DNA of 64,000 nt from Crossiella cryophila (GTDB taxonomy: Bacteria; Actinomycetota; Actinomycetes; Mycobacteriales; Pseudonocardiaceae), in contig NZ_JACHMH010000001.1 of NCBI RefSeq assembly GCF_014204915.1, positions 4,861,501 to 4,925,500 on the forward strand, in the 5' to 3' direction. Below, in pieces: positions 1 through 64,000 of this stretch. The position numbers were made by a program, and so were the translations under genes. Position 1 is the stretch's first letter. Every line of letters starts with the position of its first letter. The notes below the pieces were generated by a model. It saw only the letters and a list, made by a program, of their open reading frames with translations. It searched no databases and was not told where the DNA came from.

Positions 1-3000
1 TCGGCGATCTGGCCACCGCGGCCGACGACCGGTGCGTGCGCACCAGCTACGCCCGCGACGAGCCTGCCCGGCTGCTCAACCTGGTCAGCCGGACCGAAAC
101 GGTCGCGGTCGCCTGCGACGCGCCGGTGAAACGGCCGGAACAGGTGGTCTCCGACCAGCGCACCCACTACGACGGCAAACCGTGGGGCCAGCCGCCGACC
201 AGGGGCGATGTCACCCGCACCGACCGGGCCACGAGTTTCCCCGGCGGGCAGCCGAAGTACGAGCAGCTGACCAGGGCCGAGCACGACGGGTACGGCCGGG
301 TGCTGCACAGCTTCGACGCACTGGACCGGCGCACCAGCAACGCCTACCAGCCGGAGACCGGACCCACCCGGACCACGGTGGTCACCAACCCGCTCGGGCA
401 CACCAACACCACCGAGCTGCGCCCGGAATGGGGCAGTGTCGCCTCCACTGTGGACGCCAACGAGTTGCGCACCAGCCAGACCTACGACGCGCTGGGCCGG
501 GTCACCGCGGTGTGGAAGCCGGGCCGCACCCAGGGCCGGGACGACCCGCACCTGCGCTACACCTACCAGCTTCGCGGCCGGGACGGGGTCAGCGCGGTGA
601 GCACGGAAACCCTGCGTGGCAGCGGGGATTACGTGGTGGCGCACCAGCTTTTCGACGGTCACCTCCGCCCACGCCAGTCCCAGACCCAGGCCTGGACCGG
701 GGACCGCGTGGTCACCGAGAACATCTACGACAGCAGGGGACTCCAGGTACGGGAGAGCAAACCGTTCCACGCCAAGGGCAAACCCGGCATCGACCTGGTG
801 CAGAGCCTCAAGGAGACCCCGCCGCCAGGTCAGGTGTTCACCGAGTTCGACGGGGCCCGGCGCAGTACCGCCAGCACCCTGCGCACCCCGGTGGACGAGC
901 GGCGCACCGTCACCCGGTATCGCGGTGACCGGACCGAGGTGATCCCGCCCGCGGGTGACACCACCACCGCGACGATCACCGACGCGCACGGCCGGACCAC
1001 CGAACTGCACCAGTTCCACGGCGCCGATCCCAGTGGCGCCAAGGACATCACCCGCTACACCTACTCGATCCGGGGCGAGCTGGAGACGGTCACCGACAGC
1101 GCGGGCAACCGGCCGCTGCGCACCGTGCACGACCTGGTGGGCAACCGGATCGAGGCGCACGACCCGGACAAGGGCGTCTCCCGGATGACCTACGACAACG
1201 CCGGGCTACTGCGCGCCAAGACCGACTCCCGCGGCCAGGAACTGGTCTACGGCTACGACGACCTCAACCGCCCCACCGAGATCCGCGCCAAGCAGCCCAG
1301 CGGTCAGCTCGACCTGGTCGCGAAATGGGAGTACGACACCACGCCCAGGGCCGGCGGCAAGGTGGTGCGCGGGCAGCCGTCCGCGGAGATCCGCTACGCC
1401 GGCGGCCAGGGCTACCGCAGCTCGATCCTGGCCTACGACGAGGGATACCGGCCGGTGCGCACCGAGGTCGCCCTGCCGGCCACCGAGACCGGGCTGCCCG
1501 CGAGTTACACCACGGTCAGCTCGTTCAACCCGGACGGCAGCCTGGCCACGCTGACCCTGCCCAAGATCGGCGACCTGCCGGCGGAAACGATGGTCTACCG
1601 CTACGACTCGATGGGCCTGCTGCGCACCATGTCCTCGGCCGCCGGCAACTACGTGCGGCAGACCGAGTACACCGCCTACGGCGAACTGGCCGAACTGCGC
1701 CAGGGCCCCGACGGCGCGGTGGTCTCCCAGCGCGCCGAGCGCGAGGAGGGCACCCGGCAGGTGGCCAGAACGCTGGTGGAACGGGAGATCGGCACCCGCC
1801 TGGTCGACGACACCCGCTACACCAGGGACCTGGCGGGCAACGTCAAGAAGATCAGCAGCCAGGCCGGTGACGGGCTGGACACCCAGTGCTTCAGCCACGA
1901 CCACCTGCGCCGGATGACCCAGGCCTGGACCCCGGCTGCCGAGTGCGGCACCGGCCCGTCCGGCTCCCTCGGCGGCCCGGCGCCCTACCGGGTCGGACTC
2001 TCCTACGACGCCAGCGGGAACCGCCGCACCGAGACCCGCTACGGCTCCGCTCCCGGCACCGACACCGTGCGCAGCTACGACTACCCGGCCACCGGCGCGG
2101 CCCAGCCGCACGCGGTCCGCTCGGTGACCACCACCGCCCCCGGCAGTCAGCCCAGGACCGAGGACTACGGCTACACCCCAACCGGTGCGACCGAATCCCG
2201 GCCCGGCGTGCACGGCGGTCGGCAGCAGCTCGGCTGGGACGCCGAGGACCGGCTGACCGAGGTCAAGGAGGGCGACAAGACCACCAGCCACGTCTACTCC
2301 CTGGCCGGTCAGCGCCTGCTCACCCGCGACCCCGGCGGCCGCACCCTGCACCTGCCACACGGCGAACTGCGCTATGACGAGGCGAGCAAGACCCTGCGCG
2401 GCACCCGCTACTACAGCAACGGGAAGGAACGCACGATCGCGGTGCGCACCAACGGAAAGCTGTCCTGGCAGGCACTGGACCACCAGGGCACGCCGACGCT
2501 GACCGTGGACTCGGCCACCCACCAGGAAACCCGCAGGCGCCTGGACGCCTTCGGCACCCCTCGGCAGGCGGCCACCCTGCCCGGCAACCGCGGCTTCGTC
2601 GGCGGCACCGAGGACAAGTCCACCGGACTGACCCGCCTGGGCGTCCGCGACTACGACCCCGGCACCGGCCGCTTCCTGTCGGTGGACCCGCTGGTCTCCC
2701 CGCAGGATCCGCAGTCCCTCAACGGTTTCGCCTACGGCAACAACAACCCGGCCACCCTCAACGACGCCGACGGCCTGCGCGCGACCATGTGCGCGGTGAT
2801 GGACGACGGCTTCCCCGGCGAACCCTGCTACGAGGAGAAGTCCGGCGAGGAGTACCAGCGGCGGATCACCGAGCGGCGCAACCAGCTCAAGGCGCCGGGC
2901 CGGTGCGGGCCGCCACGGGTCTGCAACGACGCGTACAAGCTCAAGTTCTGCGGCATGGGCGCCATGCGCGAGATCTGGCAGTCCTGCCCGGCCGCGCAAC

Positions 3001-3467
3001 GCTCGAAGAAGGAAATTGACGACGAACGCCGCGCCGAGGACAACCGCCGCCGCGCCGCGGAGCAGGCGGAACTCCGCAAGACCATGAACTACACGACCGC
3101 GGTCTGCGAATCCCACACCGTCTCCATCATCTTCGTCAGCTACACCAGGGAGACCTGCAACCTCACCGACGCCGAGGGCACCGGAAAGAGTTCCTCGTCG
3201 AAGTTCGGGTTCGGACCGGGCCTGGGCGCGAGCAAGACGGACTCGGTCAAACACACCCCCGGCCGGATCGGCGTCGGCAACCAGGTGAGCTGGGGCGTGG
3301 ACGGCAGCCTTGGCCAGGTGGGCCCCATCGGCCTGGACGGCGGGATCTCCCGGCCGATCTCCGGCAATGAACTCGGTGACCTGACCGTCGGCGGCGGCGT
3401 CTCCCAGGGTCTGGGCACCCCGCGGCTGTCCATCGGCTATGAGTACGGCACCACCTGGCGAACCTAG
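1..3467 (+). CDS. RHS/YD-repeat protein, 5' end cut by window
   Basis: The reading frame is open from base 3 with no start signal, so the gene begins upstream of the window. About 1,150 residues are visible. Tandem YD-type repeats (GYDDLNRP, YDNAGLL, YDSMGLL and similar) run to about base 2600 and should form the beta-cocoon shell typical of RHS proteins. The conserved RHS core (LGVRDYDPGTGRFLSVDPL, then an NPATLNDADG-like segment) lies near 2635-2780. The roughly 230 residues after the core are the variable region that carries a toxin in polymorphic RHS proteins. Here that region has six or more Cys, a Lys/Arg/Glu-rich helical stretch and a Gly-rich end, and I recognise no toxin family. No immunity-like gene follows; the next gene is convergent. 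RHS assignment is secure, toxin function is not shown. Confidence 0.9.
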   Translation, partial: GDLATAADDRCVRTSYARDEPARLLNLVSRTETVAVACDAPVKRPEQVVSDQRTHYDGKPWGQPPTRGDVTRTDRATSFPGGQPKYEQLTRAEHDGYGRVLHSFDALDRRTSNAYQPETGPTRTTVVTNPLGHTNTTELRPEWGSVASTVDANELRTSQTYDALGRVTAVWKPGRTQGRDDPHLRYTYQLRGRDGVSAVSTETLRGSGDYVVAHQLFDGHLRPRQSQTQAWTGDRVVTENIYDSRGLQVRESKPFHAKGKPGIDLVQSLKETPPPGQVFTEFDGARRSTASTLRTPVDERRTVTRYRGDRTEVIPPAGDTTTATITDAHGRTTELHQFHGADPSGAKDITRYTYSIRGELETVTDSAGNRPLRTVHDLVGNRIEAHDPDKGVSRMTYDNAGLLRAKTDSRGQELVYGYDDLNRPTEIRAKQPSGQLDLVAKWEYDTTPRAGGKVVRGQPSAEIRYAGGQGYRSSILAYDEGYRPVRTEVALPATETGLPASYTTVSSFNPDGSLATLTLPKIGDLPAETMVYRYDSMGLLRTMSSAAGNYVRQTEYTAYGELAELRQGPDGAVVSQRAEREEGTRQVARTLVEREIGTRLVDDTRYTRDLAGNVKKISSQAGDGLDTQCFSHDHLRRMTQAWTPAAECGTGPSGSLGGPAPYRVGLSYDASGNRRTETRYGSAPGTDTVRSYDYPATGAAQPHAVRSVTTTAPGSQPRTEDYGYTPTGATESRPGVHGGRQQLGWDAEDRLTEVKEGDKTTSHVYSLAGQRLLTRDPGGRTLHLPHGELRYDEASKTLRGTRYYSNGKERTIAVRTNGKLSWQALDHQGTPTLTVDSATHQETRRRLDAFGTPRQAATLPGNRGFVGGTEDKSTGLTRLGVRDYDPGTGRFLSVDPLVSPQDPQSLNGFAYGNNNPATLNDADGLRATMCAVMDDGFPGEPCYEEKSGEEYQRRITERRNQLKAPGRCGPPRVCNDAYKLKFCGMGAMREIWQSCPAAQRSKKEIDDERRAEDNRRRAAEQAELRKTMNYTTAVCESHTVSIIFVSYTRETCNLTDAEGTGKSSSSKFGFGPGLGASKTDSVKHTPGRIGVGNQVSWGVDGSLGQVGPIGLDGGISRPISGNELGDLTVGGGVSQGLGTPRLSIGYEYGTTWRT

Positions 3468-3483
3468 CCAGGGGGCTTGATGT

Positions 3484-3518
3484 GGCCGCCCGGCAACGAC
3501 CTTCGTTGCCGGGCGGCC
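3484..3518. terminator. Strong bidirectional hairpin between convergent genes
   Basis: GGCCGCCCGGCAACGA and its exact reverse complement are separated by three bases, giving a perfect 16-bp stem. The hairpin sits in the 52-bp gap between the stop of the RHS gene (3467) and the stop of the convergent VOC gene (3520). There is no clear T-tract, as is common in high-GC actinomycetes. Its position and symmetry make a shared terminator likely. Confidence 0.8.
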
Positions 3519-3519
3519 A

Positions 3520-3870
3520 TCAGGCCGGAATGGCCACGTACTCGAAAACGGAGCCGTCGGGATGTCTGGCCACCAGCCGATCCCCGTTGGGACCACCGGC
3601 CGGTGCGATCAGGATCTCGCCACCGGCACTGGTGATCTCCCGGACGACCGGGCCGAGATCGTGGACCAGGACGGTCGCCGTGCGATCCGTGTAACCCTCC
3701 GAACCCGCCGCCGCCAGCAGCAGGAACGGGCCGACGCTGGCCAGGTGCACCGGGCCATGACCGAACTTCCGCGCCTCGGCGCCGGAAAGCGCCGCGTACA
3801 AGGGAATCGCCTGGTCGAGATCGGCCACGACGATCCGGGCCAGTACCCGCACGATGTTGGACACTGTCAC
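3520..3870 (-). CDS. VOC (glyoxalase/bleomycin-resistance) superfamily protein
   Basis: This 116-residue single-module VOC protein is the last gene of the 8989-3520 operon, 5 bp after the P450 stop. The N-terminal VLARIVVADLDQAIPLYAALSGAE and C-terminal ARHPDGSVFEYV segments are typical of the beta-alpha-beta-beta-beta VOC fold; members are dioxygenases, isomerases, or drug-binding proteins. The start is a GTG with only a weak purine-rich stretch upstream, suggesting translation coupled to the P450 gene. The substrate cannot be predicted. A role in tailoring or self-protection for the small cluster is an inference from position. Confidence 0.75.
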   Translation of the reverse strand: MTVSNIVRVLARIVVADLDQAIPLYAALSGAEARKFGHGPVHLASVGPFLLLAAAGSEGYTDRTATVLVHDLGPVVREITSAGGEILIAPAGGPNGDRLVARHPDGSVFEYVAIPA

Positions 3871-3875
3871 TCCCG

Positions 3876-5081
3876 CTACCAGGTGACCGGCAGCGAATGG
3901 ACGCCGTAGGTCACGTTTGATCTGCGATAGGAAACCTCGGTGAAGTCGATCGCCAGCCGGAGCGTGCGGAATCTCCGCAGCAGCGCGGGGAAGGCGAGGT
4001 TCAGCTCCATCCTGGCCAGTGGCAGGCCAACGCAGTGGTGGATGCCGTAGCCGTAGGCCAGATGGGACTGTCTTGGCCGGTCGAAATCCAGATGGTCCGG
4101 CCGGGGGAACCGGGCGGGGTCACGGTTTGCCGCCGGAAGTGACACCAGCACCTGATCGCCGCGCCGGATCGTGGTCCCGTTCACCACCACGTCCTCGGTG
4201 GCGGTCCGGATCTCGCCGTGCTGCGGGATGCAGACGTACCGGACCAGTTCGTCCACCGCCGAGTCCACGATCGCCGGGTCATCGCGCAGACGGGCGAGCT
4301 GATCGGGGTTGCGCAGCAGGGCCAGGGTGCCGATGCCGAGCATGTTGGCGGTGGTCTCGTGCCCTGCCACCAGCAACAGGTTGCCGATCCCGACGAGTTC
4401 CTCGTCCGTGACCTCCTTGCCGTGCCGGCGGATCACCCGGCCCAGCAGGTTGTCACCGGGGTCGGCCCTGGCGGCCGCCACCTGGGCGCGCATCCCGGCG
4501 CGCAGCGCGTCCCTGGCCGGGATCAGCGTGTCCACAGTGGACATGACGTCGGTCATGATCCTGGTAAGGCTGGCGAAGTCGAATTCGTTCGCGGTCAGGC
4601 CGAGCAGTTCGCGGATGAGCGTTGACGGCGCGGGCAAGGCGAACAGGGCGACCAGGTCGACCGGTGGTCCGGCGGCGGCCATCGCCGCGAGCCGCTCCTC
4701 GGCGATCTCGGCGAATCTCGGCCGCAGCGCCCGCACCCGCTGTTCGGTGAACTCGCCCGCGATCAGCTGCCGCAGCCGGGTGTGCTCGGGTGGATCGCAT
4801 TCGATGAACGTCCCCGGCTGCTGCGACCGCAGTTCCTCGGCCAACGTCCGATCTTGAGGCTCTGGCAGCACGATCCCCAGCGGGGTCAGCGCACTGCTGA
4901 ACCGGGCATCGCCGAGTACCTGGCGTGCGTCCTCGAACCGGGTGATGAGCCAGGCTTCGTCGCCGCCGTTGAGCGCGACCCGGGACACCGGCCGGGTGGC
5001 GCGGAGTTCGGCGAAGGCGGGATCCGGGTCGAACGGGCACCCGGCGGCACGCCGGTACGGCAGCGGCAAGGGCTCGGTCAC
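3876..5081 (-). CDS. Cytochrome P450, bacterial class I type
   Basis: This 401-residue P450 has an I-helix oxygen-binding motif AGHETT (residues 239-244), an ExxR motif ELVR (278-281) and a heme loop YGYGIHHCVG with ligand Cys350. Length and motifs fit the CYP105/107-like bacterial group that takes electrons from a ferredoxin; no ferredoxin gene is adjacent. The GTG start overlaps the stop of the upstream ATC-hydrolase-like gene by 4 bp (GTGA), so the two are translationally coupled. The P450 presumably oxidises an intermediate of the pathway encoded by this six-gene operon. The substrate is unknown. Confidence 0.95.
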   Translation of the reverse strand: MTEPLPLPYRRAAGCPFDPDPAFAELRATRPVSRVALNGGDEAWLITRFEDARQVLGDARFSSALTPLGIVLPEPQDRTLAEELRSQQPGTFIECDPPEHTRLRQLIAGEFTEQRVRALRPRFAEIAEERLAAMAAAGPPVDLVALFALPAPSTLIRELLGLTANEFDFASLTRIMTDVMSTVDTLIPARDALRAGMRAQVAAARADPGDNLLGRVIRRHGKEVTDEELVGIGNLLLVAGHETTANMLGIGTLALLRNPDQLARLRDDPAIVDSAVDELVRYVCIPQHGEIRTATEDVVVNGTTIRRGDQVLVSLPAANRDPARFPRPDHLDFDRPRQSHLAYGYGIHHCVGLPLARMELNLAFPALLRRFRTLRLAIDFTEVSYRRSNVTYGVHSLPVTW

Positions 5082-5545
5082 AACCTGCCCCTTTCCGTGG
5101 TGCCGCCGGGAACCTGGACGGTCCAGTGGCAGCTGCGTTCGCCCAGTTCGTGCGTCACCTCGACGCCGATCCTGGCCGCCGTGCGGTGATGCAGGTCGAC
5201 GCAGTATTCGCAGGGGCGCTTCAGGGTGAGTTCGACGCCCTGTGCCTGGGCGCGTTCGCGGTAGTCGTAGATGCCGCAGCGGCGGACGTCGAGTGTGGTG
5301 GTGTCCGGCTCGTCGGTCCGGACCATCTCGGAGCCGTAGACGTCCAGCATGCTCGCCAGTCCCGTCAGCAGGTCGCGGGCGCGATCGGCCGGGTCGGCGA
5401 CGCGGGCGCGCATGGCCGTGGCGTTGATGGTGGCCACGTGGTCCGTCCAGGCGGGCAGGCCGTCGGCGCCGAGGTACTTCTCGATCGCGGCCTGGGTCCG
5501 GAAGTAGACGCCGAGCACGAACTGGGTTTTCTCCTCCGCGGACAT
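5078..5545 (-). CDS. Small Cys-containing protein resembling L-2-amino-thiazoline-4-carboxylate hydrolase family
   Basis: This 155-residue protein has a C-terminal half of the pattern RRC...PCEYC...SCHWTV. The spacing resembles the ATC_hydrolase Pfam family, in which a Cys-rich region ends in a C-x-F/W strand. Some family members hydrolyse 2-amino-thiazoline-4-carboxylate; many are uncharacterised proteins in biosynthetic clusters. The N-terminal half is helical and unremarkable. The gene lies 6 bp after the PaaK-like gene and overlaps the P450 start by 4 bp, so it is an integral operon member. The family call rests on motif spacing by eye and could be wrong; a zinc-binding or carrier role is an alternative. 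Confidence 0.5.
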   Translation of the reverse strand: MSAEEKTQFVLGVYFRTQAAIEKYLGADGLPAWTDHVATINATAMRARVADPADRARDLLTGLASMLDVYGSEMVRTDEPDTTTLDVRRCGIYDYRERAQAQGVELTLKRPCEYCVDLHHRTAARIGVEVTHELGERSCHWTVQVPGGTTERGRL

Positions 5546-5551
5546 GGCGGG

Positions 5552-7039
5552 TCAGGCTCCTCCGGTCAGTTGGGGCAGTGGGCGCGGACCCGCGGCGGTC
5601 TCGATGTCGGCGAGTGAGCCGCGGACGATCTCGGCGATGGGCGGTGGGAGCCGGTCGGTCAAGGCCTGGTCATCCAGGTCGACCAGCCGGGAGAGCTTCC
5701 AGCCGAGATAGGAGCCGAGGGAGGCCAGCGGTGGCAGCGCCGGGACCGTCCGCAGCACCAGGCGGCGACCGTGGAACACGGTGGCCAGTCGCCGTCGTAT
5801 CGCGGCGAGGCCGAACGCGGTGGGTTCCCGATCCGTGGTGACCAGGCACACGACCTCGGATTTCCGCAGCGCGAGCAGGTAGTTGAGGACGGTGAAGCCC
5901 GCCAGGTCCTGGTCGTTCTCGCCCCACAAAACGGATTCCACTTCCTCCTGGCGGATGTGGTCACCGCCGAGGCGGAGGACGTCCTGTGCGCGGCCCAGCG
6001 TGCGCACCACCGGCAGCGCGACTCCGCAGGGGCACGGGATGCCGCTCACCTCGACCAGGTCGCCGGTCTGGTAGCGCAGCAACGGGCGCGCCTCCAGGTC
6101 AAGGCAGGTGACCACCAGCTCGCCTCGATCAGCGCGTTCCCTGTCGAGCAGCCGGATTCCCCGGGCGTCGGCCAGCTCGAACAGGTAGCTCTGCGTCTGG
6201 AGGTGCAGGCTGCCGTGTTCACAGGTGGCGGCGGTGGTGCCGGTCTCTGACGAGCCGAAGCTGCCGACGAACGCTCGCGCGCCGGTCAACCGTTCCAGGT
6301 GCCGCAGCAGGGCTGGGCCGGTCTGCTCGGCCAGGAGCATCAGCTTGCGGAACCGGGGGAGCGGCTCGTCGTGCCGGTACGCGAAGTGCAGCATTTCCAG
6401 CAGTCGCGACGGAGAGCCCACATAGGTGCTGATCGAGAGTTCGCGGAGCAGGCGCAGGATCCGGGTGTAGTCGCCGGTGACGTTGTCCACCCACAGGCGG
6501 ACCGACAGCAGGCCGAGGTACTCCAGCACCTTCTCGAACTGGTACCCGGCGGGCGCGAACGGCCCGTTGATCAGGATCAGCGCCGAATCCGACGGACCGA
6601 GCACCCGGCCCCACATCTCGCCGATGTTGATGGTGTTCGCGGCGAGGTCCTCCAGCGCCTTGGGCGCGGCCACCGGATCACCGGTGGTGCCCGAGGACTC
6701 GTAGTAGTGCAGGAACTCGTTCACCGGCCGGGTGAACACCTCGCGGGACCCGGCCCGGAACTCCGCCCTGGTGAGGATCGGCAACTCGGCCAGCGTCTTC
6801 TCGATGAAGGCTGATGGTTCCTCATCCCGTTCTCGTACAACGGGTTCCTTGTCTCGCCAACGGGCCAGACTGCCGCTGAATCGCGGGGAGTCCGCAGCGG
6901 CGGCGAGTGTTCGAGCCAGCTTGTCCGCCCGTAGCGAGTCGAGGTCCGGCGCACCGGTGTGCGCGAGGCGGACTTCCTTGATCCGGCGGTCCACCAGATC
7001 CGCGTAGTCCGTGCGCAACTTCTGGTCTTTGAACAGCAT
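5552..7039 (-). CDS. Phenylacetate-CoA ligase (PaaK)-like adenylate-forming enzyme
   Basis: This 495-residue protein belongs to the AMP-binding superfamily. The P-loop-like A3 motif YYESSGTTGDP is at residues 112-122, followed by a GSFGSSETGTT segment (A5-like) and RYQTGDLVEV (A7-like). Overall layout and length match PaaK-type ligases rather than NRPS adenylation domains. It should activate a carboxylate as an acyl-adenylate and pass it to CoA or another acceptor. The longer frame back to 7291 is a shadow of the M24 gene. I chose the ATG at 7039 because GGTGGAG lies about 7 bp upstream and it follows the M24 stop by 17 bp. The acid substrate is unknown. Confidence 0.85.
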   Translation of the reverse strand: MLFKDQKLRTDYADLVDRRIKEVRLAHTGAPDLDSLRADKLARTLAAAADSPRFSGSLARWRDKEPVVRERDEEPSAFIEKTLAELPILTRAEFRAGSREVFTRPVNEFLHYYESSGTTGDPVAAPKALEDLAANTINIGEMWGRVLGPSDSALILINGPFAPAGYQFEKVLEYLGLLSVRLWVDNVTGDYTRILRLLRELSISTYVGSPSRLLEMLHFAYRHDEPLPRFRKLMLLAEQTGPALLRHLERLTGARAFVGSFGSSETGTTAATCEHGSLHLQTQSYLFELADARGIRLLDRERADRGELVVTCLDLEARPLLRYQTGDLVEVSGIPCPCGVALPVVRTLGRAQDVLRLGGDHIRQEEVESVLWGENDQDLAGFTVLNYLLALRKSEVVCLVTTDREPTAFGLAAIRRRLATVFHGRRLVLRTVPALPPLASLGSYLGWKLSRLVDLDDQALTDRLPPPIAEIVRGSLADIETAAGPRPLPQLTGGA

Positions 7040-7056
7040 GCGAACTCCACCTGCGG

Positions 7057-8310
7057 TCAGGCCGCCCGCAGCAGCCGGGCGGTGTAGGGGTTGAGTTCGA
7101 TCGCCTCGTCCGCGCCGACGAGGACGGTGCCGCCGAGGGTGATCAGGCGGCGGCCGAACCCGCAGCTGGGCTCGAAGGCGAAGCTCATGCCGGGCGTCAG
7201 TTCGAGGTCGGCGAGCAGCGTGGGGATACCGGGCACCGCTGGATAGCGCTCGATGCCCTCGACCTGGCTGAAGTCGATCGGGACCCGGCACAGCGCGGCG
7301 ATCGGGTTGAGCCCGTGGATCTGCGGGCCCTTGACCCAGCCGCCGGCCTCGGCCAGTGGCGCGAGCATCGCCTCGGCGACCTCACCGAACTTCCGCTTGG
7401 CGCGCAACGTCTCCAGCCCGGCCCGGTAGCAGTCCTGGGCGACGCGGGCAGCGCGCTCGACGTCCGGGTGCGGCTCGCCGACGGCGATGGCGACCTGATG
7501 CTGGGTGGCACGCATGCCGAACTGGCCGAAGATCTCCGCGGTGATCACATCGCCCTCTCGCAGCACCCGCGGGGCCTGGGGGCGGTAGGCCCACTGGGGC
7601 GGGCCCCAGACCACCGGTTCCGGGCCGGAGTAGAAGTGCATCTGCGGAACCGCGGTGCCGCGCAGGTAGGCCGCGGACATGCCGGCCGCGTACACCTCGT
7701 TCTCCCGGATCCCCGGCCGGGCCGTCTCGACCATGGCCTGGGCCATGGCGTCGCCGATGGCCGCCGAATGCCGCACCACCGCCACTTCCTCCGCGCTGAG
7801 GTCCATCATCAGCCTGGCCAGGCCGAAGCCCGCGGCCGTGAACCTGGCCTCGGGGAACCGCGCCACGATGGCGTCCCAGAGCGTGAAGGGGATGATCCCT
7901 TCCGGATGGGCCGGGATGTAGGGCTCCAGGCCGGCGACGCCGATGGCGGCCTTGGCCAGCCCGTGCTCCTGGAGCACCTCCGCCACCGTGGCGGCGCCCC
8001 GGCCAACTCGGACGTTGCCCGCCGCGATCCACAGGGCGTCACCGCGGCGCACGCCCTCCAGGTGGTCGAAGACGAAGCTCGGCACCGGGGTGAGCGCGAT
8101 GGGTTCGCCGTCACGCGGGAACACGATGGTCTGCCCCGGCCGGTCGTTGGTGAACCAGGTGTCCAGGTAGTACGGGGCAGGCCCGTTGTCCTCGTGCTCG
8201 CCGAAGACGATCAGCGCGTCCAGACCCTCCCGGTCCATGAACTCCCGCGCCAGGTTCCAGCGGCGGTCGCGTTCGGCCGGGGAGTAGGTCGGTACGACCA
8301 GTTCGGTCAT
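7057..8310 (-). CDS. M24-family (Xaa-Pro aminopeptidase/creatinase-like) protein lacking canonical metal ligands
   Basis: This 417-residue protein has the two-domain layout of M24 proteins: an N-terminal creatinase_N-like domain and a C-terminal pita-bread domain. The His of GPQIHGLN and the Glu of FAFEPS are present. The first Asp ligand is replaced by Glu (AEIFG), the second Asp by a non-ligand (GMRATQHQ), and the last Glu by Gly (ITLGGTVLV). It is therefore unlikely to be a dinuclear metallopeptidase and may act like creatinase, a metal-free C-N hydrolase of this fold, or be a pseudo-enzyme. The ATG at 8310 has AGGAG 6 bp upstream; an earlier in-frame start at 8337 is less likely. Confidence 0.85.
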   Translation of the reverse strand: MTELVVPTYSPAERDRRWNLAREFMDREGLDALIVFGEHEDNGPAPYYLDTWFTNDRPGQTIVFPRDGEPIALTPVPSFVFDHLEGVRRGDALWIAAGNVRVGRGAATVAEVLQEHGLAKAAIGVAGLEPYIPAHPEGIIPFTLWDAIVARFPEARFTAAGFGLARLMMDLSAEEVAVVRHSAAIGDAMAQAMVETARPGIRENEVYAAGMSAAYLRGTAVPQMHFYSGPEPVVWGPPQWAYRPQAPRVLREGDVITAEIFGQFGMRATQHQVAIAVGEPHPDVERAARVAQDCYRAGLETLRAKRKFGEVAEAMLAPLAEAGGWVKGPQIHGLNPIAALCRVPIDFSQVEGIERYPAVPGIPTLLADLELTPGMSFAFEPSCGFGRRLITLGGTVLVGADEAIELNPYTARLLRAA

Positions 8311-8344
8311 GTCGTTCTCCTGATGTGGTTGCGCCAACCCGACT

Positions 8345-8989
8345 TCACGCGGCGCGGACCTGCTCGGTCAGCGCACCGGCCTGGCGGCGCGCCTGCTGGT
8401 GGGCGTTGGCCAGGGAGGTCTCGTGCATCCCGATGAACTGGCTGAGGATGGGCACGACCGGGGCGAGGCCGAACTCGATGGTGATGAACTCGAGGTCGAG
8501 GCCGAGTTCACGGCCCAGGCTCTCCCGGATGTGCGGCACCAGGTGGTCCCGGCCCTCGTGCGGGGCGCCGGGCCCGTAGGCGCCGCCGCGGGAGGAGATG
8601 ACGGTGGTGGCGCGGCCGGCGGCAGGCGGCGGTCCGTCGGGCAGGTTGTAGGTGCGCCCGAAGATGATGATCTGGTCCATCCACGCCTTGAACGAGGACG
8701 GGACGCCGTAGTTGTACAGCGGCACGGTGAACAGGTAGCCGGTGGCGCCGAGGAACTCCTCGACCAGTTCGTCCTGCACCGCCGCGGCGGCCTGCTGTTC
8801 CGGGGTGTGCTGGGCGGGGTCGGTCAGCCGGGCGGTGATGCCCGCGGCGGTGAGGTGCGGGACCGGGGTGGCGGCCAGATCGCGGTGGACCACCTCGCCT
8901 GGCCAGACCTCGAGGTAGGAGCGCGCGACCTGGCGCGAGATCGACTCGGCGTCGAAAGAGGTGGCGTCAATGTGCAACAGATAGGACAT
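8345..8989 (-). CDS. FMN-dependent NADH azoreductase / flavodoxin-fold quinone reductase
   Basis: This 214-residue flavodoxin-like protein is of the AzoR/NQO family. Evidence is the N-terminal phosphate-loop region after LLHIDATSF, the segment FTVPLYNYGVPSSFKAWMDQI and TVISSRGGAYG, both typical of AzoR. It should reduce quinones, azo or nitro groups with NADH through FMN. It is the first gene of the minus-strand operon and diverges from the HxlR regulator at 9221, the usual arrangement in electrophile/quinone sensing. I chose the ATG at 8989 because it begins the beta-1 strand; no good Shine-Dalgarno is visible, and an ATG at 9004 is possible. Confidence 0.85.
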   Translation of the reverse strand: MSYLLHIDATSFDAESISRQVARSYLEVWPGEVVHRDLAATPVPHLTAAGITARLTDPAQHTPEQQAAAAVQDELVEEFLGATGYLFTVPLYNYGVPSSFKAWMDQIIIFGRTYNLPDGPPPAAGRATTVISSRGGAYGPGAPHEGRDHLVPHIRESLGRELGLDLEFITIEFGLAPVVPILSQFIGMHETSLANAHQQARRQAGALTEQVRAA

Positions 8990-9063
8990 GACAACTCGAT
9001 TCATCGGAATACAGACAACTTGTGCGCTGCCCCATGATGCATCACTATCGGAGACCTTACAAA

Positions 9064-9100
9064 ACGAACATTCGTGTTCGTGGCGGCGGAAAATGTTCGT
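9064..9100. promoter_or_regulatory. Candidate HxlR operator: ACGAACA/TGTTCGT repeats
   Basis: In the divergent azoreductase-HxlR region, ACGAACA (9064-9070) and TGTTCGT (9075-9081) form a perfect 7-bp inverted repeat with a 4-bp spacer. A third half site TGTTCGT lies at 9094-9100, 19 bp downstream on the same face of the helix, and a fourth at 9190-9196, 25 bp before the HxlR start. Winged-helix HxlR dimers bind such dyads. Placement suggests control of both divergent units; the assignment to this regulator is an inference. Confidence 0.55.
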
Positions 9101-9220
9101 TATCGCCAAAGGTGGGCGCGAGGTGTTTTCATCGTGTCACTCCCCGTTGTTCCGGCTGACCGGTCGGCCGGGGAGCTAGACTCACGTTTTGTTCGTAGCC
9201 GCCGCGAAGGAGCGCCAGCC

Positions 9221-9622
9221 ATGACCGGCGACATGATCGAACCCCCCACGCCCGGTGCGGATGACTGCGGTCGCCTGCCGGTGGAGAACGGCGAGTTCGT
9301 CCGCCAGGTACTGGATCGGGTCGGCGACAAGTGGTCGCTGCTGGTCATCGCCAACCTGCACAACGGGCCGCGCAGGTACAGCTACCTGCAGCAGGTGGTG
9401 GACGGCATCTCGCAGCGCATGCTGACCCTCACGCTGCGTCAGCTCGGTGAGGACGGGCTGATCGAGCGGACCGCCTACGCCGAGGTGCCGCCGCGCGTCG
9501 AGTACGCCCTGACGCCACTGGGGAAGAGTCTGCTCGGCGCGGTGACCTCGCTCATCCAGTGGGTATCCACCCACCACTCCGACATTCGCGAATACCGGGC
9601 TCGCGCGCGAGCGGGCAGTTAA
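9221..9622 (+). CDS. HxlR-family winged-helix transcriptional regulator
   Basis: This 133-residue protein has the HxlR signature: VLDRVGDKWSLLVIANL, then RYSYLQQVVDGISQRMLTLTLRQLGEDGLI and the wing EVPPRVEYALTPLG. HxlR proteins are small dimeric DNA binders, often sensing aldehydes, quinones or disulfide stress. The ATG at 9221 has AAGGAG 7 bp upstream. Cys12 or so (DDCGRL) lies near the N-terminus, where the YodB/QorR group carries a redox-sensing Cys. Divergence from the azoreductase operon and the dyads at 9064-9100 suggest that it controls that operon and itself. Confidence 0.9.
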   Translation: MTGDMIEPPTPGADDCGRLPVENGEFVRQVLDRVGDKWSLLVIANLHNGPRRYSYLQQVVDGISQRMLTLTLRQLGEDGLIERTAYAEVPPRVEYALTPLGKSLLGAVTSLIQWVSTHHSDIREYRARARAGS

Positions 9623-9667
9623 TTTCCTCTTGGCGCCTACTGTCAATGTCGGAGTAGTGTTCTTCGC

Positions 9668-10600
9668 ATGACAGCCAACGAACAATTTCCCAGTGTGGAT
9701 TCGACCGGCCGCGAGCGTCCCGGTGGTACCGGATTCCTGGGTGACCGCGTGGTATCCAGAATCGGTTTCGGTGCGATGCAACTGGCCCGGCTGCACGAGG
9801 ACCGGGACGCCGCCATCCGGCTGGTGCGTCGTGCGGTGGACAGCGGAGTCGACCACATCGACACCGCCCAGTTCTACGGCAACGGGTTCGTGAACGAGGT
9901 GATCCGGGCGGCGGTGCCCGGCGCCGAGATCACCATCGTCAGCAAGGTGGGCGCCGACCCTGGCCCTGCTGGGCCGTACCCGACCTCGGCCCAGCGACCC
10001 GGCCAACTGCGGGCCAGTGTCGAGGCCAACCTCGCCGCCCTCGGACTGGACCGGATCCCGGTGGTCAACCTGCGCCGCAACGACGTCGGCTTCGCCCCGC
10101 CCGCCGAGGGCGACCAGGTGGTGGACCTCGACGACCAGCTCGCCGAGATGATCGCCTTGCGCACCGAGGGCAAGATCGGTGCGATCGGGCTCAGCAGCGT
10201 CACCCTGGACGGGCTGCGCCGGGCCCTGCCCGCCGGGATCGTCTGCGTGCAGAACCCCTACAGCCTCGTTGACCGCGCCGATGAGGAGATGCTGGAACTC
10301 TGTGCGGCACAACGGATCGCCTGGGTGCCGTACTTCCCGCTGGGCAGCGCCGTGCCCGGAGCGCCGAAGGTGACCGAGGAGCCGGTGGTCACCGCGGTCG
10401 CCGGGACCTTGGGCGCCACCCCCGCCCAGATCGGCCTGTCCTGGCTGCTGCACCGGGCCCCGAACGTGCTCCTGATCCCCGGCGCCGCCGACGAAGGGCA
10501 CCTTGAGGCGAACCTGGCGACCGGGCGGCTGACCCTCGATGCCGCGGCCATGACCGCGCTGGCCGCCGTGCCCTCGCGCGCCCTGCCCTACCCCAGGTGA
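9668..10600 (+). CDS. Aldo/keto reductase
   Basis: This 310-residue TIM-barrel AKR has GFGAMQL near the N-terminus, the DTAQFYG loop (catalytic Asp and Tyr) and SKVG (Lys). The usual HRPD segment reads LRRND, so the catalytic His is replaced by Arg, a variation seen in some bacterial AKRs. It likely reduces carbonyls with NADPH. The gene starts 45 bp after the HxlR stop with no clear Shine-Dalgarno, so it may be leaderless or co-transcribed with the regulator. Detoxification of reactive carbonyls would fit the neighbourhood. Confidence 0.88.
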   Translation: MTANEQFPSVDSTGRERPGGTGFLGDRVVSRIGFGAMQLARLHEDRDAAIRLVRRAVDSGVDHIDTAQFYGNGFVNEVIRAAVPGAEITIVSKVGADPGPAGPYPTSAQRPGQLRASVEANLAALGLDRIPVVNLRRNDVGFAPPAEGDQVVDLDDQLAEMIALRTEGKIGAIGLSSVTLDGLRRALPAGIVCVQNPYSLVDRADEEMLELCAAQRIAWVPYFPLGSAVPGAPKVTEEPVVTAVAGTLGATPAQIGLSWLLHRAPNVLLIPGAADEGHLEANLATGRLTLDAAAMTALAAVPSRALPYPR

Positions 10601-10619
10601 ACCTCGGGTGAGAATGGGC

Positions 10620-10650
10620 TTGAGTTTCCACCTGCTGGAAGGTTCAGGCT
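10620..10650 (+). promoter_or_regulatory. MerR-type promoter with 19-bp spacer
   Basis: A -35-like TTGAGT (10620-10625) and a weak -10-like CAGGCT (10645-10650) are separated by 19 bp. The spacer contains the dyad TTCCA-cctgc-TGGAA (10626-10640). An over-long spacer carrying a dyad is the hallmark of promoters twisted by MerR-family activators. The expected transcription start falls on or next to the GTG at 10658, so the regulator mRNA may be leaderless and autoregulated. Confidence 0.55.
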
Positions 10651-10657
10651 GAGTCCC

Positions 10658-11584
10658 GTGAACGACGACGACGACGAGCTGTTCACCATCGGACAGCTCG
10701 CCAAGACCACCGGCCTGTCGACCAGGACCATCCGGTTCTACTCCGACAGTGGCCTGCTACCGCCGACGACCAGGTCCTATGGGGGTTACCGGCTCTATGA
10801 CGCGGTCGCGGTCGGCCGTCTTGAGCTGGTCCGCACCCTGCGGGAGCTGGGGCTGGATCTGGAGACGGTGGCGCGGGTGCTGGCCGAGCAGGTCACGGTG
10901 ACCGATGTGGCGCGTACGCATGTGAGCGCGCTGGATGCGGAGATCCGGACCCTGCGGGTGCGCCGGGCGGTGTTGCGGGCGGTCGTTCGACGTGGCGGAT
11001 CGACCGAGGAGATGAAACTGATGAACGATTTGGCAAGGCTGTCCGCGGGGGAGCGGCAGCGCGTTCTGGACGAGTTCGTGGCGCGGGCCTTCGAGGGTGC
11101 GGACCCGGCGGCGCCGGGGGCCGGGCTGGCCGAGGCGATGCGGCAGTTGCCTGCTGAGTTGCCGGATGATCCCAGTGACGAACAGGTTGATGCCTGGGTG
11201 GAGCTGGCGGAACTGGTGCAGGACAAGGACTTCCAGCATCGGGTTCGGCAGATGGTGCTGGCCGGGCAGAGTGAGGCCGGCCGGGAGGTGCAGGCGCAGG
11301 GGCCCTCGGCGGAGCAGGTGATCGAGGCGGCCGCGGTGGCGGTCGAGGCCGGGATCGCGCCGGATTCGGTGCAGGCCAAGGAGATCATCGGCCGGGTGGT
11401 GTCGGCGGAGTTGTCCGCGGCGGAGCGGGTGGCGCTGGCCGATGGCTGGGCGGTGTTCACCGATCGCCGGGTGGCGCGCTACTGGGCGCTGCTGGGTGTG
11501 CTCAACGGCTGGCCGCCCCGGCCGGGGCCGGACGGGGTGCCCGCGTTCGAGTGGGCCATCGCGGCCCTGCGTGCGTCGAGCTAG
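10658..11584 (+). CDS. MerR-family transcriptional regulator
   Basis: This 308-residue protein begins with a MerR helix-turn-helix: FTIGQLAKTTGLSTRTIRFY, then YGGYRLYDAVAVGRLELVRTLRELGLDLETVARVL. A dimerisation helix rich in Arg follows. The roughly 190-residue C-terminal domain is larger than in metal-sensing MerR proteins and is all-helical, as in the TipAL/drug-sensing type. No Cys cluster for metals is seen. The start is the GTG directly downstream of the dyad promoter at 10620-10650. The stop overlaps the convergent small membrane protein by 4 bp. Confidence 0.92.
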   Translation: MNDDDDELFTIGQLAKTTGLSTRTIRFYSDSGLLPPTTRSYGGYRLYDAVAVGRLELVRTLRELGLDLETVARVLAEQVTVTDVARTHVSALDAEIRTLRVRRAVLRAVVRRGGSTEEMKLMNDLARLSAGERQRVLDEFVARAFEGADPAAPGAGLAEAMRQLPAELPDDPSDEQVDAWVELAELVQDKDFQHRVRQMVLAGQSEAGREVQAQGPSAEQVIEAAAVAVEAGIAPDSVQAKEIIGRVVSAELSAAERVALADGWAVFTDRRVARYWALLGVLNGWPPRPGPDGVPAFEWAIAALRASS

Positions 11585-11781
11585 TCCTGGTTGAGCCGGC
11601 GTTGCCGGATGATCCGCAGCAGGCCGAAGCCCAGTGCGAAGATCGCCACGGTGGCCACGATCAGCAGCGTGAGCTTGAGCCACTCCGGTTCGGAAATGAA
11701 GCCGGCGATGGCGACCAATGCGAATGCGGGTACCAGTAGTGCGGTGAGCACCTGTGTGGTGCGGTCCAAGTCGTTCTGCAC
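11581..11781 (-). CDS. Small two-TM membrane protein
   Basis: This 66-residue protein has two hydrophobic segments, roughly residues 10-28 and 36-55. A charged N-terminus (QNDLDRT) and basic C-terminus (RIIRQRRLNQD) suggest both ends face the cytoplasm. I recognise no family beyond small actinobacterial membrane proteins. Its 3' end overlaps the MerR gene by 4 bp in convergent orientation. The GTG start at 11781 has no strong ribosome site. Confidence 0.6.
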   Translation of the reverse strand: MQNDLDRTTQVLTALLVPAFALVAIAGFISEPEWLKLTLLIVATVAIFALGFGLLRIIRQRRLNQD

Positions 11782-11819
11782 CGCGTGAGTGTAGCAGGGG
11801 GAAAGTAAAACCGGATTTA

Positions 11820-11860
11820 CCCGATCGGGGTCGTCGTGTGCGTTGACGGCCCCGATCGGG
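11820..11860. other. Large inverted repeat with self-palindromic arms
   Basis: CCCGATCGGGG (11820-11830) and CCCCGATCGGG (11850-11860) are perfect 11-bp arms around a 19-bp loop, and each arm contains the palindrome CCCGATCGGG. It lies between the small membrane gene and the MDR gene. It could be a terminator-like hairpin or a double operator. In the rest of 11782-12083 I see no gene or clear signal. Confidence 0.5.
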
Positions 11861-12083
11861 CGACATTCGCGCTGCTCAGTGTGGGTGCGGGGTGCTGGCG
11901 GTGGTGAAACCGTCCAGGTCGTGACCTGATGGGGATTGCTTTCCTGAGGTGTCTTCGGAGTTGGTGTGTGAATGCGATGGGGGAGTTCGTGGAATAGGTA
12001 CGCGGTGGATCCGGGTCATTACCGCGGGTGGTTTCCCGGCGAGCCTTGCTGCGCCGGGCGGCCGGATTGGGTTTGATCACCGC

Positions 12084-13067
12084 ATGACGACGATGCGTGC
12101 GGTGGTCCTGGACGGTCCGGGCCCGGTGGCGGCACTCCAGCTCCGCGAGGTGCCCATCCCCGAGCCCAGGCCCGGCTGGGTGCGGATCCGGGTGGAGGCG
12201 TTCGGGCTCAACCGGTCCGAGCAGCACCTGCGCACCGGGATGGCCAGCAACCCGGTGTTCCCGATCATCCCCGGCATCGAGGCCACCGGCACCGTGGACC
12301 TCGCGCCCGGTGGGGAGTTCGAGGCCGGGCAGCCGGTGGTGGCGATGATGGGTGGGATGGGGCGGGCCTACGACGGCGGGTACGCCGAGTACACCGTGGT
12401 GCCCGCGAGCAACGTGACGCCGGTGCGCACGAGTCTGGACTGGGCCACCCTGGGTGCGTTGCCGGAGATGCTGCAGACCGCGCACGGCTCGCTGCACACC
12501 GGGCTGGCCATCCAGCCGGGGCAGAGCTTCCTGGTCCGCGGCGGCACCTCCTCGGTGGGCGTGGCCGCGGCGGTGCTGGCCAAGGAACACGGCCTGGAAG
12601 TCTTCGCCACCACCAGGAATCCGGCCCGGCTGGACACGTTGCGGGACCTGGGGGTCGATCACCCGCTGGTCGACGACGGGTCGATCGCCGCGCGGGTAAG
12701 GGAAATCCGGCCCGAGGGCGTGCACGCGGCGCTGGAACTGGTGGGCACCAACACGTTGCCGGACACCCTGCGGGCCACCGGCAGGCACGGCACGGTCTGC
12801 TTCACCGGCATGCTCAGCGATCAGTGGACCATCCCGGACTTCTACCCGATGGACTACCTGCCCAACGGCGTCCGGCTCACCGCCTACGGTGGCGAGAGCA
12901 GCGACCTGCCCCAGGCCGATCTCCAGCGCTATCTCGAACTCATCGAGGCCGGGAAGCTGCCGGTGCGCATCCATCAGGTGTTCGCGCTGGCGCAGATCCG
13001 CGAGGCGCACCAGCTGATGGAAGACGGTGGCGCGATCGGGAAACTGGTGGTCCGGGTCCGTGACTGA
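12084..13067 (+). CDS. Zinc-independent MDR alcohol dehydrogenase / quinone oxidoreductase
   Basis: This 327-residue MDR protein has the GroES-like N-terminal domain (GLNRSEQHLRTGM, PGIEATGTV) and a Rossmann domain with GGTSSVGVAAAVLA. It lacks the catalytic zinc Cys/His set, placing it in the QOR-like subgroup that reduces quinones or enones with NADPH. The frame extends upstream to 11949 but that part lacks family similarity, so the ATG at 12084 (or 12093) is preferred. Its stop overlaps the next gene by 8 bp, implying coupling. Confidence 0.88.
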   Translation: MTTMRAVVLDGPGPVAALQLREVPIPEPRPGWVRIRVEAFGLNRSEQHLRTGMASNPVFPIIPGIEATGTVDLAPGGEFEAGQPVVAMMGGMGRAYDGGYAEYTVVPASNVTPVRTSLDWATLGALPEMLQTAHGSLHTGLAIQPGQSFLVRGGTSSVGVAAAVLAKEHGLEVFATTRNPARLDTLRDLGVDHPLVDDGSIAARVREIRPEGVHAALELVGTNTLPDTLRATGRHGTVCFTGMLSDQWTIPDFYPMDYLPNGVRLTAYGGESSDLPQADLQRYLELIEAGKLPVRIHQVFALAQIREAHQLMEDGGAIGKLVVRVRD

Positions 13068-13476
13068 GCGCTTACGGATCCGCTCCGGCGTGTGGTTCGG
13101 GACCCCGGACTGGCTGGCGCGGGTGCGCGCGGAGACGGATCGGTGCCGGTACCCGCGGTACGAGTTGTCCATGCACGGCGACCCTGGCCGCGAGTCCTTC
13201 TTCACCGCGGTCCGGCAGCACCTGCCGCAGGATCCGGTGCTGGTCAGCTCGCTGAGCTGGGACGCGCTGCTGGACTCGGTGCGCAACGGGTTCCACGAGG
13301 CCAAGGGCAACCGGTTCGTGGTGGTGTGGCCGGATCTGGGTCAGGCGCCGCCGTTCGCGGTGGAGATGCTGGACAAGGTGGTGTGGCACGTGGCGGCCGG
13401 GCGGAAGTACCTGTGCGTGTACGCCGAGCAGAACCCCGCGTTCCCCGGCGGTCGCTACCAGCCGCCGGTTCGCTGA
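13060..13476 (+). CDS. Barstar-like small protein
   Basis: This 138-residue protein starts at a GTG that overlaps the MDR gene by 8 bp. The segment FFTAVRQHLPQDPVLVSSLSWDALLDSVRNGF, followed by a hydrophobic VVVWPD strand, resembles the core of barstar-family RNase inhibitors, in which a helix ends in a W/LDALWD-like motif. Actinomycetes carry many barstar-like proteins as immunity factors or orphans. No barnase-type gene is adjacent. The fold call is by eye and moderate; otherwise the protein is hypothetical. Confidence 0.45.
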   Translation: MTERLRIRSGVWFGTPDWLARVRAETDRCRYPRYELSMHGDPGRESFFTAVRQHLPQDPVLVSSLSWDALLDSVRNGFHEAKGNRFVVVWPDLGQAPPFAVEMLDKVVWHVAAGRKYLCVYAEQNPAFPGGRYQPPVR

Positions 13477-13504
13477 AATCGCAGTTCAGCGAATGGTTTC
13501 TGGC

Positions 13505-13529
13505 AGGTACCTACAGCACTTTTAAGTGC
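13505..13529. promoter_or_regulatory. Paired palindromes upstream of MDR gene
   Basis: AGGTACCT (13505-13512) and GCACTT-TT-AAGTGC (13516-13529) lie side by side 70-95 bp upstream of the oxidoreductase start at 13599. Two adjacent short dyads in an otherwise GC-rich gap look like an operator for a small winged-helix regulator of the HxlR/MarR type. Which regulator binds is unknown. Confidence 0.4.
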
Positions 13530-13598
13530 CTGATTGCCGAAAGAGACCAAGGATAGGACAGTGGTGCGCAGACAGGGACCACGCGGAGAGGGAAGAAC

Positions 13599-14549
<951 letters not shown>

Positions 14550-14570
14550 GTGAGCCAGGCCACTGATTCG

Positions 14571-14639
14571 TTGTCCGGCGCGGGATCCCCGGCGCCGGAC
14601 AACGCGGCTCCGGACAATCCTCGGCGTACCGGACGACGA
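14571..14639. promoter_or_regulatory. CCGGACAAY repeat array upstream of STAND-WD40 gene
   Basis: TTGTCCGGCGC (14571-14581) and GCGCCGGACAA form an 11-bp inverted repeat and could terminate the MDR gene. The element CCGGACAA recurs as CTCCGGACAATCC (14609-14621) and as the degenerate TACCGGACGACG (14628-14639), just before the gene start at 14651. The same element is clustered at 30931-30992. Repetition in the same orientation suggests a binding site rather than only a terminator. Confidence 0.45.
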
Positions 14640-14650
14640 GGAGCGCGCTG

Positions 14651-17600
14651 ATGCCCCGCAAGGAACAACCGCTGGTCCCGAACGGGCTCCCGCTGGTCGA
14701 CTTCGCCATCGAGCTGCGGAAACTCCGGGCCGCGGCGGGGCAGCCCGCCTACCGCACGCTGGCCGCCGCCACCCACTACTCCTCCAGCACGCTGGCCGCG
14801 GCCACCGGCGGACAACGCCTGCCCAGCCTGGCCGTCACCCTCGCGCTGGTCCGGGCCTGCGGCGGGGAGGCCGAGGACTGGGAGCGGCGCTGGCACCGGG
14901 TCGCGGCGCAGGTGCACGAGGAGGCGCCGCGACTGCCACCGGCCGCCGCCGCGCCCTACGCCGGGCTCGCGCCCTACCGGCGGGAGGACGCCGACCGGTT
15001 CTTCGGGCGGGACCAGGCGGTGGCCGACCTGCTGGCGCGGCTGGAACGGTGTGCCGTGGTCGCGCTGTTCGGCGCGTCGGGGGCGGGCAAGTCCTCGACG
15101 TTGCGGGCGGGTCTGCTGCCGAGGCTGGGCGAGCGGACCGCCGTGGTGTTCGCGCCGGGGGAGGACCCGTGGGGTTCCTGCGCCCAGGCACTGGCCGGGC
15201 CGCTCGGGCGGCAGGCGGCCGGGTTGCGGGCGGAGCTGCGGGGCGATCCCGGCGCGCTGGCGGGGCTGCTGCGCGAGCTGGCCGTGGGCGGGGCCGGGGT
15301 GCTGCTGGTGGTGGACCAGTTCGAGGAGCTGTTCACGCTGTGCGCCGAGGAGGCCGACCGGGCCGGGTTCATCGCCGCCCTGTGCGGTGCGGCCGGGCCG
15401 CGGCGGCGGGTGCTGCTCGGCGTGCGCTCGGACTTCTACACGCACTGCTCCACCCACCCGGACCTGGTGCAGGTGCTGCGCGAGGGCGTGGTGCCGCTGG
15501 GTGCGATGGGACCGGCTGACCTGCGGCGGGCCATCACCGGACCGGCCAACGCGGCCGGGTGCGCGGTGGAGACCGACCTGGTCGCGCACCTGGTGTCCGG
15601 GGCGGCCGCCGAACCCGGGGTGTTGCCGCTGGTCTCGCACGCGCTGGCGGAGACCTGGCGGCGGCGCAAGGGGAACACGCTGACCTTCGCCGGGTTCCAG
15701 GCCACCGGCGGGCTGGCGCACGCGCTGGCCAACACCGCCGAGGCCGTGCACGACGGGCTCACCGAGCCGCAGCGCGAACTGTGCAGGCAGCTGTTCCGCA
15801 GGCTGACCGCGCCGGGTGAGGGCACCGAGGACACCAAGCGGCGGGTCGCGCACACCGAACTCGACCACGCGGGCAGCGGACTGGCCGAGGTGGTCGAGCA
15901 CTTCACCGCCGCCCGGCTGCTGGTCGCCGACGAGCACGGGGTGGAACTGGCGCACGAGGCCCTGCTGCAGGCCTGGCCGCGGCTGCGGGGCTGGCTGGTG
16001 CAGGACCGGGAGGGGCTGCGGGTGCAGCGCGACCTCTCGCACGCCGCCGCCGAATGGCACCGGCTGGACCGTGATCCCGGCGCGCTCTACCGCGGCGTGC
16101 GGCTGGCGCTGGCGCGGGACTGGGCCGAGCGCGAACAACCCGCGTTGTCCACCGGCGAACGGGATTTCCTGGCCACCAGCCAGGCCGAGCAGGTCAGCGA
16201 GGGCACCAGGACCCGGCGGCTGTTGCGCCGCACCCGGTTGCTGGCCGCCACGCTGGTGGTGTTGCTGCTGGTGGCCATCGGCATCGCGGGCTACGCCGTG
16301 CAGCAGCAGCGCACCGCCACCTCCCGCCAGCTCAGCGCGGAGGCCCGGCTGCTGCTGGGCACCGACACCGAGGCGGCCATCCGCCGCGCGCTGGCCGCGC
16401 ACGCCGCCGCCTCCACCGAACAGTCCCGCGGCATGCTGTTGTCGCTGGCCAACACCCCGCCGGAGCACTCCCGCGCGCTGCACGCCGATCAGCAGTTCGT
16501 CTTCGCGGGCACCGATCCGGGAGTGCTGGACATCCAGCAGCGGCGGCTGCTGCTGACCCGCACCCCGGCCACCGTCTCCACCCAGGGCGTGCAGTCCGCG
16601 CGGAACTCGCCCAAGGACGCCAACCAGCTCGCCTACCTCTACCCGGACCAGGTCAAGCTGGTGGACCGGCGCACCGGCGCGGTGCTGGCCACCATCCCCG
16701 ACCCGCCCGAGGGCGCCAGCGACCTTGGCCTGGCCGCGGACGGGCGGCACGTCTGGCTGCACGCGCCCGGCGCCGCGCCGCGGCAGCGGGATTTCAGCAC
16801 CGGCGCCGCCGGGCCGACCTTGCCCACCCGGTCCCAGACCATCGCGGTGGACCGGGCCGGGCGGCTGCTGGTCACGGTGGACCAGCAGGGCCAGGTGGAG
16901 CTGTGGGACGCGGTGACCGGCGCGAGCCGGGGTCGTGGGCCGGGTGGGCTGGGCGAGGTGCGGGTGCTGGCCCTGCACCAGGATGGCCGGTACCTGGCCG
17001 TGGGCGGGGCGAACGGGCGGACCACCGTGTTCGACCTGGAACGCGGCACCGTGGCCAGCGAGCTGGCCGACCAGGGCGGCACGGTCAGCGACCTGGCCTA
17101 CGGCATCGACCCGAACGTGCTGGTGGTGGTGCAGCAGGGCCGGGTCCGCTGGTGGGACAGCCGGGGCCGGGTCGCGCTCACCCTCAGCGGGGACCGCGCC
17201 GACTTCCTCGGCGTCACCTTCGACCCGACCGGGCGGGTCGTGCTCGGGGTCAACGGGCTGATCAGCACGGTGTGGGACCAGTGGCGGCTGCCCCTGGTGG
17301 CCGGGTCGCCGATCACCCAGCCGCTGGCCTTCAGCGCCGACGGCCAGACCCTGCGCGCGGGCACCGGCACGCACCAGCTCAGCTGGCCGCTGCGCCCGGC
17401 CGGCCCGTTCCGCGGCACCCCAAGGCCGCCGCTGCGTGAGGTGGTGGTGGACCGGGAGCACACCGTCGCGCTCGGCCCGCGCGGCGAGGGCCTGGTGCTG
17501 TGGGATCTGCGTCAGGACCGGCAGCTCGGCGAACTACCGGCCTCGCTCGGCGGGAACGGCGCGCTGAGCCCGGACGGGAGCACCGCCGCGATCAGCACGG

Positions 17601-18214
17601 CCGACGCGGTGCGGCTGTACCGGGTGCACGACCAGGCCCGGCTGGCCGACCTGCCCAGCGGGGAGATCGAACCGGCCACCGGCGTGGTCTTCGCCCCGGA
17701 CAACCGGAACCTGGCCTGGATCCGGCGCGCGGGCCCCGCCGTGCTGTGGGACCAGCGGAGCAACCGGGAACACGTGCTGGGCGCTGACCACCCGCGCCGG
17801 GTGGTCTTCGCCCCCGGCGGCCGGTTCGTGCTCACCGTGACCGATGCGGACCTGCAGGTCTGGGAGGTGGCCACCGGCAGGCGCACCGCCCGGCTGGCCG
17901 TTGACCGGGCGCACGCGCTCACCCACGCGCTCAGCCCGGACGGCCGCACCCTGGTGCTGGCCGGGGCGGGCCGGGCCATCGAGGTGTGGGACCTGCCGGC
18001 CCAGACCCGCATCGCCACCCTGGACGGCCCGCAGCCGCTGGTGCACCTGGCGACCTGGAACGAGGACGGCACCGTGCTGGCCACCGCGGGCACCGACACC
18101 ACGGTGGTGCGCTGGAACCTGGACCTGGCGGCCGCGCGGCGGAGTCTGTGCGAGGCGCTGGCTGAGGACTTCGTCTCCGCCGAGGGCGCGCCGCTGCCGC
18201 CCTCCTGCGCCTGA
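14651..18214 (+). CDS. HTH-STAND (nSTAND1) NTPase with transmembrane helix and WD40 repeats
   Basis: This 1,187-residue protein has an N-terminal Xre-like helix-turn-helix (about residues 15-85) with the motif ATHYSSSTLAAATGGQRLPS. A STAND-type P-loop NTPase follows: FFGRDQAV, Walker A GASGAGKS (141-148), Walker B VLLVVDQFEE (217-226) and a GVRSDFYTHC sensor region. One transmembrane helix lies near 530-550 (LLAATLVVLLLVAIGIAGYAV). The rest, about 600 residues, is a WD40-like propeller with repeats such as VLWDLRQDR and VEVWDL. STAND proteins are signal-dependent switches; the extracellular propeller may sense a ligand and the HTH may act on DNA or mediate oligomerisation. It could be regulatory or defensive. 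Confidence 0.9.
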   Translation: MPRKEQPLVPNGLPLVDFAIELRKLRAAAGQPAYRTLAAATHYSSSTLAAATGGQRLPSLAVTLALVRACGGEAEDWERRWHRVAAQVHEEAPRLPPAAAAPYAGLAPYRREDADRFFGRDQAVADLLARLERCAVVALFGASGAGKSSTLRAGLLPRLGERTAVVFAPGEDPWGSCAQALAGPLGRQAAGLRAELRGDPGALAGLLRELAVGGAGVLLVVDQFEELFTLCAEEADRAGFIAALCGAAGPRRRVLLGVRSDFYTHCSTHPDLVQVLREGVVPLGAMGPADLRRAITGPANAAGCAVETDLVAHLVSGAAAEPGVLPLVSHALAETWRRRKGNTLTFAGFQATGGLAHALANTAEAVHDGLTEPQRELCRQLFRRLTAPGEGTEDTKRRVAHTELDHAGSGLAEVVEHFTAARLLVADEHGVELAHEALLQAWPRLRGWLVQDREGLRVQRDLSHAAAEWHRLDRDPGALYRGVRLALARDWAEREQPALSTGERDFLATSQAEQVSEGTRTRRLLRRTRLLAATLVVLLLVAIGIAGYAVQQQRTATSRQLSAEARLLLGTDTEAAIRRALAAHAAASTEQSRGMLLSLANTPPEHSRALHADQQFVFAGTDPGVLDIQQRRLLLTRTPATVSTQGVQSARNSPKDANQLAYLYPDQVKLVDRRTGAVLATIPDPPEGASDLGLAADGRHVWLHAPGAAPRQRDFSTGAAGPTLPTRSQTIAVDRAGRLLVTVDQQGQVELWDAVTGASRGRGPGGLGEVRVLALHQDGRYLAVGGANGRTTVFDLERGTVASELADQGGTVSDLAYGIDPNVLVVVQQGRVRWWDSRGRVALTLSGDRADFLGVTFDPTGRVVLGVNGLISTVWDQWRLPLVAGSPITQPLAFSADGQTLRAGTGTHQLSWPLRPAGPFRGTPRPPLREVVVDREHTVALGPRGEGLVLWDLRQDRQLGELPASLGGNGALSPDGSTAAISTADAVRLYRVHDQARLADLPSGEIEPATGVVFAPDNRNLAWIRRAGPAVLWDQRSNREHVLGADHPRRVVFAPGGRFVLTVTDADLQVWEVATGRRTARLAVDRAHALTHALSPDGRTLVLAGAGRAIEVWDLPAQTRIATLDGPQPLVHLATWNEDGTVLATAGTDTTVVRWNLDLAAARRSLCEALAEDFVSAEGAPLPPSCA

Positions 18215-18216
18215 GG

Positions 18217-18247
18217 CGGGTGCGGGACCGGCGTGGTCCCGCACCCG
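18217..18247. terminator. Convergent terminator hairpin
   Basis: CGGGTGCGGGACC and its exact reverse complement GGTCCCGCACCCG form a perfect 13-bp stem with a 5-base loop. It fills the 39-bp gap between the stop of the STAND gene (18214) and the stop of the convergent FG-GAP gene (18254). No T-tract is present. A bidirectional terminator is the simplest reading. Confidence 0.75.
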
Positions 18248-18253
18248 GCCGGG

Positions 18254-19243
18254 TCAGGTGATGATGTCGAAGGGCTGCCAGCCGGTGCCGATGAGCTGCG
18301 GGCTGCCGAAGGTGGTCATCCCGCTGACGCCCTTGCTGTGCGGGTAGACCAGCAGTTCCCCGTTGCTCGTGACCTTGCCGACCAGGTCGGGCCAGCCGTC
18401 CAGGTTGACGTCGGTGAGCGTGATGGTGTCCATCATGGTCCAGCCGGTGCCGACGGTGACCGGCCCCCAGCCCGCGGCGGCCCTGGCCTGCCCGGCGCGC
18501 ACCCGGTCGAACCGTGGCGCTGGTCTTTGCGCCGCACCGGAACGCGCCGAGATGCCGTTGTCACCCGGGTAGAGGGTCAGTCGGCCCTGGTCCACGGTCG
18601 GGTCGGCGGCGATCAGGTCGCTCACCCCGTCACCGGTGAGATCGGCCATCGCCAGCCAGCTCACCGGGCCCCAGCCGGTGCCCAGCAGCTGCCGGGCCCC
18701 GAAGGTGGCGGTGCCGTTGAACACCCCGGAGTGGTAGTAGACGTAGAGGTCGCCGGTGGCCGCCTCGCGGGCGATCTGGTCGTCCCAGCCGTCGTTGTTC
18801 ACATCGTGGAACAGCGTGAAGTTGTTGATGTTGGCGCCGAAGCCGAGGGTGACCGGGGCCAGCCAGGTCGAGGTGCCGTTCAGCTTGCCCGAGTGCGGGT
18901 AGACCTTCAGTTCGCCGCCGCCGCTCTGGTGCCAGCGGGCCACCTGGTCCGGGCCGGGACCGCCGGTGATCCGGGCCAGGGCGTAGAAATCGGCGATGCC
19001 CGCGCCGTGCCCGACCACCACCCCCGGCGAGGTGAAGGTCTGCTGCCCGTTGAAGACCCCGGAGTGCGGGTAGACCAGCATCACGTTGTCGCTGGCCCGG
19101 CGGGCGAAGAGGTCGTTGCGGCCGTCCAGGGTGATGTCCCTGGACTGACCGCCGAGCCCGGCCGCGGCCGGGAGTGCGGTGGTGGCCAGCAGGGCGAGGG
19201 CGAGGCCGATCGCGCCCGCGGCCCGGCCGAAGCGCCGGATCAT
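18254..19243 (-). CDS. Secreted FG-GAP/VCBS-repeat protein
   Basis: This 329-residue protein has a signal peptide (basic MIRRFGRAAG, then a hydrophobic core ending TALPAAAG). Repeats of the type DVNNDGWDDQIAR, DLTGDGVSDLIAAD and DVNLDGWPDLVGK are calcium-binding FG-GAP/VCBS blades, so a beta-propeller of about five blades is expected outside the cell. The ATG at 19243 overlaps the subtilase stop (ATGA) and has GGAGGAAC 5 bp upstream. It is thus coupled to the protease. It may help folding or anchoring of the protease or RHS protein, or bind a carbohydrate. No catalytic residues are visible. Confidence 0.88.
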   Translation of the reverse strand: MIRRFGRAAGAIGLALALLATTALPAAAGLGGQSRDITLDGRNDLFARRASDNVMLVYPHSGVFNGQQTFTSPGVVVGHGAGIADFYALARITGGPGPDQVARWHQSGGGELKVYPHSGKLNGTSTWLAPVTLGFGANINNFTLFHDVNNDGWDDQIAREAATGDLYVYYHSGVFNGTATFGARQLLGTGWGPVSWLAMADLTGDGVSDLIAADPTVDQGRLTLYPGDNGISARSGAAQRPAPRFDRVRAGQARAAAGWGPVTVGTGWTMMDTITLTDVNLDGWPDLVGKVTSNGELLVYPHSKGVSGMTTFGSPQLIGTGWQPFDIIT

Positions 19244-21957
19244 GGTGTTCCTCCGAGGAAGTAGCCGTGCACGTAGCCGCGCAGGTGCGCCTGACCGGCG
19301 CTGTGCCACAGGGTCAGTGCCCCTGACGGGCCGAGGCCGGTGACGAAGGCGTTGTTGCGCACCGGATGTCCGCTCGCGCTCAGCGGCAGCAGCGCTTCGG
19401 TGCTCAGCGGCGCGAAGCCGGTGTTGCCGTGTTCCTGCTGCCACACGTCGATGTCGGTGGCCTGACCGGCCAGCCGCACCGAGGCGGTGACCACCGCGCC
19501 GGTGGCGTTGCCCGGCACGCCGTCGCGGCGGGTCACCGGGATCTCGACCGGGGTGCCGCTGGGCAGGCCGGAGCTGAGCGCGCCGGCGCCGGTGGCGTTG
19601 CCGGAGCTGTACTGGTGCACGGTGTGCCGCAGCGGGACGTACCGGGCCCCGCCGGATCTCACCTCGAACCAGCCGGTGACCTCCACCGTGACGGTGGCGC
19701 TGCCGCGCGCGTTGTAGAGCTTGATCGCGTTGTCCGCGCCGACCGGCACCAGCACGCTGGTCGTGGTTTTCCCGCCGGGGTAGGGCGTGCTGGTCCAGGA
19801 GGCGGTGCGGCGGGTGCCGAAGACCTCGATCTCGGTCGGCTCACCGGCCGAGGTGGTGGTCACGTTGACCGCCACCGCGGTGGCCGCGGCCGGGATGCCC
19901 TGCACGCCGCGGGCGATCACCCCGATCTGGGCGTTCGCGCCGATGGTCGCCGGGCCGTGCAGCCGGAAGGGCCTGCGCACCGGGAAGAACAGCGAGGCGC
20001 TGCCGCCGCTGTAGTAGCCGAGCACGTCGATGGACAGGTTGACCTTGCTGTGCGAGTTGTGGATGCGGATGACCTTGTCCACCGGGTTCAGCGTCGCGGT
20101 CACCGTCTCCGACCGGATCTGTCCTTTTCGGACGTCCACTGTGGGCACCGGGCCGGCCGGTTTGCTCACGTCGGGGGTGATGCTCAGGCTGGTGAACTCC
20201 TCGGCGTGCATGCCGGTCACGGTGAGCACCACCGCCTGCGCGTCGGCGGGCAGCCCGGGGATGGGCAGTGTGTAGGTCTCGCCCGGCTCGAACGGCCGCT
20301 GGTGCCCGCCCTCGGGGCTGTAGGTGTTGAGCACCCGGTTCTGCACGGTCAGCGGGGTGTACCCGTTGCCGGTGGGCGCGGCCAGCGCGCGGTGCTGGCC
20401 CAGGTGCAGGGTGCCGCGGCCGAGGGTGTTGTCCCGGCCCTGCCTGCCGGCCGCGTCCAGCAGCAGGGTGCGCAGGTGCTCGGCGTCCAGGTCGGTCCCG
20501 CCCCGGTAGACCGCGGCCGCCCCGGCCACGTGCGCCGCCGCCACCGAGGTGCCGCCCAGGGTGGCGCCCGGTGCGCTGCCGCCGCTGTAGGAGGAGACGT
20601 TGGTGAGCGCGGTCAGGTCCGGCTTGACCCGGCCGTCCACCGTGGGACCCCGGCTGCTGTAGCCCTCGGCCTGGCCGCCGGACTGCTGGTTGGCCGGGGT
20701 GATCGCACCGACCGCGAGCGCGTACGGGGAGCTGGCCGGTTCGGCGATGCTCTGCGCCGGGGTGGTGTAGGACAGGCCGTGCGCCGGGCCGTGCACTGTC
20801 AGGTCGTAGCGCATGTCCCGCGCGCCGCCGTTCCACTTCAGGTAGGCCCAGTAGGTGCCGGGTGCGTCCGAGGGCTGGGTGAAGGTGACGGTCTCCACCG
20901 GGGAGAGCCCGCCGGAGGTGCCCTTCTGTGCGCGGATGGAGTAGCGGCCGCCGAGCGCGGGATCGTTGAGGCCACTGGGTTTCGCCGGGGTGCTCATCAC
21001 GTAAAGGTCGAAGTCCACCGCGGTGCGCGGCCAGGCGTCCCACTTCAGCTCCACGGTGACCGTGCCGCCGGAGGAGACGGAGAAACCCTGCCCCTGCGCG
21101 TTCCCGTTGAGGTACTGCCACCCGTCGGCGTCGGAGCCGAGCAGCCGCCCGCCGAGGTGCTTGTCGCCCTCGTTGCCCGCGGCGGCCACCACCAGCACCC
21201 CAGCCGCACGCAGCTGCCGCACCACGTTGGCCGGGGCCTTGGCGCCCTCGACGTCCTCGCCGGTGCCGTCCCCGCGGCCGGTGCCGGGGAACCCGAGCGC
21301 GACGGTGACGATGTGCACGCCCTGCTGCCGCAACCACTCCGCCGCGTCGTCGAAGTCCATGGTGTCCACGACGCAGGCCAGGAACAGCTGGGCCTCGGGG
21401 GCCATGTCGTGCACCACCTCGGCCATGGTGGTGCCGTGCGAGCTGATGTGCTCGGTCCCGCAACGTCCATTGTGGACTGTCGCGCTGGCAGGCACCTCGC
21501 CCGCGGTGCGGGCCGCGGCCAGCCTGCCGTAGCCGATGTCGATCACCCCGACCTTGGCGCCCGCTCCCTTGCCGCCCGCGTTGTGCCAGGCGGGGGAGTT
21601 GGTCAGCGGCACGCCCTCGGAGACCACCATCGGGATCGGGCGGATGGGCTGGCGGATCTCGCGTACCGCCCGGTTCGCCGCGAGGGCGGGCAGGGCGGCG
21701 CCGGGCAGCGTGGCGCGGACACGGCCGGGGGCGGTGTCGCTGACCTCGCCGCCGTTGGCGCGCACGGCCTTGGCGAGCGCGGCCGGGTCACCGTCGAGGT
21801 AGACCTCGGCGCGGGCGCCGGAGCCGGCGGCCACCAGGGCGAACTGGTCCATTTTGGACAGTGCGGGGGCCGCCGAGGCCGGGACGGGTGCGCTCAGCGC
21901 GAGCGCGGCTGCCACCCCCGAGGCCAGCGCCGCGGCGCGTCTGGGAAGTCTGGTCAT
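19240..21957 (-). CDS. Secreted subtilisin-like (S8) serine protease
   Basis: This 905-residue protein has a signal peptide (RLPRRAAALASGVAAALALS...ASA). The S8 triad is Asp140 in VGVIDIGYG, His174 in SSHGTTM and Ser471 in GGTSVAAAHVAG, with the oxyanion Asn in AAAGNEGD. An insert between His and Ser contains a beta-rich domain (about residues 285-380). About 430 residues after the catalytic domain form beta-sandwich-like repeats. The ATG at 21957 has GAGGAA about 7 bp upstream; an alternative ATG is at 21972. It lies 21 bp after the RHS toxin gene. It may process the RHS protein outside the cell, which is an inference. Confidence 0.92.
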   Translation of the reverse strand: MTRLPRRAAALASGVAAALALSAPVPASAAPALSKMDQFALVAAGSGARAEVYLDGDPAALAKAVRANGGEVSDTAPGRVRATLPGAALPALAANRAVREIRQPIRPIPMVVSEGVPLTNSPAWHNAGGKGAGAKVGVIDIGYGRLAAARTAGEVPASATVHNGRCGTEHISSHGTTMAEVVHDMAPEAQLFLACVVDTMDFDDAAEWLRQQGVHIVTVALGFPGTGRGDGTGEDVEGAKAPANVVRQLRAAGVLVVAAAGNEGDKHLGGRLLGSDADGWQYLNGNAQGQGFSVSSGGTVTVELKWDAWPRTAVDFDLYVMSTPAKPSGLNDPALGGRYSIRAQKGTSGGLSPVETVTFTQPSDAPGTYWAYLKWNGGARDMRYDLTVHGPAHGLSYTTPAQSIAEPASSPYALAVGAITPANQQSGGQAEGYSSRGPTVDGRVKPDLTALTNVSSYSGGSAPGATLGGTSVAAAHVAGAAAVYRGGTDLDAEHLRTLLLDAAGRQGRDNTLGRGTLHLGQHRALAAPTGNGYTPLTVQNRVLNTYSPEGGHQRPFEPGETYTLPIPGLPADAQAVVLTVTGMHAEEFTSLSITPDVSKPAGPVPTVDVRKGQIRSETVTATLNPVDKVIRIHNSHSKVNLSIDVLGYYSGGSASLFFPVRRPFRLHGPATIGANAQIGVIARGVQGIPAAATAVAVNVTTTSAGEPTEIEVFGTRRTASWTSTPYPGGKTTTSVLVPVGADNAIKLYNARGSATVTVEVTGWFEVRSGGARYVPLRHTVHQYSSGNATGAGALSSGLPSGTPVEIPVTRRDGVPGNATGAVVTASVRLAGQATDIDVWQQEHGNTGFAPLSTEALLPLSASGHPVRNNAFVTGLGPSGALTLWHSAGQAHLRGYVHGYFLGGTP

Positions 21958-21978
21958 TCCGCTGTTCCTCATTCCAGG

Positions 21979-24900
21979 TCACTTGCAGTTGTTGCCGGGG
22001 CCCAAGGGGGCGTAGCCACGGTTCTCCACGGTGATCGCCCGGGTGTAGCCGCGGTGCCCCACCGCGACGAGGCTCACCGACTTGGGCACCGGGTCACCGC
22101 CGTCGTAGTTGGGGATGGACGCGACGAAGATCCGCTCTCGCTGCTTGTCGACCTGGGTGGCGACGCACCGCTCGAAGTTCTGCCGCATCTGGTTGGTGTT
22201 CGCCGTCCCCACCAGCGGAACCAGGTTTCTCCTGATCCCTTCGCCGTGGAACTCACTGGCCACCAGGTGCCCCCGGTGGTGGTCCAGTCCGCGGTCGAAG
22301 CCGGGCGGGGTGTGTGCGGGCAGGGGGTCGTGGCGCCTGAAGGTCCCTGGGAAGTTCCGCTTGTTCCACAGCGTCTCCACGCACACGAACGCGCCCTGGG
22401 CCCTACCGCCGTTGGCCTGGTCCAGTTCCAGGTAGCGCGGGGTGTCCGCGGCCATCGTCGGCACCCCGTCGACGCAGGACTCCGCGCGTTCCCTGACGTC
22501 CTCGACGAGGTCCTCGTCCACCTCCGGGCCGCGCTGCAGACCGGCTGGCGGGCCGTCCAGCATGTCGTTGAGGTACTCCATGCCGAGTGCGGCCGTGACC
22601 GCGGTGGCGGCCTCGATGAGGCTGTTGGACGGGTCGATGAAGTCCGTGGTGGTGTCCACCGGGATGTTGGTCGGCGGGCGCGGTGTGGTGGTCGAGCCGG
22701 GCTTGGGCGGCTTCGGCGCGCGCACCAGGTTCAGCAGCCACAACGGCGGTGGGGGCGGGGGAGGGGTGACCCGAGGGCGGGGCGTGGTCCTGACGCCGCC
22801 CGGACCGGGTGTGCCGCCGGGGCCGGGTGTGACACCGGCTCCCGGACCTGGTGGCACGTACCCGCCCGACCCGGGCCTGGGGGGCACGTGCCCCCGAGGC
22901 CGGGGCTGGATCTTGTTCCCTGACTTGGAGACCGATGTGGTCGGGCCGCCGAGCAACGCGGCCGCGGCCGCCCCCAGCCCGGCGAGGGCCGCGGCGGCAC
23001 TCCACCCTTCGCTGACGCCGACCACGACGCCGATGGCGACGGGCAGGAGGTGTCCGCTGGGATCGGTGTTGTCCAGCGGCGCGGCGTCGCCGTAGGTGTA
23101 CCGGTTCGCCTTCACCGAGGGCCGCGGGTCCAGGGTCCAGGTGTCCCGGCTGCTGAACCCGCCCGTTCCCGGTTCGTACCACCGGGTCAGCATGTTCACC
23201 GAACCCGTTTCCGGTTCGGTCCACTCACCCTGGTACCCCAGTGCGGGCTTCTCGCCCCGGCTCGTGGTCACCGAGCCGAACGGGTCGAAGGTGCGCTGCC
23301 CGAACACGTCCAGGCCCCGGTAGGACCCGGTGACGTCGCCGTGCCGGTCGGCGTAGAGCAGGGTGCCCTCGCCGGTGGCGCCCACCGCCTTGTCCGCCAG
23401 GGGTTCGCCGTCCGGGCCGCGGCTGATCAGCCGGGTGCCGTCGGCCACGACGTCGTTGTCGGTGGTGGCGTAGCGGAAGGTGTTGCCGTCGCGGCTGGCG
23501 ATCCGGCCCAGGCTGTCGTAGCCGTAGCGGACGCCGCCGGATTCGCGGATCTGCTCGAAGGCGTCGGACCTGGTGCCGCGACCGGTGGGCCCGGTGGTGG
23601 CGGCCAGGGTGCCGCGGGGGGTGTAGGTGCGGCTGGTGGTGCCGTCGGTGAGCAGGCGGTTGCGGTCGTCGTAGGTGTAGGTGGTGCTGCCCGCCTTGGT
23701 GCGGTTGCCAGCGTCGTCCCACTCGTAGGCGGTGCTGACGCCGTCCTGGCGGGTCCAGGAGGTCAGCCGGTTGGCGCCGTCGTAGCCGAAGCCGCTCGCG
23801 GTGGTGGCGCCGTTGTCGGTGGTCTTCCGCGCGGTGAGGTTGTCGTCCTTGTCGTAGTCGTATTCGGTGCCCAGCAGCACCAGCGCGCTCGTGCCACTGG
23901 GTTCGAACTCGGTCAGCCGGTCCCCGGTGAGGCGGCCCAGACTGTCGTAACCGCGCACCCGGCGGACGAAGCGCTCCATGCCGCGTTCGGCGGTGTGCGC
24001 CAACCGGCCCGCCTGGTCGTAGGAGTGCTCGACGGCCCGGCCGGTCAGGCCGGTGGTGGCCGAGGTGAGGCGGCCAGCGCCGTCGTAGCCGAAGGTCGAG
24101 CTGCCCGAACTGTCCACTCTGGACTTCAGTCGGCTGTCGGCGTCATAGCTGAACCCGGCCTCGCCGCTGCCGCCCTTGCTCTCGATCTGGTTGCCGCGGT
24201 CGTCGTAGCGGTAGCTGGCCGGGCCGCTCGGTGTGTCCTGTGTGGACAGTCTCCCGGCCGGGTCGTAGTCGAACTTCTTGTCCGGGGTGGCGACCTCGGC
24301 CCCGCTGCCGCGTTGCACCCGCAGCCTGCCCTGGGCGTCGTACTCGGCGGTGATCACCACGTTGCCCGGCCGGGTTTCCCGCACCGGCTGGCCAGCCGCG
24401 TCGTATGCGGTGGTCCAGGTGCGCTGGGCTGGTTCCGGGTGGGCCGGGGTGACCGGTTCGAGCACTGATTCCGGCAGGCCCCATGGGGTGAAGGTGTACT
24501 CGGTGACCTTGCCGCGGCCGTCGGTGAGCCGGGTCCGGTTGCCTGCCGGGTCGTAGCCGAAGGCGCTGGTGATGGTGTGGTCGGCGCGGGCGCGTTCCTG
24601 CTGGCGCACCGGGCGGTTGAGCGCGTCGTAGGTGGTGGTGCGCAGCCGTCCCTCGGCGGAGCGGGTCTCCACCAGGTTGCCGTTGGGGTCGAAGGTCGCC
24701 GTGCCTGCCCGGAGTTCCCTGCCGCCGGCGTGGTCGCTGATCCTGGTGGGCCTGCCCGCGAGGTCGTGTTCGGTGCGGCGGGTCAGCCCGGCCGGGTCGG
24801 TGTGGCCGATCCGGCGGCCGAGGTCGTCGTGCTCGAAGGCGCCGGCGCGCCCGGTGGGGTCGGTGACCTTGACCGGTTCGCCCGCGGCGTTGAACTCGGT

Positions 24901-27900
24901 CCGGCTGGTGTGCCCGGCCGGGTTGGTGCTCGCGATCGGGTTGCCCGCGTCGTCGTAGGCGGTTTTGCTGACGTAGTAGGCCAGTTGCGGGTGCCGGTCC
25001 ACCTGGGTGGCGGTGATCTGCCTGCCCAGTTCGTCGTAGGTGGCCTGGGTGCTGCCACCGGCCGGATCGGCCTGGCCGACGAGTTCGCCGTTGCGGTTGT
25101 AGAAGTTCGTGCTGGTGCTGGGCCGACCGTCCACCGGCGGGCGGGTTTCGGTGCGCACCCGGCCGTAGGGGTCGAAGGTCCGGGTGGTGACCCGGTCCAG
25201 CGGATCGGTCACCGACTTCGGGTTGCCCACCTCGTCGTAGCCGGTGCGGGTGGTCGCGGTGATCGGCTGTCCACCGGGCGGGGTGTAGCCGGGCCGGGTG
25301 AGCGTTTCCTGGCGGCCCATCCGGTCATAGGCCACGGTGGTGACCGCGCCGTTGGCGTCCCGCGCTCCGGTGATCTCGCCGAAGGCGTTGTGGCCCACGG
25401 TGGTTTCCGGCCGGACCTGCCGTGCGGGCTGACCGGCCGTCCAGGCCTGCACCTGTGGGCTGGTGCGGGTGACCGGGCGGCCGAGCGCGTCCAGGGTGGT
25501 GTTGGTGACCAGGCGCGCCCGGTCGGCCTCGGCCACCACCAGGCCGCGTGGATCGCGGACCACGGTGGTGAGCAGGCTGCCGCCGGAGCCGAGCGCGACC
25601 TCCTCGCGCAGCTGGTTGCCGTCGGCGTCGTAGCCGAAGCTGGTGGTCTCGACCCGGCCGGGGGCGACCGGTCCGGTGCTGGCGCGGCTGCTGACCTGAC
25701 CGTCCGGGTCGTAGCGGAAAGTGGTGACCCGCTTGAGTTTCCCCGGGTCGAAGGTGACCGTCTCGGGTAGCCCGGCCCGGTCGTAGGCCGCGGTGGTGGT
25801 GACGCCGCCCGCGCCGACCAAGGTGGTCAGGTTGCCCGCCGGGTCGTACTCGCGGCTCTCCAGGCGGACCTCGCGGGTCGAGCCGTCCGGCTGCACCACA
25901 CCGCGGCGGGTGGCGGTGGCCGGGAGCCCGTCGTCGAAGTAGGTGTAGCTGGTTTCCCGGCCCATCGCGTCCCGGCTGAGCGCGAGCCTGCCAGCCGGGT
26001 CGTGGGTGTTGGCCTCGACCGTGAGCACCGCGTTGGCCCCGGGGTTGGCCGGATCGGCGCCGATGCCGGAGACGGTGCGGCGCAGCACCCGGGCCCGGTG
26101 ATCGAGGTGGGTGGTGGCGATGGTGCCCGCGGCGTCGCGCACCACGAGCTGCCGTCCCGCGTCCCGGTACTCCCGGATTTCCGTGGTGCCGTCCGGGAAA
26201 GTGACCTTGACCGGGCGGTCCTGCGGGTCGTATTCGTAGCCGGTGGCCCTGGCCGCGTCGCCGCCGGTCAGGTCGTGCAGTTCGTGCCGGGTCTGGTTGC
26301 CGTTGCCGTCGTAGCTGTGCCGCACCTGCAGGGTGTGTGTTTTCCCGGTCAGCGGGTTGGGCACGCCGGGGGTGGTGACGGTGGCCAGTTCCGAGCGCGG
26401 GGTGTAGGTGTAGCCGGTGGCGCCGAAGCTGGTGCTGGCCTGGATCCGCCTGCCGATCAGGTCCTGTTCGTAGCCGGTGCGCAGACCCAGCGGCGAGGTT
26501 TCCTCGGCCAGGTCGCCGTTGGCGCGGTAGCCGTAGCGGGTGACCTGGCCCGGCCGCTTGCCGGTGTGCTCGATCAGCAGCCCGGCCGGGACCACGCCGC
26601 CGCCGACCGCGGCCTCCGATCCCCTGCTGTACACCCATTTCTCGGTCGGCGCGGCCGATCCGGCCGGGGCCGGGTACTTCGCCTCGGTCTGCCTGCCGAG
26701 GGCGTCGTAGCCGTAGCTGGTGCGGTAGGTGGTGTCGGCCGGGCCGCTGGAGCGGGCGTCGGAATCGCTGGTGCGCCGGTCGTTGCGCGGATCGAGGGGA
26801 TCCGGCTGCGGTGGGTGGTAGGTGGCGTGGCTGGTCTGGCAGGAGGAGGTGTCGCGGCAGCTGGTGCGGGAGAGCACGTTGCCGCGTTCGTCGGTGGTGA
26901 AGCTGATCCGGTGGTTGTTCTCGTCGGTGACCGCGGCCAGCGCGCCGATCGCGTTGTACTCGTAGCGGCGGGTGCCGCCGTCCTGGGTTTCGGCGACCGG
27001 GCGGCCACCGCGGTCGGCGTCGTAGGTGTAGGTCGCCTCCGGGTAGGGGCCGCGCAGCACCACCATCCTGGTGGCCTCGTGCCGGGCCGGGGTGTCCAGC
27101 CGCCACTGCCTGCCGCTGTGGTCGGTCAGGGTGGCCACCCGGTCCTGCGCGTCGTCGTAGGTGAGCTGGGCCTGCACCCGGTCGTCCTGGGGCAGGGTGA
27201 TCTTGGTGAGCAGTTCGGCCCGGCGCGCGGCGGCGTGGTGCCGCCGGATCGCGGTGTGGCCCAGGGCGTGCTGGTAGAGGGCCACCTCGTCGATGAACCC
27301 GCTGAAGTGGAACTCGCCCTCCCCGGCTGAGGGCCAGCCCTTGCCGCGGCCGGCGCCGACGGTCAGGTGCGGCTGCTCGTCGTGGTCGATGAGCCCGGTG
27401 ACGGTGCCCTGCGGCACCCCGTCCAGGTAGAGGGTCTGGGAGTTGACGAATCCGGAGAGCACCACGTGGTGCCACCTGTCGTCGTCCACCGGCGCGGCCG
27501 AGGTGACCTGCCGGGGCCCGTCCGGTTGCGGCACCCAGAAACCACCGCGCAGGTGACCGTCCTGGCCGACGTAGAGGATCGGGGTGGAGGCGCGCACCTC
27601 GGCGCTGCCGAAGGGCCGGTCGCTGGTGTTGAGCAGCACGCCGTCCCTGGTGGTGCGGAACCACAGCTCCACCGCCAGGGTGCTGGTGGGGCTGGCCAGC
27701 TTGTCCGGCAGGACGATCCGGCTGTTGGCCCCGTCGAAGGCCGCCGCGGTGTCCCCGGTCCCGGCCAGTGGTCCGGCCGCGCCGAGGGTCACTCCGGTGT
27801 AGCCGCCCTTGTCCGCACCGGCCTGGCGGGCCACCGCGTTCGCCGCGCCGGCCGAAGCGTCCTTTTCGGACAGTCGCCAGAACCCGCGCGGGCTGTCGTC

Positions 27901-30801
27901 GGCGACGGTGGAGCGGTAGTGCGAACCACCCTGGTGGTCATAGCGGGTGCAGTTCGGCGCGGCCCCTGGCGCGCAGGCCTTGACCAGCCGATCGCCCTGG
28001 TACTCATAGGTCCAGCTCAGCGGTTGCGCCCCGGCGCTGGGGGCGGCGGTGCTGACCGCGGTGACGTGTCCGTTGAGCCAGGTCATGCTCAGGGTGCGGC
28101 CGCTGACCAGGTTGCGCAGGGTGTGCGGTTTCCCGGTCGGCCCTGCCTGGTCGTACTGGAGTTCCTCGGTGAGCCCGTTGCCGTCGGTGATCGTGCGCAA
28201 CCGGCCCCAGGCGTTGAAGGTCCACCGGGTGGCCGTGCGGTCCCGCAGCGTGTACTCGCCGCGTACCGGATCGTGCACCAGGGTCAGGTTCTGCCCCGCC
28301 GGTGGGGCGAATCCGCCGTCGTGGTTGCGGCCGAACCGGATCTGCCGCCCCGAGTCCAGGGTGACGACCACGTTGCCCGAGCCGTCCTCGTCCGCGGTCA
28401 GTTCCATGTCCAGCCTGGACGCCCAGCCTTCGCCGAAAGCGTTGTGCGGCCTGGGGTCCAGGCTGTTGTAGGTGCGGGTGAGCACCAGGTCGGGGCCGAC
28501 CGTGGCGACCTCGGCGTCCCGGCTGGCCAGGCCGAAGTTGCCGACCTGCGGGTCCAGTCCTGGCGCGAGGCTGTCCGGTGTGCCGCCCAGGTGCGCGGTG
28601 ATCTGCGGTTGCGGCACCTGCGTGCTCAGCAGCAGCGGCCCCACCCAGGCCCCGGCCTCGGCGGTGTCGTGCACCTGCACCCACCAGTAATAGTCGCGGC
28701 TCCATTTCAGCGCGCCGGGCGGTGGGGCCCAGGTGGCGTTGGTCCAGCCGGATTCCACGCAGTCCACCGGGTGCTCCGGGGTGCCGGCGCAGACCTTGTA
28801 GTTGTAGGTCAGGCCCTTGGCGGGCCAGTTGTCCGGGTCGACGCCCTCGGCGTGCAGGGTGGGGCGCAGCGAGCCGACCAGTGCGCCGGAACCGGGTTGC
28901 TGCTTGTCCGAGGTCGGCTTGATGTTCTTGATCTGCAGGCCGAACTGGCCCCGTGGCACGCCGTACGCGGTGTGGAAGTCGGCGCCGTTGTCGTACATGG
29001 TGAGCACCACCGCGTAGTCACCCGGCGGCTGCTTGGCCAGTGTGGCGCGGACCAGCGCGGAGCCGCCCGGCGGCACGTCGTGCGGCAGGCTGATGTTCCT
29101 GGTGTCCTGCTTGACCTGACCGTTCTGCACCAGTTGCACGCCGAACTTGACCGCGCCGCCGGGGCCCCAGTGCCCGGCGCCGCGGTTGCGCACGGTCACC
29201 GCGATGCTGCCGTCGAGGTTGTTGAACGGCAGCACGACCTCCTCGACCTTGTAGTCGGCGCCCTGCGGCGCGTAGGTGACGTCCAGGAACGGTTTGGCGT
29301 TGGCCGGACCGTTGGCCGAGCCGAACTGCTTGTAGGCGGCGGTGTCCCGCTCGTCGGCGGCCCGCACCGCCAGGCCGTGGAAGGGCGCGCCGTGCGTCCA
29401 GTCGGTGGCCAGGTCGGCGTTGAGGTCGAAGTCCACCCGCGCGGCCGGGCAGCCGGCCTTGCCGTGCGCGAAGCCGCGCTGCGCCAGGTGCTGGGCCAGC
29501 GGCGGGCCGGGCCAGGAGCGCAGTTGCCCGCCGTCCCAGGAGCCGCCGACGGCGTAGACGTCGACCGGGCGCGGGGTGCAGGAACCGGAGTCGGAGTTGT
29601 ACAGGTTGAGCGCGAGGCCGTTGACGTACTGGTTGCGCAGGTTGCCGACCAGGTCGGGGAAGTGCAGGAACGCCGCGTGCACGCCGACCCCGGCCTGGTT
29701 GCCCGCGCGCAGGTCGATGGCGGCGGAGTTGTTGGCGCTGCGGCCCTTGGTCACGTAGGTGTCGTCGGTGGCCGCGGTGATCTGCACGGACGGGTCGGCC
29801 AGCACCGGGTAGGCGCGTTCGGGTGCGGCCAGCCAGTCCGCGGCCAGTTCCACCCGCAGCACCTGGGTGCCGCCGTCCTGGTGCAGCAGGTAGCGCACGT
29901 CGTGGGATTCCACGCCGCGCGCGTCCCGCATCCAGCCCGGCGGGATGAGCGCGCGCACCGCACCCGCGCCGTCCTTGAGCAGCACCTGGGATCCGTCCAG
30001 TTCCGCGCGCAGTCCCTTGAGGTGCAACGGGAAGTCGAAGCTGGTGGGTGCCGCGCGGGAGTGCAGGAGGAGGTTCTCCTTCACCCCGCCCGCGGTGGCG
30101 GCCAGTTCGACGTCGGTGTGCGGCCGCACCCCCGGGTAGGTGGCGGTCGCGCCGTCCACCCGGGGTGCGGCGGAGCCTGCCCCGCGCAGGCCGAAGGCGA
30201 TCTGGTGCTCCCGGCTCAGCGCGATCGAGGCCAGCCGCTGGTCCGCGCCGGAGCCGGCGAAACTCGTGTCGTAGGAGGCGGTGCGCGGGCTGAGGCGCTC
30301 GCCGGGGCGCAGGGTGAGGTCCAGTGGCGTCCAGCTGCCGTCGGCCTGCCGGAGGTGCACGGGTTCGGTGTGCAGGCGGCGGGTGTGGCTGCCGTCGGGG
30401 TTGCGGAAGACCGTCGAGGTGGCGGTGCGCTGGTCGGGCAGTTCCCGGCTGGCGGCGGTGAAACCCCGCTCGGCGGCCGGTACCGGGGTGACCCTGATGT
30501 CGGTGCGCCGCTCCGGCCCGGTCCGCTCGGTGCGTAGTTCCGGCAGCGGTGGCCGATCGGGCACGGCGCCCGGTGGACGTTGGCTCCCGGCGGGTCCGGG
30601 ACCGCCCTTCGCGGTGGTCTGCTCCACCGGGACCCGGCCGGGCAGGCCGTCCGGGTTGCCGGAGCGCTGCTGGGGCGCCTGCCGGGCGGCGCCTTCGGGC
30701 AGGGTGGCCGCCCCCGCGAGTGGTGGGGCGATGACCTGGGGCGTGCTCGCCACCAGCGCCAGGCTGAGCAGTCCCGCCACGACACGTCTGGTCCCAGGCA
30801 C
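21979..30801 (-). CDS. Giant secreted RHS/YD-repeat protein with LamG domain and C-terminal nuclease-like toxin
   Basis: This protein of 2,940 residues starts at a GTG with GGGAGGG about 7 bp upstream; an earlier in-frame GTG at 30825 is less likely. A signal peptide (PGTRRVVAGLLSLALVAS...) leads into a DNRLRE-like beta domain (about 320-520), a DUF6531-like start of the shell (750-900), a LamG/concanavalin domain (980-1190), then dozens of YD repeats to the RHS core (about 2520-2585; TRWYEPGTGGFSSRDTW). A Pro/Gly-rich linker follows. The C-terminal domain (about 2795-2918) has HHRGHLVASEFHG and NLVPLVGTANTNQ, matching the HNH-like beta-beta-alpha-metal core of DNA/RNA non-specific endonucleases (NS_2 type). 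A polymorphic nuclease toxin is likely. No dedicated immunity gene follows it. Confidence 0.9.
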   Translation of the reverse strand: MPGTRRVVAGLLSLALVASTPQVIAPPLAGAATLPEGAARQAPQQRSGNPDGLPGRVPVEQTTAKGGPGPAGSQRPPGAVPDRPPLPELRTERTGPERRTDIRVTPVPAAERGFTAASRELPDQRTATSTVFRNPDGSHTRRLHTEPVHLRQADGSWTPLDLTLRPGERLSPRTASYDTSFAGSGADQRLASIALSREHQIAFGLRGAGSAAPRVDGATATYPGVRPHTDVELAATAGGVKENLLLHSRAAPTSFDFPLHLKGLRAELDGSQVLLKDGAGAVRALIPPGWMRDARGVESHDVRYLLHQDGGTQVLRVELAADWLAAPERAYPVLADPSVQITAATDDTYVTKGRSANNSAAIDLRAGNQAGVGVHAAFLHFPDLVGNLRNQYVNGLALNLYNSDSGSCTPRPVDVYAVGGSWDGGQLRSWPGPPLAQHLAQRGFAHGKAGCPAARVDFDLNADLATDWTHGAPFHGLAVRAADERDTAAYKQFGSANGPANAKPFLDVTYAPQGADYKVEEVVLPFNNLDGSIAVTVRNRGAGHWGPGGAVKFGVQLVQNGQVKQDTRNISLPHDVPPGGSALVRATLAKQPPGDYAVVLTMYDNGADFHTAYGVPRGQFGLQIKNIKPTSDKQQPGSGALVGSLRPTLHAEGVDPDNWPAKGLTYNYKVCAGTPEHPVDCVESGWTNATWAPPPGALKWSRDYYWWVQVHDTAEAGAWVGPLLLSTQVPQPQITAHLGGTPDSLAPGLDPQVGNFGLASRDAEVATVGPDLVLTRTYNSLDPRPHNAFGEGWASRLDMELTADEDGSGNVVVTLDSGRQIRFGRNHDGGFAPPAGQNLTLVHDPVRGEYTLRDRTATRWTFNAWGRLRTITDGNGLTEELQYDQAGPTGKPHTLRNLVSGRTLSMTWLNGHVTAVSTAAPSAGAQPLSWTYEYQGDRLVKACAPGAAPNCTRYDHQGGSHYRSTVADDSPRGFWRLSEKDASAGAANAVARQAGADKGGYTGVTLGAAGPLAGTGDTAAAFDGANSRIVLPDKLASPTSTLAVELWFRTTRDGVLLNTSDRPFGSAEVRASTPILYVGQDGHLRGGFWVPQPDGPRQVTSAAPVDDDRWHHVVLSGFVNSQTLYLDGVPQGTVTGLIDHDEQPHLTVGAGRGKGWPSAGEGEFHFSGFIDEVALYQHALGHTAIRRHHAAARRAELLTKITLPQDDRVQAQLTYDDAQDRVATLTDHSGRQWRLDTPARHEATRMVVLRGPYPEATYTYDADRGGRPVAETQDGGTRRYEYNAIGALAAVTDENNHRISFTTDERGNVLSRTSCRDTSSCQTSHATYHPPQPDPLDPRNDRRTSDSDARSSGPADTTYRTSYGYDALGRQTEAKYPAPAGSAAPTEKWVYSRGSEAAVGGGVVPAGLLIEHTGKRPGQVTRYGYRANGDLAEETSPLGLRTGYEQDLIGRRIQASTSFGATGYTYTPRSELATVTTPGVPNPLTGKTHTLQVRHSYDGNGNQTRHELHDLTGGDAARATGYEYDPQDRPVKVTFPDGTTEIREYRDAGRQLVVRDAAGTIATTHLDHRARVLRRTVSGIGADPANPGANAVLTVEANTHDPAGRLALSRDAMGRETSYTYFDDGLPATATRRGVVQPDGSTREVRLESREYDPAGNLTTLVGAGGVTTTAAYDRAGLPETVTFDPGKLKRVTTFRYDPDGQVSSRASTGPVAPGRVETTSFGYDADGNQLREEVALGSGGSLLTTVVRDPRGLVVAEADRARLVTNTTLDALGRPVTRTSPQVQAWTAGQPARQVRPETTVGHNAFGEITGARDANGAVTTVAYDRMGRQETLTRPGYTPPGGQPITATTRTGYDEVGNPKSVTDPLDRVTTRTFDPYGRVRTETRPPVDGRPSTSTNFYNRNGELVGQADPAGGSTQATYDELGRQITATQVDRHPQLAYYVSKTAYDDAGNPIASTNPAGHTSRTEFNAAGEPVKVTDPTGRAGAFEHDDLGRRIGHTDPAGLTRRTEHDLAGRPTRISDHAGGRELRAGTATFDPNGNLVETRSAEGRLRTTTYDALNRPVRQQERARADHTITSAFGYDPAGNRTRLTDGRGKVTEYTFTPWGLPESVLEPVTPAHPEPAQRTWTTAYDAAGQPVRETRPGNVVITAEYDAQGRLRVQRGSGAEVATPDKKFDYDPAGRLSTQDTPSGPASYRYDDRGNQIESKGGSGEAGFSYDADSRLKSRVDSSGSSTFGYDGAGRLTSATTGLTGRAVEHSYDQAGRLAHTAERGMERFVRRVRGYDSLGRLTGDRLTEFEPSGTSALVLLGTEYDYDKDDNLTARKTTDNGATTASGFGYDGANRLTSWTRQDGVSTAYEWDDAGNRTKAGSTTYTYDDRNRLLTDGTTSRTYTPRGTLAATTGPTGRGTRSDAFEQIRESGGVRYGYDSLGRIASRDGNTFRYATTDNDVVADGTRLISRGPDGEPLADKAVGATGEGTLLYADRHGDVTGSYRGLDVFGQRTFDPFGSVTTSRGEKPALGYQGEWTEPETGSVNMLTRWYEPGTGGFSSRDTWTLDPRPSVKANRYTYGDAAPLDNTDPSGHLLPVAIGVVVGVSEGWSAAAALAGLGAAAAALLGGPTTSVSKSGNKIQPRPRGHVPPRPGSGGYVPPGPGAGVTPGPGGTPGPGGVRTTPRPRVTPPPPPPPLWLLNLVRAPKPPKPGSTTTPRPPTNIPVDTTTDFIDPSNSLIEAATAVTAALGMEYLNDMLDGPPAGLQRGPEVDEDLVEDVRERAESCVDGVPTMAADTPRYLELDQANGGRAQGAFVCVETLWNKRNFPGTFRRHDPLPAHTPPGFDRGLDHHRGHLVASEFHGEGIRRNLVPLVGTANTNQMRQNFERCVATQVDKQRERIFVASIPNYDGGDPVPKSVSLVAVGHRGYTRAITVENRGYAPLGPGNNCK

Positions 30802-30930
30802 CGTTGATCCCTCCCGCACGCACACCGGGCCGCGCGGGTGCGCCGGCCCTCTTCTCGCCAGTGGGCGGATCCCCCAGTGGACCGGCCTGGGAGGGATCTA
30901 TCAGCGCCGCGTTGTGCACCGCCGGGTTCG

Positions 30931-30992
30931 CGGGGCCGGACATCGAAGACCGGACAACCCGCGAGCCCGGCGGCCGACAACGCCGGACAACG
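30931..30992. promoter_or_regulatory. CCGGACAAC repeat cluster between NRPS operon and RHS gene
   Basis: Within the 226-bp gap, the element occurs as GGCCGGACATC (30934 area), GACCGGACAACCC (30948-30960), GGCCGACAACG (30972-30982) and GCCGGACAACG (30982-30992). Consensus CCGGACAAC, all in one orientation. It resembles the array at 14571-14639 before the STAND-WD40 gene. It lies 130-190 bp upstream of the RHS start, so a shared regulator is possible. No clear terminator for the NRPS operon is seen here. Confidence 0.4.
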
Positions 30993-31027
30993 CCGCTACC
31001 TGCGAGAACTGTGCTGGGACGGCAGGG

Positions 31028-34000
31028 TCAGATTTCCCCTTCCTCCACTTCCGCCGCACCGGCCGGGACCGCGGCGGCGGCGACCAGGTGCAGCAGTGGG
31101 GCGGCGAAGAAGCGGGCCAGCGGGATGTCGCGGCGGAGTTCCTGGCGGGCCAGTTCGATGAATCGGATGGCGCGCACGCTGTCGCCGCCCAGGGCGAAGA
31201 AGCTGTCCTGGCGGCCGATCCGGGGGACGTCCAGGACCCTGGTCCACAGTTCGGCGATGGCGGTCTCCACCGGGCCGGTGGGGGTTTGCGCGGTTTCCGC
31301 GCGGGTGCCGCTGCGGGCGGCGATGGTGGCCCGGTCGACCTTTCCGTTGGCGCTGAGCGGGAACTCCGCGAACTCGGTGACCGAGTCGGGCACCATGTGG
31401 CCGGGCAGCCGGGCCGCGGCCCAGTCCAGCAGGGTGCGTTCCCCGATCTTGCCGGTGGGCACGATCGCGGCGCAGAGGCGGCCGCGGACCTGGACCACCA
31501 CGGCGCGCTCGACCGACTCGTGCTGGCCGAGCACGGCCTCGATCTCGCCGAGTTCGACCCGGTGGCCGCGCACCTTGATCTGCTGGTCGGTGCGGCCCAG
31601 GAACTCCAGCAGGCCGCCGGGCTGGTAGCGGCCGAGGTCGCCGGTGCGGTACCAGCGGCCGTCGGGGGTGTGCACGAACGACCGGGCGGTCAGTTCCGGT
31701 GCGCCGCGGTAGCCCAGGGCAACGCCCGCGCCGCCGATCCACAGTTCGCCGGGCACCCAGTCCGGGCAGTCCCGGCCGAAGGCGTCCACCACCCGGTAGC
31801 GCTGGTTGCGCAGCGGGTAGCCGTAGGGCACCGAGCGCCAGGCCGGGTCGACCTCGCGGACCTCCAGGGCGTTGGACCAGATGGCGGCCTCGGTGGCGCC
31901 GCCGAGGGCGACCAGCAGGGCGGCCGGGGCGGTGGCGGCCAGGCGGCCGGGCAGGTCGAGGCCGACCCAGTCACCGGAGACCAGGGCCAGCCGCAGGCTT
32001 TCCGGCGGCAGGCCGTTCTCGGCGACCACCAGGAGCATGTCCAGCAGGGTGGGCACCGTGTTCCACACCGTGACACCGTGTTCGCGGACCAGTTGGGCCC
32101 AGCGCCGGGCGTCCCGCCGTTCCTCCTCACCGAGGAGCACGAGTGCCCCGCCCGCGGACAGCAGGCCGAAGACGTCGTAGACGGAGAGGTCGAAGTCGAG
32201 CGCGGAGACCGCGAGCACCCGGTCCGCGGCGGTGACACCGAAGCGGGTGTTGATGTCCTCCACGGTGTTCACCGCGGCCCGGTGGGTGATCTCCACGCCC
32301 TTGGGCTCACCGGTGGAGCCGGAGGTGAAGATCACGTAGGCCAGCGTTTCGCCGTCCACAGTGGACAGCTGGGTGGCCGGGGTGTGGTTGTGCGCGTCGG
32401 CGATGGTGAGCACGGTGCCGGGCAGGCCGCGGGCCAGGTCGTCGGTGAGGGCCAGGCGGGCACCGGAGGTGGTGATGATCCTGTCCCGGCGCACGGCTGG
32501 CTGGTCGACGCCGACCGGGACGTAGGCGCCGCCCGCGGCGTGCACGCCGAGCACGGCGGCGATCTGGTCGATGCCCTTGGGCAGGTGCAGCACAACGGGT
32601 TCGCCGGGGGTGACGCCGTGTTCGGCGAGCAGTCCGGCCACCCGCAGGGCGCGGTCGGCGAGGTCGCCGTAGGTCACCCGGTCCGGGCCCGCGATCAGCG
32701 CGACCGCGTCCGGGCGGCGGGCGGCCTGGGTGAAGAAACCGTTGTGCAGCAGGGTTTCCTGCTGGGCTTCTTCGGTGGCGTTGACCTCGGATCGGGTTTC
32801 CTGTTGCGGGGCGGGCAGTGCGGCGGGGACGGGGCCGGTCCAGTCCTCGGTGCAGAGCCAGTCGACCAGGCGCAGGTAGGACTCGAACATGGCGTCCAGG
32901 AGTCCGGCCGGGAACAGGTCCTCGACGGCGTCCCAGTTCAGTTCGACCGCGATGCCGTCCTGGCCATGTCGTTCCACCACCTGATGGTCCAGCCACACCT
33001 GCGGGGTCTGCGAGACACCCCAGACCGGGTTGGCCAGCAGGCCCTCGCCGGCGGGGGCGGCGGTGGGCAGGCCGAGGGCGCTGGTGAACACCACCGGCAT
33101 GGTCACCTCGGCCTCGCCGGTGCGCCTGCTGCGTTCGCGCAGCACCTGGATGGCGGAGACCTCGCGGTGGTCCAGTGCGCGCCACAGGTCGGCCTGCACC
33201 GCGCGCACCCGGTCCAGCCACGACTCGCCGGGCTGGGGCTGGTAGCCGACCAGCAGCAGCGAGGTGAAGTCGCCGAGCACCCTGGCCACGTGCGGGTGCA
33301 CCTCGCGGCGGTCGAACAGGGTCAGGTTCAGGGTGAGGTCGGGGCGGGCACTGAACGCGCTGAGCACCTCGGCGAAAGCGGTGAGCAGCACCGAGGACGG
33401 GGTGCTGCCGTACTCGCGGGACAGCTGCAGAACCCGTTGCCAGCGCACGGGATCGAGCACGGTGGCCCGCCGGGTGAACCGGGGTTCGGCGATCTCGGCC
33501 GGGTCGATGGCCAGTGGCAGGGCGGGGCCGGGTGGCAGGGTGTCCAGGCGGGTGGACCAGTAGGCGGTGGAGGCGGCGGCGGGTTCGGCGGGCAGGCTGC
33601 TGACGTAGTCCCGGAAAGACAGGTCGATCGGCGGGAGTTCGGTGTCGGCGTGATCGTGCAGGGCGGCGAGTTCGGTGTAGACGATGAGCACGCTCAGCGC
33701 GTCCGCGATGAGGTTGTCGATGCCGATGGCCAGCCGGGTGCTGGATCCGTTGGGGGCCACCGCGATGCGGAACAGCGGCCACTCCGCCGGGTCGAACACG
33801 TGGTGCGACAAGGCTTCCCGGAGCTGCTCCGGGTTTTCCGCGACCTCGACGGTGAAGTGCGGGACCTCGGGCAGCACGCGCTGGTCACCGCGGTCGTCGA
33901 AGACCGCGCGCAGCATGCCGTGCCGGGCGATGAGCTGGTTGACCGCGGCTTCCAGCCGGGTCAGGTCCAGTTCGGCCACGTCGTACTCGCGGTAGAAGTG

Positions 34001-37000
34001 GCAGCCGACGCCGCCGAGGGTGAACTCGGTGGAGCGGCCCAGCCAGTAGGCGCGTTGCACGTCGGTGGGCTGGAACGGGTCGAACTGGTGGTCGGGGTCG
34101 GCGACGAGTTCCAGTTGTGCGGGGCCACCTTCGCCCGCGGTGAGGGTGGTGGCGAAGGCGGACAGGACCGGGTTGGCGAACAGGTCGGACAGCGCCGCGC
34201 CCGCCAGTCCCTCGGCGCGCAGTTTGCCGATCAGGCGGGTGGCCAGGAGGGAGTCGCCGCCGAGGGTGAAGAAGTCGTGTTCACGGCCGACCGCCGACAC
34301 ACCGAGGAGTTCCTGCCAGATCTGTGCGACCAGCACCTCGGTTTTGGTGCTGGGCAAGGTGATCACCTGTGCGGACCCGGCGTCGCGTTCTTCCAAGAGG
34401 GTGCGCAGGGCCGGGCGGTTGACCTTGCCGTTGGTGGTCAGGGGGAAGGCGGGCAGGGTGAGCAGCACGCCGGGCACCATGGCGGTGGGCAGCCGGTCGG
34501 TGACGAAGGCCAGCAGTTCGGTCTCGTCGACCTCGCCGGTGACCGCGGCGGCCAGTACCCGGCGGTCCAGCACGGTGGCCACCGCGGCGCTGACCGCCGG
34601 GTGGTCGGTGAGCGCGGCCTCGACCTCGCCGAGTTCGACCCGGTGGCCGCGCAGCTTCACCTGGTGGTCGGCCCGGCCGAGGAACTCCAGCACGCCGCCG
34701 TCGCGGTAGCGGGCCAGGTCGCCGGTGCGGTACCAGCGGCGGCCGTCGTGTGCGACGAAGCGATCCGCGCTGCGGGCCGGATCGTTGCGGTAGCCCAGTG
34801 CGACACCGGCGCCGCCGATCCACAGGTCGCCGGGCACCCAGTCCGGGCAGTCCCGGCCCAGGGCGTCGACCACTCGACATCGGACGTTGTCCAGTGGTGT
34901 GCCGTAGGGCACCGAGGTCCACTGTGGATCGACCGCGGTGACCTCGCAGACGGTGGAGTGGATGGCGGTCTCGGTAGTGCCGCCCAGTCCGGCGAAGCGC
35001 GCGCCGGGGGCGAGGGCGGCCAGGCGGGCGGGCAGGTCCACGGTGACCCAATCGCCGCCGAGGATGACGGTGCGCAGCGGGAGCGCGGTGTCGGCGGCGG
35101 TGAGGACCATGTCCAGCAGGGCGGGCACGCAGTTGAGCACGGTGGCGTTGTGCTGCAACAGTTCTCGCACCCAGGCGGAGGCGTCCCGGTGGCCCTGCTC
35201 ACGCACGCACACCACCGCGCCGCCGACGGAGAGCGGGCCGAAGATGTCGTAGACGGACAGGTCGAATTCCAGTGCGGACAAGGCAAGCGTGCGGTCGGAT
35301 GCGCCGATCTTGAAGCGGGCGTTGAGATCCGCGATGGTGTTGACCGCGGCGGCGTGGCTGATCTCCACGCCCTTGGGCTCCCCGGTGGAGCCGGAGGTGA
35401 AGATCACGTAGGCCAGGTCGTCGGCGAACACGGGTTCCGGCAACGGTTCCGCGGTGACCTCGATGCTGTCGACCACGTGTGTCACGCCCGCGGCACGCAG
35501 GATGCGCTCCCGGCGCACCGGCGGCGCGTCCACGGCCAGTGGCAGGTAGGCGGCCCCGGCGGCAAGCACACCGAGCACCGCCACCACCTGCTCTGGCCCC
35601 TTGGGCAGGGAGACCGCGACCAGTCCGGCCGCGCCTTGGGCACGCAGGTGGCCCGCGACCCGGAGTGCGGCAGTGGCGAGTTCGCCGTAACTCAGGACTT
35701 CCTGGCCGCACAGCAGGGCGGGCGCATCCGGGGTTTCCTTGGCCTGGGCGAAGAACTGCTCGTGCAGGGCCTGGGGCTGGCGGGGTACGTCGGTGGCGTT
35801 GACCCGGTCGCGGATCTCGGTCTGGATGGCGGGCAGCAGTGGGCCGACCTCGGTGGTCCAGGCCTCGGCGGTGCTGAGCAGGCGGTCCAGCAGGCCGCAG
35901 TAGGCGGTGAACATCGCTTCGGGCACGCCGGGGGTGAAGGCGTCCTCGCGGATGTCCCAGTTGACCAGCAGGCCGTCGTTGAGTTCGGTGACCTGGGCGT
36001 CCAGCCACACCTGCGGGCCCTGGGAGATGATCCAGGCGGCCTCGCCGAAGGTGTCCCTGACCTGGTGTGAGAACAGCTCGCCCAGGCCGAGCGCGCTGGT
36101 GTAGACCACGGGGGCGAGCACCTGTTCGCCGTGCAGGCGGGACAGGTCGCGCAGCACGTCGACGCCGGAGTGCGCGGTGTGCGCGACATCGGCGTGGAAG
36201 CGTTGCTGCAACCGGGCGGCACGCTCGGCGAAGCCACCGGGCAGGCCGCCGTCCCATTCCAGGAGCACCGAGGAGGTGAAGTCGCCGACCAGGGCGTCCA
36301 CGTCGGGGTGCAGGGGTTCGCGGTCGAACAGTGGCAGGTTCAGCAGGAATCGCGGGTCGGCGCTCCACCCGGTCAGGGTCTCGGCGAACACCGCGGCCAG
36401 GGCCATTGCCGGGGTCAGGCCGTGCCGCTGGGCGTGGGTGGTCAGCGCGCGGACTTCGGCGGGGTCCAGCCAGCGGTGCCTGCGCTGCACCACGGGGACG
36501 CCGCCGCCGGTGGTGGGCAGCCGTGGTGCGCCGGGCAGTTCGGGCAGGCGATCCCGCCAGTACGCCAGGTCGGCGGCGGTGGGTTCGGCCTGCCGGTCGG
36601 CGAGGTAGCGGGGGAAGCTGTAGGCCAAGGGCGGCAACGGGTTTCCGGCGTAGGCGGTGGCCAGGTCGGCCAGCAGCACCCGCAGGCTGAGCGCGTCCGC
36701 GGCCACCATGTCCAGGTTGACGTGCACCCGGGTGCGGCCCTCCGGCAGCAGGGAGAGTCGCACGTCGAAGACCTCGCCGGCGGCGATGTCCATGGCGCGG
36801 TGGGACAACCGCTCGCGCAACGCGGCCAGGTCGGGGTCGCGGTGCACGGTCAGGCCGGGCCAGCGGGACGCGCCGACGTGCTGGGTGCCGTCATCGCCGA
36901 TGCGCACCCGCAGCATGCCGTGCCGCTCGATCACCTGGCGCACCGCGGATTCCAGCCGCTCCGGGTCGATCCCCTCGCCGTCGAACTCGTGGTAGAAGTG

Positions 37001-37360
37001 CGCGGCCACGTCACCGAGCCGCTGGCCTGGCTGGCGGCCCACCCAGTAGGCGTGCTGCATCAACGCCAGTGGGAACGGCGCGCTCTCGTCGATCTCGGCG
37101 AGCACCGGCGCGGCCACCACCGCGGGGGCCTCGGCCGCGGTGAGCAGGGCCTGCCAGGCGGCCGGTCGCGGATCGGCGACCAGGTCACCGAAAGCGATAC
37201 GCAGTCCGGCTTTCCGCCACGCTCCGGCCAGGCGCATCATGGTGATGGAGTCCAGGCCGAGTTCGATGAGGTTGTCCTCGGGGCCGATCTGCTGCTCGGG
37301 CAGGTCGAGGGTGCTCGCCAGCAGCTTGGTCAGCGCAGCGGGGTCGGTCGGGTGGAACAC
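31028..37360 (-). CDS. NRPS B: ArCP-Cy-A-PCP-Cy-A-PCP
   Basis: This 2,110-residue synthetase begins with a carrier domain (LGLDSITM, attachment Ser38), as in PchE and HMWP2 where it holds the aryl starter. Cy1 has DMVAAD (D217-D222). A1 is at about 520-990 with FDLSVYD. PCP2 has LGGDSLLA. Cy2 has DNLIAD (D1215-D1220). A2 is at about 1527-2013 with a Cys-type pocket (by-eye code D-L-Y-N-L-S-L-I-W), and PCP3 has LGGDSVRA. A1's pocket reads D-L-Y-N-I-G-L-I-H, part Cys-like and part Thr-like. No release domain is present. The C-terminus is acidic (EVEEGEI), a likely docking tail for NRPS A. The GTG at 37360 has AGAGAGGAAA just upstream and lies 17 bp after the P450 stop. Confidence 0.93.
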   Translation of the reverse strand: MFHPTDPAALTKLLASTLDLPEQQIGPEDNLIELGLDSITMMRLAGAWRKAGLRIAFGDLVADPRPAAWQALLTAAEAPAVVAAPVLAEIDESAPFPLALMQHAYWVGRQPGQRLGDVAAHFYHEFDGEGIDPERLESAVRQVIERHGMLRVRIGDDGTQHVGASRWPGLTVHRDPDLAALRERLSHRAMDIAAGEVFDVRLSLLPEGRTRVHVNLDMVAADALSLRVLLADLATAYAGNPLPPLAYSFPRYLADRQAEPTAADLAYWRDRLPELPGAPRLPTTGGGVPVVQRRHRWLDPAEVRALTTHAQRHGLTPAMALAAVFAETLTGWSADPRFLLNLPLFDREPLHPDVDALVGDFTSSVLLEWDGGLPGGFAERAARLQQRFHADVAHTAHSGVDVLRDLSRLHGEQVLAPVVYTSALGLGELFSHQVRDTFGEAAWIISQGPQVWLDAQVTELNDGLLVNWDIREDAFTPGVPEAMFTAYCGLLDRLLSTAEAWTTEVGPLLPAIQTEIRDRVNATDVPRQPQALHEQFFAQAKETPDAPALLCGQEVLSYGELATAALRVAGHLRAQGAAGLVAVSLPKGPEQVVAVLGVLAAGAAYLPLAVDAPPVRRERILRAAGVTHVVDSIEVTAEPLPEPVFADDLAYVIFTSGSTGEPKGVEISHAAAVNTIADLNARFKIGASDRTLALSALEFDLSVYDIFGPLSVGGAVVCVREQGHRDASAWVRELLQHNATVLNCVPALLDMVLTAADTALPLRTVILGGDWVTVDLPARLAALAPGARFAGLGGTTETAIHSTVCEVTAVDPQWTSVPYGTPLDNVRCRVVDALGRDCPDWVPGDLWIGGAGVALGYRNDPARSADRFVAHDGRRWYRTGDLARYRDGGVLEFLGRADHQVKLRGHRVELGEVEAALTDHPAVSAAVATVLDRRVLAAAVTGEVDETELLAFVTDRLPTAMVPGVLLTLPAFPLTTNGKVNRPALRTLLEERDAGSAQVITLPSTKTEVLVAQIWQELLGVSAVGREHDFFTLGGDSLLATRLIGKLRAEGLAGAALSDLFANPVLSAFATTLTAGEGGPAQLELVADPDHQFDPFQPTDVQRAYWLGRSTEFTLGGVGCHFYREYDVAELDLTRLEAAVNQLIARHGMLRAVFDDRGDQRVLPEVPHFTVEVAENPEQLREALSHHVFDPAEWPLFRIAVAPNGSSTRLAIGIDNLIADALSVLIVYTELAALHDHADTELPPIDLSFRDYVSSLPAEPAAASTAYWSTRLDTLPPGPALPLAIDPAEIAEPRFTRRATVLDPVRWQRVLQLSREYGSTPSSVLLTAFAEVLSAFSARPDLTLNLTLFDRREVHPHVARVLGDFTSLLLVGYQPQPGESWLDRVRAVQADLWRALDHREVSAIQVLRERSRRTGEAEVTMPVVFTSALGLPTAAPAGEGLLANPVWGVSQTPQVWLDHQVVERHGQDGIAVELNWDAVEDLFPAGLLDAMFESYLRLVDWLCTEDWTGPVPAALPAPQQETRSEVNATEEAQQETLLHNGFFTQAARRPDAVALIAGPDRVTYGDLADRALRVAGLLAEHGVTPGEPVVLHLPKGIDQIAAVLGVHAAGGAYVPVGVDQPAVRRDRIITTSGARLALTDDLARGLPGTVLTIADAHNHTPATQLSTVDGETLAYVIFTSGSTGEPKGVEITHRAAVNTVEDINTRFGVTAADRVLAVSALDFDLSVYDVFGLLSAGGALVLLGEEERRDARRWAQLVREHGVTVWNTVPTLLDMLLVVAENGLPPESLRLALVSGDWVGLDLPGRLAATAPAALLVALGGATEAAIWSNALEVREVDPAWRSVPYGYPLRNQRYRVVDAFGRDCPDWVPGELWIGGAGVALGYRGAPELTARSFVHTPDGRWYRTGDLGRYQPGGLLEFLGRTDQQIKVRGHRVELGEIEAVLGQHESVERAVVVQVRGRLCAAIVPTGKIGERTLLDWAAARLPGHMVPDSVTEFAEFPLSANGKVDRATIAARSGTRAETAQTPTGPVETAIAELWTRVLDVPRIGRQDSFFALGGDSVRAIRFIELARQELRRDIPLARFFAAPLLHLVAAAAVPAGAAEVEEGEI

Positions 37361-37377
37361 GGGGTTTCCTCTCTCGT

Positions 37378-38553
37378 TCACCAGGCCACCGGCAGCACGC
37401 GCGGACCGCGCAGGAACGCGGCGGGCTTCCAGCTGACCTCGCCTGCCAGGCGCAGGCCCGGCAGCGACCGGGTCAGCGCGCGCAGTGTTTCCTGGAGTTG
37501 CACGCGGGCCAGGGCGGCGCCAACGCAGTGGTGGCTGCCGTGCCCGAAGGCCAGGTGCTGCCGGGGCGGGCGGTTCAGGTCGAGTTCGTCGGGATCGGGG
37601 TAGCGCGCCGGGTCGTGGTTGGCGGCGCTGAGGGCCACCAGCACCGCCTCGCCGCGGCAGATGTGCTGGTCGCCGATGTCCAGGTCGGTGCGGGCGTAGC
37701 GGGGCATGGCCGCGGCCGAGGGCATGGCCACCACCCGCAGCAGTTCCTCCACCGCCTCGGCGATCGACTCCGGTTCGGCGCACAGCCGGGCGTAGGCGCC
37801 GGGGGTGGTGAGCAGGGTGTGCGCGAAGTTGGCCAGTTCGGTGGCGGTGGTCTCGTAACCGCCGAGCAGCAGCGCGATGCACAGCTGCACCAGCTCCACT
37901 TCGGACAGTCGCTCGCCGTCGGCGCCCGCCTCGGCCAGTGCGCTGAGCAGGTCATCGGCCGGGTCGGTGCGCCGCAGCGTGAGCAGCCCGCCCATATAGG
38001 CCATCAGCGCCCCGGTGGCCTGGCCGAACTGCTCGGGGGTGCTGCCACTGGTGGAGAGCACCACCTCGCTCCAGGCCCGGAACCGGTCCCGGTCGGCCAC
38101 CGGCACGCCGAGCAGCTCGCAGATCACCTGGATCGGCACCGGCAGCGCGACGTGCTCGACCAGGTCGGCCGGACCACCGTGTGCCCGCAACGCCTGTACC
38201 GCCTGCTCGGCCTGTGCGCGCACGAACGGCCGCAGGGCCTCGGCGCGCCTGCCGGTGAACGCCTGGGCGACCACCTTGCGCAGCCGGGTGTGCTCTGGCG
38301 GGTCCATGGCCACGATGCCGATCGGACTCACCGGCGTGGTGCGCGGCGCGTCCCGCCTGCTGGCCTCGGCGCGGCTGAACCGGGGATCGGCCAGCACCGC
38401 GCGGGCTTCCTCATGCCGGGTGACCAGCCAGGCCGGTTCACCGTAGGGCAGGCGCACCCTGGTCAGGCCGGGACACTGCCGGATCTCGGCATATTCCTGC
38501 GCCAGGGCAAGGCTTTCCGGGTGGTTGAACGGGTACGGTCGCTCCGCCGACAT
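37378..38553 (-). CDS. Cytochrome P450 (NRPS cluster, second copy)
   Basis: This 391-residue bacterial P450 has the I-helix motif LLGGYETTATEL, an ExxR (EELLR) and the heme loop FGHGSHHCVGAALAR. The Ala of the usual AGxxTT motif is replaced by Gly. The ATG shares one base with the stop of the upstream P450 (TGATG). It lies between the first cluster P450 and NRPS B and is clearly co-transcribed. It may hydroxylate, oxidise a thiazoline to a thiazole, or act on a PCP-bound residue; none can be chosen from the sequence. Confidence 0.93.
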   Translation of the reverse strand: MSAERPYPFNHPESLALAQEYAEIRQCPGLTRVRLPYGEPAWLVTRHEEARAVLADPRFSRAEASRRDAPRTTPVSPIGIVAMDPPEHTRLRKVVAQAFTGRRAEALRPFVRAQAEQAVQALRAHGGPADLVEHVALPVPIQVICELLGVPVADRDRFRAWSEVVLSTSGSTPEQFGQATGALMAYMGGLLTLRRTDPADDLLSALAEAGADGERLSEVELVQLCIALLLGGYETTATELANFAHTLLTTPGAYARLCAEPESIAEAVEELLRVVAMPSAAAMPRYARTDLDIGDQHICRGEAVLVALSAANHDPARYPDPDELDLNRPPRQHLAFGHGSHHCVGAALARVQLQETLRALTRSLPGLRLAGEVSWKPAAFLRGPRVLPVAW

Positions 38554-39755
38554 CAGCGCAGCCTCAGCGTCAGGGTCTCCAGGCCGTGCATGGCGGTGCT
38601 GTGCCGCCAGCGCAACTCGTCCACAGTGGACACCAGCTCGATCTCGGTGAAGCGGTCCAGCAGTCGGCCGAAGGCGATCTCGCCTTCCAGTCGGGCCAGT
38701 GGCGCGCCAACGCAGTAGTGCATGCCGTGCCCGAAGGCCAGGTGCCCGCCTGCCGCCCTGGTGATGTCCAGGCGGTCGGGTTCGGCGAAGCGGTCGCTGC
38801 GGTTGGCTGCCAGCCAGGACACCATCACGAAGTGCCCCTCGGGGATGCGCACGCCGCCGAGTTCGACGTCCTCGGTGGTGTAGCGCGGCGAGGACAGGTT
38901 GTTCGGGGTCTCATAGCGCAGGAACTCCTCGACCGCGTTGCGCAGCAGCGAGCGGTCCGCGCGCAGCAGGGCGAGCTGGTCGGGGTGGCGCAGCAGGGCG
39001 AGCATCCCGCTGGAGAGCAGGTTGACCGTGGTCTCGAAGCCGCCGGTGAGCAGCACGACGGCGGTGGCGATCAGCTCGCGGCGGGAGAGCCGGTCGCCGT
39101 CCTCGCTGACGTGCACCAGTTCCGAGAGCAGGTCCTCGGTCGGCCCGGCCCGTTTGGCCTCGACCAGGTCGCCGAGGTAGGCGGCCATCCGCATGGAGGC
39201 CGCGCCGATCTCCTCCGGGGTGGTGGCCGCGACCATGGTGCGTGACCAGTCCACGAAGTCATCGCGGTCGGCGAAGGGCACGCCGAGCAGTTCGCAGATG
39301 ACCTGGATCGGCAGCGGGTAGGCGAAATCGGCCAGGAACTCCACCGAGTCCTTGCCAGCCATGGCATCCAGGAGTTCGTCGGTGATCTGCTCGATGCGTT
39401 CGCGCATCGGCTCCACCGAGCGGGTGGTGAACGCCTTGGCCACCAGCTTGCGCAGCCGGGTGTGATCCGGCGGGTCCAGGTTGAGCAAGTTCATCACCAG
39501 GTCGTCGGAGAAGGAACTCTCCGCGTCCGGGCCGATCCGCAGCCGTTCCAGGCGGTCGTAGACGCGGTGGCTGCTGAACCGGGCGTCGGTCATCACCGCG
39601 CGGGCCTCGGCGTACCCGGTCACCAGCCACACCGGGAAACCGCCCGGCAGCACGGCGAATCGCACCGGGGTGGTCTCGCGCATGCCGGCGGCGACGGTGT
39701 GGGAGTCCTGGATGAACTCCTCGCCGAGCAGCAGGGCATCCCTCATGTCGAGCAT
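38553..39755 (-). CDS. Cytochrome P450 (NRPS cluster, first copy)
   Basis: This 400-residue P450 has the I-helix motif LLTGGFETTVNLL, ExxR (EEFLR), and heme loop FGHGMHYCVGAPLAR. The ATG has AGGAG 6 bp upstream and follows the AsnB stop by 10 bp. It is related to but clearly distinct from the next P450, so the pair probably does two successive or different oxidations. Known thiazoline siderophore clusters usually have at most one P450, so two are notable. No ferredoxin gene is nearby. Confidence 0.93.
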   Translation of the reverse strand: MLDMRDALLLGEEFIQDSHTVAAGMRETTPVRFAVLPGGFPVWLVTGYAEARAVMTDARFSSHRVYDRLERLRIGPDAESSFSDDLVMNLLNLDPPDHTRLRKLVAKAFTTRSVEPMRERIEQITDELLDAMAGKDSVEFLADFAYPLPIQVICELLGVPFADRDDFVDWSRTMVAATTPEEIGAASMRMAAYLGDLVEAKRAGPTEDLLSELVHVSEDGDRLSRRELIATAVVLLTGGFETTVNLLSSGMLALLRHPDQLALLRADRSLLRNAVEEFLRYETPNNLSSPRYTTEDVELGGVRIPEGHFVMVSWLAANRSDRFAEPDRLDITRAAGGHLAFGHGMHYCVGAPLARLEGEIAFGRLLDRFTEIELVSTVDELRWRHSTAMHGLETLTLRLR

Positions 39756-39765
39756 CGAGTTCTCC

Positions 39766-41607
39766 TCAGACCAGGTCTAGTTCGGGCCGGTACAGATCGG
39801 CCCAGTGGTGGAAGTCCAGGGCGCGTTCCACGCCGGTGCGCACGCCGCCGGTGACCGCCTCGGCCGCTCCGGTGGCGACCTGGTGCAGCCAGGCCCGGTC
39901 GAACACCGCGAACACCGGGCTGTCGGTCTCGGCGAGCACCTCGCGGGCCTGTTCCTGCAACGCGAGCGCGTAGCCGGTGTCCTGTGTGGACGGATACGGG
40001 CTCTTCACCCGCTCCACCACCGACCGCGGCAGCAGGTGGGCGACGGCCTGACGCAGCAGGCCCTTCTCCCGGCCGTCCGCGGTCTTGAGCGACCAGGGCG
40101 TGTTGTAGACGTACTCGACCAGCCGGTGATCGGCGAAAGGCACCCGGACTTCCAGGCCCACGGCCATGGACATCCGGTCCTTGCGGTCCAGCATGGCCCG
40201 GACCAGGCGGGTGATGTGCAGGTGGCTGCTGGTGCGCATCCGGCGGGCGAAGGCGTCCTCGCCGTCGAGGTGTTCGACCTTGGCCACCGCGGTGGCGTAC
40301 TCGTCGGCGACGTAACCGCCGATGTCCAGTGCTGCCCGCAGTTCCGGGCGCAGCGGGGTGGTGCGGTCGGCGGTGTAGGTGTTCTGGAAGGCCAGCCACG
40401 GGAAGGTGTCGGCGTCGCGGGCGGCCGGGTGGTGGAACCAGGCGTAGCCGCCGAACAGTTCGTCGGCGAACTCACCGGAGAGCGCGACCGTGGATTCCCG
40501 GCGGATGGCCCGGAACAGCAACAGCATCGAGCTGTCGATGTCGCCGAGGCCGATCGGCATGTCCCTGGCCGCGACCACCGCCCGGCGCAGGGCCGGGTCC
40601 ATCAGCGCCCGCGAGTCGAGCACCACGTTCTGGTGTTCGGTGCCCACGTGCGCGGAAACCTCGCGCACGAACGGGGAATCCGGGGTCTCGCGCAGTTCGT
40701 CGGGGCGGAAGTTCTCCTCGTACCCGGCGAAGTCCACCGCGAAGGAGCGCAGTTTCTCCCCCGACGCGCTGAGTTCGTTCGCGGCCAGTGCGGTGACCGC
40801 GCAGGAGTCCAGGCCGCCGGAGAGCAGCACGCAGCGCGGCACGTCGGCGACCACCTGGCGAGCCACCACATCGGTGAGCAGCTCGCTGACCCTGGCGACG
40901 CTGGTCCGCGGATCGTCGGTGTGCTCGAGGGTTTCCAGCCGCCAGTAGGTGCGCTCACGCAGACCGGCGGCGTCCACGGTGACCACGGTGCCCGGTTCGA
41001 CCTCGTGCAGATCGCGCCACAGCGCCCAGCCGGGGGCCTTGGTGAAGCCGACCAGCTCACGCAGGCAGCCGGTGTCCACCCGCCTGCGGAAGCGCGGATT
41101 GGCCAGCACCGCCTTGGGTTCGGAGCCGAACAGCACACCGTCGGGGGTGCGGTGCAGGTACAGCGGTTTGACGCCCATCCGGTCCCGGATCAGCACCAGC
41201 TTCTGCTCGCGGCCGTCCCAGATGGCGAAGGCGTACATGCCGTTGAGGCGTTCGGCGAGCTGCTCGCCCCATTCCAGGTAGCCGCGCAGCACCACCTCGG
41301 TGTCGCTGCCGGTGCGGAAGTGGTGGCCGAGGCCGGTGAGCTGGGTGCGCAGTTCGGTGAAGTTGTAGACCTCGCCGGAGTAGACCAGCACGACCGGTCC
41401 GGCCGGGGTGTCCGCGCGCATGGGCTGGCGGCCGCCGGGCAGGTCGATCACGGCCAGCCGCCGGTGTCCCAGGGCCACGTGCCGGTCCAGCCACACGCCG
41501 CTCTCGTCCGGGCCGCGCTCGGCCATGGTGGCGGTCATCGCCTCGACGATCGGCCGCTGGGTGGTCAGGTCGGCCTCGAAGGCGACCCAGCCGGTGATGC
41601 CGCACAT
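39766..41607 (-). CDS. Asparagine synthetase (glutamine-hydrolysing)-like amidotransferase
   Basis: This 613-residue protein has the class II glutaminase nucleophile Cys2 (MCGITGW), RLAVIDLPGG and SGEVYNF, where AsnB usually has NGE. The synthetase domain has the PP-loop LLSGGLDSCAV and the later SGEFADELFGGY segment. Length equals typical AsnB. In secondary-metabolite clusters such enzymes amidate carboxylates of precursors or products, or have become cyclising synthetases. It starts 1 bp after the tandem methyltransferase stop. Here it may convert a terminal carboxylate to an amide, or supply an amide-bearing building block; primary asparagine supply is less likely in this setting. Confidence 0.9.
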   Translation of the reverse strand: MCGITGWVAFEADLTTQRPIVEAMTATMAERGPDESGVWLDRHVALGHRRLAVIDLPGGRQPMRADTPAGPVVLVYSGEVYNFTELRTQLTGLGHHFRTGSDTEVVLRGYLEWGEQLAERLNGMYAFAIWDGREQKLVLIRDRMGVKPLYLHRTPDGVLFGSEPKAVLANPRFRRRVDTGCLRELVGFTKAPGWALWRDLHEVEPGTVVTVDAAGLRERTYWRLETLEHTDDPRTSVARVSELLTDVVARQVVADVPRCVLLSGGLDSCAVTALAANELSASGEKLRSFAVDFAGYEENFRPDELRETPDSPFVREVSAHVGTEHQNVVLDSRALMDPALRRAVVAARDMPIGLGDIDSSMLLLFRAIRRESTVALSGEFADELFGGYAWFHHPAARDADTFPWLAFQNTYTADRTTPLRPELRAALDIGGYVADEYATAVAKVEHLDGEDAFARRMRTSSHLHITRLVRAMLDRKDRMSMAVGLEVRVPFADHRLVEYVYNTPWSLKTADGREKGLLRQAVAHLLPRSVVERVKSPYPSTQDTGYALALQEQAREVLAETDSPVFAVFDRAWLHQVATGAAEAVTGGVRTGVERALDFHHWADLYRPELDLV

Positions 41608-41608
41608 A

Positions 41609-44071
41609 TCAGGTCCTCTCGGGGGTGCGGGTCAGGAAGACGCGGTGCCCCAGGCGGGTCAGCGGGTGTCCGGCGGCGGGCAGCACGGGTTCGACGTGCA
41701 GGCCCGCGCCGGTGAGCACGGCCAGCCACTGGTCAAGGGACAGGAACGTGGCGCCGGTCTCGGCGCGCGCGTCCTTGGCCTGGGCCATCAGGAACCCTTG
41801 GGAGGTCATCACCCAGTGCTCCTCGGCGGTGGGTTCGGTGAGCACCAGCCAGCCGCCGGGCACCAGCAGTTCGGTGAGCCACCGCACCGAGGTGTCGGTG
41901 TCGGCGGCGGCGTTGAGCACCCCGCCCGCGAGGACCACGTCGAACTGGCCGGGCGCCATGCCCTGGGCCGAAGGGGCGGTGTCGATGTCGTACCGGCCGT
42001 AGCGGATTCCGTCGCCGAACTGGGTGCGGGCCTGTTCCAGGAAGTAGCGGGAGACGTCGGTGAACAGGTAGTCGACGTCCTGGCCGTGCAGGGCGGGCAG
42101 GACGGCCTCGGTGGTGCCGCCGGTGCCCGCGCCGACCTCCAGCACCCGCAATCGGCCCGGGGCGGACCCGGCCACGGCACGCAGCAGTCCGGCGACCGCG
42201 GCCCGCTGGTAGCGCGCGGTGACGCTTTCCCGGTACAGCGCGGCGGCGACCTCGGTGCGGCCCTCCGGGAACAGCAGGTGCACGGCCTGTTCGGTGCCGC
42301 ACAACAGTTCGGGCAGCAGTTCGGCGCTGCGCCGCACGTAGGCCACGGTGTGTGCGGAGCCGAGGGTGGCCGCCCACGCGGCGGCGTGGCGGTCCCAGTC
42401 GGCGGTGAGGTCGGCACCGGCGTCCACTGTGGACGAGTAGTGGCCGTTGTCCAGTGCCAGCAGGCCTTCCCGGGTGAGCACGGCCAGCCAGCGCCGGACC
42501 AGGGAGTGGAACTCGGGCAGCACGTTGGCGTTGTCCAGGATCTGGGCCTCGGTGTGCGCTGAGCCGGCGGTGAGGCTGCCGGTGCGGTGCAGGGCGGCGA
42601 GCATGGCGCGCAGGCAGAGCGCGCTCACCGCGTCGGAGACCTCGGCCGCGGCCGTGACATCCAGGTCGGTCACGGCACTTTCCGCTTCGGCTTCGGCGGC
42701 CGCGACCGGGTCCACCGCCGGGGTTGCCGGGTGCACCACGTGCACCTCGGGACCGAGGTCGGCCAGTGCCTCCGGGTGGCGGACCTCGCCAACGCAGACC
42801 ACCCGGGCCAGGTCGGCCAGGTCGGTCAGGTCGGCCGCGGGATCGGCGGCGAGGGCGTCGGCCAGTGTGCCGGGCAGGACGGCGGTGCGGGCGCCACTGC
42901 GTTCCAGGAAGGCCAGCACCACGGCGGGCCGGGTGTCCTCGGGTCCGATGAGGACGGTGCCGCCCGCCGCGCGCACCGCTTGCGCGGCAACGCCGTTGGG
43001 CAGCAGCACCGCGGTGCGTGCCGGGTCCGGTCCGAGGGCACGCAGCAGGTCGTCGATCTCGTTGGCCCGGGGTGCGGCCACGGCGTGGAAGAGCCGTTGC
43101 CCGCCGGGGATGTCCGGCTGGGTCACGGTCGCCGGGATGAATCCGGCCGCGATCAGTTCCTCCCGCCAGTGCTCGGCGGGCGGGAAGAGTTCCGCGCCGC
43201 GCCGGTCGCCGCTGCCCGGGGCGGGATCGCCGTCCTGGGCGGAGAGCAGGAAGTGCATGGAGGTCAGCACCGCGTGGTTGTCCCTGGTGCAGTCGGTGAA
43301 GACCAGGGTGCCGCCGGGGGCCAGCACCTCGCGCAGTTCGCGCAGGGTGCAGGCGAGGTCGACGGCGTTGTGCAGCACGTTGCCCGCCACCACCACGTCC
43401 GCGCTGCCCGGGGCGAAACCCTGTGCGGCGAGGTCGCGGTTGAGGTCGAGGCGGGCGGTGCGCACGTCGAGGCGTCCGGCCGCGGCCACGGTGAACAGGG
43501 TGGACCGGTCGGTGAACAGGTAGTCCACCTCGACTCCGGCCAGTGCGGCGAGCACGGCCTCGGTGGTGCCCGCCGCGCCGCCGCCGACCTCGAGTACCCG
43601 CAACGGTTCCGGGCCGGCGGCCGCGCGGACCAGGTCGGCGCAGGCGGTGTTGAGCGCCTTGGTGGCGTGGTTGTCCTGGTAGGCGGCCAGCGCGGCGAGG
43701 TGGTCGCCGTCGGCGAAGAGCAGGTCCTGCACCGCGATCTCACCGCGCAGCAGCTGGGGCAGCGAGGCGAGCGCGGCGCAGTGGAAGGCCGCCATCCGTT
43801 GCGGGAAGCCGAGTTGGGCGTAGGCGGCGTCGAGTCCGTCGGTACGTGCCGAGGCTGCGGGCACGCAGCGCAGCCGGTCGCCGTCGGCGGTCAGCAGACC
43901 GGCGCCGGTGAGGGCGACCAGCCAGCGGTCGAACAGCCCGCGGTGCCGGGGCGCCACCCGCAGGGTCGCGGCGAGTTCGGCGGCGGTACCTTCGCCCGCG
44001 CCCGCGACGATCTCGGCCATGGCGGCCAGCCCGATGTCCTCCAGGCGCCGCATGGCTTCCGGGCCGGTCAC
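41609..44071 (-). CDS. Stand-alone tandem SAM methyltransferase with internal degenerate A-like region
   Basis: This 820-residue protein contains two methyltransferase modules of the type normally inserted in NRPS adenylation domains. Module 1 has motif I LEVGGGAAGT (159-168), which is degenerate. Module 2 has LEVGAGTGGT (about 644-653). Each is preceded by a helical domain like that in NRPS A (for example LVRRWLAVLTREGLLAL). Between them, about 345-500, TAVLLPNGVAAQAV and ARTAVLPGTL resemble a worn adenylation N-terminal subdomain. It has no carrier domain. It probably methylates PCP-bound thiazoline/oxazoline carbons in trans. The GTG start overlaps the reductase stop by 4 bp. I know of no characterised protein with this layout. 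Confidence 0.82.
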   Translation of the reverse strand: MTGPEAMRRLEDIGLAAMAEIVAGAGEGTAAELAATLRVAPRHRGLFDRWLVALTGAGLLTADGDRLRCVPAASARTDGLDAAYAQLGFPQRMAAFHCAALASLPQLLRGEIAVQDLLFADGDHLAALAAYQDNHATKALNTACADLVRAAAGPEPLRVLEVGGGAAGTTEAVLAALAGVEVDYLFTDRSTLFTVAAAGRLDVRTARLDLNRDLAAQGFAPGSADVVVAGNVLHNAVDLACTLRELREVLAPGGTLVFTDCTRDNHAVLTSMHFLLSAQDGDPAPGSGDRRGAELFPPAEHWREELIAAGFIPATVTQPDIPGGQRLFHAVAAPRANEIDDLLRALGPDPARTAVLLPNGVAAQAVRAAGGTVLIGPEDTRPAVVLAFLERSGARTAVLPGTLADALAADPAADLTDLADLARVVCVGEVRHPEALADLGPEVHVVHPATPAVDPVAAAEAEAESAVTDLDVTAAAEVSDAVSALCLRAMLAALHRTGSLTAGSAHTEAQILDNANVLPEFHSLVRRWLAVLTREGLLALDNGHYSSTVDAGADLTADWDRHAAAWAATLGSAHTVAYVRRSAELLPELLCGTEQAVHLLFPEGRTEVAAALYRESVTARYQRAAVAGLLRAVAGSAPGRLRVLEVGAGTGGTTEAVLPALHGQDVDYLFTDVSRYFLEQARTQFGDGIRYGRYDIDTAPSAQGMAPGQFDVVLAGGVLNAAADTDTSVRWLTELLVPGGWLVLTEPTAEEHWVMTSQGFLMAQAKDARAETGATFLSLDQWLAVLTGAGLHVEPVLPAAGHPLTRLGHRVFLTRTPERT

Positions 44072-45162
44072 AGTTCGCCCTCCTCGTCGGTGTCGATGCT
44101 GTGCACCGCACCCACCACGGCCGGGCCGCCGGGGGCGGTCAGTTCGGCCACCACGGCGACCGGGTCCAGCACGTCGGTGGCGTAGTGCCGTCCGGGCGGG
44201 ACCTCGCCCCTGGCCACCGCGCGGGCGGCGAAGGCGGCGACCGCGCCGGTGATCGGTGCGTTGCCGGGGCCGCGCAGCACCGAGGACAGTTCGGCTGGCT
44301 TGCCGTCCTTGACGCCCTCGGCGCGGACCGCCAGCACCGCCAGTGGATTACGTCCGGCCAGGTCGAGCAGACTGGTGCGGCACAACGCCTCGATGGCCTC
44401 GGCCCGGTCCAGCGCGTGCACCCGGTCGAACACGCTGAGCACGTGCGTGCCGGAGAGCACGGTGTGCCAGTCGCCGCGCTGCAGGCCGAGGGATTCGGCC
44501 AGGCGCACGGATTCGGTGGTGAGCTGGGGCAGTGCGGTGATCTCCCCGGCCACGAACGGCAGCCGGATGTCGTCCCGCCGGGTGAGCGCGCCGAGCTGGA
44601 TCCCGTTGCGCCAGGCGGCCCGCGAGGTGCTCAGTCCGTCCGCGACGGCCTGGAGGTACTCGTCGGCGGCGACCGCGGTGAACCGGTCGATGAGTCCGAA
44701 GTAGACGGTCAACCCGGTGACCTCGTCCAGCCCGGCCGCGATGGCGCGGGGGAAGATCGAGGTCAGGCCGGGCTGGACACCGGCGGAGAGCACCGCGGCC
44801 CGCCCGGCCGCGGTGAACCTGTCGTTGTCCAGCCGGGCGTGCAGGGAGTCGTCGCCCGCGGCGTCCACGTAGTCCGCCCCGGCCCGCAGTGCCGCCTCGG
44901 CGAGCACGTCGCCGACGGCGTGTGAGGGTCCGGCGCAGTTGAGCAGCACCCGGCAGCCGTCCGCGAACTCCGCCGCGGAGGCCGGGTCGCGGAAGTCGAC
45001 CCGGCGACACTCGACCGACCCGTCCAACTGGGTGGCGAACTCGTTGGCAGCGGCCAGATTTCGGCCACCGAGGCGCAGTTCCATCCCCGCTCGGTGCAGG
45101 GCTCTGGTGGCGTGGCCGCCGACGTCGCCGTAGGCGCCGACGATGCCGATCAGCCCGCTCAC
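44068..45162 (-). CDS. Saccharopine-dehydrogenase-like NAD(P) oxidoreductase
   Basis: This 364-residue protein has an N-terminal Rossmann motif GIVGAYGDVGGHATRAL, then LLNCAGPSH and YVDAAGDD, typical of the saccharopine dehydrogenase/trans-acting enoyl reductase-like family. It may reduce an imine, thioester or ring C=N bond of the peptide intermediate. The C-terminus DTDEEGEL closely resembles the acidic end of NRPS B (EVEEGEI), so it may dock to the N-terminal docking domain of NRPS A. The GTG start overlaps the ABC transporter stop by 4 bp. Confidence 0.82.
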   Translation of the reverse strand: MSGLIGIVGAYGDVGGHATRALHRAGMELRLGGRNLAAANEFATQLDGSVECRRVDFRDPASAAEFADGCRVLLNCAGPSHAVGDVLAEAALRAGADYVDAAGDDSLHARLDNDRFTAAGRAAVLSAGVQPGLTSIFPRAIAAGLDEVTGLTVYFGLIDRFTAVAADEYLQAVADGLSTSRAAWRNGIQLGALTRRDDIRLPFVAGEITALPQLTTESVRLAESLGLQRGDWHTVLSGTHVLSVFDRVHALDRAEAIEALCRTSLLDLAGRNPLAVLAVRAEGVKDGKPAELSSVLRGPGNAPITGAVAAFAARAVARGEVPPGRHYATDVLDPVAVVAELTAPGGPAVVGAVHSIDTDEEGEL

Positions 45163-46901
45163 GCGTCCGCCTCCGCGACCAGGCGCCAGCCGCTGCCGCG
45201 CCGGCGGCGGTTCCAGAACTCGGCGTAGCGGCCGCCGGCGGCCAGCAGGTCGGCGTGCCTGCCCGACTCGGCCACCCGGCCGCCGTCGAGCACCAGGATC
45301 TGGTCGGCGGCCACCACGGTGGGCAGCTGGTGCGCGATGACCAGCAGGGTGGACCGGCTCATCAGGGTGTGCAGGGCGTTCTGCACGTGCCGCTCGTTCG
45401 CTGGGTCCAGCGCGGCGGTGGCCTCGTCCAGCAGCACGATCGGCGCGTCCTTGAGCACCGCGCGCGCCACCGACACCCGCTGCCGCTCGCCGCCGGACAG
45501 CGACGCGCCGCCCTCGCCGACCCGGGTGGCCCAGCCTTCCGGCAGCCGCTCGACGATCTCGTCCACTCCGGCGATCCGCGCGGCCTCGCGCAGTTCCTCC
45601 TCGGTGGCGCCGGGGCGGCCGATCCGGATGTTGGCCTCCAGGGTGTCGTCGAAGAGGTAGACGTCCTGCATGACCAGGGAGACCTGGGCCATCAGGTCCT
45701 CTGTGGACAGTTCGCGGACGTCGACGCCGCCGACCTTCACGGTGCCCTGGTTGGCGTCGAAGAAGCGCATCACCAGGCGGGTCAGTGTGGTCTTGCCGGA
45801 GCCGGAGGCGCCGACCACGGCGGTCATGGTGCGCGGCGGGATGGTCAGCGACAGGCCGTCCAGCACCGGGGTGCCCTCGCGGTAGCCGAAGGTGACGTCG
45901 GTGAACTCGATCTCGCCGGGCTTGGTGACCGGCTTGGGATCGGCGGGTACCGGCAGCGGCGGCTCGTTGAGCACCGAGGCGAGGCGGGACAGGTCGTTTG
46001 CGGCCATCCGCAGCATGCCGCTGCGCCCGGCGACCTCAGTGAGCGGGCCGACGAACCGGGCGGACAGCGCGAGCAGCACCACCAGGGTCACCGGGTCGAT
46101 GGCGGCGTTGAGCACCAGCACCACACCGACCACCACGAGCAGCACGAAGGACAGCTGCACGGCCAGGCCACCGGCGAGCAGCTTGGGCATGGTCTGCCGC
46201 AACATGTTCCCGCCCGCGCGGCCCCGGTTCTCGATGGCTTCTTCCAGCGGGCGGTAGCCCTCGGTGCCACGGCCGAAGGCACGCAACGTCTTCTGCGTGC
46301 GGGCGAACTCGACCACCCGGCTGGCGGCGAGCGCGTCCGCGCCGTCGCGCTCTTCCTCGGTACGGCTGATCGCGCCGGCCGACCAGCGGTGGATGGTCCA
46401 CACCACCGGCGCGCTGAGTGCGATCACCAGGCCGAGTCGCCAGTCCAGCACCAGCACGGCGAGGCCGACGGTGGCCGGGGTGATGATGCCGCTGACCACC
46501 GGGGTGAGCATGTGCGCGAAGACGTTGGTGACCATGAAGGTGCCGCTGGTGGCGCTGCGGGAGAGCCTGCCGACCTTCTCACTGCTGAACCAACCCAGCG
46601 GTAGGGTCGCGATGTGGTCGCCGAGCCGCTCATGCAGGGTTTCCAGGGTGGTCAGGGCCAGGCCGAAGCCCTTCATGGCCTGCTGGTAGCGGGCCACGCA
46701 GGTGAGCAGCACGGCCCCGGCGAGCACACCCAGCCAGCGCAGTGCGCCGTCGGTGTCGCCGTCGAGCAGTGCACGCAGTGCGGGCACCAGCGCCACCATG
46801 GCGAGGCCTTCCAGCACGGCGTAACCGACCAGCCAGCACAGGTAGGCGCGCAGCGCGCCCCGGTGCCGCTCGCCGAGGACGGTGGCGAGGTGGCGGATCA
46901 T
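45159..46901 (-). CDS. ABC transporter, fused TM-ATPase (YbtQ/IrtB-like half)
   Basis: This 580-residue half-transporter has six predicted TM helices in the first 300 residues. The ATPase domain has Walker A GASGSGKTT, signature LSGGERQRV and Walker B IVLLDEAT. It forms a pair with the equal-length gene upstream, overlapping it by 4 bp (ATGA). Such exporter-fold pairs next to siderophore NRPS genes can be importers of the metal complex (YbtPQ, IrtAB) or exporters. An earlier ATG at 46937 lies inside the upstream gene and is not used. The direction of transport cannot be decided from the sequence. Confidence 0.92.
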   Translation of the reverse strand: MIRHLATVLGERHRGALRAYLCWLVGYAVLEGLAMVALVPALRALLDGDTDGALRWLGVLAGAVLLTCVARYQQAMKGFGLALTTLETLHERLGDHIATLPLGWFSSEKVGRLSRSATSGTFMVTNVFAHMLTPVVSGIITPATVGLAVLVLDWRLGLVIALSAPVVWTIHRWSAGAISRTEEERDGADALAASRVVEFARTQKTLRAFGRGTEGYRPLEEAIENRGRAGGNMLRQTMPKLLAGGLAVQLSFVLLVVVGVVLVLNAAIDPVTLVVLLALSARFVGPLTEVAGRSGMLRMAANDLSRLASVLNEPPLPVPADPKPVTKPGEIEFTDVTFGYREGTPVLDGLSLTIPPRTMTAVVGASGSGKTTLTRLVMRFFDANQGTVKVGGVDVRELSTEDLMAQVSLVMQDVYLFDDTLEANIRIGRPGATEEELREAARIAGVDEIVERLPEGWATRVGEGGASLSGGERQRVSVARAVLKDAPIVLLDEATAALDPANERHVQNALHTLMSRSTLLVIAHQLPTVVAADQILVLDGGRVAESGRHADLLAAGGRYAEFWNRRRRGSGWRLVAEADA

Positions 46902-48640
46902 CGGGTGGCTCCTTCGGGGTTCTGCACGGCGGCCCACATGCGGGCGTAGCGGCCGTCCAGGGCGAGCAGTTCGGAGTGGGTGCCGCGTTCGGCCACCCGG
47001 CCTTCGTGGAGCACGACGATCTGGTCCACGCCGGTGATGGTGGCCAGCCGGTGCGCGATGACCAGCACGGTGCGGCCCCTGGCCAGCACGGACAGCGCGT
47101 CCTGGATGTCGGCCTCGGATTCGGCGTCGGCGTGCGCGGTGGCCTCGTCCAGCACCAGCACCGGGGTGTCGGCGAGCAGTGCGCGGGCGATGGCCACCCG
47201 CTGGGCCTCGCCGCCGGAGAACACCGCGTCCTCGCCGACCACCGAGTCATAACCCCTTGGCAGGGCGGTGATCCGGTCGTGGATGCGGGCGGCGGTTGCG
47301 GCCTCGACCAGTTCGGCCTCACTCGCGCGGGGTCGGCCCAGCCGGAGGTTGTCCGCGACGCTGCCGTGCAGCAGCTGCACGTCCTGCAACACAAAACCGA
47401 CCGTTCGGTAGAGATCGGCGGGCAGCAGGTTCCGCACGTCCACGCCGCCGATGCGCACCGAACCGCCGGTCACGTCGTAGAAGCGCGGCACCAGGGTGGC
47501 CAGGGTGGACTTGCCCGCACCGGAGGCGCCGACCAGCGCGGTCACCGTGCCCGCCGGGCAGTGCAGGTCCACTGTGGACAGAACAGGGGTGTTCTCGGTG
47601 TAGCCGAAGGTGACCGCGTCGAACTCGACGTCGTGCCCGGTGGGCTGCTCCGGGTTCGTGGTGACCGGCAGTGCGGGGGTGGCCAGCAGCGCGGTGAGGC
47701 GTTCGGCCGCGGCCACCGCCTTGCGCTGGGCGGTGAAGCCCTGGTTGAGGGTGAGCAGGGTGGAGGGGATGACCACCGCGACCAGCACCTCGGCCAGCGC
47801 GTCCACCGGGTGCACCCAGCCCTGCGCGGTGAACCAGATCCCGCCCGCGAGGCCGACCAGTGCGACTACTGGCACGGCAAGGGCCATCGAGGTCAGCGCC
47901 TCCAGCCGCAGCACCGGGCGCACCCAGCCCGCGTAGCGCTGGGCGAACTCGCCGACCGCGCCGCGATATCCGGCGTGCGCGCGTCCGGCCTGGCCGAAGG
48001 TCTTGACCACGGCGATGCCGTGCACGAACTCCACGATCGCCGAGGACACCTTGGCGAAGCCGGAGTCCATCTGCCGCATCTTGTCCGCGAAGCCGCGCAT
48101 CATGAAGCTGTAGGCCACGATGTAGACCGGCAGGGTGGCCAGTGCGAGCAGGCCGAGTCGCCAGTCCAGCCAGAACAGGTAACCCAGCCCGCCCACCGGC
48201 AGCGCGATCGCGCCGGCCAGTTCGACGTCGTGGTGGGCGATGAGGTGGTGCAGGTCGTCGATGTCGTCCTGGGCGGCCTTGCGCACCGCGCCGGAGTTCG
48301 TGTCGGTGTACCAGCCCAGCTCGACCTGGCCGAGCCGCGCCACCAGCTTGCGGCGCAGTCCGGCCTGTAGGCGCCCGTCGGCGATGTGGGTGACCCACAG
48401 TGCCGCGCCGGTGCAGCTCCAGCCGAGGATGACGCCGGCGCCGATGAGCACCGCGGCGGTGATGATGGCGCTCTCGTTGAGCGGCCCCGGCGTGAGCAGG
48501 GTGCGGGCGAGTTCGGCGATGCCGATGAACGGCAGCAGCGTGGTGAGCGCGCCGAGTGCGCCCAGGGCCACGCCCAGCCTGGTGAGCCCGATGACCGGGG
48601 CGCGCAACTCGCGCAACGCGGTCGGGGTGGAGCCGCTCAT
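46898..48640 (-). CDS. ABC transporter, fused TM-ATPase (YbtP/IrtA-like half)
   Basis: This 580-residue half-transporter has an N-terminal six-helix domain and an ATPase with Walker A GASGAGKST, signature FSGGEAQRV and Walker B VLVLDEAT. The Glu after the Walker B Asp is present. The signature starts with Phe rather than Leu, as in one half of many asymmetric heterodimers. The ATG overlaps the NRPS A stop by 4 bp. It lacks the FAD-binding siderophore reductase domain of mycobacterial IrtA. Confidence 0.92.
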   Translation of the reverse strand: MSGSTPTALRELRAPVIGLTRLGVALGALGALTTLLPFIGIAELARTLLTPGPLNESAIITAAVLIGAGVILGWSCTGAALWVTHIADGRLQAGLRRKLVARLGQVELGWYTDTNSGAVRKAAQDDIDDLHHLIAHHDVELAGAIALPVGGLGYLFWLDWRLGLLALATLPVYIVAYSFMMRGFADKMRQMDSGFAKVSSAIVEFVHGIAVVKTFGQAGRAHAGYRGAVGEFAQRYAGWVRPVLRLEALTSMALAVPVVALVGLAGGIWFTAQGWVHPVDALAEVLVAVVIPSTLLTLNQGFTAQRKAVAAAERLTALLATPALPVTTNPEQPTGHDVEFDAVTFGYTENTPVLSTVDLHCPAGTVTALVGASGAGKSTLATLVPRFYDVTGGSVRIGGVDVRNLLPADLYRTVGFVLQDVQLLHGSVADNLRLGRPRASEAELVEAATAARIHDRITALPRGYDSVVGEDAVFSGGEAQRVAIARALLADTPVLVLDEATAHADAESEADIQDALSVLARGRTVLVIAHRLATITGVDQIVVLHEGRVAERGTHSELLALDGRYARMWAAVQNPEGATR

Positions 48641-51600
48641 GCCGGGATCTCCTGATCGGTGTTGATGGTGGCGCGCAGGGCGGCCGCCAGGTGCTCGGCG
48701 ACCCCGCCGACGTGGGGTGGTTCGATGACGCTGAAGTGGTTGCCCGGCACGTCGTGCACGGTGAACTCGCCCAGGCAGGTGTTGGCCCAGAACGGTTCCG
48801 CGAGGTGTCCGACCCCGGCGGTGATGCCGAAGGACTGGGCCTGTTCGGCGCGCAGGAAGGTCAGGTCACCGGCGTAGGGCTCGGGGTCGAACCGGGCGGC
48901 GATCACGCTGTGCCGGGTGACCCGGAACAACGCGGGGATCAGTTCCGGCGCGACCGGGATGCCCGCGCCCTCGGCGCAGGCCGCCGCGTACCCGGCGAGC
49001 CGTTCCTCCTGCGGCACTTCGGCTCTGGCGCGGGCGGCCGCGGCCACCGCCTCCAGGCCGGGGTCGCCGGTCAGCTCGGCGAGTTCACCGGCGTCGATCC
49101 GGTTTCCGTTGCGGGCCATGAGCATCGACACCGCGCGGCCCAGGTCGTCGGCGTCGACTCCCGGGCCGAACACGGCGGCGACCGGGTCCAGGTCCAGGTT
49201 CGGCACGAAGATCGACTCGAAGGCCAGTTCCTCGTCGGTGTCCAGCATCATCGGGATGCTGTCGACCAGGGCGAGGTTGACCACGTCCAGTCCGCGTTCC
49301 AGCAGCCGCCGGGCCACCTCGACCGCGAACAGGCCGCCCAGGCAGTAGCCGACGAGCTGGAACCGGGTGTGGCCCTCCTCGACCAGGCGCTGGGCGTAGC
49401 CGTCGGCGACCGCGGCGACCAGATCCCTTGGCGCGGTGGCGCAGTAGACCTCGGTGTCGGCGACCGCGATGCCCAGCACCGGGCCGAGTTCTTGTGCGGC
49501 AAGGGCTTTGCCCAGGTGCTGGAAGTAGTCCATGGTGCCCAGCGCGGCGTGGAAGAGCACCCGCACCGGGCCGTCCGCGCCGCCGCCGAAGGGCACCAGC
49601 AGCGCGTTGCCGGAGCCGGGACGGGCTGCCGCGGCGGGCAGTTCGGCCGGGGTGCGGCCCGCGGTGGTGCGCAGCAGGTGCAGCAGGGCGGCGATGCGGG
49701 GTTCGTTGAGCAGGGCGCGCAGCAGTGTGTCGTAGGGGAGTGCGCCCGCCTCGGCGACCTGCTCGCGCAGTTTGCCCGCGACCCTGGCCATGATCAGCGA
49801 GTCCGCGCCGCGTTCGTAGAGGTTGTCCTCGCGGCCGAGCCTGGTCACACCCAGCGCATCGGCCCACAGCGCGGTGACGGTGGCTTCCAGCTCGTCGGCC
49901 GGGGCCTCGGACTCACCGGTGCCGTCGTCGGCGACCGCCTGGATCCGCCAGTTGGCCAGCGCGCCCCGGTCGATCTTGCCGTTGGCGGTGACCGGCAGTG
50001 CGTCCACCAGCTGGAGCTGACCGGGCACCATGTGCGCGGGCACCCGCTCGGCCAGGTGGGCCAGCAGTTCCGGCGCGGTGACCGAGCTGCGGTCGGTCTT
50101 CACCCTGGCGGCGAGGAGGTGCATGCCGTGCGCGGCGAAGGGGTGGTCCTGTTCGGGCAGGCACAGCACCTCCTCGGCGCCGACCTCGGCGAGCAGTTCG
50201 CGCCAGTGCGCCAGGTCGTGCACGGGGGTGGTGCCCTCGGGGGTGGGCAGCATCATGAAGCCCTGGGTGAGCAGCAGGTGCGGTAGTTCGGCGGTGGGTT
50301 CGGTGAGCACCAGCCAGCCGCCGGGGGCGAGCAGTTCCACCGCCCGGCGCAGGGCGGCGCGCACGTCCCTGGTGCTGCTGAGCACGCCCGCGCAGAGCAG
50401 CACGTCCACCGAGTTGGGCTGCTGGCCCTGGGCGCGCAGGTCGCCGTCCAGGTCGAACAGTGCCAACCGGGCGGTCGGGTACTGCGCGCGGGCGGCGCCG
50501 AGGAAGAACGGGGTGAGGTCGGTGAACTGGTAGTCCACCTCGTATCCGGCCAGCAGCGGCAGCACCACCGAGGTGGTGGCGCCGGTGCCCGCACCCGCCT
50601 CCAGCACGCGTACCGACCGACCGGTCGGGTGGGCCGCGGCGATCCGGCGCAGCACCGCGCCGACGCCGTGGTTGAGGTAGCGGGTGATCGAGTAGTCCCG
50701 GTACACCGCCAGCGCCCGCGCGGTGTCCCCGGCGGGGAAGAGCAGCTCGAACGGGCTCTGCGTGCCGGTCAGCAGCTCGGGCAGGCAGCGCAGGTGTTCC
50801 AGGTGGTAGCCCAGGAACTCCTCGGTCCACAGCCCGGCGTCGACGCCTGCGCGGACCCGGTGCCAGGCGGCGTCGAGGTCCTCGGTGGTGTCCACCGCGT
50901 AGTAGCGGTCGCCGTCCACAGCCAGCAAACCGTGTTCCCGCAACAGTTCCAGCCAGCGGCGGACCAGCCAGGCGTGCTGTTCGGCGACCCCGGTGGCGGC
51001 CAGCACCTCGGCCCTGGTGTGCCCGCCCTCGGCGAACAGCCCGGCCCCGGTGAACGCGGCAAGCATGGACAGCAGCGCGGCCCGGTGCAGTGCGTGCACG
51101 TGCCCGGCCACCGTCTCGGCGGTCAGCTCGCCTACCTGTCGGTCGGCGAAGCGGTGCACGGCGGTGCGCAGCCGCTGGTCGTCGGGTTCGGTGGCGGCGG
51201 TGGTGTGCGCGGGTTCGGCGAAGGCCAGCAGCACCCGGTCGGCGGCGGTGTCCCCGGCCAGCACGGCGGCGGCCGCGCCGACCGCGGGGTGGGCCAGCAG
51301 TCCGGCCTCCACCTCGCCGAGTTCGACCCGGTGGCCGCGTAGTTTGACCTGGTTGTCCCGGCGGCCGAGGAATTCGATTTCCCCGCCGGGCAGATAGCGG
51401 CCGAGGTCGCCGGTCCAGTACAGCCGCTGGCCGTCGGTCGGGTGCGGGAAGAACTTCGCCGCGCTCAGCTCGGGATCGCCGTTGTAGCCAAGGGCGAGGC
51501 CGTCGCCGGTGATGTGCAGTTCACCGACCGTCCACACCGGACAGTCCCGGAACTGCTGGTCGAGCACCCGGAAACCCTGGTTGCGCAAGGGCTTTCCGTA

Positions 51601-54078
51601 GGGGATGGACGGCAGGGCCGGGTCGACCTCGGTGATGTCGTGGTGGATGGACCAGATGGCCGCCTCGGTGGCCCCGCCGAGGGACACCGGGTGCAGGGCC
51701 GGGGCGAACCGGAGGATCTGCGCGGGCAGGGTGACCGGGATCCAGTCGCCGGAGAGCAGCGCCAGGCGCAGGGTGAGCAGTTCGGTGGGGCTGCTTTCCA
51801 GGTAGTTGGCCAGCATCTGCAGTTGCGCGGGCACCGAGTTCCACAGGGTGACGCCGTGGTCGGCGACGAGTTCGGCCCAGTGCGAGGGGTCGGCGCGGCG
51901 GTCGGGGTCGGGCAGCACCAGGGTCGCGCCGACGGCCAGGGGGCCGAACAGGTCGTAGACGGAGAGGTCGAAGCCGAGCTGGGCCAGGCCGAGCACGCGG
52001 TCGGTGGCGGTCACCCGGTAGCGCTCGTTGATGTCCCGCACGGTGTTCAGCGCCGCGCGGTGGGTCATCAGCACGCCCTTGGGGGTGCCGGTGGAGCCGG
52101 AGGTGTAGATCAGGTAGGCCAGCGCGTCCGGGTCACCAGCGGGCACCTCGGGCCGGGACTCGGCCGGGGCCAGTTCGTCGACGTTGGTGCGGTGGACTTC
52201 GGCTGGCCATTCGGTGTCGAGCCAGGACTGGGTGAGCACTTGCCGCACGCCGGCGTCGGCGAGCATGCGGTCGCGGCGCAGCCGGGGCTGGGTGGTGTCC
52301 ACCGGCACGTAGGCGGCCCCGCCGAGCAGTACGCCGAGGGTGGCGACCACCTGGTCGGCGCCCTTGTCCATGACCACGGCCACCCGGTCCGCGCCGGTAC
52401 ATCGGACCGCCTCGGCGACCGCGGCGGCCCGGCGGACGAGTTCGTCGTAGGTGAGCGTGCCGGTGAGGGTGCGCACGGCGATGGCGTCGGGGGTGCGGTC
52501 GGCCTGGGCGAAGACCTCGGCGTGCAGCAGGGCGTCCGGCAGCGGCCCGGCGGTGTTGTTGACCTCGGCGCGTTCCCGCTGCTGCCAGGCGGGCAGCGGC
52601 AGGTCGCGGCCGCTGGTCCACGCTTCGGCGTCTACCGCCAGGTCGGTGAGCAGGGTGCTGAAGGCGGCGAACATGTCCTCGACCAGCCCGGCCGGGAACA
52701 CGCCCGCACGCACGTCCCAGTCCACCACCAGTTCGCCGTCGCCGTCGTTGGCCTGGCAGTCGAGCAGCACCTGCGGGGTCTGGGTGATGCCCTCGCCGAG
52801 GGTGCGCCCGCTGCCGGTGGTGTCGGCCGGTCCGACGCCGATGCCGCTGGTGAACACCACCGGCATCAGCGCGGCCGCCCGCCCACGGCGGCGGGTGAGT
52901 TCACGGAGCACCTCGACGCCGGTGAACAGCCGGTGCTCCAGGTCGGCGAACAAACGCGCGCCGATCTCACCCGCCCAGTCGGCGAATCCGCGTCCGCCGC
53001 GGGGTTCCACGGACAGGAGGCTGACCGAGGTGAAGTCGCCTACCAAGCGGTCGGTTTGCGGGTGCAGTGGCAGGCGGCCGAGCAGGGTGAGGTTGAGGCT
53101 GAACCGGGAGCGGGCGCTCCAGCGTTCCAGGACCGCGGCGTAGGCGGTGAGCACCGCGTTGGCCGGGGTGATCTCCCGGACGCGGGCCTGCTCACGCAGC
53201 CGGTCCCACTGGACGGCGGGCAGGCGGAAGCGGTGCCGTTCGAAGCGGCCGGGGCCCTGTGGCGCGGGGCCGATGGGCAGTTCGGGGGCGAGGGGCAGGT
53301 CGTCGACCCTGGCGTGCCAGTAGTCCTGGTCGCGCTGGTAGCGGCTGGTCTGGCGCAGGCCGCGTTCGGCGAGCAGGTAGTCCCGGAAGGTCAGTTCCAG
53401 CGGCGGCAGCGCGTCGCCGAGCATGAGCGCGTCGATCTCGTCCAGCAGCACGGTCGCGCTGCCCCAGTCGGCGATCAGCGAATCGAGGGAGATGTGCAGG
53501 ACGTCGCCGTCGTCGGTGCGGGTCAGGCGCAGCTCGAACAGCGGCCAGGCGGTGGTGTCGTGCCGGTGGTGCCCGAGTTCCTCCCGCACCGCGGCCAGGT
53601 GCGTTTCCGCGTCCCGGCCGCGCAGGTCGGTCACCGGCACCCGGTAGTGGTCCACAGTGGACAGAACCTGCTGGTAGCCGTCGGCCAGGATGATCGCGCG
53701 CAGCATGTCGTGCCTGCCGATGAGCTGGTTCCACACCCGCTCGAACCTGGCCGGGTCCAGTAGCGGGTAGCGCACCTCGAGGTAGCCGTGGCAGGCCACG
53801 CCGCCGTACTCGAAGGATTCCTGCCGCCCCAACAGGTACGCGGTCTGCACGTCGGTCAGCGGGAACGGCTCGTGCCGCGCCCCGGGATCGGCCACCACCG
53901 ATCCGGCCTGCGCTTCGGCGGACAGCAGGTCGAGGACCTCGTCCCGGTGCGCGCGCAGCCGGGCCCGGTGGTCCTCGGTGAGCAGTCCGGGCGCCGCGCG
54001 GAAGCGGATGCGGCCCTGGGCGGTCCACAACTCCACGCCCAGTGCCTGCAACTCGGAAATGATCTCGGGCGCTGTCAT
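48637..54078 (-). CDS. NRPS A: docking-Cy-A(MT)-PCP-TE
   Basis: This 1,813-residue synthetase opens with a TubC_N/beta-hairpin docking domain (about 1-60; ELQALGVELW, RIRFRAAPG). The Cy domain has DSLIAD (D199-D204). The A domain (about 515-1370) has a Cys-type pocket (D-L-Y-N-L-S-L-I-W by eye) and is interrupted after motif A8 (LRGHRVELGE, near 911) by a SAM methyltransferase with LEAGAGTGAT, the site used in HMWP2 and PchF. The carrier is RGADSLIM. The thioesterase has GYCLGG with Cys1579 at the nucleophile position and GNHFS near the end. It should be the last module: cyclise Cys, C-methylate, and release. The ATG overlaps the upstream ATPase stop. Confidence 0.93.
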   Translation of the reverse strand: MTAPEIISELQALGVELWTAQGRIRFRAAPGLLTEDHRARLRAHRDEVLDLLSAEAQAGSVVADPGARHEPFPLTDVQTAYLLGRQESFEYGGVACHGYLEVRYPLLDPARFERVWNQLIGRHDMLRAIILADGYQQVLSTVDHYRVPVTDLRGRDAETHLAAVREELGHHRHDTTAWPLFELRLTRTDDGDVLHISLDSLIADWGSATVLLDEIDALMLGDALPPLELTFRDYLLAERGLRQTSRYQRDQDYWHARVDDLPLAPELPIGPAPQGPGRFERHRFRLPAVQWDRLREQARVREITPANAVLTAYAAVLERWSARSRFSLNLTLLGRLPLHPQTDRLVGDFTSVSLLSVEPRGGRGFADWAGEIGARLFADLEHRLFTGVEVLRELTRRRGRAAALMPVVFTSGIGVGPADTTGSGRTLGEGITQTPQVLLDCQANDGDGELVVDWDVRAGVFPAGLVEDMFAAFSTLLTDLAVDAEAWTSGRDLPLPAWQQRERAEVNNTAGPLPDALLHAEVFAQADRTPDAIAVRTLTGTLTYDELVRRAAAVAEAVRCTGADRVAVVMDKGADQVVATLGVLLGGAAYVPVDTTQPRLRRDRMLADAGVRQVLTQSWLDTEWPAEVHRTNVDELAPAESRPEVPAGDPDALAYLIYTSGSTGTPKGVLMTHRAALNTVRDINERYRVTATDRVLGLAQLGFDLSVYDLFGPLAVGATLVLPDPDRRADPSHWAELVADHGVTLWNSVPAQLQMLANYLESSPTELLTLRLALLSGDWIPVTLPAQILRFAPALHPVSLGGATEAAIWSIHHDITEVDPALPSIPYGKPLRNQGFRVLDQQFRDCPVWTVGELHITGDGLALGYNGDPELSAAKFFPHPTDGQRLYWTGDLGRYLPGGEIEFLGRRDNQVKLRGHRVELGEVEAGLLAHPAVGAAAAVLAGDTAADRVLLAFAEPAHTTAATEPDDQRLRTAVHRFADRQVGELTAETVAGHVHALHRAALLSMLAAFTGAGLFAEGGHTRAEVLAATGVAEQHAWLVRRWLELLREHGLLAVDGDRYYAVDTTEDLDAAWHRVRAGVDAGLWTEEFLGYHLEHLRCLPELLTGTQSPFELLFPAGDTARALAVYRDYSITRYLNHGVGAVLRRIAAAHPTGRSVRVLEAGAGTGATTSVVLPLLAGYEVDYQFTDLTPFFLGAARAQYPTARLALFDLDGDLRAQGQQPNSVDVLLCAGVLSSTRDVRAALRRAVELLAPGGWLVLTEPTAELPHLLLTQGFMMLPTPEGTTPVHDLAHWRELLAEVGAEEVLCLPEQDHPFAAHGMHLLAARVKTDRSSVTAPELLAHLAERVPAHMVPGQLQLVDALPVTANGKIDRGALANWRIQAVADDGTGESEAPADELEATVTALWADALGVTRLGREDNLYERGADSLIMARVAGKLREQVAEAGALPYDTLLRALLNEPRIAALLHLLRTTAGRTPAELPAAAARPGSGNALLVPFGGGADGPVRVLFHAALGTMDYFQHLGKALAAQELGPVLGIAVADTEVYCATAPRDLVAAVADGYAQRLVEEGHTRFQLVGYCLGGLFAVEVARRLLERGLDVVNLALVDSIPMMLDTDEELAFESIFVPNLDLDPVAAVFGPGVDADDLGRAVSMLMARNGNRIDAGELAELTGDPGLEAVAAAARARAEVPQEERLAGYAAACAEGAGIPVAPELIPALFRVTRHSVIAARFDPEPYAGDLTFLRAEQAQSFGITAGVGHLAEPFWANTCLGEFTVHDVPGNHFSVIEPPHVGGVAEHLAAALRATINTDQEIPA

Positions 54079-55556
54079 GCCTGTGCTACTCCTCGGGTGT
54101 CGTGCGGGGAGATCGGGGTGAGCAGGCGGGCGACCGCGGTCGCCGGATCGTCCTGCCCTGGGAAGAGATGTGCTGCCGACCCGGTGGTGGCCACGCGGCC
54201 GCCGTGCAGGACCACAACCTGGTCCGCGGTGACGGCCACGTGCGGGTCGTGGGTGATCAGGACGACGGCGAGGCCGAGCCGTGCGCGCACGTCGGCGAGC
54301 ACGGCCAGGACCTCCTCCTGCGCACTGGTGTCCAGGGCCGAGGTGGCCTCGTCGCAGAGCAGCACCTCGGGTCCGGCGGCCAGCGCGCGGGCCAGTGCGA
54401 CCCGTTGCCGTTGCCCGCCGGAGAGTTCGCCGGGCAACCGGTCGGCGAACTCCCCGGGCAGGCGCACCAGTTCCAGCAACCGGCGCACGTCTGCCTCGGT
54501 CGTGGTGGTGCGGCGCAGGGTGCTGGTCGGTCGGGACAGTGCGGTGCGCACGGTCTGGTAGGGGTGCAGGGCGTCGGCCGGGTTCTGCGCGACCAGGCCG
54601 AGTGCGGCCCGCTGGGCGAGGTTCCGCTTGCGGACGTCCGGGGCGAGCAGGGTGTCGCCGAGCCGGATCTGGCCGTCGCCCTGCGGGTGCAGGCCGGTGA
54701 TCCGGCGGGCCAGGGTGCTCTTGCCCGCGCCGGAGGCGCCGAGCACCACCAGCAACTGTCCGGAGTGGACGGTGAGGTCGACCCCGGCGAGCACGGTCCG
54801 TTTGCCGTGCCGGGCGGAAAGTCCGCGCACGGTCAGCACTTCCCGGCCCGACTCACCCGTGCCGCGCTGCCCGGCGGTGCGGATCGGGCGGTCCAGTGGG
54901 CGGCCGTCGCGCACCACCTTGCCCCGCTCCAGTTCCAGCACCCGGTTGGTCAGCGCGGCCACCGTGCCGTGGTCGTGGCTGATCCACACCAGGCCGGTGC
55001 CGGACGCCCGGACCCGGGCCAGCTCGGCCAGGACCTCTTGGGTGGCAAGGACATCCAGTGCGGTGGTCGGTTCGTCCAGCACGAGCAGTGCGGGCCGTCC
55101 GGCCAGTGCGGCGGCCAGTGCGACGCGTTGCTGCTGGCCACCGGAAAGCTGGTGCGGGTAGCGGCGAGCGAGGTCGGCGGGCAGTCCCACCCCGGCCAGC
55201 AACTCCGGCACCGCACCGCGACCGCGGGCCGCGGTGCGCAGGATCGAACCAACCCTGGCATAGGGATTCAGCGAGCCGCCGGGGTCCTGCCCGAGATAAC
55301 CGAGTACCCGCCCGGCCACGCCGGGGGCGCGGCGGGGCAGCATGTCGTGGCCGTCCACCAGCACCCGGCCGCCGAGGTGGCGCACGCCGGGCCGCAGGTG
55401 CCCGAACAGCGCGAGCGCCAGGGTGGTCTTGCCGCTGCCGGAGGGGCCGACGATCCCGACCGACTCACCACGGCCCAGCTCCACCGACACGCCGTCGAGC
55501 AGTCGCTGATCGCCCGCGCCGAGCGCGAGGTCTTCCAGTCGTACCAAGGGTTTCAC
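54075..55556 (-). CDS. Dual ATPase of Opp/Nik/Cnt-type ABC importer (DppD-DppF fusion)
   Basis: This 493-residue protein contains two ABC domains: the first with GPSGSGKTTLAL, LSGGQQQRV and LLVLDEPTTALD, the second with GASGAGKSTLAR, LSGGQRQRV and VLLCDEATSALD. Fusion of the two nucleotide-binding subunits is common in actinobacteria for peptide/nickel importers. It powers the two permeases and binding protein encoded directly upstream. The GTG at 55556 overlaps the permease stop (GTGA); the earlier in-frame ATG at 55655 lies within the permease gene. Confidence 0.93.
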   Translation of the reverse strand: MKPLVRLEDLALGAGDQRLLDGVSVELGRGESVGIVGPSGSGKTTLALALFGHLRPGVRHLGGRVLVDGHDMLPRRAPGVAGRVLGYLGQDPGGSLNPYARVGSILRTAARGRGAVPELLAGVGLPADLARRYPHQLSGGQQQRVALAAALAGRPALLVLDEPTTALDVLATQEVLAELARVRASGTGLVWISHDHGTVAALTNRVLELERGKVVRDGRPLDRPIRTAGQRGTGESGREVLTVRGLSARHGKRTVLAGVDLTVHSGQLLVVLGASGAGKSTLARRITGLHPQGDGQIRLGDTLLAPDVRKRNLAQRAALGLVAQNPADALHPYQTVRTALSRPTSTLRRTTTTEADVRRLLELVRLPGEFADRLPGELSGGQRQRVALARALAAGPEVLLCDEATSALDTSAQEEVLAVLADVRARLGLAVVLITHDPHVAVTADQVVVLHGGRVATTGSAAHLFPGQDDPATAVARLLTPISPHDTRGVAQA

Positions 55557-56329
55557 GCCAGCACCGCCTTGGCGCGGGCGCCGACGCCGTCGGCGACCAG
55601 GGTGGCCGAGACCGCGAGCAGCGCGATGGCCAGTGCCGGGGCCAGCAGTGCCCACGGTTGCAGGGCCACCCCGGGCAGCGCCTCCACCACGAGCAGTCCC
55701 CAGTCACTGCCGGTGCCGCTGATGCCGAGGAATCCGGCCGCGGCCACCAGGTACACCGAGAGCACGAACCGCAAACCCAGGTCCGCCAACAAAGTTCCGG
55801 CCACCAGGGGCAGCACCTCGCGGGTGAGCAGCCAGCCAATGCCCTCGCCACGCAGCACGGCGGCCTCCACGTGGCCGCGGTGGCGCACCTGGTCGGCGGT
55901 GGCCCTGGCCACCCGCGCGGACAGCGGCGCGCTGACCAGCACCACCGCCAGCACCAGTCCGGCCCGGCTGGGCAGCGCGGTGAGCACGAGCAGGAGCAGC
56001 AGCACCGGCGGCACCGCGGCGAGCACGTCCAGCAGCCGGAACAGGGTGGCGTTCACCCAGCGCAGCAACGCCGACAGCAACCCGGTCAGCGCGCCCAGCC
56101 CGGTGCCCGCGACCGCGGCCAGCAGACTGGTCAGCAACAGCGGTCTGCCACCGGCGAGCAGCCGGGAGAGCACATCGCGGCCCAGGTGATCGGTGCCCAG
56201 CAGGCGTCCGGGGCCAGGCGGCGCGTAGGGCGGGCCGACCGGTGCGGTCACGCTGTGCGGGGCCAGTTCCGGGCCGAGGAGCACGAGCACGATCACCGCG
56301 CCCAGCAACAGGAATCCGGCCCGCCTCAT
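55553..56329 (-). CDS. ABC importer permease, DppC/NikC/CntC type
   Basis: This 258-residue membrane protein has five or six hydrophobic segments and the DppC-type start GPPYAPPGPGRLLGTDHLGRDVLSRL, which is diagnostic for the C-type permease. The EAA-like loop region is RHRGHVEAAVLRGEG. The ATG at 56329 overlaps the DppB-like stop (ATGA). It pairs with the gene upstream to form the membrane channel of the importer. Confidence 0.92.
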   Translation of the reverse strand: MRRAGFLLLGAVIVLVLLGPELAPHSVTAPVGPPYAPPGPGRLLGTDHLGRDVLSRLLAGGRPLLLTSLLAAVAGTGLGALTGLLSALLRWVNATLFRLLDVLAAVPPVLLLLLVLTALPSRAGLVLAVVLVSAPLSARVARATADQVRHRGHVEAAVLRGEGIGWLLTREVLPLVAGTLLADLGLRFVLSVYLVAAAGFLGISGTGSDWGLLVVEALPGVALQPWALLAPALAIALLAVSATLVADGVGARAKAVLA

Positions 56330-57285
56330 CCGGTCACCGCCGTGCGCAGGCGCGGGGTGAGCAGCACCGCGGCCAGATCGGCCAGCACCAGCGCGAGCAG
56401 CATCCCGCCGCCCAGCACCACGACCAGGGCCTGCACCACCGGCAGGTCGCCGGAGCGGACCGAGGTGACCAGCAGTTCGCCCACACCCGGATAGCCGAAG
56501 ACCTGTTCCACCAGCACCGCCCCGCCGACGAAGCCGCTGGCGCTGATCAGCCAGACCTGCACGGCCACCGGCAGCACCGAGGGCACCACCGCGCGCAGGG
56601 CGATGGTCAGCGGGGGAGTGCCGTTGAGGGTCAGGAACTCCACCTGCGGGGAGCGCAGGGTGGCCACCGCGCAGGCCCGGATAACCCGCACCGCGTAGGC
56701 CAGGCCGACCAGCAGCAGGCTCAGCACCGGCAGCACCAGCACCGCGGGCTGGGCCAGCGGACTGACCCCGGCCGGTACGAAGGACAGCGCGGGCAGCCAG
56801 CCCAGCCCGGTCGCGAACACCACGACCAGCGCACCGGCCACCACGAATTCGGGCAGGGACACCAGGGTCAGCGCGGCCGAGGAGACGATCCGGTCGGTGG
56901 CCCGGCCCCGGTGCCAGGCGGCGAGCACGCCGAAGAACACCGACAGCGGGGCCAGCAGCAGCACCGCGAGCACGGCCAGCAGCAGCGAGTTGCCGATCCG
57001 GTCGGAGAGCACCTCGGTGACCGGCCGGTGGTTCGCCGCGTGGCCGAGATCGCCGTGCAGCAGTCCCCAGGCCCACTCGGTGTAGCGGGTGAGCACCGGC
57101 CGGTCCAGGCCGAGGTGGTCGCGGATCTCGGCGATCCGCGCCGGGGAGGTGTTCGGGCCGAGCCGGGCGGTCACCGGGTCACCCGGCAGCAGGTCCACAC
57201 CCACGTACACCACCACGGTCAGCAGCACGAGCAGTCCGCCACTGAGCGCGGTGCGGCGCAGCACCAGGGCCAGTCCAGGGTTCAC
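56326..57285 (-). CDS. ABC importer permease, DppB/NikB/CntB type
   Basis: This 319-residue membrane protein has six hydrophobic segments and the family features LLPGDPVTARLGPN near the N-terminus, a periplasmic-side helix IRDHLGLDRPVLTRYTEW, and VLVEQVFGYPGVGELL near the C-terminus. The GTG start at 57285 overlaps the binding-protein stop (GTGA). The long frame to 58422 is a shadow of the binding protein gene. It is the B-type permease partner of the next gene. Confidence 0.92.
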   Translation of the reverse strand: MNPGLALVLRRTALSGGLLVLLTVVVYVGVDLLPGDPVTARLGPNTSPARIAEIRDHLGLDRPVLTRYTEWAWGLLHGDLGHAANHRPVTEVLSDRIGNSLLLAVLAVLLLAPLSVFFGVLAAWHRGRATDRIVSSAALTLVSLPEFVVAGALVVVFATGLGWLPALSFVPAGVSPLAQPAVLVLPVLSLLLVGLAYAVRVIRACAVATLRSPQVEFLTLNGTPPLTIALRAVVPSVLPVAVQVWLISASGFVGGAVLVEQVFGYPGVGELLVTSVRSGDLPVVQALVVVLGGGMLLALVLADLAAVLLTPRLRTAVTG

Positions 57286-58829
57286 GCGAGACCGGCCTTG
57301 CCCAGGTAGGGGTACTTGGCCTCGTCCCGGACCTGCACGCCGGCCACGGTCTTGCGGGCCACGCTGAGCACGTCGGCCTGGCCCCACACCACGGTGTTGC
57401 CGCGCTCGGCCATCACCTTCTGCACCTGCGCCCATGCCTGCGCGCGCACCGTGTCGTCGGTGGCGCCGAGCGCGCGCTGGAAGGCCGCGGTGAACTCCGG
57501 GTCGGCCAGCCCGAGCGAGGGGAACGCGCCGAGTCGCCCGTAGGTGACCGCGAGCGGGGACGGGCCGATGGAGAAGGTCACGCTGTTGGCCTCGGCGAGC
57601 GCGGCCGGTTCGAAGAACTCCTGCAGGCCGACCAGCTGCACCCGGGCGTCCAGGCCGATTTCCTTGAGCTGCTCGGCGAAGAGCTGGGTGGAGGCGTTGT
57701 AGCCCAGCACGTATTCGGCCGAGCGCAGGGTCACCACCGCGCCCTCCGCACCCGCCTCCTTGATCAGCTTGCGGGCCGCGTCCACATCGCGGGGCAGCGG
57801 CGGCAGGTCGCTGTAGTGCCGGGCGCCCTTGCCGAACAGGTCGTTGCCGGGTGCGCCGTAGCCGAGCAGCACGGTGTCCACCAGTGCTTGACGGTTGACC
57901 GCGAGCCGGGCCGCGCGGCGCACGCGGGGGTCGTCGAAGGGCTTGCGGGTGGTGTTGAGCACGAAGGCGAAGCCGACCCGGTTGGCCTCGCCCGCGGTGC
58001 GGATCTCCAGATCCCCGCCGGGCACACCGGTTTTGGCGGTGGCGACCGGGACGTCGCCCGCGTAGTCGGCTTGGCCGGAGGTCACCGCGCGCACCGCGGT
58101 CTGCGGATCGCTCAGGCTCAGCAGCAGGATCTCGTCGGCGGGGGCCTGGCCGTCCCAGTGGCCGTCGAAGCGGACGAGCCTGGTCTGCCTGCCCGCCTCG
58201 AAGGAGTCCACCCGGTACGGTCCGGTGCCGATCGCCTTGCCCGCGCTGAAGTCCTTGGCCCCGTCCTTGACGATCTTGGCCGGGATCGCGGCCAGCAACT
58301 GGGCCGGATCGCCGACCGGGGTCAGCGTCGGCACCACGACGGTCTTGGCGTCGGTGGCGCTGGCCTTGGCCACGTCCAGGTAGGGCGCGAGCTGGCTGGG
58401 GAAGGGCCGGTCGGGGGAGCACATGTAGCGCAGGCTGTAGACCACGTCCTGCGCGGTGAATGGCGAACCGTCGTGCCAGCGCACGTTCTCCCGCAGCCGC
58501 AACGTGAACGACTTGGCGTCCTTGGCGACCTCCACCGCGGTGGCCAGCGAGGGCACGGAATCACTGCCGCGCAACACGAACAGCGAGTCGTAGACGACGT
58601 CGTTGCGCACGAAGTCCACCGGTGTGCCCCCGGCGTAGGGGTCCAGGCTCTCCGCCGGGCCGCCGCCGAAGACCGCCCGCAGCGCGCCACCCTTGCGCGG
58701 CGTGGCCTGGTTGCCACCGGCGAGGGGCACGCCGCCGGGGGCGGGCGCGCCGCCGCACGCGGCGAGGACGGGGCCGGTGGCCAGGACGAGCGCGATCCCC
58801 CGGAACAGGTCACGGCGGTTCAGCGGCAT
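57282..58829 (-). CDS. Lipoprotein substrate-binding protein, NikA/CntA/DppA (family 5)
   Basis: This 515-residue family 5 binding protein has a signal with MPLNRRDLFRG followed by a lipobox LAAC, so it is a lipoprotein on the outer face of the membrane. Segments such as LRLRENVRWHDGSPFTAQDVVYSL and AARLAVNRQALVDTV are typical. The family binds peptides, nickel chelates or opine-type metallophores (CntA/staphylopine). Placement in a thiazoline NRPS operon makes uptake of a metal-metallophore complex a fair inference. The ATG has AAGGAG 7 bp upstream and follows the VOC gene by 27 bp, the largest gap in the operon. Confidence 0.92.
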   Translation of the reverse strand: MPLNRRDLFRGIALVLATGPVLAACGGAPAPGGVPLAGGNQATPRKGGALRAVFGGGPAESLDPYAGGTPVDFVRNDVVYDSLFVLRGSDSVPSLATAVEVAKDAKSFTLRLRENVRWHDGSPFTAQDVVYSLRYMCSPDRPFPSQLAPYLDVAKASATDAKTVVVPTLTPVGDPAQLLAAIPAKIVKDGAKDFSAGKAIGTGPYRVDSFEAGRQTRLVRFDGHWDGQAPADEILLLSLSDPQTAVRAVTSGQADYAGDVPVATAKTGVPGGDLEIRTAGEANRVGFAFVLNTTRKPFDDPRVRRAARLAVNRQALVDTVLLGYGAPGNDLFGKGARHYSDLPPLPRDVDAARKLIKEAGAEGAVVTLRSAEYVLGYNASTQLFAEQLKEIGLDARVQLVGLQEFFEPAALAEANSVTFSIGPSPLAVTYGRLGAFPSLGLADPEFTAAFQRALGATDDTVRAQAWAQVQKVMAERGNTVVWGQADVLSVARKTVAGVQVRDEAKYPYLGKAGLA

Positions 58830-58856
58830 CGAGGATCTCCTTGGGGGATGGTGGGT

Positions 58857-59549
58857 TCAGCGGGTGGTGGCTGGGCGGAGCAGTGCGCCGCGGGTCAGCG
58901 CCGGGTCGAGTTCGGTGGTGAGCCCGGCCAGTTCGACGGCGAGCACGCCGGTCTGCTCGGCCTCCCGGAACTCGAAGTCGCCGCCGTCGCCGACGAGCAG
59001 CCGGAGCACCGGCAGGTCGGCCGGGCTCACCCCGAGCACCACCTTGGTCAGCGCGGTGGCCCCGTTGGGGTGGCTCACCGACGGCGGGTGCTGCGGCGGG
59101 TCGTAGGGGGTGACCAGGAACGGCGCCCGGTCGGCCCTCGGGTAGGCGAAGCGGAACCTGGTCTGCTGCCCGTCCGGTTTGGTGCGGGTCCAGTTCACCA
59201 CCCGGCCGCAGCCGGAACCGTTGGCGCGCAACGCGTTACGCGTGTCGGTGAGCCGATCGTCGTCGAGCAGCACGGCCGCGTCGCAGAAACCTTCCGGCTG
59301 CACGGCCCAGCGCACCATCCGCCGCCCGGCACCCCGGCCGAAGGCGATCTCCAGTGGCCAGCGCAGGAACTTGGCGCCCTTGGGTGCGGTGAGCAGTTCC
59401 AGCACCGGCCCCTCGCGGAACCAGACGTGCGCGTGCAACGCCTTGTCCTCGGCGGTGGCGTAGTGCACCTCGAAGCCGAGCGCCCGGTAGTCGGCGACCG
59501 CGCGCCGCAGGTCGTCGACCTTGATCAGCACATGGCTGCACCTGCTCAT
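58857..59549 (-). CDS. VOC/glyoxalase-like protein
   Basis: This 230-residue protein starts SHVLIKVDDLRRAVADYRALGFEVHYAT, a typical VOC/Glyoxalase_3 opening, and continues HAHVWFREGPVLELLTAPKG. A second, more divergent half (TALTKVVLGVSPADLPVL...) completes a two-module fold. The ATG at 59549 overlaps the imide reductase stop by 4 bp. It might be a self-protection or tailoring protein of the metallophore pathway. I cannot assign a substrate. Confidence 0.75.
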   Translation of the reverse strand: MSRCSHVLIKVDDLRRAVADYRALGFEVHYATAEDKALHAHVWFREGPVLELLTAPKGAKFLRWPLEIAFGRGAGRRMVRWAVQPEGFCDAAVLLDDDRLTDTRNALRANGSGCGRVVNWTRTKPDGQQTRFRFAYPRADRAPFLVTPYDPPQHPPSVSHPNGATALTKVVLGVSPADLPVLRLLVGDGGDFEFREAEQTGVLAVELAGLTTELDPALTRGALLRPATTR

Positions 59550-60652
59550 CGGGTTCCTCTCGCGTCCTCGGCGGCCACCGCGGCGAGCAGCTCGCCCACG
59601 GGCAGCACCGGCGGTTCCTCGGGGTGGATGGGTTGCGGCACGCCGAGCCGGGCGGTCAGCGCGGACCAGGCGGTGGCCACACCCAGCGCCCACTGGCCGG
59701 TGCGGGCGCGGCGGGCGGGTTCGCCGATGTCCTGGACCAGCCGGTGCAGCGCGGTGCGCACCGCGTCCGGCCACAGCTCGGCGAAGACCTGGTGGAAGCT
59801 GCCCGCCTCCGGGCCGAGCACGGTGGTGCTGGTCGCGGCGAGCCGGTCGGTGCCGGGCCCGGCCATGATCAGCCGCCCGGTGTCGTCGCGGCCGGCGTGC
59901 AGACGTGGTTGCCACAGCACCGGTCCGTGCGTGTCGGCCAGGGTGAGCACCCCGGCGTCGCCGCCGACGGTGATCCGGTGGAAGAAGTGCGCGTGGTTGT
60001 CCGCGTCGGCCGGGTGCAGCTGGTTCTGCACCCGCAGCGTCACCGGCAGCCCGCCGACGGTGGCGTGCAGGGCGCGGTAGGGCTGGTCGTCCGGGCCGGA
60101 GGTCTCGCCGAAGCCGAACGGCCGCACCGAACCCGCGATCCGGGCGAGGATCTCGACCAGGGGGTAGGCGACCTGGTTCGCGCAGGCGGCGTCGACGAAC
60201 CGCAGCGGTCCGGACCGCCGCAGCACCTCGACCGCGGCCAGGAACCGGCGCACCGGCGCGAGATCCGGGTAGAGCGTGTTCACCGCGTAGGCCGCGCCAC
60301 CGCGCCGGGCCGCGCGCAGGTTGTCCGCGATCTCCCCGGCGTGCACCGGGTGCTCCTGCAGCACGTGCGTGCCGCGGCTCAGGAACGCCTGTGCCAGTTC
60401 GGATCCGGGCCCGCCGAGCAGACCGGAGCGCACCACCACGCAGGCGATGTCCACCTCGGGCACCTGGTCGACGGCGGTGTAGAGCGGCACGTCGTGGCGG
60501 CTGGCGAGCGCGCGCGAGTACGCGCCGCCGGTGCTGAGCACACCGGCGAGCGCGAAGGACTCCGGCGCGGCGCGCACCGCGTCCAGGTAGACCCGCCCGA
60601 AGGCGGTGCCGGCGACCACGACCCGCGCCGACCGCGGCTGGGCTTGGTTCAA
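59546..60652 (-). CDS. Thiazolinyl imide reductase (Irp3/YbtU/PchG type)
   Basis: This 368-residue Gfo/Idh/MocA-type Rossmann protein has RVVVAGTAFGRVYLDAV and the characteristic QEHPVH segment (canonical QEHPLH in YbtU/PchG). Known relatives use NADPH to reduce a PCP-bound thiazoline to a thiazolidine in yersiniabactin and pyochelin assembly. It is the first gene of the operon. The start is TTG at 60652, supported by GGAGAAAG 5 bp upstream; no better ATG or GTG exists before conserved sequence. This gene gives the clearest functional label to the cluster. Confidence 0.9.
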   Translation of the reverse strand: MNQAQPRSARVVVAGTAFGRVYLDAVRAAPESFALAGVLSTGGAYSRALASRHDVPLYTAVDQVPEVDIACVVVRSGLLGGPGSELAQAFLSRGTHVLQEHPVHAGEIADNLRAARRGGAAYAVNTLYPDLAPVRRFLAAVEVLRRSGPLRFVDAACANQVAYPLVEILARIAGSVRPFGFGETSGPDDQPYRALHATVGGLPVTLRVQNQLHPADADNHAHFFHRITVGGDAGVLTLADTHGPVLWQPRLHAGRDDTGRLIMAGPGTDRLAATSTTVLGPEAGSFHQVFAELWPDAVRTALHRLVQDIGEPARRARTGQWALGVATAWSALTARLGVPQPIHPEEPPVLPVGELLAAVAAEDARGTR

Positions 60653-60720
60653 CGTGCTTTCTCCGAGGTAGACGGTGGGCAGAGGGTCAAGTTAGGGTCC
60701 CCTTTTGAACACTGTTTTAC

Positions 60721-60739
60721 ATAGGCTAGGCTCGCCTAA
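60721..60739 (-). promoter_or_regulatory. IdeR/DmdR-like iron box
   Basis: ATAGGCTAGGCTCGCCTAA matches the actinobacterial DtxR/IdeR/DmdR consensus (TTAGGTTAGGCTAACCTAA) at 15 of 19 positions by my count. It lies 69 bp upstream of the TTG start of the imide reductase and touches a -10-like TATGTA on the minus strand (60723-60718). With iron bound, IdeR-type repressors occupy such sites, so iron repression of the operon is expected. Confidence 0.75.
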
Positions 60740-60820
60740 CTTCGCACCTCGCAGTCGTCGGCCCCGGGCAGGTTCGGGATTTTGTCGGGCGACCAGCCAA
60801 TCACCAGATCGATCGCGCTC

Positions 60821-60850
60821 AATACAGTTGACAATGGCAATCATTGTCAA
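60821..60850 (-). promoter_or_regulatory. Second promoter with Fur/Zur-family palindrome in its spacer
   Basis: TTGACAATG (60829-60837, plus strand) and CATTGTCAA (60842-60850) are perfect 9-bp inverted arms with a 4-5 base spacer. On the minus strand this gives -35 TTGACA (60850-60845), an 18-bp spacer and -10 TGTATT (60826-60821), so the palindrome lies across the promoter core. The inner TGGCAATCATTGTCA agrees with a Zur box of the TGAAAATCATTTTCA type at 12 of 15 positions (consensus from memory). The rest of 60653-61080 shows no gene I can support. Confidence 0.65.
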
Positions 60851-61080
60851 TAGTTGGTGGCGTGCGTCACCGAACGGATATCTGATGTTTCCCGTAGCGG
60901 CAGTTGTGCAGGGCCTTTTGACTCGTGTTCGGAGCGACGACGAGTAGCCGCGTCAGCACAGTGGGCGAGAACCCACAGGTAATATCGCTTGCCTGCCAAC
61001 GCTTTTCCGCTGTCCGTTATGGACAGTGGCATTCGGTCTAATGTGGATGGACCATTCGGCCCGGAACTCGCGGGCCGCGA

Positions 61081-62709
61081 TCAGCGACGCTGCATCAGCG
61101 CCACGGTGAACCCGGGCAGCTGCTCCACCCCGGTCGCCACGAACTGACCCTGCACGGCGGCGGCCTTGTCCGGGCGGGCCGGGAACGCCATCAGCGCCGG
61201 GCTGCCCGCGAACGGGTCCTGGCGTTCGCCGACGCCGATCACCCAGACCCGGTTCGCCCCGGCCAGCCGGGCGGCGTAGGCGGTGGCCTCGGTGCCGGTC
61301 AGGTTGGCGTTGGCCAGCGGATCCCGGTCCAGGAAGACATCGCGCGGGCGGTCGGCACTCCGCCAGTGGTAGTCCAGGGCGATGTCGGTGAACCAGAAGT
61401 CCGGCCGGTTGGCGTAGACGAGCACGTCGCCCTCGCGGGCCTCCCGGCGCAGGCGGTCGGCGAGTTGCCGGTAGTCGGCGTACTGGCCGGGGCGTTCGGC
61501 GAACAGGGCGTAGGGGTAGAAGGCGGCGTCGTGCGAGCCGGGGGAGCGGGCGGCGAGCTGGTCCGGCACGGTGATCGCCGCGGTGGCCGCCAGGGCGAGC
61601 GCGAGCACGGCCGGTGGCCGGATCGCGGCGAGGGTGACGCCCGCGGCGATCACCAGCACCGGCAGCAGGAAGACCAGGTAGCGGGCGAAGAAGAAGGACG
61701 GCCCGGCCTGCGAGGCGGCCCACAGCGCCAGGATCGGCACCCCGGCCACGGCCAGCATCCCGGCCGCCCGGCGGCGTTGCGACAGCAGCAGGGACGCCAG
61801 TGCGAGGGCGAGCACGAGCCAGGCGGTGGCGGCGGAGCGGAACAACTGCGGCCACATCATGCTGTCCGCGGGCGCCACCGAGGTGAAGCCGAACAGGTCG
61901 AGCAGGCCCGGCCGGGGGATCATGCCGACCACGCCCTGCCCGCCACCCAGCGACAGCACCGCCAGGGGTGCGGCTGGCAGTACCGCGAGCACCGCGGCCA
62001 GGGCGAACCGCCAGGTCCAGCGGCGGGCGGCCAGTACCAGCACCAGGTGCCCGGCCACGATCGAGAACGCGGTGAGCTGGGTGAGCCCGACCGCGGCCAG
62101 CGCCAGGCCGTAACCCGCCCAGCGCCGCCAGGACGGCTCGTCCAGCGCACGCAGCAGCAGGTAGGTGGACAGCGCGACGAACAGCATCACGAAGGCGTAG
62201 GGCCGGGCCTCCTGGGCCATCCGGGTCACCATCGGCACCAGCGCGAACAGCAGTCCGGCACACCACCCCGCCCGGGTGCCGAACCACCGTCCGGCCAGGG
62301 CGGCCACCACCGCGGCCGTGCCCGCGGCGGCCAGCAGCGAGGGCAGCCGCAGGGCCACCTCGGAGTCGCCGAAGATCGCCATCCAGTAGTGCAGGAACAG
62401 GTAGTAGGGCAGGTAGAAGGCGTCCGCGTTGGCGGTCATGGCGAACAGTTCGGTCACCGTGCGGCGGGCCGCGCTCCAGGTGGCCAGCTCGTCCCGCCAC
62501 AGCTGCGCCGCGGTGAGGCCGATCGCGCCCAGGACCAGCGTGGTGAGGGCGGCGGCCAGGGCCGGGAGTGCTCGCGTCCAGGGTGCGATGTGCGGCTGGG
62601 CAAGGGTGTCCACCGGAACCGGGGCGCGAGACGTCACGTAGTCGATCTTAGGAGTGGCGGCGGCCGGAACCCGATCGGTCTCACCATCGGGCGATCGATG
62701 CTGCACCAC
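61081..62709 (-). CDS. GT-C/GT39-type membrane glycosyltransferase
   Basis: This protein of up to 542 residues has ten or more hydrophobic segments and, in the first extracellular loop, LWRDELATW, the acidic motif of PMT/GT39-like and mycobacterial mannosyltransferases that use polyprenyl-phosphate sugars. ARPYAFVML in a later loop is also typical. The C-terminal roughly 150 residues are soluble. The first start is a GTG at 62709 without a Shine-Dalgarno; another GTG at 62637 fits the conserved region equally. It ends 428 bp before the NRPS operon and is likely unrelated to it. Confidence 0.8.
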   Translation of the reverse strand: MVQHRSPDGETDRVPAAATPKIDYVTSRAPVPVDTLAQPHIAPWTRALPALAAALTTLVLGAIGLTAAQLWRDELATWSAARRTVTELFAMTANADAFYLPYYLFLHYWMAIFGDSEVALRLPSLLAAAGTAAVVAALAGRWFGTRAGWCAGLLFALVPMVTRMAQEARPYAFVMLFVALSTYLLLRALDEPSWRRWAGYGLALAAVGLTQLTAFSIVAGHLVLVLAARRWTWRFALAAVLAVLPAAPLAVLSLGGGQGVVGMIPRPGLLDLFGFTSVAPADSMMWPQLFRSAATAWLVLALALASLLLSQRRRAAGMLAVAGVPILALWAASQAGPSFFFARYLVFLLPVLVIAAGVTLAAIRPPAVLALALAATAAITVPDQLAARSPGSHDAAFYPYALFAERPGQYADYRQLADRLRREAREGDVLVYANRPDFWFTDIALDYHWRSADRPRDVFLDRDPLANANLTGTEATAYAARLAGANRVWVIGVGERQDPFAGSPALMAFPARPDKAAAVQGQFVATGVEQLPGFTVALMQRR

Positions 62710-62800
62710 CGGACGTTTGACGGGTTGTGCGGTTCTGTTTCAGGCTGTGTGATCGTGGGTGGTTTTGTCTTAGTTTTCGACGTGGAACAAGGAGGTTCCG

Positions 62801-64000
62801 GTGGGTCGAGGCTGGCGGAGAAGACTGCTGAGCACACTCGTGGCTGCGGCGCTGACGGCCGGGGGCCTGGTCGTGCTCGCCGGGCCACCGGCGGCGGTGG
62901 CGGCGGAGAACGGGCTGTCCCGGACCCCGGCGATGGGGTTCAACAACTGGAACTCCACGCACTGCCGGGCCGAGTTCAACGAGGACATGGTCAAGGGCAT
63001 CGCCGACATCTTCGTCAGCCGCGGCCTCAAGGACGTGGGCTATCAGTACGTCAACATCGACGACTGCTGGGCCGAGCCGCAACGCGACGCCGCTGGCAAC
63101 CTGGTGCCGCACCGCACCCGCTTCCCCAACGGCATCAAGGCGGTGGCCGACTACGTGCACGCCAAGGGCCTCAAGTTCGGCATCTACACCAGCGCGGGCA
63201 CCAAGACCTGTGACGTGCAGGGCTTCCCGGGCGGCATCGGGCACGAGGACCAGGACGCCCGGCTGTTCGCCTCCTGGGGCGTGGACTACCTCAAGTACGA
63301 CAACTGTGGCGACCACCTCGGTCAGAGCGCGCAGCAGCGCTACACCAAGATGCGCGACGCGCTGGCGGCCACCGGGCGGCCGATCCTGTTCTCGCTGTGC
63401 GAGTGGGGGCAGAGCCAGCCGTGGCGGTGGGCGCACCCGGTCGGCAACAGCTGGCGCACCACCGGGGACATCAGCGACAACTGGGGCAGCATGCTCGGCA
63501 TCTTCAAGCAGAACGTCGGCCTGGCCGCGAACGCACAGCGCGGCGGCTGGAACGACCCGGACATGCTGGAGGTCGGCAACGGCGGCATGACCGAGGTCGA
63601 GTACCGCAGCCACTTCTCCTTGTGGGCCATGATGAACGCGCCGCTGCTGATCGGCGCGGACCTGCGCAAGGTCGGCCAGTCCACCTTCGACATCCTGACC
63701 AACCGGGAGATCATCGCCCTGGATCAGGACGGTCTTGGCGTGCAGGCCACCGAGATCAGCGCGGACGGCGGTCGGCACGTGCTGGTCAAGCCGCTGGACA
63801 ACGGCGATGTGGCGGTGGCGCTGTTCAACGAGACCGGCAGCACGCAGACCATCAGCACCACCGCGAGCGCGGCGAACCTGGGCAATGCCAACAGTTTCCG
63901 GCTGCGTGACCTGTGGACCGGCCAGCAACGCGACACCACCGGCGTGATCAGCGCGTCGGTCCCGGCCCACGCCACCGTGGTCTACCGGGTCAGCCGCCAG
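62801..64000 (+). CDS. Secreted GH27 alpha-galactosidase, 3' end cut by window
   Basis: The frame runs from a GTG at 62801, with AAGGAGG 5 bp upstream, to the window end, giving 400 codons. A signal peptide (GRGWRRRLLSTLVAAALTAG...AVAA) leads to GLSRTPAMGFNNWNS, the classic GH27 start. The nucleophile Asp is in DYLKYDNCGD and the acid/base Asp in GGWNDPDMLEVG. The visible part covers the whole catalytic barrel and the start of the C-terminal beta domain; a carbohydrate-binding module may follow outside. The enzyme should remove terminal alpha-galactose from plant polysaccharides or oligosaccharides. Confidence 0.93.
   Translation, partial: MGRGWRRRLLSTLVAAALTAGGLVVLAGPPAAVAAENGLSRTPAMGFNNWNSTHCRAEFNEDMVKGIADIFVSRGLKDVGYQYVNIDDCWAEPQRDAAGNLVPHRTRFPNGIKAVADYVHAKGLKFGIYTSAGTKTCDVQGFPGGIGHEDQDARLFASWGVDYLKYDNCGDHLGQSAQQRYTKMRDALAATGRPILFSLCEWGQSQPWRWAHPVGNSWRTTGDISDNWGSMLGIFKQNVGLAANAQRGGWNDPDMLEVGNGGMTEVEYRSHFSLWAMMNAPLLIGADLRKVGQSTFDILTNREIIALDQDGLGVQATEISADGGRHVLVKPLDNGDVAVALFNETGSTQTISTTASAANLGNANSFRLRDLWTGQQRDTTGVISASVPAHATVVYRVSRQ

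Follow-up and report, generated by a model that had tools for sequence, protein, structure and literature searches.

The closest described systems are those of the coelibactin/sorangibactin type, for which the expected product is of the phenol-oxazole-N-methylthiazolidine kind with a C-terminal thiolactone. For sorangibactin (srb, Sorangiineae MSr11367), structure and gene cluster were solved together, and the same 2023 paper described the structure of coelibactin as still open (PMC10127202; papers are cited here from the portions available). Coelibactin of S. coelicolor is reported, in the available parts of the sources, to be Zur-controlled and to have no iron box (PMC5472717, PMC12161575). 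The mupirochelin cluster (mch, Pseudomonas) is repressed by iron and, more weakly, by zinc (PMC10080011).

Gene content of the operon and its place in the family

The window, the whole 64,000-nt stretch of Crossiella cryophila DNA that was analysed, contains 15 genes packed tightly on the minus strand from 60652 to 31028. All 15 calls are backed by Pfam matches, and 10 of the 14 junctions are 4-bp overlaps (the other four are 27, 10, 1 and -1 bp). An earlier note on this DNA had proposed a fifteen-gene operon with two transporter systems, and both parts of that proposal were borne out. Since the neighbours are an RHS-repeat gene on the downstream side and a mannosyltransferase-like gene on the upstream side, the 15 genes form a natural unit. 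The starts of g02, g04, g05 and g06 were corrected and checked, with that of the glyoxalase-like gene g02 moved to 59549; for NRPS-A (g15), first drawn as 31028-37882, the likely start is near 37381 (2117 aa). Scanning the window for Rfam families and tRNAs gave no matches. The genes are as follows.

59546..60652, minus: g01, thiazolinyl imide reductase, Irp3/SrbI-like
58857..59549, minus: g02, VOC/glyoxalase-like protein, SrbJ-like
57282..58829, minus: g03, family-5 solute-binding protein
56326..57285, minus: g04, importer permease B (BPD_transp_1)
55553..56329, minus: g05, importer permease C (BPD_transp_1)
54075..55556, minus: g06, importer fused double ATPase
48637..54078, minus: g07, NRPS-B, TubC docking-Cy-A(Cys-type code)-MT-PCP-TE, SrbD-like; TE with GYCLGG, Cys nucleophile
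46898..48640, minus: g08, half-ABC transporter
45159..46901, minus: g09, half-ABC transporter
44068..45162, minus: g10, saccharopine-dehydrogenase-like, imine-reductase fold, SrbE-like
41609..44071, minus: g11, tandem trans-methyltransferase, SrbF+SrbG-like
39766..41607, minus: g12, AsnB-family amidotransferase (Cys2, SGGLDS)
38553..39755, minus: g13, P450a; adjoins this AsnB type in 11/11 loci
37378..38553, minus: g14, P450b, candidate oxazoline dehydrogenase like SrbH
31028..37381, minus: g15, NRPS-A, ArCP-Cy-A(DLYNIGLIH)-PCP-Cy-A(DLYNLSLIW)-PCP, SrbC-like

One transporter system, NikA/Opp-like, consists of an SBP_bac_5 protein, two permeases and a fused double ATPase (importer); the other is a pair of MsbA-like half-ABC proteins.

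Gene content, domains, motifs, phylogenetic linkage and promoter boxes were observed directly. The two NRPSs have the architectures of the family, CP-Cy-A-CP-Cy-A-CP in the first and Cy-A-MT-CP-TE in the second, and the TE has the rare replacement of its serine nucleophile by cysteine (GYCLGG), a feature present in 12/12 type-A genomes. We take DxxxxD and GDFTS to be motifs of Cy domains. As the earlier note had said, DxxxxD lies inside all three condensation-type domains (distal NRPS residues 224 and 1222, proximal NRPS residue 199), each with GDFTS downstream; because so short a pattern also occurs elsewhere in these NRPSs, its placement within the condensation domain decides. The QEHPVH-type thiazolinyl imide reductase does lead the operon: g01 is its first gene, scores 307 bits against TIGR01761 (cut-off 189), and has YbtU/Irp3 (4gmf) as its best PDB match, with QEHPVH aligned to QEHPLH. 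The AsnB, the two P450s, the saccharopine-dehydrogenase-like enzyme and the tandem MT were likewise all confirmed as operon genes. AsnB retains Cys2 and SGGLDS, and both P450s retain the heme loop. The first half of g11 is 38% identical to its second half and 37% identical to the MT inside NRPS-B. For g10, the structures nearest to the predicted model (pLDDT 92) are those of carboxyspermidine dehydrogenases and saccharopine reductases; a PHROGs search with this protein gave no matches.

The earlier note knew of no match for this operon and held that it differed from coelibactin. Neither statement survives, because the core corresponds, enzyme by enzyme, to the published sorangibactin/coelibactin set (PMC10127202). 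Shared with sorangibactin are both NRPS architectures, the Cys-TE, the equivalents of SrbE, SrbF/G, SrbH, SrbI (the Irp3-like reductase) and SrbJ (the VOC protein), and the transporters; the saccharopine-dehydrogenase-like enzyme and the MTs act in trans in the published description, and their counterparts here are separate genes. In contrast to sorangibactin, the Crossiella operon has neither salicylate synthase nor aryl-AMP ligase, adds AsnB and an extra P450, has its MTs fused, carries actinobacterial Zur/IdeR-type boxes and is known from genes alone (PMC10127202). Salicylate starter genes are nonetheless found in operons related to this one, and since sibling operons carry them we do not treat their in-cluster location as family-defining; a stricter reading may differ. 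With coelibactin the operon shares the Cys-TE, the saccharopine-like enzyme, a P450 and the NRPS logic, and its Zur-type box would fit the Zur control reported there, but it differs in its AsnB, in its VOC protein (reported absent in coelibactin) and in its iron box (reported not recovered there), as far as the available text goes (PMC10127202, PMC5472717, PMC12161575). Mupirochelin has in common the Cys/Thr-Cys-Cys prediction, a thiazolinyl reductase and two trans MTs, but mch has its own salicylate genes, and the mch paper does not mention "asparagine synthase" (PMC10080011).

Thus, the operon very probably makes, exports and re-imports a metallophore of the coelibactin/sorangibactin type. 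This assignment compares gene content with published descriptions; because no sorangibactin or coelibactin protein sequence was compared, orthology rests on those descriptions. What is new here relative to the family is the absence of the starter genes from the operon, the AsnB-P450 pair, and the presence of both Zur-type and IdeR/DmdR-type boxes.

Source of the aryl starter

No aryl-AMP ligase or salicylate synthase was matched in the window or in the operon contig of a congener (G108). Type-A operons outside the genus have the ligase in 10/10 cases, and the salicylate synthase lies directly upstream of Irp3 in all nine covered type-A operons of other genera. In the whole Crossiella genome a single salicylate synthase scores above the family cut-off. 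It lies 143 bp from an iron box, and a salicylate-type ligase (HNFPLACPG) is encoded 45 kb beyond it; both belong to an unlinked, iron-boxed siderophore region ~1 Mb from the operon. From these positions we infer supply in trans: the starter unit seems to come from a second gene cluster, distant from the operon. With its starter genes missing, the operon offers a clear test case of one siderophore cluster feeding another.

Would another acyl group serve instead? The genome also has a ligase near iron boxes at 7,099,745 whose HNYPLSSPG motif we take to be of the 2,3-dihydroxybenzoate (DHB) type, and an operon lacking starter genes would be compatible with DHB from this 7.10-Mb locus, or with some other starter. 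We nevertheless consider this unlikely: the salicylate synthase stands beside the reductase in those nine operons of other genera, the ligases read in such operons have the C-type motif in 5/5 cases, and both a salicylate synthase and a ligase of the C type are retained in the genome itself. Salicylate remains our preferred starter.

Zinc- and iron-type boxes at the promoter

Two boxes lie upstream of g01.

60828..60850, no strand assigned: Zur/Fur-family 7-1-7 box (1 mismatch) in a perfect inverted repeat, TTGACAATG-N5-CATTGTCAA, overlapping a possible -35
60721..60739, minus: IdeR/DmdR-type iron box, TTAGGCGAGCCTAGCCTAT

The inverted repeat is identical in the congener G108. The iron-box pattern occurs at 13 places in the genome (16 strand hits), as against none for the reversed-pattern control. 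Zur-type (at most 2 mismatches) and IdeR-type (at most 5) boxes both occur upstream of 8/10 operons, in all six genera, although the ten are not ten independent cases because five belong to one genus. The promoter of G015 has neither box, and that of G699 has only the iron box. Shuffles of the 441,725 bases of the relatives' loci gave 0.1 Zur-type and 0.6 IdeR-type matches, vs. 3 and 4 in the real sequence. Elsewhere, a second Zur-type match lies far from the operon in G729; Zur-type matches without iron boxes occur in G261, G267 and G142; and stray single matches of one type or the other occur in L118, L119/G096, G181 and G268.

This cross-genome 7-1-7 comparison was used in place of a genome-wide count of the 21-bp palindrome, which showed no excess over its control (3 vs. 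2 sites at 2 mismatches, 36 vs. 27 at 3), the exact site being unique. The 9-bp-arm palindrome by itself is weak, with a match in 25/2000 shuffles. ZnuA-family promoters failed as a Zur reference: the genome offers only one 3-mismatch relative of the palindrome at such a gene, conserved in G108. For these two reasons the name "Zur" is not proven. On balance, we favor dual control of transcription, by a zinc repressor (Zur) together with an iron repressor (IdeR), the identity of these regulators being predicted. Promoters of this subfamily join iron- and zinc-type boxes; a 2025 paper, in its available part, linked a metallophore cluster to its metal by the kind of box.

Metal-type boxes upstream and importer genes within the operon both argue against a product whose main role is that of an antibiotic or of a cytotoxic metal complex (compare transvalencin and the uniformides) rather than of a nutritional metallophore. 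Such a role has precedent, since uniformides are cytotoxic and resemble transvalencin A, one uniformide is a zinc complex, and mupirochelin is anti-oomycete (PMC10080011), but we judge it improbable here.

The AsnB-P450a pair and the predicted product

The product is likely a salicyl-capped oxazol(in)e followed by two thiazolidines, its C-terminus modified; every reaction below is predicted from domains and motifs. Salicyl-AMP would be loaded onto the ArCP of NRPS-A, probably by the ligase encoded elsewhere. NRPS-A would add Ser or Thr (giving an oxazoline) and then Cys (giving a thiazoline), and NRPS-B would add and cyclise a second Cys. The first A-domain code is DLYNIGLIH; the second and third are DLYNLSLIW, presumably a Cys code (nine letters, without the tenth code position). 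The relatives read repeatedly have one GG/TTETAIH-type and two SG/ATEA-IW-type A domains. P450b could dehydrogenate the oxazoline, the thiazolines would be reduced by the Irp3-like and saccharopine-fold enzymes and methylated by the tandem MT together with the MT of NRPS-B, and the Cys-TE would release the chain. Neither P450 could be tied to CYP105N1, a name missing from the 60 best PDB chains shown for each. The three heterocyclising, metallophore-type modules of the earlier note stand. Its methylated thiazoline released by a TE calls for revision: three MT domains and a pair of imine-reductase-type enzymes shift the expected backbone towards an oxazol(in)e and then two thiazolidines, with an atypical Cys-TE for release.

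AsnB together with P450a would, rather more probably than otherwise, modify the chain; the simplest form, amidation of the C-terminal acid, is a tentative proposal, and the C-terminus may be an acid, amide, thiolactone or hydroxamate. For a predicted Ser-oxazole bis-N-methylthiazolidine, the calculated [M+H]+ values are 408.1046 as acid, 407.1206 as amide and 423.1155 as hydroxamate, with 14.0157 to be added to each for Thr; the form ending in a homocysteine thiolactone would give 507.1189. Of the 12 Pseudonocardiaceae genomes in which the operon was found, 11 have the AsnB-P450a pair, two of them at a separate locus; it is also present in 5/5 type-B clusters read. AsnB and the second P450 therefore hold as additions relative to sorangibactin, but they are not unique to this operon. 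It is doubtful that AsnB merely supplies asparagine or serves another pathway. Homologues of ~46-69% identity are common in Actinomycetes, G229, which has the operon, does not appear in the list of AsnB matches, and the pair is not described for sorangibactin in the available text (PMC10127202). However, P450a adjoins AsnB at 11 of 59 loci, exactly those with at least 74% identity and all in operon genomes, and the type-B clusters also point to tailoring. Stretches of at least 30 named loci contained no AsnB, which is not evidence of absence because they end at 10 kb; the AsnB of G096 lies just outside. As a defined tailoring pair, AsnB-P450a accompanies the new candidate producers that this subfamily offers.

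Among PDB entries, the operon AsnB matches 7ylz, a hydroxyamidotransferase, best (710 bits). This does not discriminate, because other actinobacterial AsnBs are equally close (46.7-55.4% identical to 7ylz, vs. 53.6% for the operon AsnB), and a specific hydroxyamidotransferase assignment was rejected. The hydroxyamidotransferase TsnB9/SaHAT of trichostatin and benzohydroxamate shares the AsnB family, but the N-oxygenase for trichostatin resembles AurF and is no P450 (PMC13418202, PMC5719088; PDB 7ylz), and the idea that a P450 and AsnB make the trichostatin hydroxamate was dropped. The TsnB6/7/9 cassette (AurF-like oxygenase, helper and AsnB-like transferase) is not found in the operon, where AsnB stands alone beside a P450. 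That published oxygenase leaves as a long shot a Zur- and IdeR-gated operon in which AsnB would amidate or transfer and P450a would N-oxygenate, converting the C-terminal acid of a salicyl-oxazole-bis-thiazolidine to a hydroxamate. If true, this would be a P450-based hydroxamate route turning a zinc-type ligand into an iron-type one.

Very improbable is a new scaffold outside the family, a yersiniabactin- or pyochelin-like, C-methylated thiazoline siderophore released as an acid: three Cy domains, an Irp3-like reductase and an embedded MT are common to those pathways, but Pfam matches place no KS/AT (PKS) domain in the operon, in contrast to the PKS module that we take to reside in HMWP1 of yersiniabactin, its three Cy domains exceed the two modules presumed for pyochelin, and the VOC protein, saccharopine-like enzyme, trans MTs and Cys-TE constitute the sorangibactin set.

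Operon architecture and family identity

The genome is a single contig of 10.06 Mb, of which the window covers positions 4,861,501-4,925,500. The earlier note had described a fifteen-gene operon; our gene and domain calls, the latter made with Pfam and NCBIfam, bear this out. Its gene coordinates hold overall, save for two starts that we now place at about 37381 (NRPS-A) and at 59549 (the glyoxalase-like VOC protein).

Operon and flanking genes (window coordinates)
60652 to 31028, minus strand: operon of 15 genes, intergenic gaps of -4 to 27 bp
upstream of the operon: mannosyltransferase-like gene
downstream of the operon: RHS-repeat gene

The RHS-repeat protein (21979-30825; 2948 aa) ends in a non-specific endonuclease-like domain. 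Next after its gene, on the same strand, come those for a subtilase (19240-21972) and an FG-GAP protein (18254-19444); an nSTAND1 NTPase with WD40 repeats (1187 aa) is encoded at 14651-18214.

The domain order of NRPS-A is ArCP-Cy-A-PCP-Cy-A-PCP, where we infer the first carrier to be an aryl carrier (ArCP); that of NRPS-B is docking-Cy-A-MT-PCP-TE. All three heterocyclising condensation (Cy) domains carry DxxxxD. The TE motif GYCLGG, with Cys at the nucleophile position, recurs in all 12 genomes that have an operon like the window's (type A). Adenylation codes were taken by our own method, via motif anchors and for the first nine positions only: A1 reads DLYNIGLIH, and both A2 and A3 read DLYNLSLIW, the cysteine code. 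In six other operons the A1 code is DL(Y/F)NLGL(I/V)H, and the same motif halves were found again in five more. The halves of the tandem methyltransferase (MT) are 38% identical to one another, the first being 37% identical to the MT of NRPS-B.

The sorangibactin (srb) cluster, termed coelibactin-like by its authors, is described as encoding NRPSs of seven and five domains with a Cys-TE, a saccharopine-dehydrogenase-like protein (SrbE), methyltransferases (SrbF/G), an Irp3-like protein (SrbI), a VOC protein (SrbJ), a P450 that converts oxazoline to oxazole (SrbH), a ligase (SrbK), a salicylate synthase (SrbB) and transporters (PMC10127202). For every one of these functions except SrbK and SrbB there is a counterpart in the window operon; it also differs from srb, as described there, in having neither the alpha/beta hydrolase SrbA nor the LysR-type regulator SrbR. 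Architecture and gene content thus place the operon in the coelibactin/sorangibactin family, both of these reference clusters being known here from published descriptions. As a separate matter, mupirochelin and sorangibactin C have been published with the same formula, C22H28N4O4S3, and differing structures (PMC10080011, PMC10127202); the two names may stand for a single compound or for close isomers.

Relatives and the supply of the starter

Relatives were sought with the tandem MT in 297 family genomes (19 matched) and with AsnB in 390, followed by further reads. Type-A operons occur in 12 genomes: the window genome (G000), its congener G108 (proteins 90-98% identical to the window's), G197, G101, G704, G015, G054, G082, G729, G699, G181 and G229. 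Five genomes (G112, G203, G268, G068, G096) hold a more distant kind of cluster (type B). In the remaining five of the 19 MT matches, G288 has a more distant NRPS pair, and G230, G261, G267 and G142 have MT and saccharopine-like genes with no strong NRPS match within the stretch read. The family was also found in Gram-negatives (Alcanivorax sp. 24, L116; Alkalilimnicola, L118) and Firmicutes (Paenibacillus arenosi, L112), which suggests wide horizontal spread.

How does the operon obtain its starter? Outside the window's genus, an aryl-AMP ligase accompanies 10 of 10 type-A operons, and a salicylate synthase lies upstream of the Irp3-like gene in all nine that were covered (G181 was not). For both genes, the window and the contig carrying the G108 operon gave no match. 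Elsewhere, the window genome has a single salicylate synthase that passes the family cut-off (3,820,054-3,821,304; four weaker matches fall below it), 143 bp away from an IdeR-type box at 3,821,519, and a ligase with the motif HNFPLACPG at 3,866,481. We assume that C in this motif marks a salicylate-type ligase and S a DHB-type one. Between and around the two genes lie NRPSs, an ornithine/lysine N-monooxygenase, periplasmic binding proteins and FecCD; this second salicylate siderophore region (C1:3812001-3878000) resembles amychelin-type clusters. Three congeners (G016, G055, G086) have no tandem-MT match and carry the same ligase motif. We infer that the operon takes salicyl-AMP from this second, distant cluster. 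Cahuitamycin C offers a precedent for a starter gene unlinked to its cluster (PMC4757757).

In G112, the one genome from which type B was read in this respect, a PKS (KS-AT-DH-KR-ACP, 1618 aa; C1 about 2155029-2160988, L242:9129-15088) and a KAS-III-like protein sit between AsnB and the ligase, suggesting that salicylate is replaced by an aryl starter of polyketide origin, for example 6-methylsalicylate.

Tailoring enzymes

AsnB was surveyed across the 390 genomes, the three best candidates in each being scored. Eleven matches reached at least 74% identity (next best, 69%). P450a adjoins AsnB at all eleven, and at none of 48 other AsnB loci examined (one, L202, has a different P450 nearby, at 39%). 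All eleven genomes have a type-A operon; the pair lies within it in nine and at a separate locus in G015 and G181. The twelfth operon genome, G229, is missing from the listed AsnB matches (E up to 1e-200), and AsnB was likewise not matched, at the score applied, in the stretch holding its operon. The pair is also present in all five type-B clusters (AsnB 63-67%, P450a 58-60% identity). Because its distribution tracks the operon genomes and it recurs in type B, the pair likely performs a shared tailoring step; the simplest reading is that it amidates the C-terminal acid. In the PDB, the operon AsnB is best matched by a hydroxyamidotransferase, to which other AsnBs are equally near. Among the matches listed in open-licence literature, no paper combined coelibactin with asparagine synthase.

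P450b occurs in 8 of 12 type-A operons and was not found within the stretches read of G054, G082, G729 and G699. Since the P450 of the Alcanivorax cluster is nearer to P450b (49%) than to P450a (37%), P450b is a candidate SrbH-like oxazoline dehydrogenase.

The structure model of the saccharopine-like protein (pLDDT 92) finds its nearest solved folds in carboxyspermidine dehydrogenases and saccharopine reductases (12-20% identity, TM about 0.7), both of which work on C=N bonds. Going by this modelled fold, the protein may reduce the second thiazoline, alongside the Irp3-like enzyme.

Metal boxes upstream of the operon

Boxes in the operon promoter (window coordinates)
60828-60850: Zur-type palindrome TTGACAATG-N5-CATTGTCAA
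60739-60721: iron box TTAGGCGAGCCTAGCCTAT

The published S. coelicolor Zur motif, tGaNNatSatNNtCa, is a 7-1-7 palindrome (PMC5472717). The arm length of the promoter palindrome was reached in 25 of 2000 shuffles, a modest significance. Scans used the Zur-type pattern TGANAATNATTNTCA with at most 2 mismatches and an IdeR consensus with at most 5. Both box types precede the first operon gene in 8 of 10 operons (window and G108 counted once); each of six genera has at least one such operon, and five of the ten operons come from one genus. Zur-type mismatches numbered 0 in G101, G197, G704 and G229, 1 in window/G108 and G054, and 2 in G082 and G729. G699 has the iron box only and G015 has no box of either type; G181 was not covered. 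The boxes stand at a greater distance upstream in G197, G054, G082, G704, G729 and G229, consistent with a type-II thioesterase gene coming first there; Pfam confirmed this gene in all three tested (G197, G054, G229).

Shuffles of relatives' loci (441,725 bases, a set that leaves out the window, G101, G197, G054, G082 and G229) gave on average 0.1 Zur-type and 0.6 iron-type matches, versus 3 and 4 in the real sequences, where one match of each type lies elsewhere than in front of a type-A operon. No Zur-type match was present in six 20-kb blocks of the window genome (109.5 kb distinct, picked for iron boxes); the looser pattern from the literature, with 1 mismatch allowed, matched there once. 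No Zur regulon emerged from a genome-wide search of the window genome. An iron-box pattern partly derived from the window's own site, with 1 mismatch permitted, occurs at 13 places in the genome (16 counting both strands), whereas the reversed control pattern had none. Of the 12 places outside the operon promoter, the three inspected were a siderophore-interacting protein/FecCD locus, the interval separating the salicylate synthase from the N-monooxygenase, and a gene for a periplasmic binding protein. The first of these, an uptake locus at C1:4842172, is about 50 kb from the operon.

Zur control of coelibactin is known, and DmdR1 sites were reportedly not recovered there (PMC12161575); at the sequence level, the dual-box logic therefore sets this operon apart from coelibactin. 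For mupirochelin, iron is described as repressing the genes, and zinc as doing so less strongly (PMC10080011).

Zur-type 7-1-7 boxes without an iron box were seen in G261 (C26 8001 and 12051), L255 (17959) and L256 (17805), at loci that have MT and saccharopine-like genes, a whole or partial importer and no strong NRPS match within the stretch read.
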